Virus record (IMG/VR): IMGVR_UViG_3300048009_000449
Location: 1 to 49,043 of that record
Reading direction: 5' to 3' (one strand)
Length of the DNA: 49,043 bases
DNA from: a virus
In this document: positions 1-49,043 of the stretch, piece by piece
Layout: each line of letters begins with the position of its first letter
How positions within the stretch are numbered: the stretch's first letter is position 1
The notes under the pieces: model-generated
The model's input: only the letters and a program-made list of their open reading frames with translations
The model's database searches: none
What the model was told of the DNA's origin: nothing
Position numbers and translations under genes: made by a program

Positions 1-1175
1 TGTACACTTTTATTTCTATGTATTGAGGTAAATTTTAATGGTACAAAATCTTTTTCATCTAAAGTTGTTCCATCACCCAATGTAAGAGTTTCACCTTCAA
101 AGATATTGGTATTATTAATAGTATCAGCAATTTGACCCATACCTCTTTTCTTTTCTATAAAATCATCTTTTGATATTGGTCCTCTAATCTTACTTGCAAA
201 TGATTTACCCTCTCTATCAGGATTTGAACTAAATATTGTTCTATCAATTACAATTGATGGTTTTGCTGCTAATCCACCTTCTTCACTAGCATCTATAAAG
301 TTTAACTTATATGGTTCGTTATTATTTGTAGGTTTTGTTGCACCAACAGACTTACTTTCTGGGTCTGAATTTAAATTCAATGTTTTTGAATACATCAAAC
401 CTTTTGCATCTCTTAATCCATCTGAATTTGGTTCTCCTATTGTTACACCTAAAGCGTTATCAATACTACCATAGTTTATTGTTGTATTTTTAAGACCAGT
501 AGTTCCAGCGTTATTAAATCCAGTTACACCACCTTCTCCAAATAATTTACCTCTTAATTTATCTTTTCCGAATGATATTGCGTTACCTAAAGCTTGCTTT
601 CCAATTGTTTTTAAATTTCCACCACCAGTACCTTTTAAAAATTTACCTAAAAGAGAACCTTCACCTGATTTTTTGATTTCTGCCAAATCAATCATTCTAT
701 TTTGAGTTTCACCTTTTTTAGAAATAGAATCAAATCCTATTACTTTTGTTGGTATTACTCCAGATGGAATACCTAATTTATCATTTACAAAATCTCTAGC
801 TTTAGAAATAAATCCACCTAATAATCCACCACCACCAACACTACCTTCAGGACCAGTTCCTTCTCTCATCTTATCTAAAAGTGGAGTACTTCTAAGTGTT
901 AATCTTGGTAATTCAGTACCATAAATGAATGGCATTGATGCCGTTCTTATTAATCTAGCTCCTGTTACTTCTTCTTCTAAAAGAGTTTCACTTCCTCTAG
1001 CTCCTAAATTTTTTCTAGCTAATCTAGCTAAAGACATACCAACAGTATTCACAAATGGGTCAGCTGCTGAAATACGAATATCTTTTGAGTTTCGTATAGC
1101 ATATGCTTCTTCAGCGGTTTTACCACCTTGTGAGGGTAATTGTTTACTTTTAAATAATTCTTCTAATGTTGGCAT
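1..1175 (-). CDS. probable baseplate or tail structural protein, C-terminus cut by the window edge
   Basis: An open frame runs from ATG at 1175 to the left edge without a stop, giving 391 codons of an incomplete protein that begins MPTLEELFKSKQLPSQGG. It starts 6 nt after the tape-measure stop codon, so it is almost certainly in the same transcript. I see no strong Shine-Dalgarno, which fits translational coupling. The chain has a charged N-terminal part, a Gly-rich linker near residues 110-120, a second Gly-rich linker near residues 178-184, and a more ordered part towards the cut end that reads DFVPLKFTSIHRNKSV. I do not recognise a catalytic motif. The place directly after a tape measure is usually held by baseplate hub or wedge genes in contractile phages, so a baseplate role is inferred from position, not from a domain match. 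Confidence 0.75.
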   Translation of the reverse strand, partial: MPTLEELFKSKQLPSQGGKTAEEAYAIRNSKDIRISAADPFVNTVGMSLARLARKNLGARGSETLLEEEVTGARLIRTASMPFIYGTELPRLTLRSTPLLDKMREGTGPEGSVGGGGLLGGFISKARDFVNDKLGIPSGVIPTKVIGFDSISKKGETQNRMIDLAEIKKSGEGSLLGKFLKGTGGGNLKTIGKQALGNAISFGKDKLRGKLFGEGGVTGFNNAGTTGLKNTTINYGSIDNALGVTIGEPNSDGLRDAKGLMYSKTLNLNSDPESKSVGATKPTNNNEPYKLNFIDASEEGGLAAKPSIVIDRTIFSSNPDREGKSFASKIRGPISKDDFIEKKRGMGQIADTINNTNIFEGETLTLGDGTTLDEKDFVPLKFTSIHRNKSV

Positions 1176-1181
1176 AATATA

Positions 1182-3422
1182 TTATATTGCGTATGAATTA
1201 CTTCCTATCTTATTTACTCTACTTGCTATCGCTGATGTAACTTTTCCCCCATCTATATAAACATCTTTTGTTTCTCTAAATGTTGTTTTCAATTCTTCTA
1301 CCCAAGCTGGAGTTTCTTCAGCTCCTCCACCAGCATCACCACCTAAACCTAATAAGGAACTTGCGGCTCCAAATGCTGAAACAGCCATCATTGCTGGAAT
1401 TGCCGCTATACCAGCAACTGAGAATCCTACTAAAGATGCGGTTAGTGCAGCAAATCCACCAGCTAATCCTAATACGGATAATGCTAGTTCTGGGGTTGCT
1501 ACTTGTGCTATCTTTCCAAAGAAATCTCCCAATCCACCAAATACTTTTGCAACGGCTGTACCTACTGATACTACAATGTTACCAATAGCTTCACCAAATG
1601 CTTTAATACCAGGTGCTGCTATTTTAAGTGCGAATCCAATACCAATAATTGCTCCAGTTACTGCAGCTAATCCTAATAGAGCTGCTGGGCTAGCAAATGC
1701 ACTAACACCCTTTGCTAATCCTTTCATTCCAGCACCCATTCCTTTCATCATTCCACCAATTCCACCACCTTTAGATACTTTACCAACGTTACTAGCTACT
1801 GATTCAGTTGCTGAACCTGCTACGGAAGTTGCAGCTCCTGCTGCTTTCTTCCCTAAACCAACCATACCTTTTAGTTTACCTAATGTTTTTGAAATGCCAC
1901 CACCAAATGCTGTCCAAGTTTGACCTGCCTGAGCTGACATTGTTAAGAATCCACCAGCCCAACTCATCATTTTAGGACCTAATTCAGATACAGCCATTTT
2001 TAAAGATTCTCCTAAGTTGGAGAAATCTCCACTCATTAGTTTAGATATTTTTTGTGCTTTTTCTTGGTTTGCTGCCATCTTTCCAAGTTCTGCAACTGAT
2101 ACTCCTAATAAATCAGCCGTTGCTTTCTTTTGGAAGTAATCCATTTTATTGAAAGATTCAACTCCACCTAAAGCTCTTAATGTTTCTTCAGTAGCACCTG
2201 TTAAATCCCCTTGCATAGCTAATGACCTAGCTCTATCTAAATTGATATTCTTACCGAGCATTGCACCTAACTCTAATTCTTTGTTTATAGAGTTTTCAAA
2301 ATCTAAGAGATTATCAGCTATACCACTAATGGTACTCATATTAGTACCAAGTTTAGCAGCATATCCTGCTGCTTCTATAATATTTTTACCACCTTCTTTA
2401 CCAAATAATGCGAATTCCTCAGTTGCTCCGGCAACATCACCCATTAATTGAGAAACTGGTATGTTGTTCATTCTAGCAAATTCTCTACTACCAGCTGCGA
2501 GATTACCAGCAGTTTCTAATGAACCACCATTTAACCTAGCTAAAGAACCACTTAATGTTGCTGCTTCGGCACCACTAATACCTAAATTATTAGCCATTAA
2601 GTTAGTTTGAAGTTGTGCTCCAAATGTAGCATCTTCCAATCCACCCATTTCGGCAGATAATGATTTTAGAGTTTCTGCAGAATCACCAAATGCAAAACTT
2701 AATACAGTTGCACTACCAGCTGCTCCACTTAAACCTTCACCAACTTGCCCTAATTCTTTATTTACTTCGGATAGTTTACCAAAAAACTTTCCACCACCTA
2801 TTAATAGCAATCCAGTTATACCTTCTGCACTTTTTAGATTAGTAACAAATGTTTCAGCAGTTTCTGTTATGGCTTGCATTGAAGATTTTAATGCTTCTTG
2901 TGCTGCTTTTTGTCTTTCAAGAGATGCTTCTTCCGCTTCGGATAGGTTTGATAAACTCTCTGCTATTGCATTTTCTTGCTTTAAACTAGCTATTAAACTT
3001 TTACTTCGTTTATCAAGAGAATCCATTATATCATCTCTTTTACCCACTAATAGCAATCGTTGTTGTTCATCCTCTGAACTTAAATTTGCTATATCACGAT
3101 TTAGACTAAGAATTTCTAAAGATTTTTTTACATTTTTGTCTTGACCACTAGCTATTAAATTTAAATTACTAGTTTGCTTAGCTTTAAAATCAGAATAAAT
3201 ACCGGATATTGATTTTATTGAAGATTCTTCATCAGCAAAATATTGTTGTCTTGTATCATTTACTTTTTTAAGTTCTTTAGCATTAGATACTATTGCCTTT
3301 TTTAAATCTTTTAATTGCTTTATTTGTTCTTGAGTAATGGCACTACCAGCAGCTTCAATCTTATTTATTTCAGATTGAAGAGATTTTATCTCTTTTAATA
3401 AATCAGCTCTACTTTGTGCCAT
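1182..3422 (-). CDS. tail tape measure protein
   Basis: This 746-aa protein has the composition of a tape measure. Residues 1 to about 200 are Lys/Glu/Gln-rich and look alpha-helical or coiled coil (it opens MAQSRADLLKEIKSLQSEIN). A long Ala/Gly/Leu-rich helical middle follows, and two hydrophobic stretches near residues 575-630 and 644-684 could cross a membrane. The C-terminus (VYIDGGKVTSAIASRVNKIG) resembles the tail end of tape measures in T4-like phages. The protein would sit inside the tail tube, set tail length and help DNA pass through the host envelope. It lies after the gp26/gp51-like genes, the usual chaperone-then-tape-measure order. It is longer than T4 gp29 (about 590 aa), so a somewhat longer tail is expected. 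The start is 8 nt after the stop of the 67-aa gene, with only a weak ribosome site. Confidence 0.88.
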   Translation of the reverse strand: MAQSRADLLKEIKSLQSEINKIEAAGSAITQEQIKQLKDLKKAIVSNAKELKKVNDTRQQYFADEESSIKSISGIYSDFKAKQTSNLNLIASGQDKNVKKSLEILSLNRDIANLSSEDEQQRLLLVGKRDDIMDSLDKRSKSLIASLKQENAIAESLSNLSEAEEASLERQKAAQEALKSSMQAITETAETFVTNLKSAEGITGLLLIGGGKFFGKLSEVNKELGQVGEGLSGAAGSATVLSFAFGDSAETLKSLSAEMGGLEDATFGAQLQTNLMANNLGISGAEAATLSGSLARLNGGSLETAGNLAAGSREFARMNNIPVSQLMGDVAGATEEFALFGKEGGKNIIEAAGYAAKLGTNMSTISGIADNLLDFENSINKELELGAMLGKNINLDRARSLAMQGDLTGATEETLRALGGVESFNKMDYFQKKATADLLGVSVAELGKMAANQEKAQKISKLMSGDFSNLGESLKMAVSELGPKMMSWAGGFLTMSAQAGQTWTAFGGGISKTLGKLKGMVGLGKKAAGAATSVAGSATESVASNVGKVSKGGGIGGMMKGMGAGMKGLAKGVSAFASPAALLGLAAVTGAIIGIGFALKIAAPGIKAFGEAIGNIVVSVGTAVAKVFGGLGDFFGKIAQVATPELALSVLGLAGGFAALTASLVGFSVAGIAAIPAMMAVSAFGAASSLLGLGGDAGGGAEETPAWVEELKTTFRETKDVYIDGGKVTSAIASRVNKIGSNSYAI

Positions 3423-3430
3423 TTAGTAGT

Positions 3431-3634
3431 TTATTTTGAATATTTCTTTATAAGGTCATCTAATTCTGCTTTTTCTTTTCTAATTTTTTCCATTTTATCT
3501 GTAAAAGATTTTGGTAAGCCTCTATCAGATGCTTTTTTAATTATTCTATTAGCAGTACCCTTTTGCAATCCATCGAAAAAGTCTCCTATGAATCGAGAAA
3601 CCATATTTAGTTCATTTATTTCTTTTTTTGACAT
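3431..3634 (-). CDS. small conserved-looking protein upstream of the tape measure
   Basis: A 67-aa, highly charged, probably all-helical protein (MSKKEINELNMVSRFIGDFF at the N-terminus, Lys/Glu-rich at the C-terminus). It has no signal peptide, membrane segment or motif I can name. It is the first gene after an intrinsic terminator at 3677-3714, and its stop is 8 nt from the tape-measure start, so the two are very likely co-transcribed and perhaps coupled. The leader holds an ATATTTATA motif (3663-3671) and a small hairpin (3646-3667), and only AAAGAAA-type purines precede the ATG. Its position suggests a tail-assembly role, but that is inference only. Confidence 0.7.
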   Translation of the reverse strand: MSKKEINELNMVSRFIGDFFDGLQKGTANRIIKKASDRGLPKSFTDKMEKIRKEKAELDDLIKKYSK

Positions 3635-3645
3635 GATTAGTTTCT

Positions 3646-3667
3646 TTATAGTTTTATACTACTATAA
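3646..3667 (-). promoter_or_regulatory. small leader hairpin upstream of the 67-aa gene
   Basis: On the transcribed strand a 7-bp stem (TTATAGT paired with ACTATAA, loop of 8) lies 11 nt before the start codon. Its outer arm overlaps the ATATTTATA motif at 3663-3671. A stem this AU-rich is weak, so any role in processing or translation is speculative. Confidence 0.3.
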
Positions 3668-3671
3668 ATAT
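3663..3671 (-). promoter_or_regulatory. intergenic ATATTTATA motif
   Basis: Coding-strand ATATTTATA 28 nt before the 67-aa gene, directly after the terminator at 3677-3714. One of six such sites in the window. Confidence 0.4.
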
Positions 3672-3676
3672 TGGAT

Positions 3677-3714
3677 AAAAAAAAAGTAAGGATTATTTTC
3701 TAACCCTTACTTTT
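3677..3714 (-). terminator. intrinsic terminator after the gp51-like frame
   Basis: In the transcript a perfect 10-bp stem (AAAAGTAAGG with CCTTACTTTT, 13-nt loop) leads into an unbroken run of nine T. The 5' arm lies in the last codons of the gp51-like frame and the TAA stop lies in the loop, so terminator and gene end overlap. A promoter-like AT motif follows within 6 nt of the T run. It should end the gp26/gp51 transcript, at least in part, before the tape-measure unit. Confidence 0.8.
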
Positions 3715-3917
3715 GATTTACGTTCTGCTTTTTTGTATTCGTCTGCTTCTTTCTTTTTGAGGTCTAATAACTTTTTGAAGTAAAACTTTCTCCATTGTAT
3801 TGGCATGAAGTAAACATCTCTCCAAGTAAATCCATTACCAAAGTTAACCAACTCCCAAATTTGATTATGTAATTGAATCGAGTAATCACTCGGAAGGGTA
3901 AAAAAACCCGGCCCCAA
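3693..3917 (-). CDS. gp51-like tail assembly protein, overlapping the gp26-like gene
   Basis: A 74-codon frame overlaps the 3' end of the gp26-like gene by 32 nt in the +1 (equivalently -2) frame. The product reads LPSDYSIQLHNQIWELVNFG, then a Trp/Phe/Tyr-rich part with MPIQWRKFYFKKLL, and ends in a Lys/Glu/Arg tail. This aromatic-then-basic pattern is that of T4 gp51-type and of lambda gpT-type extensions of tail assembly chaperones. There is no ATG before residue 38. Either translation starts at TTG 3917, or ribosomes enter from the gp26-like frame by slipping on the T7 run at 3900-3906, where both a +1 and a -2 shift keep Phe codon pairing. It ends in a terminator loop. The reading frame is convincing; how it is expressed is unresolved. 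Confidence 0.65.
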   Translation of the reverse strand: MGPGFFTLPSDYSIQLHNQIWELVNFGNGFTWRDVYFMPIQWRKFYFKKLLDLKKKEADEYKKAERKSKVRVRK

Positions 3918-4659
3918 AGGGGATATCGAGAGCCTCCTCTTCTCCCGTCAACTCTGATACAAAGTTGAATTTTAAATCCATATCTGGACTGATTTCTCTT
4001 ACATATTTTCTGAATGCTTTGGTATCTAATGCTAAGAATGAGTTTGATACCCACTTAGTAATGAATCCCCTATCTTCATTACCATCTACCGATTGAATCA
4101 TATATTTCAAACGAGTTGTTACATCAAATGTAGTATCTCCCTTTCCTTTATATAATCTAGCTAATGCTTGGTTTTCTTTTGTGATTTCAGTTTCATCACC
4201 ATGTGTTAGAAGTTTGAATTCTAACTCTGCCCCACTTTTTGGTAATTTAAATTTATAAAGATTTTCACCATTTAATAATGATTCATTAAAATCTTTTGTT
4301 TTTACCTTAGATAAATCAATACTTACCTCCTGCTCTTCAAATGTAGATGGGTCAGTTATTTCTACTTTATATTCTGAACCATAACCCATTACTCTAGTTG
4401 CTAATAGGATTGCGTTTTTATCACCAATAAAGATATCATTGATATCTACACCTGGTTCTACAACTACTGATTCAAATAACTTATCTAATACTACACCTTT
4501 TTTAATTAGGGATTGAGATGCAAGAATATCTTCTTCTCTTGCTGTCATATATTTAATCTCAATATTACCCTTTCTTAGTGGGTGTCCTTCTGGATAAACT
4601 AATCCTTTTGATGGTAAATCCACTACCTCAGTTGGGAAATCAAATTTATTTTCGTTCAT
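3886..4659 (-). CDS. gp26-like baseplate/tail assembly protein
   Basis: This 257-aa protein begins MNENKFDFPTEVVDLPSKGL, followed by YPEGHPL, EIKYMTAREEDIL and SQSLIKKG. That order is a hallmark of the T4 baseplate protein family that includes gp26 of T4-like phages. T4 gp26 is somewhat shorter (about 208 aa). Members are thought to work in hub or tape-measure assembly in the cytoplasm. An AAAGGT ribosome site precedes the ATG. The gene follows a terminator (4718-4748) and a promoter-like 15-mer (4680-4694), so it likely starts its own transcript. Its last codons, GGG TTT TTT TAC, form a T7 run, and its TGA stop at 3886 lies inside the overlapping gp51-like frame, the layout of two-frame tail assembly chaperones. 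Confidence 0.75.
   Translation of the reverse strand: MNENKFDFPTEVVDLPSKGLVYPEGHPLRKGNIEIKYMTAREEDILASQSLIKKGVVLDKLFESVVVEPGVDINDIFIGDKNAILLATRVMGYGSEYKVEITDPSTFEEQEVSIDLSKVKTKDFNESLLNGENLYKFKLPKSGAELEFKLLTHGDETEITKENQALARLYKGKGDTTFDVTTRLKYMIQSVDGNEDRGFITKWVSNSFLALDTKAFRKYVREISPDMDLKFNFVSELTGEEEALDIPFGAGFFYPSE
3900..3906 (-). other. T7 candidate frameshift site
   Basis: Seven consecutive T on the coding strand fall at the 3' end of the gp26-like frame, as codons GGG TTT TTT TAC. With the second TTT in the P site, both a +1 and a -2 shift re-pair Phe-tRNA perfectly and move the ribosome into the 74-codon gp51-like frame. A canonical -1 X-XXY-YYZ heptamer is absent. The site is just before the zero-frame stop, as expected if most ribosomes terminate and a minority make a fusion. 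Confidence 0.45.
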
Positions 4660-4679
4660 AATTAACCTTTATTTGTTTG

Positions 4680-4694
4680 TATATATAAGTATAT
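4680..4694 (-). promoter_or_regulatory. AT-rich promoter-like 15-mer upstream of the gp26-like gene
   Basis: The coding-strand sequence ATATACTTATATATA occurs here and again, base for base, at 8094-8108. Both copies lie 16-20 nt before a start codon, with a ribosome site in between. Here it lies just downstream of an intrinsic terminator, which fits a transcription start. No -35-like partner is evident. It is not the exact T4 late promoter octamer TATAAATA. Confidence 0.4.
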
Positions 4695-4717
4695 CAAAAC
4701 TAAAAAGTTATAAAACG

Positions 4718-4748
4718 AAAAAAGGTTCTCACTAAGAGAACCTTCTTC
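4718..4748 (-). terminator. intrinsic terminator after the tail tube gene
   Basis: In the transcript a perfect 9-bp stem (AAGGTTCTC with GAGAACCTT, loop TTAGT) is followed by T6, CG and T4. It sits in the 116-nt gap after the tube gene stop at 4776 and before the gp26-like gene, the largest gap in the window. The rest of that gap holds the 15-mer at 4680-4694 and a ribosome site, and nothing else I can name. Confidence 0.85.
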
Positions 4749-4775
4749 AAATAAATAGATAGTAGTGGATAATAT

Positions 4776-5264
4776 CTAAAATTCTAATATTGCGTAATCG
4801 TATGATAAAGTTAATTCGATATCAGCAGGGTCATTAGATTCAAATGATAAATCATTAAAGTTAGCTGCCTGAATAAATGCACCTTTTAACTTCCATTGTT
4901 CGATTTTATCACCAACAGGTCCTAACATATAGAAATCAATATCTTTTTTGTAGAAATCTGCGTATCCTTTTCTACCAGTTAAAGATTCGTATCCTAATCT
5001 CACCCATTCCATCACTTGTTGTGCTCCACTTGGAACAATTGGGTCATATAATGTAATTGAGATATCTTGCCATTCACCTTTACCTTGTAGTTTTCTATAA
5101 GTGTTGATGTGGTCTAACTTCACAGTTTCGAAATTGATAGATGGTCTAGCTGCGGCTTTTATCAAGTAAGATTGAATTCCATCAATCTCCATGATATACC
5201 TGTTCTTCATCTTCGGTTCGAAGTTGGTGAACATCATTTCGTTAAATTCTAATACTTCTGCCAT
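4776..5264 (-). CDS. tail tube protein, T4 gp19-like
   Basis: A 162-aa protein, nearly the same length as T4 gp19 (163 aa). It reads as the gp19 family throughout: an N-terminal NRYIMEIDGIQSYLIKAAAR stretch, a central EWQDISITLYDPI strand pair, and a C-terminal part rich in beta strands ending ELTLSYDYAILEF. Hexamers of this protein stack to form the inner tube through which DNA leaves the capsid. It follows the sheath gene, as in T4, and an intrinsic terminator follows its stop. The start is supported by AGAGGA ten nt upstream. The tube and sheath genes are separated by 52 nt holding a perfect 16-nt palindrome. Confidence 0.93.
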   Translation of the reverse strand: MAEVLEFNEMMFTNFEPKMKNRYIMEIDGIQSYLIKAAARPSINFETVKLDHINTYRKLQGKGEWQDISITLYDPIVPSGAQQVMEWVRLGYESLTGRKGYADFYKKDIDFYMLGPVGDKIEQWKLKGAFIQAANFNDLSFESNDPADIELTLSYDYAILEF

Positions 5265-5284
5265 TTTTTTATTTTCCTCTTTAT

Positions 5285-5300
5285 ACTAATAAATATTAGT
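5285..5300 (-). promoter_or_regulatory. perfect AT palindrome in the sheath-tube gap
   Basis: ACTAATAAATATTAGT reads the same on both strands apart from its central two bases. It contains the ATATTTATT variant of the intergenic motif and lies about 20 nt before the tube gene start. It could be a protein-binding site or a small RNA hairpin. Nothing in the sequence decides between these. Confidence 0.35.
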
Positions 5301-5316
5301 TGTTCAAATTTTTATA

Positions 5317-7611
5317 TTATGCTGAGAACGATGCTCCAGTTGGTAAGATGTTGAAATCAATTACAATGAATTCAGCGGTCTTAGCAGGTTGTAGGAAAAT
5401 CTGTCCAGCTAATATGTTTCTATCAACAACATCAGGTGTGTTGTTAGTCTCATCCATAACTACTTTAAATGCGTACAATCCTTGTCTTTGTTGGATACCT
5501 TCTAAGTAAGGTTGTACAGTGTTGATGAATCTACCTCTAGTCGATGCCGTATTTTGTTCGAATACTAAGAATCGAGATGTAGATGCTACAAATTTCTTAA
5601 CGTTGATTAACAATCTTCTTACATTGATTCTATCCAATGCTGATGCTTTATCTTGCAACGTTTTTTGTCCGAATGCTACAATACCTTGTCCAGGGAAAGT
5701 TGCGATTGGATTTACTTTGTTTTCATATAAAGTATCTCTTTCAGAGTGTGTTAATCTATTCAATACTGAAACTGCTCCAATAATACCTCCTCTATTTAAA
5801 CCAGCAGGTGCGAACCATTCAGCTGCAATAGCGTCATTCGCTGCGTACACAGCAGGTAATAATACTGAAGGTGGTACTGAGATTAGTTTGTTTGTATTTG
5901 AATCTACTGTCTTAACCCAAGGATAATAAGAACCTACATAGTTCGAATCAATTGAGTTAGCTTGAGTAGTTACTTGTGCTATTGTATCGTTTACTGAAGT
6001 TAAATCAGCGATGTAGAAACAATCTTGTCTAGCTTCTACCATATCCAATACATCAGTTACAACTGCTGGGTGTAATCTTCTTACAATACCCGGAGTTGCT
6101 ACCATATTAATATCATATTCATCAGCGTTTGAAATTGCGTTCACAGCTTTAGCGTATCCAACTGAACCACTAGCAGTAGAATCAGTTAAATCAAATCCTT
6201 GTGAATTTCCAGCTGAGATTGAAGAACCTAAAGCGATTTCTCTATTCGGGCTCATTCCATCAAATCCTCCTTGGAATCCTAATGAGAATTGTCTCTTAAT
6301 CATATCAGCGGTTGCTGAACCAGTCATTTCTAATGATAATCCAACTCCACTTATATTTCCATCAAATCCAAACACTACATTAGAACCAACTCCTACACTT
6401 TCAGGTAGTGGGTTCATATAGTTAGCGTTATCATCTTTTACACCATCTGATTCAAAATCAAATCCAGCATAAAATTGTGGGTTACCACTTGTGTTAGCAA
6501 TAGAACCGGTTTGGAATACAGCTGATGGAACTTGAGTTTCATCAGTTGCTTTAATTGGGTTAGAGTATGCTCCATGTCCAAATGGTGCTGCTGATACAGG
6601 GTATGAACCTTGTTCACCAACTTGTACTCTAATGTATTTTGAATTGTTTAACCAATCACCCCATTCAGTAATCTTACCATTTGAATCAATGGTACTATAT
6701 CTATCACCAATTACTCTCGCAATATAGTTTGGAGATGCTGGGTCTAAGTTTACATTACTAAATGTTTCTAATACTACTTTTCTCTTATCAGTATCAGAGT
6801 AAGAACGAACAGTTACAGTAAATACTGAATAATCAGTTCCACCATCTTCACCTGCTGCTTTTACATTTGATATAGATATTTTAAATCTTTTGTTTTCACC
6901 ATTACCATGTCCTAAAGTATGGAACTTAAATAGGTCATATCTTTCACCGGAGATTAATTGTGATTTTACAAATGGTGTTGCTGCTGAACTAGCATCGTAA
7001 GTAAAGTTCTGAGTTGGTAATACAACTGATTGTACTACATTTTTATCTTCGATTCCATCATATGCATTCTTAAAGTAAGAATAAGCGTATGCATCTTTCG
7101 AACCTCTTGGGTTAGAACCGAATACATCAGTTACATCGTTATTATCAGTTGAGTCTAAAGAAGAAGAAATTTCTCCAATTCCACTACCACTAACAACAAA
7201 TGAACCTGTTGCACTTCCATCAGATATACTAAATCCACTAAATCCAACTTCTTCATCACCATTGTGTGTTGAATGAAGTGTTGAAATTAATTTAATTCCA
7301 GCTGAACCACTTACTGCAATACCAATAGGGTTTGCTTGGTTATAACCACCTACACCTGCTACTCTAACAATTGTTACAGTACCAGCTTCTCTTAGATAGT
7401 TTTGTACTGCATATTCTGTATAGTAAGTACCGTCAGGTGTACCAAATTTATCTTCAAACTCACTTTGAGTTCGAACTACTGTGGGAACAAACGCTGGTCC
7501 TTGTTTGAAAGGTCCAATGAACGCTGCTCCGATTTCTCCAACCCCTTGTGCTAAGAACGAAAGGTCATTTTCTCTCGTAAATACTCCAGGTGATACAATT
7601 CTTTCTGCCAT
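5317..7611 (-). CDS. tail sheath protein, T4 gp18-like
   Basis: A 764-aa protein with the sheath hallmarks at both ends. The N-terminus reads MAERIVSPGVFTRENDLSFL, then IGAAFIGPFKQGPAF and a FEDKFGTPDGTYYTEYAV segment. The C-terminal third has FPGQGIVAFGQKTL, INVRRLLINVKKFV and RFINTVQPYLEGIQQRQGLY, the conserved region that packs against the tube and links neighbouring sheath subunits. T4 gp18 is 659 aa, so about 100 residues are extra. They lie in the middle (roughly residues 130-470), where surface-exposed domains of sheath proteins vary most. The GGAGAT site before the ATG is the best ribosome site in the window, in keeping with a major structural protein. The 73-nt leader has two hairpins. 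Confidence 0.95.
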   Translation of the reverse strand: MAERIVSPGVFTRENDLSFLAQGVGEIGAAFIGPFKQGPAFVPTVVRTQSEFEDKFGTPDGTYYTEYAVQNYLREAGTVTIVRVAGVGGYNQANPIGIAVSGSAGIKLISTLHSTHNGDEEVGFSGFSISDGSATGSFVVSGSGIGEISSSLDSTDNNDVTDVFGSNPRGSKDAYAYSYFKNAYDGIEDKNVVQSVVLPTQNFTYDASSAATPFVKSQLISGERYDLFKFHTLGHGNGENKRFKISISNVKAAGEDGGTDYSVFTVTVRSYSDTDKRKVVLETFSNVNLDPASPNYIARVIGDRYSTIDSNGKITEWGDWLNNSKYIRVQVGEQGSYPVSAAPFGHGAYSNPIKATDETQVPSAVFQTGSIANTSGNPQFYAGFDFESDGVKDDNANYMNPLPESVGVGSNVVFGFDGNISGVGLSLEMTGSATADMIKRQFSLGFQGGFDGMSPNREIALGSSISAGNSQGFDLTDSTASGSVGYAKAVNAISNADEYDINMVATPGIVRRLHPAVVTDVLDMVEARQDCFYIADLTSVNDTIAQVTTQANSIDSNYVGSYYPWVKTVDSNTNKLISVPPSVLLPAVYAANDAIAAEWFAPAGLNRGGIIGAVSVLNRLTHSERDTLYENKVNPIATFPGQGIVAFGQKTLQDKASALDRINVRRLLINVKKFVASTSRFLVFEQNTASTRGRFINTVQPYLEGIQQRQGLYAFKVVMDETNNTPDVVDRNILAGQIFLQPAKTAEFIVIDFNILPTGASFSA

Positions 7612-7620
7612 ATTATCTCC

Positions 7621-7668
7621 GTTTATTAAATAAACAATTTAGTTATTACTAATATAAATATAACTAAA
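7621..7668 (-). promoter_or_regulatory. two hairpins in the sheath gene leader
   Basis: Coding-strand positions 7668-7638 form a perfect 9-bp stem (TTTAGTTAT with ATAACTAAA) whose 13-nt loop begins with the ATATTTATA motif. Positions 7635-7621 form a second, perfect AT palindrome (GTTTATT-A-AATAAAC). It lies directly before the GGAGAT ribosome site. There is no T run, so this is not a typical terminator. A role in mRNA stability or processing is possible. Confidence 0.4.
7653..7661 (-). promoter_or_regulatory. intergenic ATATTTATA motif
   Basis: Coding-strand ATATTTATA 41 nt before the sheath gene, at the start of the loop of the 7638-7668 hairpin. Confidence 0.4.
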
Positions 7669-7684
7669 ACGTTGAAACCATTAA

Positions 7685-8077
7685 TTAATCGCCAGAACCA
7701 CTAACTGGTGTTGGTGTTACTGAACCTGTTGACCAAGGTAAGTCCTCTGAACCGATTTCTTCACTAGCATCATCAACCTCATCAATTTTATTTTGAATTT
7801 GTTCTGAGATGTGGTCCCAATATCCCCCATTAGGGTTTGTTACTGATGCTGATACCCATCCAGCTACTAACTCTTCAGTTAAATCTCCGAAAGCTACAAA
7901 TTCATCAGATGAACCTGATTCGAAATCTAGTGGAGTTGCTCCAACGAATCTACCTTCAGTTCCGGTAGCTCCCTCAGTACCAATACATGTCCATCTAACG
8001 TGTAAAATTACATTTTCAAGATCACCTATCGTTTTTTTAGTCATTTGGGTTACACCCCAAGAATAAGTTACTGCCAT
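7685..8077 (-). CDS. small conserved phage protein of a family common in cyanophage-like viruses
   Basis: A 130-aa acidic protein starting MAVTYSWGVTQMTKKTIGDL. The frame is open 20 codons further upstream, but I chose this start. AAGGA lies at the right distance before it, and the upstream part runs through a hairpin and an AT motif and reads like untranslated sequence. The pattern TYSW, a hydrophobic strand ending in W-x-C-x-G-T-E, LTEEL-x-GW and YWDHISEQIQNKIDE matches a small family often next to tail genes in T4-like phages of cyanobacteria; I name no function. The last 20 residues are a Ser/Thr/Pro/Gly tail. It lies between the fibre block and the sheath gene. Confidence 0.8.
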   Translation of the reverse strand: MAVTYSWGVTQMTKKTIGDLENVILHVRWTCIGTEGATGTEGRFVGATPLDFESGSSDEFVAFGDLTEELVAGWVSASVTNPNGGYWDHISEQIQNKIDEVDDASEEIGSEDLPWSTGSVTPTPVSGSGD

Positions 8078-8093
8078 TTTATTTTCCTTTTTA

Positions 8094-8108
8094 TATATAT
8101 AAGTATAT
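8094..8108 (-). promoter_or_regulatory. second copy of the promoter-like 15-mer
   Basis: Identical to 4680-4694 and placed 16 nt before the 130-aa gene start. It directly follows the large hairpin at 8106-8142, overlapping its 3' arm by three bases. Confidence 0.4.
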
Positions 8109-8142
8109 AGGTTGTTCCCCAAACGGAAAACAATCACCTATA
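8106..8142 (-). promoter_or_regulatory. strong imperfect hairpin upstream of the 130-aa gene
   Basis: On the transcribed strand 16 base pairs can form: TATAGG with CCTATA, one T-A pair, a 2-nt GA bulge, TTG with CAA, and TTTTCC with GGGGAA including two G-U pairs, closed by a GTTT loop. It is the most stable-looking hairpin outside the two terminators but has no T run after it. The ATATTTATA motif (8139-8147) overlaps its 5' foot. It may be a weak or factor-dependent terminator, a 3'-end stabiliser for the fibre transcript, or a processing site. Confidence 0.45.
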
Positions 8143-8147
8143 AATAT
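8139..8147 (-). promoter_or_regulatory. intergenic ATATTTATA motif
   Basis: Coding-strand ATATTTATA 61 nt before the 130-aa gene, overlapping the 5' foot of the 8106-8142 hairpin. Confidence 0.4.
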
Positions 8148-8172
8148 AACCATTTTTAGTTAAACACAAATA

Positions 8173-8415
8173 TTAAGATATACTTCCAGAAGTTTCTACA
8201 AAACTTGATGATACGTGATTCCAAGCTTCTATTACGAATGCAGATTCACTAGCTATCAAATGTGCTTCATTGAAACCATCGTAGTGAACATCTTCATGCC
8301 TTCTACTAATTTCAACACCATCTTCCATAAAAGAAACTCTCTTTACAACATCTATTGAAGGATTTTGTACGTTTATTTCTAATTTGTTTAAAACTACTAA
8401 TTTTTCTAATGCCAT
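8173..8415 (-). CDS. small conserved phage protein downstream of the S74 fibre
   Basis: An 80-aa protein (MALEKLVVLNKLEINVQNPS) with a central R-x-SFMEDGVEISRRHED stretch. The pattern of a beta strand followed by a DGVEIS-type turn and a region mentioning a preceding base (here HLIASESAFVIEAW) recurs in small phage tail-region proteins of unknown function. It starts 4 nt after the fibre stop, so it is surely in the same transcript. The last residues, SSSFVETSGSIS, resemble the Ser/Gly style of the fibre proteins. I cannot assign a role. Confidence 0.7.
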   Translation of the reverse strand: MALEKLVVLNKLEINVQNPSIDVVKRVSFMEDGVEISRRHEDVHYDGFNEAHLIASESAFVIEAWNHVSSSFVETSGSIS

Positions 8416-8419
8416 TTTA

Positions 8420-8791
8420 TTATTTCTTTAATAATTCTTTCATCATCTCTTTTAATTCAGAGAGTTCTGACTTTAAATATTCAATTTCTTCTTTTTGTGA
8501 TTTAACTATATCATTTTGTTCGTTGATTGCGTTAACTAATAATGGAGTTAACCTATCGTAATCAACAGTCATATAATCATATCCCAATCTCTCAGCTTTT
8601 GGAGCAGGATGTACAATTTCAGGAAGAACTGATTTAACATCTTGTGCAGATACACCGACTTGTAGTTCAGTTCCATTCCATCCAATCATATTAGCTTCCT
8701 TATTGTTTCTATAATAGAAACCATTAAGTTTACCAACTTTTTCAAGAGCGTTTTCAATATCACCCTCTTTATCCTTTAATCTCATATCTGA
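8420..8791 (-). other. Peptidase_S74 intramolecular chaperone domain
   Basis: The last 123 codons of the 3159-aa fibre. They carry the family signature S-D-x-R-L-K at the domain start, a central GVSAQDVKSVLPEIV, then YDYMTVDYDRLTPLLVNAIN, and a Lys/Glu heptad tail. In this family (for example phage endosialidases and T5 L-shaped fibre) the domain trimerises the fibre and then cuts itself off before the Ser of the SD pair. All key residues I can check are present, so it should be active. Confidence 0.9.
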
Positions 8792-11700
8792 GTAGTAAGC
8801 TATTACGTTACCCTCAGCGTATAAGTTATCGTTAATTCTAAGACCCCAACTTTCAGTTCTTGCTTTCCAACTACCATTATAGTGAATGTAGAAGTGAGAG
8901 TTGTGAATAGCTTCACATAACCACTCATTGTTTACATCATTATATAAACCAGTTGAACTACTATTGTTGTGCATTAATAGTGAACGACCATTCATTGACC
9001 ATCCTTCCCATCCATTAATACTACCATAAGTAGCTACAGTACCATACTGTCCACCTTCATCTGCAACTGAACGTAATCCATATCCTCTATCTTGGAAGTA
9101 AAGACCTGTTGAACTTCTAGCTCTAAACCAGTTGTTTACATATATACTACTCATATTGGATGTAGATGCAGGGTCTGTGTAGTATCCAGTATTATTTGAA
9201 TCATAATATCTACCAGCATACATTGAACCACCATTACCACTATTCTCATCAAGAACAGGAATAGTTCTCCAACTTCTCCATCCACTCCAAGAACTTCTAA
9301 ATCTCAAGTTAGTAATTGGTCCACCAACCATCTGCCATCCGTAACCACCAGTGTTCGAACTACGATAGTGGAATGCCTGCATTCCTACCCAGTGAGATGT
9401 ACCTGATGGTTGATTAGGTGGATTACTCCAAGAATCGATGAAACCAGAACCCCAAGTTGAAACAACGTTCATATCTTGTCTACCCCAACCATAAGCACCA
9501 GTCCAATAGTTAGTATCACCAGTTTGACGAGGTCTAGCTCTATAATATTCACCACTATTTCTCGTATGACCTGGTAATCCCATCCAAGCCATTGTTCTAT
9601 TATTCACACCTTCAAATCTAGAACTATTTCCAGACGCTGGGTTCATATAGTAACCAGTGTTATTTGAATCATAGAAGATTGGTGCTCTTAATGAATCTCC
9701 AGCTTGTAGGTTGTAGTTAACATATACGTTATTTCCACCTAATGGGTCAGTAGAGTTGTTAACAGACATCACCTGCGTTGCCATATTGTAATCGTTGTAG
9801 AAACGCATACCATTGTAAGATGCGTTTGCCCCAAACTTAATACCAGTATGGAATGCGATTCTTAAATCAGGATATCTATAAGACCAACCACCACTTTCTC
9901 TAAAGATTGCATATGCTTCACTTCTATCAGATGACCAGAATATACCAAATCTATCATTAGATGATACTGAACCATCATTGATGAAGTAATTACCAGTTAC
10001 TCTATTAAATCTAGAATCACCAGAACCACTACCAAAATAATATGCGGTATTACTTCTATCATAGAAAATGTTAGCTCTTACATCATTCATATAAGATGTA
10101 GAAGCAAAGTTACCATAATAAGAAGTACTATTTCTATCATAGTAAATATCTGCTTGCATTGAACCATTTACATAAACAGTTCCACCAGTATACCAGTTTA
10201 GGTACATACTTCTTCCACTTCTCGCATCTAAGTGTAAGTTACCATTTGTTGAAGCAACTTGTGCGTAAGAACTAGTCCATCTACCATTACCACCAACTGC
10301 AAGATATTCACCCCAACTTTGATTTGGTCCAAATAATGCTCCACCTCTCATACGAAGTGCTGTATTAGATGTTGAATTAGGGTCTATATAATATCCAGTA
10401 TCATTTGAATCATAGAAGATTGGTGCTCTCATCGAACCTCTAGCTAAACCATATCCACTACGAGTTGCTAATTCCCAAGTTCCGTTGTACATTAACTCTA
10501 CATAAGAGTTTCTCAACATATAGATAGCCCACTCATTTTCAATATCATTATAGATACCTGCTGCGTTTGAATGGTCATGCATAAACACCCAATTTCCATT
10601 AATTGAGTATCCACCCCAACCACCTCTAGTGCTTGAGGTTTGAACAGTACCATAGTTACCAGTTACTGTATCTCTACCTACTCTGAATTCCAATGAACTA
10701 CCATCAGTATAGAAATAAGTACCATTATCATTTGCGTGTCTAATTGCCCAACTTCCACCAGCATCTAATAAACCAATTTCGTTTGAATTAGTTGCGTATA
10801 GATAACCCCTAACAGAGTTACCAGAAGTTGTTAACATAATTTGTGATGTAGAAGAACTACCAGAATATAATCTAAATCTAGATGATGAATCAGAATACCA
10901 ATGCATTCCAGTTGCTTGGTTATATAAACCTTCACCACTATTATCGTTTCTGAACCAGTTTCTTGCGTAGATTTCAGTTGCTCTTAAACCACTATTAAAG
11001 TTTGAGAAAGATGCAGGGTCTACATAATATCCAGTATTGTTATAATCATAATAGATTGGTGAACGTACTTGTGAGAATGCATATACAATACCATTTGTAT
11101 CTACTCTAAATCTTTCAGCTGATGAACCATTCCATACTCTGAATCTTCTATTAGAATAGTAGTTTACATAAATATCATTTCCGTTATATGCATCAATATG
11201 GAAGTTACCACCCATATAAATTCTACCACTTCCATTAACCGAAGTTAGAGTAGCACCATTTTCAACTTGAATGTTATTTGTTCTAACATTTCTCATTCGA
11301 GCATCACCTTGTGAACTACCAAAGTAGTATGCGGTGTTTTCTCTTTCGTAGAAAATGTTAGCCCTTAAATCATTCATATATGAAGTAGAAGCAAAGTTAC
11401 CATAGTAACCAGTATTATTTGAATCATAGAACACATCAGCTGCTAGTGATGTTTCGGTTTTATAAATGATAGAATCTCCAGAAAAATCTGATATATTAGT
11501 TACACTTGGTGATTTATTTATATATGCCCAACTTCTAGAAGGTGTACTATCAGTATAAGTTACAGCTCTAGTAGTTCTAACTCTTGCTTTTACCTGAGTG
11601 TAGTATCTTACATCTACATAAACAGGTACATATCTAATATCTCCACTAATTGTTACAGGTGAACCAATCGTTACTCTAAAATGATTGTTACCATAGACAT

Positions 11701-14700
11701 TAGCATCAACTAATCTTACTTGATATGCGTTATAATATCCCCAAAATACTTGGTATGTCTTTTTAGAACCTCTACCATAATATTGTTCGTGTAATTCTAC
11801 TTCAAATGTACCAGTACCATTCCAATCGTTCCAATCCATTGAAATCCTAGCAATTTCAAATCTACGAGCTTGAGTACCACTTGCACTTAATGTTGAGTTG
11901 ATAGCTATTGTTTTATGAACATCTATTTCATAATCATCACCTAAATCAACAGTACCATTTAAGTTTAATGTACCTTGTACAGTTAAGTTATTAAGATTAG
12001 TAAGTGAATTAGGGTCAACATAATATCCACTATCATTGTAATCATACATTATAGGTGTTCTAACTCTTGCGTTAAAACTACCTACTTCGGCTGAAAGTTG
12101 TGCGTTTCTAGCTCCAGTATCACCATAGAATGTAAATTCTGCACCAGTTCCATCAGGATTAGAATCAGATACTCTAATTTCAGCATCAAATGATGTATTG
12201 ATGAATCCGATTCTATTACCTGCTAAGGTAAGAGTATTCATATGAGATTGACCTGCTGGATTTACATAATATCCAGTATTATTGTAATCATAGAATTGAG
12301 TACCTCTAACATCAGAACTAAATACTGCTCTACTTGAGATTGCTGCTCTAAATGAACCATTATTGATAATCAATAAACCATGGTCATTTAAGTTGTTAGC
12401 TCCACCTAATGAACCTGCGTTTGGATGAGACCAATATAAACCATATGCGTTATTTGTAGCATTACCATCTTGTGCGATAGAATACTGGTCATCCATATTA
12501 AAGATAGTTTGTAATCTTGTAGATGTATATGTACCAGTGATACCAATACCATAATTAGTCATTCTTATAGTATCGTATATTTCAATTTCGTTTACTCTTG
12601 ATGTACCATTCGGATTTAGATATCTTGATGTAGTATCTTTATCATAGAATATAGATGCTCTAACATCACCCTGTCTTAATTCAGTACCACCATTAATGTA
12701 CATCATCTTGTTGGTATAGAATGAACCTCTATCGGTGTACATATGAAGATGTGAAGTATTCATTGCTCCAAAATCAACATATCCACTATTTGATTGTATT
12801 CTTAATGCGTTACTATCACCACCTTCAATGTATGGATATCTTTGGTCAGTTAAGTTATGAACATATGAAGCATTATTAGTATAACTACCATGTAATCTTA
12901 ATCTACCAAGACTCTGCTCTGATTTGTAAAGTTTTAATCCACAATAATGAGTTACACCCACATTTGATGAATAATTAAAAAGAAGTACTGGTCTAGCGTA
13001 TTGAGCATCTGCATGGAATCCTGTACCTTTTATTTTTCCAGTTACTTTATACCAACCATTTGTATTAGAGTTAGTATCAAATTGATTTCCACCAGAACCC
13101 CAATATCTTTTAGAGTTACCATATGATGATTTATTTCTATCATACATTGTCCAACCCATATATAATCTTTGGTTGCTATCACCACCATCAATTACTTTAA
13201 CCCAAACTTCAAAAGTATATTGAGATTCTTTATCAATCTTAATATATCTACCATCATCAAATCCTAAATAACCAGTAACTTTAAATGCTCCTTCTGCCGG
13301 TGCAGTACTATCATCTACTTTAGTTACCTTAGTTGATGTTGTACCAAGTTGTGCTCTTACTTCAGCATCAGTCATTGAATCAGTAATATTGTAGAATGAA
13401 CCATTCTCAATATTTGCTACATAATTTTCAAGATTACCACCAGTAAGAACGTTGTATCCACCAACAGTTAATCCGTTAAATACAGAAGTTCCAGCAGGAT
13501 TTGCGTAATAGTTTGTATCATTTCTATCATACATTATAGGAACATCAAGTCTAGAATTAATCAGAACTTGTCCATCTCCTCTAATGATTTGATTCCATGT
13601 ACCACCTAAACCACCATCTCTGAATGAAATATCTTCACCACCTGATGTTGCTATAATTAAATGAGCATCGTTTGTATCAGTTGCTTGAAGATATCCTCTT
13701 TGATTTCCAGCTGATGTGTATAAATAAATTGGTGCTCCACTTTCTAATCTTAACTGATTATTAATTTCAGTACGATACATTTGTGTAGTACCATCTCCAT
13801 GAAAGTAATATCCACTATTATTTGAATCATAGAAAATAGGTGCTCTGGATGATGCGGATGACCAACTATTACCTGATGTATCTACTCTGAATCTAAATGT
13901 AGTACCTTGAGTAAATTGTAAATTACCCGATGAATTACTCATATTATCAGGAGATTCATAGATTCTCCAATCATTACCATTTAACCATTGGATACCTTCA
14001 CTAGCACCAGGATCATTTATTGTAATATGATTAACATTACTTAAAGTACCATTATTCATATTGATATTCAACATCGAAGATGTTCCAGCTGGGTCTACAT
14101 ATCTTCCCGTATTATTTGTATCATAAAAGATTGGTGCACGAACACTATCATTAAATTGTCCTAAACCAGCAGCTGAGATACTAGCAGCATTACCACTACC
14201 CACTCTTCTGAATATCCAACCTCTATTAGAAGTGTTACTCATTGTAAAGTATGTAGCCCAATCACCAGTTACACCACCATGTGTTCCTAAACTTGTACCT
14301 GTGAATAAAATACCATAAGTAGGTTCACCTGCTGAATATCCTCCATATAAAGATATACCATCTCTTGTTCCACTACTACTATTGTTTATACCAAAGTGAT
14401 TAACATTGAGATTATTTAAATTTGATGTAGATGCGAAATCACCATAATATCCAGTATCATTTACATCATTAAATCTACTAGCCCAAAATTCACCAGTTGA
14501 ATAAAGAATTTTATTATTTCTTACTCTTAGGTAAGTACCATCGGTCATATACCAACCACCACCCCATCCGAATCCAAGTTCTTCATCTTTAAGGAATGTT
14601 GATGTACCTCTACCAATTACAATAGCATCGTTATTATTTTTTAACTGAATTGAACCATCGATATGTAGTACATTATTAGTATTTGAACCTACTATTGGAG

Positions 14701-17700
14701 TATTATCGTTTATAGTATATGTTGGTGATGCATCTCCAACAATTAATTGTCCTTCAGTATATGTTTGAGTACTCGAATCCCCTAATTCTACTTTATCTGG
14801 GTCAGTACCTTCATCCATTCTTATGATATTTCTACCACCAGCTACTAATTGTAAATCATCTCCTCTAAATCTAACATAAGTGTTATCATCACCATTATGT
14901 CTAATATATTCGTTTACTCTTAACTGAGAGAATACTACTGAATCGGATGTACGAACATTTTGATTCATTGCGTACAATTCGTTTGCACCATGACCAGTAT
15001 TTACAGTTGCGAATGTTACTGCGTCAGTTGTACGAACATTTTGATTCATTAGATAAACCTCAGTTGTACCTTGTCCAGTGTTGATATTTGCAGCAGTTAT
15101 TGTACCATTAAAGTCTACTTGGCTATTTGCATAAGAATAGCTAAATACTTCTGTATTTGTTCCGGCTTCCCTTCTAAAGAAAGTAATTCGGTCAGAACCC
15201 TCACCACTAATAAATGCAGGTGAATTATCTCCATTATAAGAAATACCACCACCATATGTTGCAGATTGTCCTACATAAAGATAACCTGTACCTTGACCAC
15301 TACCATAAGCCTCAAATCCAGCACGATATGAATCTCCTGCTAGTACTTGAATAGCAGTATTTGATTGTTTAGATGTAGTTCCTGCTACAATATTTCCAAG
15401 AGCCTCTAAATGAGAATCAGCAATCCAACTATCTCTACTTTCATTCCAAATAAATTGTTTAGTTGCTGATGAACCTCTTAAAACTTCAATACCAGCATTC
15501 TCCGATGGAGTACCTGATGTAAAGTTTGAATTAAGAGTAATAATATTATCTGCTAACTGAATAGTTTCGGTATTCACAATTGTTTGAGTACCTGTTACAT
15601 TCAGATTACCTGTTATGTTTAGAGTTGTTCCATCAAAAGTAAGATTACTTTCAACAGTTCCGTTTGGTGCTGAACCATTAAGTGTAATTACACCATTATT
15701 AGTAGTACCAGTTAATGCTAATAAACCAGAAGAACCTCCACTACCAGAAGTACCACTAGAACCAGAAGAACCTGATGTTCCTCCAGAACCACTTGTACCC
15801 CCAGAACCACTTGTTCCTCCAGAGCCGGATGTACCTCCACTACCTGAAGTTCCACTACTTCCACTTGAACCAGATGTACCACCACTACCAGCAGTACCAG
15901 ATGAACCAGAAGAACCTGATGTTCCTCCACTTCCCCCAGTTCCAGAAGTTCCACTACTTCCAGCTGAACCACTCGTTCCTCCACTACCTGATGTACCAGA
16001 TGAACCAGATGAACCTCCACTTCCTGATGTTCCACCACTTCCACTTGTTCCACTTGAACCAGAAGAACCTGATGTTCCATCATCTCCATCTACACCTTGT
16101 TCTCCATCAGCACCAGTTGCTCCACTTGTACCTGATGAACCTCCACTACCTGCAGTACCTGATGAACCACCACTACCACTTGTTCCAGAACTTCCACTTG
16201 AACCCGATGAACCAGAAGAACCTGATGTTCCTCCACTACCACTCGTTCCACTTGAACCCGATGAACCAGATGTACCCGGCGTACCACCCTCACCAGCAGC
16301 ACCATCTCTACCAGATGTACCACTACTTCCAGATGTACCAGATGAACCAGATGAACCCGATGTTCCATCTTCACCAGATGTACCACTTGAGCCGGATGAA
16401 CCAGATGAACCACTTGAACCAGAAGTTCCTCCACTACCAGAAGTACCAGGTGTACCACCTTCACCAGCAGCACCATCTTCACCTGAAGAACCAGATGAAC
16501 CAGATGTACCACTTGAACCAGAAGTTCCTCCACTTCCTGATGTACCATCAGTACCATCTACACCAGATGTACCATCATCACCATCAGCACCATCAACACC
16601 ATCAGCTCCATCGTTACCTGATGAACCAGATGAACCACTTGAACCAGAGGTTCCACCAGAACCACTACTTCCTCCACTTCCGCTTGTTCCACCACTTCCG
16701 CTTGTTCCTCCAGAACCAGAAGTTCCACCACTTCCACTTGTTCCACCACTTCCAGATGTACCAGAAGAACCTGATGTTCCACCAGAACCACTTGTTCCAC
16801 CAGAACCACTTGTTCCACCACTACCTGAGGTTCCTTCAGAACCATCAGTACCAGAACTACCACCAGAACCACTTGTCCCTCCAGAACCAGAAGTACCTGA
16901 AGAACCAGAAGTTCCTCCAGTTCCAGCAGTTCCACTTGAACCTGAAGAACCAGATGTACCTCCACTACCGGAAGTACCACTTGTACCCGATGTACCAGCA
17001 GTACCAGCTGCAGGTTCCCATCCACCAGCAGTATAACGATAAATGTTAGTATCTGAAGTGTTATAATATAATTGTCCAACTACACCACCAGAAGGTGCTG
17101 AATTAAAGACTGGAATTACTACCGAATCTTTAATTAATACTGAACCTGTAAATTGGTGTGTATCGGTTGATTCATCACCAAACACATTCGAACCCGATGC
17201 GTAAATTACTGATGATGAAATAAATGTTGTTAATAATTCTTGAGAAGTTATTCTTCCCGCTACTGATAAATTATTACCAATAGTTAAATTGTTTTGTATA
17301 TCTGCTGAACCTGTTACTGTTAAATCGGTTCCTACTTGTGCAGTTGCTTTGAATATACTACTACCAGTTACGATAAGATAATCCCTTACAGTTACACCAG
17401 CTTCTACTCTTAAACCACCATCAGGTGAAATTATAGCTTCTACTGAACCTGATTTTAATCTATCTATATCACCTAATGCATCAGCTGGGATGTTGTATAA
17501 TCCACCACCATCACCTCTATATATCGATGCTGACATTTCACCTTCAATATCAATATCTCCAGTTGATGTTACATTACCATCTATGTTTGTAGGTACATTT
17601 ACTTCGAATGAAGTACCATTTAAAACTGATGCGGTTGCTGAACCTTCAGCTATTCTACCAATATCACCAGTAAGTGCAGTAGTTGGAATACTTTCTAATT

Positions 17701-17899
17701 GAGAACCATCTCCTTTGAATGAACCAGTAAAAGAACCAGTAAATGATGATGCAGTTATTCCGCTTTCAACATTCAAAGACGTATTAATATCAACCGATGA
17801 GGTTGATATGTTTAATTGTTCTACACCTTGAACATCAATCGAAAGTAAACTTTGACTGACCTGATTGATTCCGTTTGGGTTCTTTCCTCCGTATTCCAT
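8420..17899 (-). CDS. giant tail fibre with collagen-like stalk and self-cleaving S74 chaperone
   Basis: This 3159-aa protein reads as a trimeric fibre. Residues 1-298 are N-terminal beta-rich attachment modules, including an FISSSVIYASGSNVFG module also found in the 3720-aa protein. Residues 299-725 are Gly-X-Y repeats nearly free of proline. A long shaft follows with 15 modules of the FYDSNNTGYYVDPAST type. Inserted are a jelly-roll-like domain (about residues 1480-1660), a beta domain (about 1990-2140) and a Trp/Gly-rich region ending SGWRSWRTIPVLDE (about 2760-2880) that resembles a pyocin-knob fold, all candidate glycan binders. Residues 3037-3159 are a Peptidase_S74 intramolecular chaperone: the SDMRLK motif starts at Ser3037, the expected self-cleavage residue, and the protein ends in a coiled coil. 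The chaperone should be released after trimer folding. The start follows AGAGGT. Confidence 0.9.
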   Translation of the reverse strand: MEYGGKNPNGINQVSQSLLSIDVQGVEQLNISTSSVDINTSLNVESGITASSFTGSFTGSFKGDGSQLESIPTTALTGDIGRIAEGSATASVLNGTSFEVNVPTNIDGNVTSTGDIDIEGEMSASIYRGDGGGLYNIPADALGDIDRLKSGSVEAIISPDGGLRVEAGVTVRDYLIVTGSSIFKATAQVGTDLTVTGSADIQNNLTIGNNLSVAGRITSQELLTTFISSSVIYASGSNVFGDESTDTHQFTGSVLIKDSVVIPVFNSAPSGGVVGQLYYNTSDTNIYRYTAGGWEPAAGTAGTSGTSGTSGSGGTSGSSGSSGTAGTGGTSGSSGTSGSGGTSGSGGSSGTDGSEGTSGSGGTSGSGGTSGSGGTSGSSGTSGSGGTSGSGGTSGSGGTSGSGGTSGSGGSSGSGGTSGSSGSSGSSGNDGADGVDGADGDDGTSGVDGTDGTSGSGGTSGSSGTSGSSGSSGEDGAAGEGGTPGTSGSGGTSGSSGSSGSSGSSGTSGEDGTSGSSGSSGTSGSSGTSGRDGAAGEGGTPGTSGSSGSSGTSGSGGTSGSSGSSGSSGSSGTSGSGGSSGTAGSGGSSGTSGATGADGEQGVDGDDGTSGSSGSSGTSGSGGTSGSGGSSGSSGTSGSGGTSGSAGSSGTSGTGGSGGTSGSSGSSGTAGSGGTSGSSGSSGTSGSGGTSGSGGTSGSGGTSGSGGTSGSSGSSGTSGSGGSSGLLALTGTTNNGVITLNGSAPNGTVESNLTFDGTTLNITGNLNVTGTQTIVNTETIQLADNIITLNSNFTSGTPSENAGIEVLRGSSATKQFIWNESRDSWIADSHLEALGNIVAGTTSKQSNTAIQVLAGDSYRAGFEAYGSGQGTGYLYVGQSATYGGGISYNGDNSPAFISGEGSDRITFFRREAGTNTEVFSYSYANSQVDFNGTITAANINTGQGTTEVYLMNQNVRTTDAVTFATVNTGHGANELYAMNQNVRTSDSVVFSQLRVNEYIRHNGDDNTYVRFRGDDLQLVAGGRNIIRMDEGTDPDKVELGDSSTQTYTEGQLIVGDASPTYTINDNTPIVGSNTNNVLHIDGSIQLKNNNDAIVIGRGTSTFLKDEELGFGWGGGWYMTDGTYLRVRNNKILYSTGEFWASRFNDVNDTGYYGDFASTSNLNNLNVNHFGINNSSSGTRDGISLYGGYSAGEPTYGILFTGTSLGTHGGVTGDWATYFTMSNTSNRGWIFRRVGSGNAASISAAGLGQFNDSVRAPIFYDTNNTGRYVDPAGTSSMLNINMNNGTLSNVNHITINDPGASEGIQWLNGNDWRIYESPDNMSNSSGNLQFTQGTTFRFRVDTSGNSWSSASSRAPIFYDSNNSGYYFHGDGTTQMYRTEINNQLRLESGAPIYLYTSAGNQRGYLQATDTNDAHLIIATSGGEDISFRDGGLGGTWNQIIRGDGQVLINSRLDVPIMYDRNDTNYYANPAGTSVFNGLTVGGYNVLTGGNLENYVANIENGSFYNITDSMTDAEVRAQLGTTSTKVTKVDDSTAPAEGAFKVTGYLGFDDGRYIKIDKESQYTFEVWVKVIDGGDSNQRLYMGWTMYDRNKSSYGNSKRYWGSGGNQFDTNSNTNGWYKVTGKIKGTGFHADAQYARPVLLFNYSSNVGVTHYCGLKLYKSEQSLGRLRLHGSYTNNASYVHNLTDQRYPYIEGGDSNALRIQSNSGYVDFGAMNTSHLHMYTDRGSFYTNKMMYINGGTELRQGDVRASIFYDKDTTSRYLNPNGTSRVNEIEIYDTIRMTNYGIGITGTYTSTRLQTIFNMDDQYSIAQDGNATNNAYGLYWSHPNAGSLGGANNLNDHGLLIINNGSFRAAISSRAVFSSDVRGTQFYDYNNTGYYVNPAGQSHMNTLTLAGNRIGFINTSFDAEIRVSDSNPDGTGAEFTFYGDTGARNAQLSAEVGSFNARVRTPIMYDYNDSGYYVDPNSLTNLNNLTVQGTLNLNGTVDLGDDYEIDVHKTIAINSTLSASGTQARRFEIARISMDWNDWNGTGTFEVELHEQYYGRGSKKTYQVFWGYYNAYQVRLVDANVYGNNHFRVTIGSPVTISGDIRYVPVYVDVRYYTQVKARVRTTRAVTYTDSTPSRSWAYINKSPSVTNISDFSGDSIIYKTETSLAADVFYDSNNTGYYGNFASTSYMNDLRANIFYERENTAYYFGSSQGDARMRNVRTNNIQVENGATLTSVNGSGRIYMGGNFHIDAYNGNDIYVNYYSNRRFRVWNGSSAERFRVDTNGIVYAFSQVRSPIYYDYNNTGYYVDPASFSNFNSGLRATEIYARNWFRNDNSGEGLYNQATGMHWYSDSSSRFRLYSGSSSTSQIMLTTSGNSVRGYLYATNSNEIGLLDAGGSWAIRHANDNGTYFYTDGSSLEFRVGRDTVTGNYGTVQTSSTRGGWGGYSINGNWVFMHDHSNAAGIYNDIENEWAIYMLRNSYVELMYNGTWELATRSGYGLARGSMRAPIFYDSNDTGYYIDPNSTSNTALRMRGGALFGPNQSWGEYLAVGGNGRWTSSYAQVASTNGNLHLDARSGRSMYLNWYTGGTVYVNGSMQADIYYDRNSTSYYGNFASTSYMNDVRANIFYDRSNTAYYFGSGSGDSRFNRVTGNYFINDGSVSSNDRFGIFWSSDRSEAYAIFRESGGWSYRYPDLRIAFHTGIKFGANASYNGMRFYNDYNMATQVMSVNNSTDPLGGNNVYVNYNLQAGDSLRAPIFYDSNNTGYYMNPASGNSSRFEGVNNRTMAWMGLPGHTRNSGEYYRARPRQTGDTNYWTGAYGWGRQDMNVVSTWGSGFIDSWSNPPNQPSGTSHWVGMQAFHYRSSNTGGYGWQMVGGPITNLRFRSSWSGWRSWRTIPVLDENSGNGGSMYAGRYYDSNNTGYYTDPASTSNMSSIYVNNWFRARSSTGLYFQDRGYGLRSVADEGGQYGTVATYGSINGWEGWSMNGRSLLMHNNSSSTGLYNDVNNEWLCEAIHNSHFYIHYNGSWKARTESWGLRINDNLYAEGNVIAYYSDMRLKDKEGDIENALEKVGKLNGFYYRNNKEANMIGWNGTELQVGVSAQDVKSVLPEIVHPAPKAERLGYDYMTVDYDRLTPLLVNAINEQNDIVKSQKEEIEYLKSELSELKEMMKELLKK
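15725..17005 (-). repeat. collagen-like Gly-X-Y tract of the 3159-aa fibre
   Basis: About 427 residues (299-725) of Gly every third position, with X and Y mostly Ser, Thr, Gly or Ala and occasional Glu/Asp-rich patches such as GVDGADGDDGTSG. Proline is nearly absent (only two GTPGTSG units). This explains the long proline-rich open frames on the opposite strand. Confidence 0.95.
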
Positions 17900-17909
17900 T
17901 AACCTCTAT

Positions 17910-18242
17910 TTATGATATCTCTAATACTGATAAAATAACATCTGCTGAATTATCAACATTTGATGTTACAGTTATCGAATCACTTGCTTCTAAAACTACT
18001 TTTTGGTCACCACCAACTAAAACTGCCGATGAACCATTTGGTATAACTGCTCCTTTTACTAAATATTTAGTAACTCCAGCAGAACTATCAGTTATTTGTA
18101 CATCTACATAAATATTTGTAGATATAATATTAGCTACATTTACACCAATAACAGTAGTTGCTGTAGCAGCTGGTGTTGTGTAAACACCTAAACCACCTGT
18201 TCCTGCAGGTCCTTTTATACTATTTTTAAATACATTTGCCAT
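17910..18242 (-). CDS. small virion-type protein sharing a domain with the 286-aa protein
   Basis: A 110-aa beta-rich protein starting MANVFKNSIKGPAGTGGLGV. It has the form of a single domain common in tail regions of marine phages: VYTTPAATATTVIGVNVAN, a VDVQITD strand, then VIPNGSSAVLVGGDQKVVLE and a final ADVILSVLEIS. It probably forms a beta sandwich on the virion, but its role is unknown. The same two halves occur in the 286-aa protein at 31220-32080, separated there by a 175-residue insertion. It starts 4 nt after the preceding gene with a GGATAAAGAT ribosome site overlapping that stop, and ends 10 nt before the giant fibre gene. Confidence 0.8.
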   Translation of the reverse strand: MANVFKNSIKGPAGTGGLGVYTTPAATATTVIGVNVANIISTNIYVDVQITDSSAGVTKYLVKGAVIPNGSSAVLVGGDQKVVLEASDSITVTSNVDNSADVILSVLEIS

Positions 18243-18246
18243 ATCT

Positions 18247-18579
18247 TTATCCTAATGCTATTGAAAATGCCAACGCAGAATCTAATACATCTACACCTTC
18301 AACTGTAAATGCGTTTCCATTTGTTACATTTATTGAACCACTTATTTGAACTGAACCACTATTGATGATATTTATTCCACCATCAGTATTTTCCGTACCA
18401 ACATTTAATGTCTGTCTAACAACTAAATCCGTAAATTCAGCTTGTTGAACAGTAATATCTCCAATAAATGAACCACTAAGTGAACCAGTAAACGAACCAG
18501 TAAACGAACCACTCAAATCAGCATATGCCGATGGAGCTTGTGTAATCGAACCGGAAAAACTGGGTTGGTCTATTCTCAT
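18247..18579 (-). CDS. short fibre-like protein
   Basis: A 110-aa protein made of the same Ser/Gly/Thr modules as the giant fibres: SGSFTGSFTGSLSGSF near residues 23-38, then TDLVVRQTLNVG, SGSVQISGSINVTNG and a hydrophobic C-terminus. It could be a minimal trimeric beta-helix fibre or spacer. An AAAGGTAA site lies before the ATG, and the leader carries the ATATTTATA motif (18602-18610). It is tightly linked to the next 110-aa gene. It resembles a single excised N-terminal module of the 3720-aa protein, so origin by duplication is plausible. Confidence 0.75.
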   Translation of the reverse strand: MRIDQPSFSGSITQAPSAYADLSGSFTGSFTGSLSGSFIGDITVQQAEFTDLVVRQTLNVGTENTDGGINIINSGSVQISGSINVTNGNAFTVEGVDVLDSALAFSIALG

Positions 18580-18601
18580 GTGATAATTACCTTTTCTTTG
18601 A

Positions 18602-18610
18602 TATAAATAT
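18602..18610 (-). promoter_or_regulatory. intergenic ATATTTATA motif
   Basis: Coding-strand ATATTTATA 22 nt before the 110-aa fibre-like gene; a near copy (ATATTTATT) lies 10 nt further upstream. Confidence 0.4.
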
Positions 18611-18631
18611 TAAATAAATATCTTTTAACTT

Positions 18632-19090
18632 CTAAGAAGGTTTGTTTGGCCAAGTAATATCGTATGGGTCTGATTGTGTTGTTACATCTCTTAGTGATTG
18701 TCTGTAAGTTTGCCAATCGGTTAGTGATGAACCTGTTATTGGTGAATCTTGAAATTGTGTCCAATCTGACTCCGATAATAAAGTATTTCTCGTACTTCTT
18801 ATTTCTGACCATTTGATTTCCTTTCTTTTGTTTATTGTTTCAGTATCCGCATCAGTTATTTCATATGTTTGTATATAAACCGAACCAGATAAAGTAGGTG
18901 TAACTTCAGTTACATCCTTTGTATCATCAGTATCGTACCCACTACTTTTCAACTCAACTGGATATACATTGTATGATTGTAATAAATCATTACTTATCGT
19001 TGTTGGAAAACTAATGGTAGGATTCTCATTCTTTAATATTTGAATGGAATATGGATAAATTATTGTTGAACCTGAAACTTTTAAGTACAT
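18632..19090 (-). CDS. tail fibre assembly chaperone of the Phage_tail_APC type
   Basis: A 152-aa protein whose C-terminal 65 residues match the phage tail assembly chaperone pattern: R-K-E-I-K-W-S-E-I-R-S-T-R-N-x-L-L-S-E-S-D-W-T-Q, then SLTDWQTYRQSLRD and a final DITWPNKPS. The N-terminal half is beta-rich and likely binds its fibre client. Members of this family help distal fibre proteins fold and trimerise and are usually coded beside them, as here among three giant fibre genes. It starts 6 nt after the leucine-rich-repeat gene with only a weak AAAAAGAT site, suggesting coupling. Which fibre it serves cannot be told from sequence. Confidence 0.85.
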   Translation of the reverse strand: MYLKVSGSTIIYPYSIQILKNENPTISFPTTISNDLLQSYNVYPVELKSSGYDTDDTKDVTEVTPTLSGSVYIQTYEITDADTETINKRKEIKWSEIRSTRNTLLSESDWTQFQDSPITGSSLTDWQTYRQSLRDVTTQSDPYDITWPNKPS

Positions 19091-19096
19091 ATCTTT

Positions 19097-20020
19097 TTAT
19101 TTAAATGTTGCTGGTATTGAACCAAAATTAGTTAAACCACTACAAAAAGCAAAACAATCAGTACCAATTGGATTTGATGTTCTTTCAAAAATCTCATCAC
19201 CATTTGAATCAGTTGGAGTTACACCAGTTAATAAGTTTGATGTAGTTGCCATATTAAATGCATTTGCAAAAGTAGTAACTTGTTGGTTATTAGTAAAAAA
19301 CTGACTTGGAATTCCAGCCACCTTTCTACAGTTTCTAAATACTGATTCAAAGTTTACTACTAATGCGTTATTATCAAACAAATTTGTTGGTATTGTTGTT
19401 AAATTTAACAATGCGTTAAATGTACCCGAAAATGATGTTACATTTGTATTGTTATCAAACAAACCAGATGGTATTGCTGTTAATCCTTGACAAAATACGA
19501 ATGTGTTAACGAATGAAGTTACATTTGTTGAATAATCAAATAAACCATTGGGTATTATTGTAATACCAGTTTGTCTAAATGTAGAGTTAAATCTTAATAC
19601 AGTATTTAATCCATCATTTAATGTTGCGTTATTAGAACCATCCGCTGGTATAGTTGTTAAATTAATACATCCATAAAAATCAATTTCTTCAAACTGAACT
19701 ACTCCCCAATCATCAACTGATTTGTATAAGTTTTTGTATGATGTGTTATTACCAACACTAAAACCCGGACAATATCCACTAACTATAATTTGATAACTAC
19801 CAGCAGTTGAATATGTATGAAATCTATCAGATGATGTTGTTGATGTAATTATAGAATCACTACTACCATCACCCCAACTTACTGTTATATTAGGTTGTTT
19901 TCCACCTGGCGCAGTAATAGGTAACTCAAATTGAGTATTTGTTGATGTTGTTTGTATTGTAAATTTAAAAGGTCTCACTTGTCCTGCTTCTATTGATAAT
20001 AATCTTCTTGCTATACTCAT
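19097..20020 (-). CDS. BspA-like leucine-rich-repeat protein with a PKD-like N-terminal domain
   Basis: A 307-aa protein. Residues about 20-100 hold a PKD-like pattern, VSWGDGSSD followed by FHTYSTAGSYQIIVSG. Residues 153-260 are four 27-residue repeats of the form h-T-x-IP-x-x-LFDNNTxVTxFxxTF, where the first position is aliphatic. That is the style of BspA-like leucine-rich repeats known from bacterial surface adhesins and Mycoplasma DUF285 proteins. The repeat after residue 260 is degenerate. No signal peptide or cell-wall anchor is present, so a virion-bound adhesin is more likely than a host surface protein. It sits between the 3720-aa fibre and the fibre chaperone. The function as a receptor binder is inference. 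Confidence 0.75.
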   Translation of the reverse strand: MSIARRLLSIEAGQVRPFKFTIQTTSTNTQFELPITAPGGKQPNITVSWGDGSSDSIITSTTSSDRFHTYSTAGSYQIIVSGYCPGFSVGNNTSYKNLYKSVDDWGVVQFEEIDFYGCINLTTIPADGSNNATLNDGLNTVLRFNSTFRQTGITIIPNGLFDYSTNVTSFVNTFVFCQGLTAIPSGLFDNNTNVTSFSGTFNALLNLTTIPTNLFDNNALVVNFESVFRNCRKVAGIPSQFFTNNQQVTTFANAFNMATTSNLLTGVTPTDSNGDEIFERTSNPIGTDCFAFCSGLTNFGSIPATFK

Positions 20021-20033
20021 AATTCATAACTCA

Positions 20034-23000
20034 TTAACTTATGTTGTTGGCACTTAGGAATCCATAATAAGTACTCCCCCCATCATAAGTATAGAATACT
20101 AATATATCTTTTCCACCAGCCGTTAGTGTTGGTGCTGCTCCATTTGCCCATTGTATTGATGCTGGCCAACTTACAGTTGCCGTACCACCACTACTATCCT
20201 CTAACAATAATGTAAATCCAATTGCACGAGGGGCTGATGGTGCGTTTGAAAGAGCGATTGTTATACTACCTATTCTATCAATTCTAAAATTATTAGCCGT
20301 TGATAAATCTATCGTTGTACCACCAGTTGAATTTCCTATGTTATTATAATTCTCGTGGAACCTTGTAGAGAATGTTGTAGCTCCCAGAAAATCACCATCT
20401 ACATCTAATTCACCACTTATTTGTACATTTCCAGTTACATCTAAATCAGCTCCATCAAATGTTAGGTTTGATTGTGCAGTTCCAGTTCCATCACCATCCA
20501 TAGTAAGAACTCTATCTGCTCCATCATTTGCTACATTTAATAATCCACTTGAACCAGAAGAACCTGATGAACCCGATGAACCAGTTTCACCTGATGTACC
20601 AGAACTTCCACTTGTTCCACTTACACCACTACTACCACTACTTCCAAATAAAGTACCATCTAAACCAGATGTACCCGATGAACCATTTGAACCACCTACA
20701 CCGGATGTTCCACTACTTCCACTCGAACCAGATGTTCCAGATGAACCCGATGAGCCAAATAAAGTACCATCTTGTCCAGAAGTACCAGCGGTTCCACTTG
20801 AACCACTTGAACCAGAAGAACCTGCAGTTCCTGTTGAACCACTACTTCCAGATGTACCAGATGAACCTGATGAACCGAATAAAGTACCATCTAAACCAGA
20901 TGTTCCAGCAGTTCCACTTACACCACTTGAACCAGCAGTACCAGTTGAACCACTACTTCCGCTCGTACCACTACTACCACTACTTCCAAATAAAGTACCA
21001 TCTTGACCTGATGTACCACTTACACCACTCGTACCAGCAGAACCACTTACACCACTCGTACCAGATGAACCTGTTTGACCCGAAGTACCATCAGAACCAC
21101 TTGTACCAGAACTTCCGAAGAATGTACCATCTAATCCAGATGTACCTGAAGTACCAGAAGTTCCACTTAAACCACTCGTACCTGATGAACCACTCGTTCC
21201 ATTAGTACCAGATGTACCACTACTTCCAAAGAATGTTCCATCTTGTCCAGAAGTACCACCAGTACCAGAAGAACCACCTGTTCCAGTAGTTCCTGAAGAA
21301 CCACTTTGACCACTCGTACCATCAGTACCTAATCCACTTGTTCCAGATGTACCATCAGTACCAGAACTACCACTACTACCAAAGAAAGTTCCATCAACAC
21401 CAGACGTACCAGAAGTTCCGCTTGAACCAGATGTTCCAGATGTTCCAGCTCCAGATGTACCAGAAGTACCTGTTGTACCACTACTACCAAAGAATGTTCC
21501 ATCCTGCCCACTTGTTCCACTTGTTCCAGAAGAACCCGAAGTTCCACTCGTTCCAGCTCCAGAAGTACCTGAGGTTCCAGTTTCACCAGAAGTACCACTA
21601 CTTCCGAAGAATGTTCCATCAACACCTGAAGTTCCAGATGTACCAGAAGAACCTAATCCACTTGTACCAGATGTACCAGTTTCACCTGATGTACCCGATG
21701 TACCACTACTACCGAAGAAAGTTCCATCTTGTCCGCTTGTTCCACTTGTTCCACTTGTTCCAGAACTTCCTGCTGAACCTGAAGTTCCAGCAGAACCACT
21801 ACTTCCACTACTTCCGCTTGTACCACTCGTACCAGAACTTCCGAAGAAAGTTCCATCTCTACCAGTTGTACCTGATGTACCATCAGTACCATCTACACCA
21901 TTAATACCAGATGAACCAGCAGTACCAGTTGAACCACTCGTTCCAGACGAACCTGATGAACCAAAGAACGTACCATCTTGTCCACTACTACCAGAACTAC
22001 CACTTGTACCATCTTCACCATCTTCACCAGTTGTTCCAGAAGAGCCCGAAGTTCCACTTGAACCTGATGTACCATTAGTACCACTTGTACCACTACTACC
22101 ACTACTTCCTTCTGCTGATGTACCTGATGTACCAGTTGTACCACTTGTTCCTGCTGAACCACTACTTCCGCTTGTTCCTGATGTACCACTACTTCCTTCC
22201 GCTGATGTACCAGACGAACCTGATGTTCCACTTGTTCCAGAAGTTCCACTACTTCCACTTGTTCCAGATGTACCAGCAGTTCCACTACTTCCTTCAGCTG
22301 ATGTACCACTTGTTCCAGTTGTTCCAGATGAACCTGAAGTTCCACTACTTCCACTTGTTCCAGAAGTACCACTACTTCCCTCTGCGGATGTACCTGATGT
22401 ACCCGCTGAACCACTTGTTCCTGCTGAACCTGAAGTTCCATTTGTACCACTTGTTCCAGAAGTTCCACTCGTTCCAGTTGAACCTGATGTTCCACTTGTC
22501 CCAGAAGAACCCGAAGTTCCGCTTGAACCTGAAGTTCCGTTTGTACCACTTGTTCCAGAAGTACCCGATGAACCAGAAGTTCCAGATGAACCTGAGGTTC
22601 CAGTTGTTCCACTCGAACCAGAAGTACCAGCGGTTCCACCACTACCAGACGTACCACTTGTTCCAGAAGTTCCGCTTGTTCCACTTGTTCCACTTGTGCC
22701 CGAAGTACCACTACTTCCACTTGTACCAGATGAACCTGATGTTCCGTTTGTACCAGAAGTACCCGAAGTACCAGCTGAACCACTACTACCTCTTTCTCCA
22801 CTTGTTCCGCTTGTACCAGAAGTTCCACTTGTACCATTTGTACCAGTTGAACCACTACTACCACTACTACCACTCGTACCAGAAGTACCAGCTGAACCTG
22901 ATGAACCTTCTTCACCATCTGCTCCACTTGTTCCACTTGAACCAGAAGAACCACTGCTTCCGCTTGAACCAGAACTACCCGAAGAACCACTACTTCCACT

Positions 23001-26000
23001 TGTTCCAGATGTACCACTCGTTCCAGAAGAACCCGATGTACCAGAAGAACCACTACTTCCACTACTTCCACTTGAACCAGAAGAACCTGATGTACCTCCA
23101 CTACCAGAAGAACCACTACTTCCGCTTGTTCCAGAAGAACCTGAAGTTCCGCTTGAACCAGATGAACCAGAAGAACCTGATGAACCTCCAGTTCCAGATG
23201 AACCAGAAGAACCTGATGTTCCAGAAGTTCCAGAAGTTCCGTACTTATCTACTATTTGAATAGTACCAATCATTGAGGAGTGTGAAGCACATTGATAAAC
23301 TATACTATCAGGTGCATCCTCCGGTACTCTATATTTTACTAATACTGATGTTGAATGATTTCCATTTGTTGGGTCATTGTTTGTTGTGCCCGGAACTGTG
23401 TTTGTATTTCCATCTGATAATCTTAGTGCAAATGGATGAGATGAAGCAACATCACTTACATCGAAATAGAAAAGTTCTCCCCTTACTAATGTAATTGTTG
23501 GGAAATCTCCAGTATATCCAGAAAAACTATAAGCAAATCCAGCATTTTCTACAACAAATAATCTTCCACCTTCTCTACCAGATGAACCCGATGTTCCACT
23601 TGTTCCAGAAGTTCCACCACTACCTGATGAACCGGATGTTCCACTCGTTCCACTCGTTCCAGAAGAACCTGAAGAACCTGAAGAACCAGCTGAACCAGAT
23701 GTTCCAGACGTTCCACTTGAACCAGAAGAACCTCCACTACCAGATGTACCACTTGAACCACTACTTCCACTCGTACCACTACTTCCGCTTGTACCAGATG
23801 TTCCACTACTTCCACTCGTACCAGATGTACCAGCTGAACCTGATGAACCAGATGTACCTGAAGTTCCACTCGTTCCAGTTGTACCGCTTGTTCCACTACT
23901 TCCAGAAGTCCCAGATGAACCTGAAGTTCCACTCGTTCCACTCGTTCCAGCTGAACCAGATGAACCACTTGTACCAGAAGTACCTGATGTACCTGCTGAA
24001 CCACTACTTCCAGATGAACCACCAGTCCCAGAAGTACCACCAGTTCCAGAAGTACCACTAACTGCAGTTACATCTCTTTTTTCTATTCTATTTGTAGTTT
24101 CATTTATTACTAATACTGTATCTGAACTACCTGTTTCTAATCCTATTAACTCAGTACTTCCCGTTACTACTAAACTACCACTTACTTCAAATCTTCCAAC
24201 AAATGAACCAGTACCATTATTTGGTAAGAAATTTTCTCCTACAAAATCACCAGCATTTAGAGCGAATGAAGCAGTTGCCGCATAAGATGCTGAAAGTACA
24301 GTCATCGATGCGGTTTGATTATTTCTTACATAATCTTCAGCAGATACAGCGTTTATAGCATAAGATGCTGATTCAGCGTATGATGCTGAAAGTACAGTCA
24401 TCGATGCCGTTTGGTCAGTTCTTACAAAATTATCAGTATTAAAATCACCAGCGTTTACTGCGAATGAAGCAGTTTCAGCATATGATGCTGAAAGAACTGT
24501 CATAGATGCAGTTTGGTTATTCTTTATATATTGAGATAAGTTACCTAACTCAGCAAGTGATGCTGAATCAAATCCTACTAATGATGATGCCGTTCCAGCG
24601 TTTTCTGCAAATAATGCATAAGATGCTGAATTAACTAAACCTACCACATCATCACCTTCTACAAATCCTGCTAATCTACCACCAGTACCAATTACTGCTT
24701 GTCCACTTGTTAATCCACTAAATGTTACTCTAACCGATGAACTATCAATTGATTCGATTGCTTGTGGAATAATCTGTCCATTTGAACCAGTTTCATAAAT
24801 TTGAACTACTGGATAATCAATAGCAAAATTGTGTTGGAATGTTACCTGAGTTACATCTGAGAATGGGAATACAGCAGTATCACCAAATTGTGTTACAGGT
24901 CTAAATTTATTTGCAGCTGCATCAAATACTAAAATATCTAAATCATCAGGTACATCTATACCAACATTTTCACCCTGATATGAACCTACAAATGATGATG
25001 TAATTCTTGGTGAGAATATTTCATCAGTTACAGTTATCTTAGATGCACTTACATCATTTTGGAAATTAACTTCTCCGAAGAATGTTGAACCACTAGCAAT
25101 CGATGTTACTACAAACCCATCATCAGGATTCGTAGATGCGGTTACTGAACCACTAAGAATTCTACTTTGGTCTAATCCAACAATAGCATCAGCTGGTATA
25201 TTAAATAATCCTTCACCACTACCACTAAAGAATCCACTTCCAGATGGTATAGTTACACTTCCACTAATATTAAGTGAACCAGTAAATTTAGAACCATATG
25301 TTGGTGAGAAAACTCTAAATCCTTCATTTGGTTCAACAGAAGCACTTACACCACCACTAATGATTAATGGTAATTGTAAATCTTGTAATGCATCAGCTGG
25401 TATATTAAATAATCCACCACCATCACCAACGAATAATGTACCACTAATTTGTGTATTAGCAAAAAATCCTTTATTTGGTGAAATTGATGCAGTTGCTGAA
25501 CCCGATACTATTCTATCTAATTCTAAATCTTCAATCGCATCTAATGGAATATTAAATAATCCACCACCATCACCACGATATAGAGATGCTGTTATTGATT
25601 GAGAAACTTCTAATGAACCACTAATTTCTACTTTAACTGAACCAGACCTAAGTGTTGGGTCTAAGTTTTCTACTCTAAAGAAACCTAATGGGTCAACTGA
25701 TGCAGTTACCGAACCAGTAAATATTTTTGATGAATCAATTGCTAAGTTAGCAATATCAATGTTTGTAATTCCACTACCATCACCAGTAATAATTCCACCT
25801 ACATCTAATGATTCCGATATATTAACCGAACCACTAAAAGATGAATCTACACTTGTACTTATATTGTTATTAAATACTTTAAATTCAGTTTCATCTAACG
25901 ATGCCGTTGCTGAACCACTTTCTAATACGTTTAATGTAAGTGCTAAATTAGCTATATCGATATCAGTTAAACCACTACCATCACCAACAAATCTACCACC

Positions 26001-29000
26001 ACCACCAACAGTTATTGAACCAGATGTTACAATAGAACCAGTAAATTCTGAACCACTTTGGGGTGCAGTTACTACAAACGTATCACCACTTGCAACCGAT
26101 GCCGTTGCAGAACCACTTGAGATAAGAGGTGCAGCTGCCGCTTGTACATTTTCTAAGTTTGAACCATCTCCGAAATAAACACCAGTATATGAACCACTAA
26201 ATGAACCACTTAGTACTAAATTATCACTTCTATTTTCAAACCTATTTGATGATGATGAAAATACTATAATATCATTATTAGATGCCGATACTATTTGTAC
26301 ATCATGTAAATCTTCTAAGTGATTACCTAATTGTGGTCTTACTAAAAGTTGTATGTTATCACCATTTACTCTTTCAACAAGTGCTATTGTTGATTTTAAA
26401 TTAGGTGCTTCAGGTTTTACATTTGTCATACCACCAGCCCTTTGTGGGTCTGGATATAGTATATCTCCCTCACTCCAAGTTGAACCAGTATATTTTAACC
26501 CAGCATCTTCTAATAAGTCTACCTTTACATCCCTAACCATACCAAACCAAGTAGCAAATCCTTCTTGATTATTATCTATATTTTCGGTTAGTACACCAAT
26601 TAATAAATCAGAATCATAAGTACCATCTGAGATAGATTTAATAACTCTAATTCTTTGACCTTGTGATGGATTGTTTGGGTCAACCATTACCAATGTACCA
26701 TTGATTAGATTTTCACCAGCTTTATTTACTACCTTTGGATAATATAATTCCTGTCCGATTTGTAATGAAGCAGAACCTCCACTCATTCCTAAATCCAAAG
26801 TACCATCGGTTTCATTCCACTTTAATCTACCTGGTTGAGATGGGAATGTGTTTTCACCAGTAACAAAATCTATAACCGATGAAGTTAAATAAGATGATGT
26901 TATAAATGGTGATGATATTTTTTCTGCAGATGAAATACTACTTACATCTAATGTTCCAGTTATTTCAGTATTACCATTTATAATATTTTGTGAAATTGTT
27001 GGAACTTCTTCTAATATTTTTATAGAAGAACCATAAGATGCTGATGGAGTTGAAAAATAATATAATCTTTTTGGTGTATTATCAGTAACTTCTAATTTTA
27101 AAAATGCACCACTATTACCAGCAGTTCCATTTGTTGTTACACCAGTTGTATATTGAGTACCAGTGTTATGGGAACCATCTACCGTTTGAGATAATTTTAT
27201 TGGATTATTTGCGTTAGAAGAATCTGATATATCAAAGTGATATGTAAGTCCATTTAAGAATTTTAATGGTTGCTTTAAATTACCATTTATTGCAAATCCG
27301 TTCTGCCCAATAGTTACTGATTGAGTAATTGGAAGAGTTTCTAATTCAATTACCGAAGTAGATACATATAATCCACCCGTTACATTTAAATCACCTTCAA
27401 TAGATGATGTTGTATTTACTTTGAATCCAAATTCAGGATCTGTTGATGCGGTTACACTACCACTTGCGATAAATGATAACTCTTCTACATCTTCTGCTAA
27501 TGCTGAAAGAGGTATATCAAATAAATCTCTACCACTACCACTAAATGAACCACTAAATTGAGTACCTCTAACAATATTTGTATCAATATCACCAGTTGTT
27601 GTTATTGAACCACTTGTGAAAATTGAACCAGTTACAACAACTGTATCATTTATTATAGTTTCACTAATTGGATAACTAAGTACTTTTCTGATTTCCCCAC
27701 CCATACCAGAGTGATTCAAACAATAATAGTATAATGTATCAGGTGTATTAAAGTTTATTGCTATTGTAACTTGTGAACCATTTGTACCAGCAGATATACT
27801 ACCAGTATCTACACTACCAGTAAATGGAACACCACCAGCGTGTGTACCATTATCAGTTGTTGAAAATCTTATTTCATGTGTAGCGTTTGTAGAATCTGAT
27901 TGATTGAATGTGTATGTACTACCACTTACCAAATAAAGTAATGGTTGTCTCTTTCCATCTATTTCATATTTGTTACCATCATCAGTTCCAATAACTTTTA
28001 CAATTTTTTCTAAATTATCAGGTCCCCAAGAAGTTGATGCTGATACTATTAAACTACCACTTGTAGTTATACTATCATCGAACCTACCAGTTGAATTTAC
28101 TTCAAATCCTCTATTAGGGTCAACCGATGCAGTTACCGAACCACTAACAATTCTAAATGCTTCTTCAGTAATTGCTGATAATGGAATATTGAATAATGAT
28201 TCACCACTACCACTAAAGATAGATGCTGATACAACTCCACTTACATCGATATCACCATCGATAGATGCAGATGTATTTACAATCAATCCTAAATTTGGAG
28301 AAATAGAAGCACTAACTGAACCACTTGATATTCTTGGAGAATCTTCTGAAAGTGCCGATTGTGGGATATTAAATAAGTTTTCACCACTACCACTAAAAGA
28401 TGAACCCGATGTAAGTGTTACACTTCCACTAATTTGTATAGAACCACTAAATGTTGAACCACTCTCAGTAGATTCTACTACAAATCCAAAATTTGGAGAA
28501 ACTGATGCCGTTACTGAACCACTTGATATTAATGGTGCATCTTCCGAAAGTGCCGATTGTGGTATGTTAAATAGTTCTGAACCATCACCAACGAATCCAC
28601 TGGATGATATCTTCGCACTTGCCGTTACATTCCCAAATATTTGAGTTTCACCAAATAATTTTTGAGTATCAGTATTTGAATCATCACCAAATATGTTTGA
28701 GCCAGTAGATATTACTATGGATGATGAAATAAAGTTTACAAAAATTTCTTCAGCTGTTATTCTACCACTAACTGATAAATCTCCTTCAATAGAAGATGAT
28801 GTATTTACTACAAATCCTAAATTAGGTGAAATAGATGCGGTTGCTGAACCACTTGCTATTCGTGTAGCATCTTCAGAAAGTGCTGATTGGGGAATGTTAT
28901 TAAGTTGTGAACCATCTCCAGCTACAGAACCACTTAATGACCCAGTGAATTCATCAGCTATGATTTTTGGAACATCTAATGATTCTGATATAGAAACACT

Positions 29001-31196
29001 TCCACTAAATTCTGATTTTATAGAACCAGTTCCAAATACTTTAAATATACCTTCAGTTGAAACGGAAGCACTTACCGAACCAGTTGTAATTAAGTTCGAT
29101 AATAACGCATCTTCAACTAAAGCTGAACGAGGGATGTTAAATAATCCTTCACCACTACCACTAAAGAATCCACTTCCAGATGGTATTTCAATATCTCCTA
29201 TAAAGATAGAACCACTTTCATCAGAAGTTACTTTAAATACACTATCTTCAGTTGATGCAGTTACACTACCACTTGCTATAAATACAGCTTCTCTTGTTAC
29301 TAAAGCTTCAATTGCTTCTTGTGCATCATTAGAAAGTGCTGAGAATGGTATATCAAATAAATCCTCACCACTACCACTATATTTTGAACCACTATTTAAT
29401 TGAACTGCTCCACTAACAAATACCGAACCACTTAATTCAGTTGTTACTGAACCTGTTGATTGTACTCTAAAGAAACCATCAGTTGAAACCGATGCGGTTA
29501 CTGAACCAGTAGATATTAAGTTTGAAATAAGTGCATCATCCGTTAATGCAGTTCTTGGTATATTAAATAATTTTTCACCACTACCACTAAAGAATGAACC
29601 ACTACTTAAAAATACAGAACCTGTAAAAGTAGAACCACTTAATTCTGATTCTACAACTAATCCAAAGTTTGGAGAAACTGATGCGGTTACTGAACCACTT
29701 CTAATATTATTTGTAATAAGAGCATCCTCAGTAAGTGCTGAACGAGGTATATCAAATAACTCCGCACCACTACCACTAAATATACTACCGCTACTTAATC
29801 TTAAACTACCAGTGAATGTAGAACCACTAGCTTCCGATGTTACAACAAACCCATCTTCATCTGAAACAGATGCAGTTACATTACCAGATTGTATTTTAGT
29901 TGATACTTCAACTTCTTCAGCTAATGCTGATAAAGGTATATTAAATAAGTTTTCACCACTACCACTAAAGAATGAACCACTACTTAGAAATACTGAACCA
30001 GTAAATGTAGAACCACTATCTAATGAGTTTACTACAAAACCAGTATCAGGTGATACTGAAGCAGTTACTGCTCCACTAATAATTAAATTCGTTTCTAATG
30101 CATCTTCAGTAAGTGCTGAACGAGGTATATTGAATAAGTTTTCACCACTACCACTAAATGATGAACCACTATTAAGATTAACATTTCCACTAACTAATAA
30201 CGAACCACTTAACTCAGTTGTTACTGAACCCGTTCCGAATACTCTGAAGAATCCATCTTGAGAAACGGAAGCCGTTACTGAACCTGTTGTTATTAAGTTT
30301 GAAAGTAATGCATCATCGGTTAATGCCGATTTTGGTATATTAAATAAGTTCTCACCACTACCACTAAAAGCAGAACCTGATATTAATTGTACATTTCCAC
30401 TTACAAATAAAGAACCACTTAATTCAGTTGTTACTGAACCAGTTCCGAATACTTTAAATACACCATCAGGTGATACAGATGCGGTTACTGAACCTGTTGT
30501 TATTAAGTTTGAGAGTAGTGCATCATCAGTAAGTGCTGATTTTGGAATGTTGAATAAGTTTTCACCACTACCACTAAATGCTGAACCTGAAGTTAGTTGT
30601 ACATTCCCACTAACAAATGTAGAACCACTTATAGTAGTATCTCCAAATACATCTAATGAACCAGTTACTTCTACCGAACCTGTAAATTCTTGCTTATCAG
30701 TTGATAATTCACCAAATCGGTTTGAACCAGATGAGAATATAATTGAAGATGAAATTATTTCAACAATAAGTTCTCTTGCTACTATTCTATTATCAACAAT
30801 TAAATCACCAGTAACTCTTACATCACCAGTAACATCCATATCTCCACCAAATGATGATGATACGTTTACTAAAAACCCAGTATTAGGTGAAATTGATGCG
30901 GATGCAGAACCTGATATTAATCTTACTGCTTCTGGAAGGTTATTTAATTGAGAACCATCTCCAGCAAATGAACCACTAAAAGAACCAGTAACTTGCTCTA
31001 ATTGAAGTGTTGTAACAAATAAACGATTACCATCAGCATCGGAAGCAACAAGCGCAATAGACCCAGATGAAAGTGAACCACTCTCAGGAACACCCAAGTT
31101 TGGTTCTGCTTCATTTAATCGTAGATATTCGTACCTATCCTCCGAAACATCGGATGGTCTTACTACTTTAACCTTTCCGCTTAATAATTGGCTCAT
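20034..31196 (-). CDS. giant modular fibre with collagen-like stalk and cupredoxin-like domains
   Basis: A 3720-aa protein. Residues 1-1070 are beta modules, many marked FSGSGENLFNIPxSAL (about sixteen in the whole protein). Cupredoxin-like domains lie near 1080-1170 (ligands His1107, Cys1159, His1162, Met1165), 1290-1395 (ligands lost) and 2542-2650 (His2587, Cys2636, His2639, Met2642). Residues about 1430-1640 form a domain seen in many phage fibres (LKWNETDGTLDLGM, LQIGQELYY). Three YIKNNQTASMTVLSASYA repeats precede Gly-X-Y tracts at 2381-2540 and 2653-3551. The C-terminal domain (RIDRIGSITIALSNAP to YYGFLSANNIS) is a known marine phage fibre tip type. No S74 chaperone is present. It probably forms a long trimeric fibre; the weak ribosome site suggests coupling to the 286-aa gene 23 nt upstream. 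Confidence 0.88.
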   Translation of the reverse strand: MSQLLSGKVKVVRPSDVSEDRYEYLRLNEAEPNLGVPESGSLSSGSIALVASDADGNRLFVTTLQLEQVTGSFSGSFAGDGSQLNNLPEAVRLISGSASASISPNTGFLVNVSSSFGGDMDVTGDVRVTGDLIVDNRIVARELIVEIISSSIIFSSGSNRFGELSTDKQEFTGSVEVTGSLDVFGDTTISGSTFVSGNVQLTSGSAFSGSGENLFNIPKSALTDDALLSNLITTGSVTASVSPDGVFKVFGTGSVTTELSGSLFVSGNVQLISGSAFSGSGENLFNIPKSALTDDALLSNLITTGSVTASVSQDGFFRVFGTGSVTTELSGSLLVSGNVNLNSGSSFSGSGENLFNIPRSALTEDALETNLIISGAVTASVSPDTGFVVNSLDSGSTFTGSVFLSSGSFFSGSGENLFNIPLSALAEEVEVSTKIQSGNVTASVSDEDGFVVTSEASGSTFTGSLRLSSGSIFSGSGAELFDIPRSALTEDALITNNIRSGSVTASVSPNFGLVVESELSGSTFTGSVFLSSGSFFSGSGEKLFNIPRTALTDDALISNLISTGSVTASVSTDGFFRVQSTGSVTTELSGSVFVSGAVQLNSGSKYSGSGEDLFDIPFSALSNDAQEAIEALVTREAVFIASGSVTASTEDSVFKVTSDESGSIFIGDIEIPSGSGFFSGSGEGLFNIPRSALVEDALLSNLITTGSVSASVSTEGIFKVFGTGSIKSEFSGSVSISESLDVPKIIADEFTGSLSGSVAGDGSQLNNIPQSALSEDATRIASGSATASISPNLGFVVNTSSSIEGDLSVSGRITAEEIFVNFISSSIVISTGSNIFGDDSNTDTQKLFGETQIFGNVTASAKISSSGFVGDGSELFNIPQSALSEDAPLISSGSVTASVSPNFGFVVESTESGSTFSGSIQISGSVTLTSGSSFSGSGENLFNIPQSALSEDSPRISSGSVSASISPNLGLIVNTSASIDGDIDVSGVVSASIFSGSGESLFNIPLSAITEEAFRIVSGSVTASVDPNRGFEVNSTGRFDDSITTSGSLIVSASTSWGPDNLEKIVKVIGTDDGNKYEIDGKRQPLLYLVSGSTYTFNQSDSTNATHEIRFSTTDNGTHAGGVPFTGSVDTGSISAGTNGSQVTIAINFNTPDTLYYYCLNHSGMGGEIRKVLSYPISETIINDTVVVTGSIFTSGSITTTGDIDTNIVRGTQFSGSFSGSGRDLFDIPLSALAEDVEELSFIASGSVTASTDPEFGFKVNTTSSIEGDLNVTGGLYVSTSVIELETLPITQSVTIGQNGFAINGNLKQPLKFLNGLTYHFDISDSSNANNPIKLSQTVDGSHNTGTQYTTGVTTNGTAGNSGAFLKLEVTDNTPKRLYYFSTPSASYGSSIKILEEVPTISQNIINGNTEITGTLDVSSISSAEKISSPFITSSYLTSSVIDFVTGENTFPSQPGRLKWNETDGTLDLGMSGGSASLQIGQELYYPKVVNKAGENLINGTLVMVDPNNPSQGQRIRVIKSISDGTYDSDLLIGVLTENIDNNQEGFATWFGMVRDVKVDLLEDAGLKYTGSTWSEGDILYPDPQRAGGMTNVKPEAPNLKSTIALVERVNGDNIQLLVRPQLGNHLEDLHDVQIVSASNNDIIVFSSSSNRFENRSDNLVLSGSFSGSYTGVYFGDGSNLENVQAAAAPLISSGSATASVASGDTFVVTAPQSGSEFTGSIVTSGSITVGGGGRFVGDGSGLTDIDIANLALTLNVLESGSATASLDETEFKVFNNNISTSVDSSFSGSVNISESLDVGGIITGDGSGITNIDIANLAIDSSKIFTGSVTASVDPLGFFRVENLDPTLRSGSVKVEISGSLEVSQSITASLYRGDGGGLFNIPLDAIEDLELDRIVSGSATASISPNKGFFANTQISGTLFVGDGGGLFNIPADALQDLQLPLIISGGVSASVEPNEGFRVFSPTYGSKFTGSLNISGSVTIPSGSGFFSGSGEGLFNIPADAIVGLDQSRILSGSVTASTNPDDGFVVTSIASGSTFFGEVNFQNDVSASKITVTDEIFSPRITSSFVGSYQGENVGIDVPDDLDILVFDAAANKFRPVTQFGDTAVFPFSDVTQVTFQHNFAIDYPVVQIYETGSNGQIIPQAIESIDSSSVRVTFSGLTSGQAVIGTGGRLAGFVEGDDVVGLVNSASYALFAENAGTASSLVGFDSASLAELGNLSQYIKNNQTASMTVLSASYAETASFAVNAGDFNTDNFVRTDQTASMTVLSASYAESASYAINAVSAEDYVRNNQTASMTVLSASYAATASFALNAGDFVGENFLPNNGTGSFVGRFEVSGSLVVTGSTELIGLETGSSDTVLVINETTNRIEKRDVTAVSGTSGTGGTSGTGGSSGSSGSAGTSGTSGTSGSSGSAGTSGTSGTSGSSGTSGSSGTSGTTGTSGTSGTSGSSGSAGTSGTSGSSGTSGTSGSSGTSGSSGSSGTSGSGGSSGSSGTSGTSGSAGSSGSSGSSGTSGTSGTSGSSGSGGTSGTSGTSGSSGREGGRLFVVENAGFAYSFSGYTGDFPTITLVRGELFYFDVSDVASSHPFALRLSDGNTNTVPGTTNNDPTNGNHSTSVLVKYRVPEDAPDSIVYQCASHSSMIGTIQIVDKYGTSGTSGTSGSSGSSGTGGSSGSSGSSGSSGTSGSSGTSGSSGSSGSGGTSGSSGSSGSSGSSGSSGTSGSSGTSGTSGTSGSSGSSGSSGSSGSSGSSGSSGTSGADGEEGSSGSAGTSGTSGSSGSSGSTGTNGTSGTSGTSGTSGERGSSGSAGTSGTSGTNGTSGSSGTSGSSGTSGTSGTSGTSGTSGTSGTSGSGGTAGTSGSSGTTGTSGSSGTSGSSGTSGTSGTNGTSGSSGTSGSSGTSGTSGSTGTSGTSGTSGTNGTSGSAGTSGSAGTSGTSAEGSSGTSGTSGSSGTSGSSGTTGTSGTSAEGSSGTAGTSGTSGSSGTSGTSGTSGSSGTSAEGSSGTSGTSGSSGSAGTSGTTGTSGTSAEGSSGSSGTSGTNGTSGSSGTSGSSGTTGEDGEDGTSGSSGSSGQDGTFFGSSGSSGTSGSTGTAGSSGINGVDGTDGTSGTTGRDGTFFGSSGTSGTSGSSGSSGSAGTSGSAGSSGTSGTSGTSGQDGTFFGSSGTSGTSGETGTSGTSGLGSSGTSGTSGVDGTFFGSSGTSGETGTSGTSGAGTSGTSGSSGTSGTSGQDGTFFGSSGTTGTSGTSGAGTSGTSGSSGTSGTSGVDGTFFGSSGSSGTDGTSGTSGLGTDGTSGQSGSSGTTGTGGSSGTGGTSGQDGTFFGSSGTSGTNGTSGSSGTSGLSGTSGTSGTSGLDGTFFGSSGTSGSDGTSGQTGSSGTSGVSGSAGTSGVSGTSGQDGTLFGSSGSSGTSGSSGSTGTAGSSGVSGTAGTSGLDGTLFGSSGSSGTSGSSGSTGTAGSSGSSGSSGTAGTSGQDGTLFGSSGSSGTSGSSGSSGTSGVGGSNGSSGTSGLDGTLFGSSGSSGVSGTSGSSGTSGETGSSGSSGSSGSSGLLNVANDGADRVLTMDGDGTGTAQSNLTFDGADLDVTGNVQISGELDVDGDFLGATTFSTRFHENYNNIGNSTGGTTIDLSTANNFRIDRIGSITIALSNAPSAPRAIGFTLLLEDSSGGTATVSWPASIQWANGAAPTLTAGGKDILVFYTYDGGSTYYGFLSANNIS
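20544..23240 (-). repeat. long collagen-like tract with twelve DGT(F/L)FG cassettes
   Basis: About 899 residues (2653-3551) of Gly-X-Y with X and Y mainly Ser or Thr. In the second half, twelve copies of [QRVL]-D-G-T-[FL]-F-G-S-S-G interrupt it at mostly 30-45 residue spacing. Each inserts one residue, leaving three residues between glycines instead of two, so the Gly phase shifts at every cassette. The first eight copies have Phe-Phe and the last four have Leu-Phe. Confidence 0.93.
23577..24056 (-). repeat. first collagen-like tract of the 3720-aa fibre
   Basis: About 160 residues (2381-2540) of uninterrupted Gly-X-Y with Ser/Thr, no proline and no DGTFFG cassette. It lies between the YIKNNQTASMTVLSASYA repeats and the third cupredoxin-like domain. 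Confidence 0.93.
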
Positions 31197-31219
31197 TTAT
31201 TATTAGTCTTAGTATATAA

Positions 31220-32080
31220 TTATTCGTTTGCACTTTCAAGAATCGATAATATTACAGTTAAATTTGTAGAACCTGATACAATTAATGAAAATTGTTGTTC
31301 TAATACTAACTTACCTGCCACAATCGGTGATAATGAATCTCCAGCTGGTATAATTACATTTGTAATTAAATCAACTGGTTCTTGTAAAACTCTCGTTGGA
31401 GTTGATATCGTATCGGATATAGCATCCAATAAATCAACTGATGCTGATATTGAACCTGTTTCTGATACAAATGTATTATCTATGGATTGTGTTACCGAAT
31501 CTTGATATAATCTAGATACAGCCGATGAACCTGTTACCGATTCATTAATAAGTATTTGTTCTACTAATTTAGTGGCATAATCTATTGATTGATATGATGA
31601 AGTGAAATAATCATTAGGAATCAAAATTTCCCCATTCTTATTATAATAAGAAAGAGCTGCTTTTTTAGATTGTAATGTCCCTCCTGCTATTAAATCTGCC
31701 TCAACACCATCCAAAGCAGTTTTAACATATCCTTCAAAAAAGGAAGATGTAAAACTAAATGGAATTTGTGTTAAATTATTTTGAAAATTAATATACGCAG
31801 CAGATTCTTTTTCAATAAAAGTTTGGTTTTTTTCTATAAGTGCAGATGCACTTAAAAAACTACCTGAATTAATTATTGAATCTACTTGAGGTACTGGTAA
31901 TTCCCTATTACTTGTTATACTAATAGTAACGGGCTCGTTTGCTTCACCCGTATTTGTTATCTGAGCTGATAATAAGATAGTAGAAACTCCTTTTGGAGCT
32001 GAATAAACTACATCATCATCACCTGTCAAAGTGGTAAGTACGGATTTAAATGCATTTAGTGGTATTAATTCTTCTGCCAT
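31220..32080 (-). CDS. virion-type protein: split beta domain with an inserted repeat from the giant neighbour
   Basis: A 286-aa protein. Residues 11-60 (VVYSAPKGVSTILLSAQITN and a VTISITS strand) and residues 236-286 (NVIIPAGDSLSPIVAGKLVL and LTVILSILES) correspond to the two halves of the single-domain 110-aa protein at 17910-18242. Between them is a mostly helical insertion. Its residues 77-180 follow the repeat of the 5096-aa protein: ALIEKNQTFIEKE, then LDGVEADLIAGG, YYNKNG and SIDYATKLVEQIL. The Cys-x-Arg-Asp core of that repeat is lost here. The gene lies between the two largest genes, with TAGGA close to the ATG. A role as connector or fibre base is inference. Confidence 0.75.
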   Translation of the reverse strand: MAEELIPLNAFKSVLTTLTGDDDVVYSAPKGVSTILLSAQITNTGEANEPVTISITSNRELPVPQVDSIINSGSFLSASALIEKNQTFIEKESAAYINFQNNLTQIPFSFTSSFFEGYVKTALDGVEADLIAGGTLQSKKAALSYYNKNGEILIPNDYFTSSYQSIDYATKLVEQILINESVTGSSAVSRLYQDSVTQSIDNTFVSETGSISASVDLLDAISDTISTPTRVLQEPVDLITNVIIPAGDSLSPIVAGKLVLEQQFSLIVSGSTNLTVILSILESANE

Positions 32081-32086
32081 ATCCTA

Positions 32087-32095
32087 TATAAATAT
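32087..32095 (-). promoter_or_regulatory. intergenic ATATTTATA motif
   Basis: Coding-strand ATATTTATA only 6 nt before the ATG of the 286-aa gene, with TAGGA between. The spacing is much shorter than at the other sites, which argues against a simple -10 element here. Confidence 0.35.
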
Positions 32096-32113
32096 TTGTT
32101 TTCTTTTTTATCC

Positions 32114-35100
32114 TTAATCTTGCAGTGCTAATGAGAATGGTGTTACAAGTGAGAATAGTGATTTAGAGAATGTTCTACCTTCTAATGTACCAGAAGCTTG
32201 TTTAATAACAAGACCCCCACCAATTCTAAAGTCACCAAGTTCGTTACCTGATGTGAAGAATACTCTACCTCCACCTATTTCAGTAATTTCCTTATCAGGA
32301 TCAGGTACACCATCACCACCTTGGTTAGGAGGTAATGCTTTATAAGTTACCCCAGCACCAGCGTAAGAGAAATCATGCCCAGTTGTAATAATTAAAGAAC
32401 CAAACTCTTCAACTGGTGCCTGTCTAGCAACAAATTGGAATTGAGTTCTTAAATATCTATTAGTTTCTGCAGTTTCTTTCTTTTGTTCGTTTATAACCAC
32501 AGCCGCACTTCCGTATATACCATTGTAATACGATTCAGCTGCTCTAATACTTCTTTCGTTACCACCATAAATGATATCAGTTGCGATAGCATCTAAGATG
32601 AAACCAGTATCTCTATAACATTTTTCTTCATTGTATATAAAGTTAGGGAAAGCAGCGTTTGTGTACGATATTGCTTTACCTTGTAATACTTTCTTAGCGT
32701 TTCTAAGAGCGGTAGCCCCATTATTATTTAAAAATGCTGGGAATACTAATTGTTGTTGTTTGATTATCTTCTCAGCTAACCCTTTAGAGAAATCAATACC
32801 ATCAGTTGTTTGTGGTTTTTGCTCCGTTGTAGCGATTGAAGGAATGTAGTAGTAGAATGTACCTGCTTGTACTGCTCTTTCATTACCACCATATGTTAAA
32901 TCAGTTGCTACTGCATCTATGATGTATCCTAAATCTCTACTACAACTAACTTCGTTGTATTCAAACTCACTCCAAGATGAACTTAGATAAGCGATTGTTT
33001 CTTTTTGTATAAATGTTGTATTATCTCTTAATAACTGAACACCATTTGTAATTTCAGCCGATGGAGTTGTGTATGGTAGATTCTGAACTACATTTTGTGA
33101 AGTTCCATTTGCGAATCTGATTCCATCAACAGTCGGGTCTAATTGATTTTGCTCTGAAGGTGTTCCAGCGTTTGTTGCTCTTGAAGGATATCTCCAATAG
33201 TACAATCCTGCATTAATACTTCTTTCATTACCACCATATACTAAATCAGTTACAGCTGCATCTATAATATATCCAGTATCTCTTCTACACTTATCTTCAT
33301 TATATTTTACATTACTCCAAGAAGATGAGATAAACTCAATTGTTTCGTTTTGTACAAAACTTCTATTGTTTCTTAATAATTCAGCTGATGCAGATACTTC
33401 AGCAGATGCGGTAACAAATGTTATGTTTTCTAACACTTTTTCAGCCAATCTTGCTGAGTAATTGATACCATCAATTGTTTGATTCAATTGTCCATTTGGA
33501 TTACTTTGGAAATTAACAGTTGCATCCGATGGATATAAGTAATAGTACTCACCATTTACTCTACCTCTTTCATTTCCACCATATAAGAAATCAGTTGCTA
33601 CACCATTTAAGATATAACCAGTATCTCTCTTACATTTATCTTCATTGTAATCAAATGTACTCCAAGAAGAAGAAATATATGATATTACTTCATTTTGGAT
33701 AAATTCTTTGTTATCTAAAAGAACTTTATTACCAGCTAATCTTTCAGCCGATGCCGTTACGAATATTTCGTTTTGTACTAATTTACTTGCCACATCACCC
33801 GCGTACTTAATACCCGTTGTAGTTGGTTCTAATTGAGTTGATGTTGCTGATGAAGGATATTTGTAGTAGTATTCTCCTGCAATTTTACTTCTTTGGTTAC
33901 CACCATAAAGTAAATCAGTAGATACTGCATCTAAAATATGTCCAACATCTCTCATACAAGTTGATTCTACATAATCAAACCCTTCCCAAGAAGAACTTAG
34001 GTAAGAAATTGATTCAGATTGAATAAACTCTCTATTATTTCTAATTAATTCAACTGATGCTGATATTTGAGTTGATGGGAAATCAAATGTTACACCTTTA
34101 ACGATTTGTTCAGTTAATTGTGCTGCGTAATTGATACCATCAATAGTTTGTTGAGCTTGAGAACCAGTTCCATTAGCTTCAGATGGGAATTGGTAATAGA
34201 ATCTAGCATTTACCGAAGATGCTGATACAATTCCGTATCTTAAATCTTCTGCTACACCATTTACTATAAATCCAACATCTCTTCTACACTTAACATCATC
34301 ATAATCAAATCCTACCCAAGAAGAAGAAATATATTCCACAACTTCATTTTGTATAAATGTTACACTTTCAGTAATCAATCCATAAGTAGTTAGGATATCT
34401 GAATCAGTAGAAACTGCCCCATAATTAGATGAAGTTGGTGTTGAACCTGTTCCATTTGAGATTGCATCTGATACAATTGCGAATGAAGATGAAATTGTGT
34501 TAAGAATTGTAATATCAGTTATATCACCTCCAGTTGCTGGTGAGAATGAAGTTACTTTAATTCCATTATCGGTATTCAAACTTCCAGTTGGAATAAATAA
34601 TGTTTCTTTGTTAACTAATTTTTGAATTAAATCTTTAGTATAGATTAATGCATCAGTTGTTTCATCTAATTGGTTATCAGTTGCTTCAGATGGGAATCTA
34701 TAATAGAATTCACCAGCGGTTAATGCTCTTTGGTTTCCACCATATCTTAAATCAGTAGCAACAGCATCAATAATAAATCCAGTATCTCTACTACAACTTA
34801 ATTCATTGTATTCAAAGTTTGGATATTTAGCGTTTACGAATGCTACAGTTTCAGCTTGTAAGAATTCTCTATTTTCTCTGATTGTATCATAAACATAATC
34901 AACTTCATTTGATGCAGTTTGGAATATTGCTCCACTTACAATTTCTGATACAAATCCTTGTACGAAATCTACTGCAGTTACAGTTGGGTCTTTTTGTTTA
35001 TTCTCATTTGGTACACCACCAATTATTGCTGCTGATGGATATCTATAATAGTAATCTCCAGCATTTACACTTCTTTCATTTCCACCATAAAGAAGGTCAG

Positions 35101-38100
35101 TTGATACTGCATCTATAATATGAGTAATATCTCTTTTACAAGTTATTTCATTATAAGTAAATCCATCCCAAGAAGATGATAAGAATTCAATTGTTTCATT
35201 TTCAATAAATTCTCTATTGTTTCTAATTAACTCATAAGAACCACTAACTAATGCGGATGCAGTCTGGAATGTGTATCCTCTTACTATACTTTCTGCTAAT
35301 CTACCAGCGTAGTTAATACCATCTAATGTTTGTTGTAATTGTGCACCCTGTGCTTTAGATGGGAAATCATAGTAGAACTTACCATTGAATATAGATGAAG
35401 AGTTTGCGTTATACAACATATCTTCAGCTGCTCCACTTATAATTGCCCCAATATCTCTACTACAACTCGTTTCATTGTAAGATGCAGTTGACCAAGAAGA
35501 TGATAAGTAAGCGATACTTTCACTTTGAATAAATTCAATGTTATCTTTTAGTAAGTTGTAAGCTGCTAATGTTTTTGGTGAATCGGATGGTGTTCCATAC
35601 TCAACAACAGTTGGTAATGAACCAGTTCCATTTTCAACAATTGTAGTTACAATTGCGATTGATGATGAAATCAATCTTTGTTGTAATCTATCTCCAAATG
35701 ATTCTGATGTTATTTGAACTGCATCAGTAACTTTAATTAAGTTATTTTTATCAGAGTTATTCTTAACAACAGTTGGTTTAACAGAAGTACCATTTTGTAA
35801 TATATCTTCAATTATACCAATTGATGATTTTACTTTGTTAACTTCAGTTATAGAACCAACAATAGAAGAAGTAAATTGATTTGTATTAGTTACTTTAATA
35901 TTGCTTTCAGTATTATTTACAATCGCTGGTAAAACACTTATTGAATTTTTATCAGTTCTAACAAATTTATGAACTGATTGAGGTAAGTGTTTAACCGCTG
36001 CTTTAGATGCAGATACAAATGTGTGTACCGATTGAGGTTCATGCTTAACAGCGTTTGCTGAAGCTGATACAAATGTATGTAACGAACCAGAAGCACTTCC
36101 AGCATTTCCTACATTAATTGTAAATGTACCAGTTTGTCTTTCAATACTATTTTGTTCTGCTGATACGAATGTGTGTTCACCAACATAAGATGAAGCACCA
36201 ATATTAATTTTAAATGTATTTGTAGTTACATCAGAAATTGGTAACCATCTTCCAGATGGATAATCATAGTTAGGTCTTGGATAAGATTTTTTAACTTTAT
36301 TTCCATCCAATATACAAGTATAAGATAATCCGTTATCAGAAATCTTAATATAATCACCATTAGTAAAATTATGATTAGCTATTGTAATAATAACATCACC
36401 AGTTAATGAGTTATATGGAGCATCGGTTGGTGTATGTTGAGTTTTACCAACTGAAGTAATTACTATTGATTGTTCTGCATATGGGTCTGAACCTAATCGT
36501 GGATAAGAATGGGTTGTAGCATCTGAATCTTGGTCACAAGTAAATGCAAATGATTCATTTTCCAATACCACACTTCTACCAACTCCTAAACCAAATGATT
36601 CAGAAACAGTTAAAGTCATATCACCACTTAATGCGTTATAAGATGCAGATACAGGTGTAAAGTATTTATTCGGACCCGATACTCCTACATTTACAGTCAT
36701 TGTAGTATCAGTTACCGAAGTAAGTTTCATTGAACGACCAGCGTAAGGGTCTATTCCTAATCTCGGATATGATTTAGTAGATTGGTCATTATCCATATCA
36801 CAAGTAAATGCAAATGAACCAGTATCTAATACGATACCCTCCCCAACACTTAATGTGTGAGTTCCAGTTGTGATTACGAAATCACCAGTTGCTGGGTTAT
36901 AAGTTGCGTTAGATGGAGTCCATTCAACATTAGGACCCGATGCTCCTACATTTACAGTTATAGTATCATCAGTTTTTGATATTATCTCTAATTTATTAGT
37001 ATAAGCAGGTTGGCCAACTGATGGGAGTTTATGTTCAGTTTTATTTCCATCCATATCACAAGTGAATACGAATGATTCAGGTCTTATATAAATTTCTTCT
37101 CCAACATCTAAGGTATGATTTGGAATAGTAACTATAAAGTTTCCGTTAAGAGGATTATAAGCCGCAGTTGTTGGTGTAAATGTACCAACACCATTTTCAA
37201 TGATATTGATAATTTGACCAAATGAAGAACTTACAATACCAAATTCAGTATCAGTTACAAAAGTACCACTAGCAGTTACATAAGAACCAGTTGTTAGTTG
37301 TTGTGGAGCATCCAATGTATCATCAAACCATTTAGCTAATGCGAAAGGAATATCATCGGTTCCTAATCTGATAATATCATTAATAAATCCTACACTTCTA
37401 GTTACATAAGCTGATTCAACTCCACTACCACTTAAAGAAGAAGTAAATTGAGTTGTATCATTAATTTTAATTAACCCTTCAATGTTTTCAGTTAATATAG
37501 GTAATGTACTTACTGAATCTCTATCAGTTCTAATAAATGTATGAGCTGATTGAGGTAAATGTTTTAATGCCCCATTCGAAGCTGATACGAAAGTATGAAC
37601 TGATTGAGGTTCATGCTTAACTGCTCTATTAGATGCAGATACAAATGTATGAATTGAACCACTTGCACTTCCACCATCACCAACATTAATTGTAAATGTT
37701 CCATCTTGTCTCTTCAATCCATTAGTAGTTGCTGATACAAATGTATGTGAACCTACATATGGTGAAGAACCTATATTGATATCGAATGTGTTAGTTGTTA
37801 CATTAGAAATTTCTAACCATCTTCCACTTGGATAATCGTAATTAGGTCTTGGGTAAGATTTTGTAGTTGTATTATTATCTAATACACAAGTATAAGTTAG
37901 AGAGTTATCATCTAATTTGATGTAATCTCCATTATTGAAATTGTGATTAGCTATTGTAATAGTTACATCACCAGTTGCCGAATCATATGGTGCATCAGTT
38001 ACACTATGAGAAGTTGTACCAACTGAAGTAATTTTTATTGATTGTTCTGCGTATGGGTCTGAACCACTTCTTGGGTAAGAGTGAGTAGTTGCGTTACTAT

Positions 38101-41100
38101 CCATATCACAAGTAAATGCGATAGATTCGTTTTCTAACACTACACTTCTACCAACACCCAATCCGAATGATTCAGAAACAGTAAGAGTCATATCTCCACT
38201 TAGAGCGTTGTATGAAGCAGATACAGGTGTGAAATATTTATTCGGACCTGATGCTCCTACATTAAATGTCATTGTAGTATCAGTTACATCCGTAAGAGGA
38301 AGTGAACGTACTGAATATGGGTCGATTCCTACTCTTGGATATGATTTAACTGATTGGTCATTATCCATATCACAAGTAAATGCGAATGATTCAGCTGACA
38401 TTACCACACCCTCTCCAACACTTAAACTATGACTTGCCACAGTTACAACAAATTCCCCAGTTGCTGGGTCATATGATGCAGTTGTTGGATTGTATTCTAC
38501 ATTTGGACCTGATTTACCAACATTTACAGTTATAGTATCTGATGTTGTTGATTTAATTGTTAATCTATTATCGTAAGCAGGTTGTCCAATTGATGGAAGT
38601 TTGTGCTCAGTTCTATTACCATCCATATCACAAGTGAATACAAATGATTCAGGTTTCAGATAGATACTATCACCACTATATAAATTATGCTTAGGTACAG
38701 TCATTACGAAATCACCATTTGCAGGGTCATAAGTTGCTGTTTTAGGTGTGAATGATTCAATACCTGTTTTTATAATTCCAGTTACAATATCATATGATTC
38801 ACTAACTTCAGTTTGATATGAACCACTTAATGCGATTGAAGATGTTACAGCTTCAAAAGATGTTACTTTGATATTTCCATCGGTATTAGATACCGTTGAT
38901 GGAGATAATAATGTTTGTTGTGTAATTATATCTCTAAGTAAATTCTTAGCGTACATAATTCCATCAATAGTTTCATCTTTTTGTACAGTAGTTGCTTCAG
39001 ATGGGAATAGGTAGTAGAATTCTCCACCTTTAATACTTCTTTGATTACCACCCCATAAGAAATCAGTTGCAACACCATCTAAGATATGTCCAACATCTCT
39101 TCTACATTTTTCTCTATTGTATGTAAAGAATGGATATGCATAATCAATATATTCAGTTACTTCTTTTTGAATTAAAGTTCTATTATCTCTAATTGTATTC
39201 CAAATACTTAATTTAGTTGCTGAAGGTTGTACTAATACAACATTCTGAATAAGTTTTTGAACTAAGTTAGCTGCATGTACGATACCATCGATTGTTTGTG
39301 TTTTTTGAACACTTGTTGCTTCTGATGGATATAAGTAATAGTACTCACCAGCGATAACACTTCTTTCATTTCCTCCATATCTCAAGTCAGTTGAAACTGC
39401 ATCTAAGATATGTCCAACATCTCTACTACATTTAGCTTCATCATAATCGAATCCAACCCAAGAAGATGAGATGTAAGCAATTACTTCAGCTTGAACTAAT
39501 TCTCTATTTTGTTCTATTGTTTGATATAATCCTTCTCTCTCTACTGATGGATTTACTAAAATAGTGTTACTCATTACCTTATCAGATAATCTTTGAGCAT
39601 GAACTATACCATCAACAGTTTGGTCTAATTGTGAACCTTGTGCTTGTGATGGATATTTGTAGTAGAAATCACCAGCGATTATACTTCTTTCATTTCCACC
39701 ATATAGTAAATCAGTAATAGCTGCATCTATGATGTATCCAGTATCTCTCTTACATTTAACATCATCGTAATCAGCTGCGTTCCAAGAAGATGAAACATAT
39801 TCGATTACTTCATTTTGAATTAAATCTCTATTTTCTAATACTAAGTTATAAGCATTTACTTTTTCAGAAGTTGGTGGTGTAAATACTGCTCCACTAACTA
39901 CTTTTTGTGCAACTTCACCAGCATATTCAATACCATCTAAAGTTGGGAACAATTGAGAACCAGTTGCTTCTGAAGGATACTTCCAATAGAATACACCTGC
40001 GTTAATTGTTCTTTCGTTACCACCATAAACAATATCAGTAATTGATGCATCTAAGATGTGTACAATATCTCTTTTACAAGTTTCTTCTGGATAATCAAAA
40101 TCACTCCAAGAAGCTGATAGGAATGCTATTCCCTCTTCTTTAATAAACTCTTTATTATTGTTTATAATTGTTTGTGTATCCAATCTATCTTGAACTGGAT
40201 TTGAGAATGTTACATTTGATGCCACTTTTTGTGCTACTCTACTTGCGTATCTAATTCCATCCAACGTTTGGTTCAATTGTGAACCTTGTGCTTGAGATGG
40301 ATATTCTAAGTAGAACTTACCATTAAATACAGATGCTGAGTAAACATTGTGAATTAAATCTTCAGCTGCACCACTAACAATACCAGCAATATCTCTACTA
40401 CAACTTGTTTCGTTGTAATCAGCTGCTGACCAAGAAGATGATAAATAAGCGATTGTTTCTTCTTTTATGAAATCAATATTTGATTTTAATAAGTTATAAG
40501 CCGCAACAGTTGATGATGCGGTTACTTCACTTCCATATAATGATGATGATTCATAAGAACCACTACCAAATTCTATAATTCTAGTTACAATCTCAAATGA
40601 TTCTGAGATGAAAGAAATATCTGCAGCTGATGCTGAAATAGATGATGTAGTAAACTGAGTTTCCGTTGTTACTGCTATTGCTTCTTCAGTATTTTCTACT
40701 TTTGGTGGAATCACAGTTACTGAATCATCAATAGTTCTAACAAAAGTATGAACTGATTGTGGTAAATGTTTAACTGCTTCTCTAGATGCTGATACAAATG
40801 TGTGAAGTGATTGTGGTTCATGTTTAACTGCATTTGTTGATGCAGATACAAAAGTATGTATTGAACCAGACGCACTTCCACCATCACCTACATTAATTGT
40901 AAATGTACCATCTTGTCTTTTTATTCCATTAGTTGTAGCAGATACAAATGTATGTGCTCCAGTGTAAGAAGATGAACCTATATTAATTTCAAATGTATTA
41001 GTTGTTACATTTGAAATTTGTAACCATCTTCCAGATGGATAATCTATTCCAGTTCTTGGATAAGATTTCTGAGTTGTGTTCCCATCTAAAACACAAGTAT

Positions 41101-44100
41101 AAGTTAATGCACCATCATCAACTTTTATATAATCATTATTAGAGAATCCGTGATTAGCGATTGTGAGTGTTACGATACCAGTTGTTGGATTGTATGGTGC
41201 ATTTGTTGGAGTATGTGATGTAGTTCCAACTGAAATAATTTTTATTGATTGTTCTGCATATGGGTCTGAACCACTTCTTGGATAAGAGTGAGTTGTAGAA
41301 TCACCATCTTGGTCACAAGTGAACGCAAATGATTCATTTTCTAATACTACACTTCTACTTACACCCAATCCATGTTGACCTACTGTCAATACCATTTCTC
41401 CAGTCAATGCATTATAATTAACATCTGATGGAGTAAAGTATTTGTTCGGGCCTGAGATACCAACATTTACAGTCATTGTAGTATCGGTAACATCAGTTAT
41501 AATCATTGAACGACCAGCGTAAGGGTCTATACCCAATCGAGGGTAAGATTTAACTGATTGGTCATCATCCATATCACAAGTGAATGCAAATGATTCAATA
41601 TCTAATATAATTCCTTCACCAACACTTAAATTATGAGTACCAGTTGTGATTACAAAATCACCAGTAGCAGGGTCATAAGTTGCGTTAGTAGGATTAAAAT
41701 GTAAATTTGGACCTGATTTACCAACGTTTACAGTTACAGTATTATCGGTTACCGATTTAATTCTTAATTTACTATTGTAAGCAGGTTGTCCAACTGAAGG
41801 TAATTTGTGTTCAGTTTTGTTATCATCCATTTCACAAGTGAATACAAATGATTCTGGTTTTAGATAAATACTATCTGCTTTTCTAAATTTGTGATTTGGA
41901 ATAGTCATTACAAAATCACCATCGGCAGGGTCATAAGTTGCTGTTGATGGAGTAGAACCAGTTCCAAATTCTATAATATCTAATACAGTTTCAAATGAAG
42001 ATGATAATTTAGATATAAGATTTCCAGAACCACTTAATGAAGAAGTGAATTGAGTTGCATCACTTCTTTTGACTAAACCTTCAATGTTTTTAGTTAGAAT
42101 TGGTAAAGTACTTACCGAATCCTCATTTACTCTTACAAATGTATGAGTTGATTGAGGTAAGTGTTTAATGGCTCCATTTGAAGAAGATACATAAGTATGA
42201 ACTGATTGTGGTTCATGCTTCACAGCGTTTGATGAAGCTGATACAAATGTATGTAAAGAGTTTGATGCCGTTCCACCATCCCCTACATTAATTGTAAATG
42301 TACCAGTTTGCCTTCTTATACCACCAGTAGTTGCTGATACAAATGTATGTGCTGATTTATATGATGATGCTCCAATGTTAATATCAAAAGTATCAGTTGT
42401 TACATTTGAAATTTCTAACCATCTTCCACTTGGATAATCATATCCAGCTCTTGGATAAGATTTTTGAACAGTGTTTCCATCCAATACACAAGTATAGATT
42501 AAAGCTCCATCATCAACCTTAACATAATCTCCATTACTAAATCCATGTCCAGCAATAGTTAAAGTTACAATTCCAGTAGATGCGTTATAAGGAGCATCCG
42601 TTGGTGTGTGTTGAGTATTTCCAACTGATTTTATTTCTATTGATTTACCAGCATATGGGTCAGAACCTGGTCTTGGATATGAATGTATTGTAGCATCTGA
42701 ATCTTGGTCACAAGTAAATGCGAATGATTCATCTTCCAATACTACACTTCTTCCAACTCCTAAACCATGTTGTCCAACAGTTACAATCATATCACCAGTC
42801 AATGCATTATAAGATGCAGATGTTGGAGTAAAGTATTTATTTGGACCCGATGCTCCTACATTAAATGTTAACGTAGTATCAGTTACAGAAGTAATTGGAA
42901 TAGAACGAACTGCAAATGGGTCAATACCTACTCTTGGATAAGATTTAACCGATTGGTCATTATCCATATCACAAGTGAAAGCAAATGATTCTGGTGAAAG
43001 TATTATACCTTCTCCAACACTTAAACTATGCTTTCCAACAGTTGCAACGAAATCACCAGTTGATGGGTCATAAGATGCAGTTGTTGTGTTAAAGTTTATA
43101 TTAGGACCGGATTTACCAACGTTTACACTTATGGTATTATCGGTTATTGAATTTATAGTTAATTGTTTATTATATGCGGGTTGTCCAACTGAAGGTAATT
43201 TGTGTTCAGTTCTATTTCCATCCATATCACAAGTGAATACGAATGATTCTGGCTTTAGGTAAATTCTATCACCAACATCTAAACCATGTTGAGAAATAGT
43301 CATTACAAACTCACCATCAGCTGGATTGTATGTTGCTGAAGTTGGTGTGAAAGAATCAACTCCACTTTTTAGAATACCAACTATTGTACTGAATCCTCCA
43401 CTTACAATATTTCTATCAGAAACACTAGCATCCAATGATGAAGTGTATTGAGAATCAGTTGTTATTTTTATATTATCTTTAGTATTTACTACTTTTTCAA
43501 ATTCACCTCTAGTTGGAACATAAACATATTCCTGTTCAGATGATAATGGTAAACTATCTACAATGTTTATTACACCACTAGCTGAAACATTTGTTGGATT
43601 CACATAATAAAGTGTATCAGGTGTATCTGCTAAAGGAGTAAATGTTATCGTACCAAATGTAATACCATTATTTATTAAACCAATACTTTCATATACATCA
43701 TATGTAGTACCAGCAGTTGGTTTTGTTTTAATTAAGAATGGTGCATTAATTGTAGTATCTTCAAAACCTAAATCATTGATTGAGAAGTTATACATTTCAT
43801 TTCTAACCAATGTTAAAGTTGGGTCTTTTTTAGAACCTAAGAAAGAACCAGTATCTTCACCACCTAATCTCCATCCTTCTCTACCATCAAAATATTTTAA
43901 TTGGTCATCATTAATATAGAATGCAGTTGAATCATTTGGTAAAGTAATAACTTCGAAATAAGATGAAGAATTAGCTGAACCTGAGATTTCTTTACTTCCA
44001 CTAATTCCATACTCAACAATATCGATTACAGTTCTAAATGATTCTGAAATCTCTGAAGCGATTGTGATTGATGCCGATATAGAAGATGTGTATTGTGAGT

Positions 44101-47100
44101 TATTAGTAAATTTAATATTATCATTTACATTTGATACAGCAACTATATCGTTTGGAAGTTTAGTTCCAATAGTTGTTGTTATTAAATTATCACCATAAGA
44201 ATCTTTAGGAATACCAACTTGTGATATTGGTAATCCATTTGAAGCAGAACCAATTGTTTTATCAGTAGTTATAGAACTACCACTTTCAATAATTTTTGTT
44301 ACTATTTCAAATGATGATGAAATAGATTGAACTTGAGCAGAACTTGCGGATATAGAGGATGTTATTAATGTAGTATTACTAACTAATTTAGGTTCATCCA
44401 ATCTCCAATTAAAGTTTGGTGTGTTTCCAGCTATCGCAGATAATAATGAATCCTCACCCTGCTTTATAATATCTTCAACTATTCCAAAAGAAGAACTTAC
44501 TTTAACTCTTTCAGTTTCACTACCAGAAATAGAAGATGATACATATTGTAATATATTACCTGCTCTTACTCTAGCATATGTGTTATTAATAACTTGAGGT
44601 GATTCAACTATTTCATTAACAATTACTTTATCAATAAATGATTTAGCATAAGATATACCATCAACAGTTTCATTTAATTGGTCTCCATTTACTTTAGAAG
44701 GAACTTCGTTATAATATAAACCAGCTCTAACTGATTTTTGGTTACCACCATAATATAAATCAGTTGCAACTGCATCTACAATATATCCAGTATCTCTTTT
44801 ACATTTATCTCTTAGGTAAACTAAGTTAGGAAACTGAGTATCAATGAAGTTTACAGTTTCTTCTTGAATCAAACTTCTATTTTCAACAATTAAATCGTAT
44901 GTTGATTGTATGATTGCTGATGCCGTTACAAATGTATCTTTAACAACTAATTTTTTAGATAAATCCCTTGCCCACTCTATACCATCTAATGTTGGTAATA
45001 GTTGTGTTGTTGTAGCAGTAGATGGATATAAGTAATAGAACTCACCAGCTATTCTACTTCGTTCATTACCACCATATCTTAAATCAGTTGCAACTGCGTT
45101 AATAACGTGTCCAACATCTCTTTTACATTTTACCTCATCATATTCAAATCCTCTCCAAGAAGATGATACAAATGAAATAACTTCGTTTTGTATAAATGAT
45201 TTATTATTTACTAATAAGTCATATCCATTTTCTACATTGATAGATGGTTCTACATAAGTAATATCTCCTACTAAACTTTCAGCAAGTCCACCAGCATATC
45301 TAATAGCATCTAATGTTTCTTGTTTTTGTGAAGCTGTTGCTTCTGAAGGATATAGGTAATAGAAATTACCATTTAATACTGATTCTTCGTTACCACCATA
45401 TAATAAATCATGTGCCGCTCCATTTACAATAAATCCAATATCTCTTTTACAAGTTTCTTCATTGTAATCGGATTCACTCCAAGAAGATGATAAGTAAGCA
45501 ATTGTTTCATTTTGTATAAATGATAAGTTACCAATTAAAGTATCATATCCATTTTGATAATCAATTGATGGATTTTCAAATGAAGAACTTTGAACAATAG
45601 CAGGTGCGTAATCTGAACCTAATTCTAATATTCTGAAAACAGTTGCGAATGAAGAAGATACTTTGTTAGCAACTTCTGCACTTGATGAGATATCAGTATT
45701 ATATTGAGGTGTTTCGGTTACCTTTATATTTGCAGCATTTGATGATGTAAGAGCAGGTAATGGATAATCTTCATTATTTAAACCATACTCTACTATCTGA
45801 AGTATTGTGTTAAAGTTTCTATTTATTGTATCTACTTCAGTTTGTGAGGTTGTATCTGAACCAGTATATGGATTATTACTTCCAACTTTAACCAACCCTT
45901 CAATATTATCCACTAAAGTATAACTAGCGGTTGCTCTTGCACCTAAAGATAATACTTGTTTAACTTTATCAAACCTATCATCAATTATATTTAATTCAGT
46001 TGATGTTGCTGATGTTGAACCTGTTGTTTGTGTTCCATTGGATATATTCCAAACTGAACCTGTGTTGTATCCTCTTGTTGCTGATTTAGCTAATAAAGAT
46101 GGTATATTATTTATACCACTTGATACGATATTTGAAACCAATCTATATTCAGATTTAGCTTGTTCTGCAACAACATCCGAAGAATTGTTACTACTAAATT
46201 GTTGTAATTCATCAGTTACTTTAATACCTGCATTTGTATTTGGTACAAATTCAGGAATTGCAGTTAAACCATCTTCAATTGTATCAATAATAATTGTATA
46301 GTTATCTCTTACTCTATTGAATGCTTCTAAGTTACCACCACTACCAGTAATAAACCTAGAACCACTAGCATACATACCAAAATCACCAAACGATGTGTTT
46401 GAGTTTAGAAGTACTGCTTGTCCACCTTGTAGTACCTTTACTGAGTATGCTGAGAAGTTTGTAAAGAAGGATACCAACTGAATAAATCCTCTACCTACAA
46501 CTTGACAACCAACTCCGTTTGGAGCAATCTGAGTATATGCATCCAATACCATTGAAGCAAGAGGTGAATCAGGATGAATTATATTTCCATCTACATTCAA
46601 TCCACCACCACCAGCAGGAATTGCTTCGTACTTCTCTAAGAATGAGTTCTCCTGATTCGAAATCATCGAACAGTTCTGAACATAAGGAGATGTTGTAATA
46701 AATGAGTTTGGTGCGAATGCAATTGCGAAACCACTTCGAGAGTTATCTACTGATGGAAATACTCTTAATCCAGCAAATGTCATCTCTGAAAGATAACAAC
46801 CACTATTTACCCAAAATAAATCTTCGTTTTCGTTTTTAGCTACAATCTTAGTTACCCTTAAACCAGCTCCCCAAACAGTTGTGTTTTTTGGAAGCTCGAT
46901 TGGATTTTCTTCTAAGTAAGTACCAGCAGAAACTTCAATTCGGAAACCAGTAAATAAAGAACCAGTTGGTAAACCAAATCTACCATCATCTCCAGAAGTT
47001 GCTAATTCAGCAGCTCTCTTAACTGTTCTAACTGGGAATTGTTGTGTTCTACCATCATTTTTATCATTACCAGATGTTGAGGATACATAAATAGTAGCAT

Positions 47101-47404
47101 CCATTGCTCCAAAATCTTCGGCTTTGATTCCACCAAATAATTGTGTATCTAATGATTCTAATGAAAAAGATGCAGTAGCATTTAAAGCTTGGTCACCAAT
47201 TACGTTAAGAGGACCATCAATAGTAAGAGAACCAGTAAGTTCTACTGAACCAGTTATGGTAGATTTAATATCTGGGTCTGAGCCCATATTGAAACTCTCA
47301 GATACTAATAATGAACCAGAAATAGTTACATTCTGTGCGAATGAAGTATCTCTGATAAAATCTTTTATCTCCTCAACCTGCTTTCTTGATATTAATCTAG
47401 CCAT
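32114..47404 (-). CDS. 5096-residue beta-helix adhesin-like virion protein with tandem repeats
   Basis: Residues 1-90 are beta modules like the other fibres. Residues about 95-440 form a right-handed beta-helix of pectate-lyase style (YVSSTSGNDKNDGR, then SMVLDAYTQIAPNGVGCQVV and NSNTSFGDFGMYASG), a domain I know from cyanophage structural proteins. Then come 17 copies of a helical repeat (C-[KSRMY]-RD, GGNERS, YYY-x-x-PS) in three groups, near residues 615-930, 2295-2825 and 3945-4980. Four super-repeats of about 410 residues (near 1352, 1815, 2880 and 3407) each hold four Cys-centred beta modules. A decayed cupredoxin-like domain lies near 1160-1275. The C-terminus (GHDFSYAGAGVTYKALP to SLFSLVTPFSLALQD) matches the conserved end of these marine phage proteins. 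It should be an external virion component, probably a long fibre or whisker. The weak ribosome site is 4 nt after the previous stop. Confidence 0.88.
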   Translation of the reverse strand: MARLISRKQVEEIKDFIRDTSFAQNVTISGSLLVSESFNMGSDPDIKSTITGSVELTGSLTIDGPLNVIGDQALNATASFSLESLDTQLFGGIKAEDFGAMDATIYVSSTSGNDKNDGRTQQFPVRTVKRAAELATSGDDGRFGLPTGSLFTGFRIEVSAGTYLEENPIELPKNTTVWGAGLRVTKIVAKNENEDLFWVNSGCYLSEMTFAGLRVFPSVDNSRSGFAIAFAPNSFITTSPYVQNCSMISNQENSFLEKYEAIPAGGGGLNVDGNIIHPDSPLASMVLDAYTQIAPNGVGCQVVGRGFIQLVSFFTNFSAYSVKVLQGGQAVLLNSNTSFGDFGMYASGSRFITGSGGNLEAFNRVRDNYTIIIDTIEDGLTAIPEFVPNTNAGIKVTDELQQFSSNNSSDVVAEQAKSEYRLVSNIVSSGINNIPSLLAKSATRGYNTGSVWNISNGTQTTGSTSATSTELNIIDDRFDKVKQVLSLGARATASYTLVDNIEGLVKVGSNNPYTGSDTTSQTEVDTINRNFNTILQIVEYGLNNEDYPLPALTSSNAANIKVTETPQYNTDISSSAEVANKVSSSFATVFRILELGSDYAPAIVQSSSFENPSIDYQNGYDTLIGNLSFIQNETIAYLSSSWSESDYNEETCKRDIGFIVNGAAHDLLYGGNEESVLNGNFYYLYPSEATASQKQETLDAIRYAGGLAESLVGDITYVEPSINVENGYDLLVNNKSFIQNEVISFVSSSWRGFEYDEVKCKRDVGHVINAVATDLRYGGNERSRIAGEFYYLYPSTATTTQLLPTLDGIEWARDLSKKLVVKDTFVTASAIIQSTYDLIVENRSLIQEETVNFIDTQFPNLVYLRDKCKRDTGYIVDAVATDLYYGGNQKSVRAGLYYNEVPSKVNGDQLNETVDGISYAKSFIDKVIVNEIVESPQVINNTYARVRAGNILQYVSSSISGSETERVKVSSSFGIVEDIIKQGEDSLLSAIAGNTPNFNWRLDEPKLVSNTTLITSSISASSAQVQSISSSFEIVTKIIESGSSITTDKTIGSASNGLPISQVGIPKDSYGDNLITTTIGTKLPNDIVAVSNVNDNIKFTNNSQYTSSISASITIASEISESFRTVIDIVEYGISGSKEISGSANSSSYFEVITLPNDSTAFYINDDQLKYFDGREGWRLGGEDTGSFLGSKKDPTLTLVRNEMYNFSINDLGFEDTTINAPFLIKTKPTAGTTYDVYESIGLINNGITFGTITFTPLADTPDTLYYVNPTNVSASGVINIVDSLPLSSEQEYVYVPTRGEFEKVVNTKDNIKITTDSQYTSSLDASVSDRNIVSGGFSTIVGILKSGVDSFTPTSATYNPADGEFVMTISQHGLDVGDRIYLKPESFVFTCDMDGNRTEHKLPSVGQPAYNKQLTINSITDNTISVNVGKSGPNINFNTTTASYDPSTGDFVATVGKHSLSVGEGIILSPESFAFTCDMDNDQSVKSYPRVGIDPFAVRSIPITSVTDTTLTFNVGASGPNKYFTPTSASYNALTGDMIVTVGQHGLGVGRSVVLEDESFAFTCDQDSDATIHSYPRPGSDPYAGKSIEIKSVGNTQHTPTDAPYNASTGIVTLTIAGHGFSNGDYVKVDDGALIYTCVLDGNTVQKSYPRAGYDYPSGRWLEISNVTTDTFDINIGASSYKSAHTFVSATTGGIRRQTGTFTINVGDGGTASNSLHTFVSASSNAVKHEPQSVHTYVSSSNGAIKHLPQSTHTFVRVNEDSVSTLPILTKNIEGLVKRSDATQFTSSLSGSGNLISKLSSSFETVLDIIEFGTGSTPSTATYDPADGDFVMTIPNHKFRKADSIYLKPESFVFTCEMDDNKTEHKLPSVGQPAYNSKLRIKSVTDNTVTVNVGKSGPNLHFNPTNATYDPATGDFVITTGTHNLSVGEGIILDIESFAFTCDMDDDQSVKSYPRLGIDPYAGRSMIITDVTDTTMTVNVGISGPNKYFTPSDVNYNALTGEMVLTVGQHGLGVSRSVVLENESFAFTCDQDGDSTTHSYPRSGSDPYAEQSIKIISVGTTSHTPTNAPYNPTTGIVTLTIANHGFSNNDYIKVDDGALTYTCVLDGNTTQKSYPRTGIDYPSGRWLQISNVTTNTFEINIGSSSYTGAHTFVSATTNGIKRQDGTFTINVGDGGSASGSIHTFVSASTNAVKHEPQSLHTFVSASREAVKHLPQSVHTFVRTIDDSVTVIPPKVENTEEAIAVTTETQFTTSSISASAADISFISESFEIVTRIIEFGSGSYESSSLYGSEVTASSTVAAYNLLKSNIDFIKEETIAYLSSSWSAADYNETSCSRDIAGIVSGAAEDLIHNVYSASVFNGKFYLEYPSQAQGSQLNQTLDGIRYASRVAQKVASNVTFSNPVQDRLDTQTIINNNKEFIKEEGIAFLSASWSDFDYPEETCKRDIVHILDASITDIVYGGNERTINAGVFYWKYPSEATGSQLFPTLDGIEYAGEVAQKVVSGAVFTPPTSEKVNAYNLVLENRDLIQNEVIEYVSSSWNAADYDDVKCKRDTGYIIDAAITDLLYGGNERSIIAGDFYYKYPSQAQGSQLDQTVDGIVHAQRLSDKVMSNTILVNPSVEREGLYQTIEQNRELVQAEVIAYISSSWVGFDYDEAKCSRDVGHILDAVSTDLRYGGNERSVIAGEYYYLYPSEATSVQKTQTIDGIVHAANLVQKLIQNVVLVQPSATKLSIWNTIRDNRTLIQKEVTEYIDYAYPFFTYNREKCRRDVGHILDGVATDFLWGGNQRSIKGGEFYYLFPSEATTVQKDETIDGIMYAKNLLRDIITQQTLLSPSTVSNTDGNIKVTSFEAVTSSIALSGSYQTEVSESYDIVTGIIKTGIESFTPKTATYDPANGDFVMTVPKHNLYSGDSIYLKPESFVFTCDMDGNRTEHKLPSIGQPAYDNRLTIKSTTSDTITVNVGKSGPNVEYNPTTASYDPATGEFVVTVASHSLSVGEGVVMSAESFAFTCDMDNDQSVKSYPRVGIDPYSVRSLPLTDVTDTTMTFNVGASGPNKYFTPVSASYNALSGDMTLTVSESFGLGVGRSVVLENESIAFTCDMDSNATTHSYPRSGSDPYAEQSIKITSVGTTSHSVTDAPYDSATGDVTITIANHNFNNGDYIKLDDNSLTYTCVLDNNTTTKSYPRPNYDYPSGRWLEISNVTTNTFDINIGSSPYVGSHTFVSATTNGLKRQDGTFTINVGDGGSASGSIHTFVSASNRAVKHEPQSVHTFVSASNGALKHLPQSAHTFIRTDRDSVSTLPILTENIEGLIKINDTTQFTSSLSGSGVESAYVTRSVGFINDIIRLGTDDIPFALAKWFDDTLDAPQQLTTGSYVTASGTFVTDTEFGIVSSSFGQIINIIENGVGTFTPTTAAYNPLNGNFIVTIPNHTLDVGEEIYIRPESFVFTCDMDGNKTEHKLPSVGQPAYTNKLEIISKTDDTITVNVGASGPNVEWTPSNATYNPATGDFVITTGTHTLSVGEGIVLDTGSFAFTCDMDNDQSTKSYPRLGIDPYAGRSMKLTSVTDTTMTVNVGVSGPNKYFTPVSASYNALSGDMTLTVSESFGLGVGRSVVLENESFAFTCDQDSDATTHSYPRLGSDPYAEQSIVITSVGKTQHTPTDAPYNSLTGDVIITIANHNFTNGDYIKISDNGLSYTCILDGNKVKKSYPRPNYDYPSGRWLPISDVTTNTFKINIGASSYVGEHTFVSAEQNSIERQTGTFTINVGNAGSASGSLHTFVSASANAVKHEPQSVHTFVSASKAAVKHLPQSVHKFVRTDKNSISVLPAIVNNTESNIKVTNTNQFTSSIVGSITEVNKVKSSIGIIEDILQNGTSVKPTVVKNNSDKNNLIKVTDAVQITSESFGDRLQQRLISSSIAIVTTIVENGTGSLPTVVEYGTPSDSPKTLAAYNLLKDNIEFIQSESIAYLSSSWSTASYNETSCSRDIGAIISGAAEDMLYNANSSSIFNGKFYYDFPSKAQGAQLQQTLDGINYAGRLAESIVRGYTFQTASALVSGSYELIRNNREFIENETIEFLSSSWDGFTYNEITCKRDITHIIDAVSTDLLYGGNERSVNAGDYYYRYPSAAIIGGVPNENKQKDPTVTAVDFVQGFVSEIVSGAIFQTASNEVDYVYDTIRENREFLQAETVAFVNAKYPNFEYNELSCSRDTGFIIDAVATDLRYGGNQRALTAGEFYYRFPSEATDNQLDETTDALIYTKDLIQKLVNKETLFIPTGSLNTDNGIKVTSFSPATGGDITDITILNTISSSFAIVSDAISNGTGSTPTSSNYGAVSTDSDILTTYGLITESVTFIQNEVVEYISSSWVGFDYDDVKCRRDVGFIVNGVAEDLRYGIVSASSVNARFYYQFPSEANGTGSQAQQTIDGINYAAQLTEQIVKGVTFDFPSTQISASVELIRNNREFIQSESISYLSSSWEGFDYVESTCMRDVGHILDAVSTDLLYGGNQRSKIAGEYYYKYPSSATSTQLEPTTTGIKYAGDVASKLVQNEIFVTASAERLAGNKVLLDNKEFIQNEVISYISSSWSTFDYNEDKCKRDTGYILNGVATDFLYGGNERGRVNGEYYYLYPSDATVNFQSNPNGQLNQTIDGINYSARLAEKVLENITFVTASAEVSASAELLRNNRSFVQNETIEFISSSWSNVKYNEDKCRRDTGYIIDAAVTDLVYGGNERSINAGLYYWRYPSRATNAGTPSEQNQLDPTVDGIRFANGTSQNVVQNLPYTTPSAEITNGVQLLRDNTTFIQKETIAYLSSSWSEFEYNEVSCSRDLGYIIDAVATDLTYGGNERAVQAGTFYYYIPSIATTEQKPQTTDGIDFSKGLAEKIIKQQQLVFPAFLNNNGATALRNAKKVLQGKAISYTNAAFPNFIYNEEKCYRDTGFILDAIATDIIYGGNERSIRAAESYYNGIYGSAAVVINEQKKETAETNRYLRTQFQFVARQAPVEEFGSLIITTGHDFSYAGAGVTYKALPPNQGGDGVPDPDKEITEIGGGRVFFTSGNELGDFRIGGGLVIKQASGTLEGRTFSKSLFSLVTPFSLALQD
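32460..35570 (-). repeat. third group of Cys-x-Arg-Asp/GGN repeats (nine copies)
   Basis: Residues about 3945-4980 of the 5096-aa protein. Each copy is 100-130 residues and runs: L-x-x-N-x-x-FIQ-x-E, SSSW, C-x-RD-x-G-x-I-[IL]-[DN], YGGN-[EQ]-R, YY-x-x-PS, and Q-x-x-TVDGI-x-YA. The first copy has NANSSS and the fourth has GIVSAS where the others have GGN. The last copy runs directly into the C-terminal domain. Confidence 0.85.
35930..37185 (-). repeat. super-repeat 4 of Cys-centred beta modules
   Basis: Residues about 3407-3825 of the 5096-aa protein. Four modules of 75-90 residues are centred on FVFTCDMDGN, FAFTCDMDND, FAFTCDQDSD and LSYTCILDGN, each followed by a PR or PS turn. Then come four HTFVSA-type strands. 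Confidence 0.85.
37500..38765 (-). repeat. super-repeat 3 of Cys-centred beta modules
   Basis: Residues about 2880-3301, same order as super-repeat 4. In the third module super-repeats 3 and 4 share the longer variant SESFGLGVGR, while 1 and 2 have GQHGLGVGR or GQHGLGVSR, so 3 and 4 look like the most recent pair by that mark. Confidence 0.83.
38930..40520 (-). repeat. second group of Cys-x-Arg-Asp/GGN repeats (five copies)
   Basis: Residues about 2295-2825 of the 5096-aa protein. The first copy has HNVYSASVFNG where the others have YGGNERS, as in the first copy of the third group, so the two groups may descend from one block duplicated as a unit. Confidence 0.83.
40715..41960 (-). repeat. 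super-repeat 2 of Cys-centred beta modules
   Basis: Residues about 1815-2230. Four modules centred on FVFTCEMDDN, FAFTCDMDDD, FAFTCDQDGD and LTYTCVLDGN, then the HTFVSA strands. Confidence 0.83.
42100..43350 (-). repeat. super-repeat 1 of Cys-centred beta modules
   Basis: Residues about 1352-1768. Four modules centred on FVFTCDMDGN, FAFTCDMDND, FAFTCDQDSD and LIYTCVLDGN, then the HTFVSA strands. It is joined to super-repeat 2 by a single short linker with the QFTSSLSGSG pattern. Confidence 0.83.
44610..45570 (-). repeat. first group of Cys-x-Arg-Asp/GGN repeats (three copies)
   Basis: Residues about 615-930 of the 5096-aa protein, with the pattern of the later groups. All three copies keep both the C-K-RD and the GGN motif. 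Confidence 0.83.
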
Positions 47405-47408
47405 TAGT

Positions 47409-47894
47409 TTATTCTATTTCTACTATTTTACCTTTAATTGTAAATGCATTTGTTGGTACTTCCAATGGTACTCTTGTGATATCTTCATTGAATATCATTC
47501 TAATTTCTTTCGAACCACTAGCGTATTGACCTGATAATAATTCAGTTCCCCCACCATCGTATAACTTTACATCATATTTAGTTCTATCTTGTTTTACTCC
47601 ATAAAGAAATACATCTAAATAATCATATGCATTATCTACCTGTAAATCTTCATATGTAAATCTATATCCTTCTATATCTACTCTATCTAATAAATCACCA
47701 TCATTATTACCATCTTTAGAACCTAAAAATAAAGTAAATAATTTTTGAGTATTGGAATCCAAAGATGATGATGTTGGAGTAAATTCGTTGATAAAAGTAT
47801 CTTCGATTACTTCTAATACAAAATTTTTAAAAGATTGTCTATCTCTCTTTTTTACTGTATTACCTGCGTATATGTTTGGAACCTTTCTACTCAT
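47409..47894 (-). CDS. tail-associated protein of unknown function
   Basis: A 161-aa protein (MSRKVPNIYAGNTVKKRDRQ). The N-terminal third is basic and helical (KRDRQSFKNFVLEVIEDTF) and the rest is beta-rich. The C-terminal part (DVFLYGVKQDRTKYDVKLYDG, then AFTIKGKIVEIE) resembles the end of the gp15-like protein two genes upstream. Its ATG overlaps the previous stop by one base (TAATG), so translation is coupled. It ends 4 nt before the 5096-aa gene and could be the adaptor that fixes that protein to the tail or neck, but this rests on position alone. Confidence 0.7.
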   Translation of the reverse strand: MSRKVPNIYAGNTVKKRDRQSFKNFVLEVIEDTFINEFTPTSSSLDSNTQKLFTLFLGSKDGNNDGDLLDRVDIEGYRFTYEDLQVDNAYDYLDVFLYGVKQDRTKYDVKLYDGGGTELLSGQYASGSKEIRMIFNEDITRVPLEVPTNAFTIKGKIVEIE

Positions 47895-48298
47895 TAGTTA
47901 ACTCGTTCAATATCACCTTTTATAAATATCCTATCATCAGTAGAGAAAGACCAAGGGTCTCCATTTCTATCTTCCAATGGGAAGTTTTCTTTTTTCATCT
48001 TCACATAAAAATCATTTCCAACTTGCTCGTAAACATAATCTTGACTTCTAACGAATAGTTCACCTTGAGAATCATCTGTTAATAAATACATAAAAACATC
48101 AAATCTTGCATGCGGTTTTCTTTTATCTTTAAGTCTTGAATCTAAAGTTTTAATTCTCATATTCTCAACTTTAAAAATCCAATAAAGTGGATGATAGAAT
48201 TCATATCTATCACCATTTGGTTTATCGGATGGAACACCTTGAAATGTATTTGGTGCATTTACCTCTTTCATTATATTTTTTAAAGTAAAGATGTTCAT
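47894..48298 (-). CDS. small structural-region protein of unknown function
   Basis: A 134-aa protein (MNIFTLKNIMKEVNAPNTFQ) that looks beta-rich: YEFYHPLYWIFKVENMRI, ARFDVFMYLLTD and a C-terminal DDRIFIKGDIERVN. Its ATG overlaps the gp15-like stop by 4 nt (ATGA), so the two are translationally coupled. A second Met at codon 10 is possible but has no better ribosome site. The final strand is like those of both neighbours. I do not recognise the family. Confidence 0.7.
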   Translation of the reverse strand: MNIFTLKNIMKEVNAPNTFQGVPSDKPNGDRYEFYHPLYWIFKVENMRIKTLDSRLKDKRKPHARFDVFMYLLTDDSQGELFVRSQDYVYEQVGNDFYVKMKKENFPLEDRNGDPWSFSTDDRIFIKGDIERVN

Positions 48299-49043
48299 AA
48301 TTCAATAAATTTACCAGTTACCGATACTTCATCTTCAGTATCTAAAACATTAGTTAAAGGTCCTTCAGATTCAAATGCCTGAGTATTATCTAATTTAAAT
48401 AATATTCTATTTTGAGTTCCATTGAATGTATATGTATATCCGTTTGGTGTTATAAACACTCCATTTATATAGATTCTAAACCAACCTTTAGTATCAAACG
48501 TACCCCTAAGTTCTTGTGGTAAGATAGGTAATTCTACATTATCTAAATAAAAATAAGAGAATTTATTTGTTACCCCATCTGCCGTTTCATCTGGGTATAA
48601 ACTCTTATTGATATTTGCATCTTTGGAACCTCTAATTGCTACAAAATCTATAACGTTCTGATACTCATTATAAATATTAGGATTTGAGAATCTCATACCT
48701 GTTAAGTCAGTTTCTATACCCCATACAACTTTCTTCGGAGTGAATGATTTTTTAACAGTTGGTTTCTCATCATATGTTTCAGGAAGTAGGTAAGCGTTCA
48801 CTACCATAGTGAAAGAAGTTCTAATGATTCTTTCTGAACCTTCTCCTACTTCTTGTTGATTATCAAACGAATCAATACGAGTTCTAAATTTGTACCCATC
48901 TTCATTTCCCCAATACCTATCAGTTGCATATTGAAATGCTTCAACTATGGTATTCATATGTTCGGTAAATGATGTCCAAATCATTACCTCATAAGTTACA
49001 GTTACATAATCAGGTACTGAAACTTCATATTGTTCAAATGCTT
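48295..49043 (-). CDS. gp15-like tail sheath stabiliser, N-terminus outside the window
   Basis: The frame is open to the right edge: 19 codons precede the first ATG (48984), reading AFEQYEVSVPDYVTVTYEV, so that ATG is internal and the real start lies beyond 49043. The segment V-T-Y-E-V-M-I-W-T-x-F-x-E-H-M-N-x-I-V-E-A-F and the later IIRTSFTMVVNAYLLPE parallel the corresponding parts of T4 gp15 (IYELSIFTRYEDDMFQIVEQ and EWSLTFEVNGWMYP). Gp15 caps the contractile tail and joins it to the neck. Beyond residue 130 of the visible part there is an extra beta domain (WFRIYINGVFITPNGYTYTF, ending EVSVTGKFIEL) that T4 gp15 lacks. At least 248 residues are present. Confidence 0.6.
   Translation of the reverse strand, partial: AFEQYEVSVPDYVTVTYEVMIWTSFTEHMNTIVEAFQYATDRYWGNEDGYKFRTRIDSFDNQQEVGEGSERIIRTSFTMVVNAYLLPETYDEKPTVKKSFTPKKVVWGIETDLTGMRFSNPNIYNEYQNVIDFVAIRGSKDANINKSLYPDETADGVTNKFSYFYLDNVELPILPQELRGTFDTKGWFRIYINGVFITPNGYTYTFNGTQNRILFKLDNTQAFESEGPLTNVLDTEDEVSVTGKFIEL

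Follow-up and report, generated by a model that had tools for sequence, protein, structure and literature searches.

The locus analysed here raises the question of what three giant, repeat-rich viral proteins are built from and where in the virus they would act. The window, that is the whole stretch of DNA analysed, is an entire linear IMG/VR virus record of 49,043 bases. As the preliminary description had stated, it holds three giant open reading frames of 5096, 3720 and 3159 codons (giants 1, 2 and 3) that fill 73% of the record. All three are on the minus strand and without internal stops, and together they take up 35,934 bases and encode 11,975 residues. That description called the products adhesin-like and thereby missed the main point, namely what their modules resemble. 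We estimate at roughly 75% the probability that the giants are virion fibres of a T4-like marine phage, modular stalks with antenna-type and blue-copper-type domains. What is out of the ordinary is the identity of the modules and not the size of the fibres, which is already known in marine T4-like phages.

Two further IMG/VR records (G001 and G002), the samples of which are possibly not independent collections, contain giants 1 and 2 without a single residue changed. This identity makes an assembly artefact of the repeats unlikely. In both records the contig ends within giant 3, which is identical over 2730 residues in G001 and differs by 6 mismatches over 2589 residues in G002. Loci of relatives were retrieved with the tail sheath (at least 80 loci), with the 286-aa gene that follows giant 1 (23) and with the start of giant 1 (36). 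For the first 400 residues of giant 1, 29 of 34 relatives' records contain a near-full-length match in an open, uninterrupted frame, and the giant 1 frame is therefore not a product of chance; the match is weak in two of the other records and absent from three, in which the contigs possibly end before it. Compared with the close relative G007, dN/dS is 0.11 for giant 1, 0.22 for giant 2 and 0.24 for giant 3, and values range from 0.17 to 0.55 against G006, G008 and G024. The giants are under purifying selection.

The surroundings of the giants are those of a contractile tail, with sheath, tube and hub genes downstream. In the relative G010, a homing endonuclease gene and genes for a major head protein and a head-tail adaptor lie upstream, where a head closure protein (E 0.008) and a tail sheath stabiliser (E 0.004) are also weakly matched. 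The homing endonuclease gene (L157:10643-11224) lies between the head and neck genes. A 746-aa gene of the window (1182-3422) occupies the tape-measure position without a PHROG match, and its counterparts in relatives have 745 to 1069 aa. The sheath was matched in 21 of the 34 longer relatives' records searched; its nearest records are from Microcystis phage Mel-JY01 (47% over 99%), from an uncultured phage (44% over 100%) and from Flavobacterium phage immuto (48% over 63%). On the basis of immuto and of our impression of some proteins of G012 and G022, one may guess at a host among the Bacteroidota.

Gene order was compared in stretches of 17 of the 34 relatives' records. The starts of giants 1 and 2 are present in every one of the 17, and that of giant 3 in all but G020, whose stretch ends before it. 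The order is giant 1, the 286-aa gene, giant 2, a gene of about 300 aa, a fibre-assembly gene, two genes of about 110 aa, giant 3 and the sheath; two small genes just before the sheath are present in only 4 and 6 of the 17 relatives. Conservation of the trio and its order across viral genomes, for which the preliminary description had proposed a search, is thus seen wherever the relatives' stretches reach. All three giants are uncut in 12 of the 17 relatives, with lengths of 2772-5931, 3369-4590 and 2455-3971 residues. The genes had been described as lying side by side: they do form one strand-uniform block, but one gene separates giants 1 and 2 and four genes separate giants 2 and 3. Coordinates are collected in Table 1.

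Table 1. Features of the giant-fibre locus, in positions of the window.
Feature	Position	Strand	Basis
Giant 1, 5096 aa: 17 A, 16 B and 16 C modules, one F	32114..47404	-	ORF, module models, PHROG 5342, 4527, 701, 18802
Giant 1 N-terminal region, residues 105-350, common to cyanophage fibre families	46355..47092	-	PHROG 29288, 17885, 5342
Giant 1 A modules 1-3 (phycobiliprotein-like, CxRD)	44615..45580	-	module model, predicted fold, hhalign
Giant 1 F domain, copper ligands lost	43556..43864	-	F profile
B cassette 1, four B modules	42371..43351	-	module model
B cassette 2	40976..41956	-	module model
Giant 1 A modules 4-8	38918..40528	-	module model; folded tandem is 39566-40207
B cassette 3	37769..38752	-	module model
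B cassette 4	36197..37180	-	module model
Giant 1 A modules 9-11	34607..35593	-	module model
Giant 1 A modules 12-17	32420..34417	-	module model
Giant 1 conserved C-terminal cap	32114..32398	-	matches C-terminal ends of PHROG 3442, 17885
286-aa gene between giants 1 and 2	31220..32080	-	conserved position in relatives
Giant 2, 3720 aa: 20 S repeats, three F domains, collagen-like rod	20034..31196	-	ORF, module models
Giant 2 F domain 1, full His-Cys-His-Met set; folded copy	27678..28010	-	F profile, predicted fold
Giant 2 F domain 2, ligand set lost	27009..27326	-	F profile
Giant 2 F domain 3, full ligand set	23247..23567	-	F profile
Giant 2 collagen-like Gly-X-Y region, 342 triplets, interrupted by F domain 3	20538..24056	-	Pfam, triplet count
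307-aa gene after giant 2	19097..20020	-	PHROG 9915, C-terminal end of 1813-position profile
Tail-fibre assembly chaperone	18632..19090	-	Pfam Phage_tail_APC, 64.3 bits, cut-off 26.6
Two 110-aa genes, position conserved	17910..18579	-	gene order in relatives
Giant 3, 3159 aa	8420..17899	-	ORF, module models
Giant 3 collagen-like region, 143 triplets	15719..17005	-	Pfam, triplet count
Giant 3 Y repeats (FYDSNNTGYY), 15 copies	9152..14482	-	module model
Giant 3 S74 intramolecular chaperone end	8612..8791	-	Pfam PF13884 (Peptidase_S74), 38.9 bits, cut-off 22
Tail sheath, downstream landmark	5317..7611	-	PHROG 23

Models of the modules were built from the window's own repeats. With these models, the earlier view that the three proteins share the same few module types stands only in part: A, B and C are confined to giant 1, S to giant 2, and Y and the S74 end to giant 3 (giant 1 was scanned for S74 in pieces), while Gly-X-Y stretches occur in both giants 2 and 3 and a cupredoxin-like domain, F, in both giants 1 and 2. 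The attribution to T4-like tail or surface structures is supported by the tail sheath, tube and hub genes, the S74 end, the tail-fibre assembly gene, the collagen-like repeats and the matches to giant PHROG tail-fibre profiles. The 307-aa gene after giant 2, which on our impression resembles a PKD-type domain with leucine-rich repeats, is a candidate fibre tip.

In the relatives, giant 1 carries 13-24 A modules, 0, 4, 8, 12, 16 or 24 B modules and 10-24 C modules. The B modules come as four-module cassettes, and all 27 of these, each cut so as to include a constant tail of 95 residues, measure 422-423 aa. A cassette usually finds its closest match, up to 97% alike, in the corresponding place of a relative, whereas cassettes at other places are mostly about 75-81% alike. 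By these sequence comparisons, giant 1 seems to gain and lose whole B cassettes. One cysteine per A module and one per B module account for 33 of its 36 cysteines. Its N-terminal region has a Pfam pectate-lyase-like match below the cut-off and is beta-helix-like by impression. The first 400 residues match 163 phage records, and the half richest in modules (a query of 2896 aa) matches 415 of 50,697, a count in which the matching modules were not sorted.

The A module, a domain of 106 residues, is the main repeat. A model of an A tandem (47 aligned sequences) has a pLDDT of 87 and five helices per module. In the VIA comparison, 47 of the 50 rows listed for this model are phycobiliprotein, phycobilisome or light-harvesting entries, the other three being smURFP, a 'bacterial fluorescent protein' and a photocobilin; the listed rows have Z of 11.8-13.0 and rmsd of 1.8-3.0 over 100-107 residues, in a range where, by VIA's own warning, mostly helical models may reach Z near 13 without true kinship. 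Foldseek gave no match at E <= 0.001; phycobiliproteins stand at the head of its PDB list and form the majority of it, at E 0.23 (the best) and worse. The resemblance covers residues ~34-144 of phycocyanin only, with the best rows starting at residue 33-35 and the N-terminal helices absent. When counted ungapped from the ends of the aligned ranges, the invariant cysteine of A falls on residue 82 of phycocyanin beta or residue 81 of allophycocyanin. The CxRD cysteine in the CpcB sequence of L279 is Cys 82, the bilin site.

Profile searches at sequence level were negative: HMMER found nothing up to E 10 with the A profile against PDB chain sequences, and the PF00502 profile had no match in the window at E <= 10. 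With the Phycobiliprotein profile cut-off not reached, A is not filed under PF00502. Alignment of 135 A copies to 61 phycobiliproteins with hhalign placed CxRD and the following helix together without gaps (probability 57.5, E 1.5e-5 for one template), the phycobiliprotein frames having been chosen by a pattern that itself requires CxRD. Without gappy columns the probability was 75.6 and the score 35.0, compared with at most 17.2 in 60 column shuffles, 8.1 for the reversed control and 7.7-9.6 for modules C, S, Y and B. With CxRD masked, the score dropped to 11.5, inside the null. The sequence signal of A thus resides mainly in CxRD, and the independent support comes from the fold.

The motif is present in all 135 non-redundant A copies, a set taken from 315 distinct ones (domain E < 1e-12, > 95 residues, < 80% alike) from which divergent copies are possibly omitted; the columns at 1.0 after rounding are the Cys, Arg and Asp of CxRD, Tyr39, Asp58 and Tyr74. 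In a wider set, with identical sequences merged, 323 of 324 distinct modules have CxRD, a count biased upward as one of the three search patterns contains C[KSR]RD. The single exception resembles the module of the 286-aa gene, which apparently contains one degenerate A module without CxRD and stands at the same place in 17 of 17 relatives. The masked control and the counts in isolates given below lowered our odds both for descent and for a biliprotein fibre. With this taken into account, A probably shares the phycobiliprotein fold by descent. It resembles phycobiliproteins in the predicted globin-like fold and in CxRD, and differs from them in occurring as fibre repeats of ~106 residues below profile detection. 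The same two features liken A to the BBAGs, phycobiliprotein relatives in heterotrophs, here compared by their description (PMC10151467).

The F domain was modelled with a pLDDT of 77, residues 56-68 being low. All 14 Foldseek matches with E <= 0.001 are copper proteins, and so are the 50 listed VIA rows, the best with Z 10.9 and rmsd 2.0 over 93 residues. The His, Cys, His and Met ligands of a type 1 copper site are complete in two of the three giant 2 domains and lost in the other (F2) and in that of giant 1. The spacing Cys-x2-His-x2-Met is that of amicyanin. Over 96 distinct copies, 57 have all four ligands, 5 three, 1 two, 5 one and 28 none; independence would predict 17 with all four and 1.4 with none, a contrast to which no probability is attached as the copies are related. 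In the five copies with three ligands, the Met is displaced by one residue towards the C-terminus. Of the 25 cysteines in 13 giant 2 proteins, 24 are F-domain ligands, the exception being one Cys in G022; for this count, records equal in length and cysteine positions were merged. These two counts are less biased than the 15-sequence alignment of the F profile, which was picked for CxxHxxM and in which ligand invariance is a matter of choice; the 96-copy search, in which identical sequences were merged, still favours ligand-complete copies. F matches in the giants that covered less than ~55-70% of the profile were dropped.

The Pfam Copper-bind profile scores F at about E 0.1 and 13.5 bits, under its cut-off of 21.2, and relaxing the threshold to E <= 1 yields matches for only 2 of 15 members, so that F is not filed there. 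Against PDB sequences, the F profile returned nothing better than E 0.7, the hits being to antibodies, a ribosomal protein, plastocyanin and copper nitrite reductases, and the cupredoxin claim therefore rests on the fold comparison. F is almost certainly a cupredoxin, and its ligand-complete copies are likely to bind copper. It shares fold and ligand set with amicyanin, plastocyanin, rusticyanin and nitrite-reductase domains, and differs from these in being embedded in a phage fibre, in having copies without ligands and in falling below the Pfam cut-off. A tblastn search with one F copy found matches in 325 phage records out of 50,697, and 319 of the 325 bear the name Synechococcus, Prochlorococcus or cyanophage. 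Tail-fibre genes of P-SSM2 (L276, L278) contain four ligand-complete cupredoxin-like domains, and the heme oxygenase gene of this phage lies two genes before a fibre gene. The viral NirK described in PMC8115048 is an enzyme gene, not a fibre. No cupredoxin in a phage tail fibre or virion was found in the PMC literature without preprints, the one match concerning therapeutic peptides. The identity of the modules was likewise not found in print in that literature, where some papers touching on both phycobiliproteins and phage tail fibres possibly treat the phycobiliprotein part.

Giants 2 and 3 contain collagen triple helix repeats (PF01391) at 321.8 and 84.1 bits (cut-off 27.2). Position X of the triplets is mostly Thr or Ser and position Y mostly Ser, and proline is absent from the eight commonest residues at either position. 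With proline this scarce, it is uncertain whether a triple helix would be stable. A collagen triple helix rises 0.286 nm per residue; if triple-helical, the rods would be about 290 nm long in giant 2 and about 120 nm in giant 3.

The three genes had been judged an unusually large investment, which is true in comparison with coliphage T4, but among marine T4-like phages giants of such size are ordinary. PHROG profiles matching giant 1 are up to 6,136 positions long, giants 2 and 3 also match giant PHROG tail-fibre profiles, and open frames with A modules reach 7124 codons in cyanophage isolates. The giants of marine cyanomyoviruses (PHROG 5342, 4527, 701 and 18802) are like giant 1 in that the profile matches extend over much of it. 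They differ in that no phage record covers at least 80% of the 2896-aa half of giant 1, the best is under 60% identity, and CxRD is partly lost: three cyanophage giants retain it in 3 of 5, 3 of 5 and 2 of 2 of their modules. ORF85 of the Synechococcus phage S-CREM2, with 4971 residues, was detected in virions with 286 unique peptides (PMC10665884). Its likeness to the giants is one of fibre size: none of the modules searched for (A, F and Gly-X-Y) was found in it, and homology is not supported; it offers a precedent of similar size for the predicted presence of the window's giants in virions.

Some phages with A modules also have genes for bilin synthesis. Among the relatives, bilin reductase (PF05996) was found in 4 of 34 records and heme oxygenase in 4 of the 24 searched, in both cases G012, G016, G022 and G026. 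The two genes overlap in G012 and G022 and are followed by genes that resemble GroES and GroEL (L359:10386-13800, L360:7614-11287). Fourteen further A-bearing records were drawn from 78 A-pattern loci (at least 65 kb, not among the earlier 34): three have reductase (207, 274 and 134 kb), and the other eleven, with lengths of 119 kb in one case and 65-91 kb in ten, are without it. Of four records chosen for F domains, one has reductase. All four A-bearing records over 200 kb among the matches listed (G012, G022, G038 and G039) have it, although independent cases are few, as G012, G014, G015, G016 and G026 may be one species and perhaps G039 and G040 too. The psbA gene (PF00124) was found in none of the 34 relatives' records and none of the 14 further ones (0/48).

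Isolates give a different picture. In a set of 16 cyanophages (PMC3037559), A-like modules are present in 12, namely 4 of the 7 that have a reductase and 8 of the 9 that lack it, and among isolates a general link between reductase and A is not supported. Mosig, P-SSM2, S-SSM7 and P-SSM4 have reductase and no A match at E 0.001, Mosig being the non-cyanobacterial case; Mel-JY01 and immuto have neither reductase nor an A match; and three records of 40-57 kb with a near-identical reductase, all fragments, have no A.

CpeT-family genes were considered as a candidate lyase. A full gene ends 0.3 kb (S-CAM4) or 2.0 kb (S-MbCM7) before the giant, and lies 1.3 kb (Syn1) or 1.9 kb (S-PM2) before the first A match, a placement perhaps due to common descent. 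In S-MbCM7, two 2OG-Fe(II) oxygenase genes lie between the CpeT-family gene and the giant fibre gene (S-MbCM7/S-CAM4 loci L368:3346-17069, L369:4478-17465). Weaker CpeT matches in nine other cyanophages are 14-20 kb away, far from A matches where there are any; S-ShM2 and P-SSM7 have A without a CpeT match, and neither is found in P-SSM2, S-SM2 or S-SSM7. Among the window's relatives, CpeT is not matched in G022, and in G012 it begins with a signal-peptide-like stretch, so a role of CpeT as lyase in this phage group is not supported.

How far these observations carry depends on what else could explain them. Repeat-rich genes in metagenome assemblies, known from sequence alone, could be partly artefacts or could encode something other than virion fibres, but two other records carry the same giants 1 and 2, cassette size is consistent in relatives, and fibre chaperones and tail genes lie nearby, which leaves this explanation very improbable. 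Another view is that A shares only a general globin-like helical layout with phycobiliproteins, CxRD being a structural coincidence and its cysteine serving for packing or cross-links. Such a view would fit the weak E-values, the concentration of the sequence signal in CxRD and the B modules, which also have one Cys each without such a fold claim. It is harder to reconcile with matches to one family, with the same motif at the same position counted from the aligned ends and with a real hhalign score twice the best of 60 shuffles, and we hold it to be quite unlikely.

A further possibility goes beyond the fold: the A cysteine would bind linear tetrapyrroles made by the phage heme oxygenase and bilin reductase, F would bind copper, and the virion would be coloured and perhaps redox-active. 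It draws on the invariant CxRD at the bilin position, on the reductase in every listed A-bearing record over 200 kb, with the overlapping heme oxygenase gene in G012 and G022, on the lack of psbA in both sets of records and, weakly, on the CpeT-family genes just before the A-module giants of four cyanophages. Against it stand the four phages with reductase and without an A match, the lack of a positive association in the 16 cyanophages, the three short records with reductase and no A, the partial loss of CxRD in cyanophage giants, the CpeT findings in G022 and G012, and the possibility that single species stand behind several of the supporting records. On balance, pigmented copper fibres appear rather unlikely. 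Bilins on the A modules may be considered a tentative proposal with the odds against it, and it is unlikely that the giant fibre is a viral biliprotein with up to 17 covalent bilins per chain (24 in relatives) from the phage's own enzymes and a partner fibre with blue copper centres.

We therefore return to modular virion fibres as the preferred reading. The three giants would be fibre proteins carried on the virion of a T4-like marine phage with a contractile tail, their genes lying between the neck genes and the tail sheath. Each would form a long stalk of repeated modules, probably as a homotrimer, and the stalks may hold or reach host cells at a distance. Giant 1 comprises a conserved N-terminal base, an A stalk with B and C modules interspersed and a conserved C-terminal cap, its length shifting by whole modules and by the fixed four-module B cassette. 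Giant 2 combines S repeats, cupredoxin domains and a Ser/Thr-rich collagen-like rod, and giant 3 a collagen-like rod, Y repeats and the S74 end. Some of these modules could bind metal or bilin.

The bilin genes give these repeats a wider interest. Phage heme oxygenase and bilin reductase outside cyanobacterial hosts have been called enigmatic in purpose ('we can only speculate', PMC11480375). The HemO and PcyA/PcyX cassettes described there are like the adjoining heme oxygenase and bilin reductase of G012 and G022, and the A-bearing genomes add a candidate acceptor protein in the same genome: phycobiliprotein-like repeats in a fibre of phages with bilin genes are a concrete candidate acceptor. 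If the biliprotein reading were true, phages whose hosts lack phycobilisomes would retain bilin genes for colouring the virion and not for use by the host, folds of light harvesting and electron transfer would have been adopted as structural parts of viruses, and giant 2 would be a protein of the virion in which almost every one of the few cysteines is a predicted copper ligand. Cofactors aside, the principal repeat of one class of giant proteins from marine phages would be given a fold.
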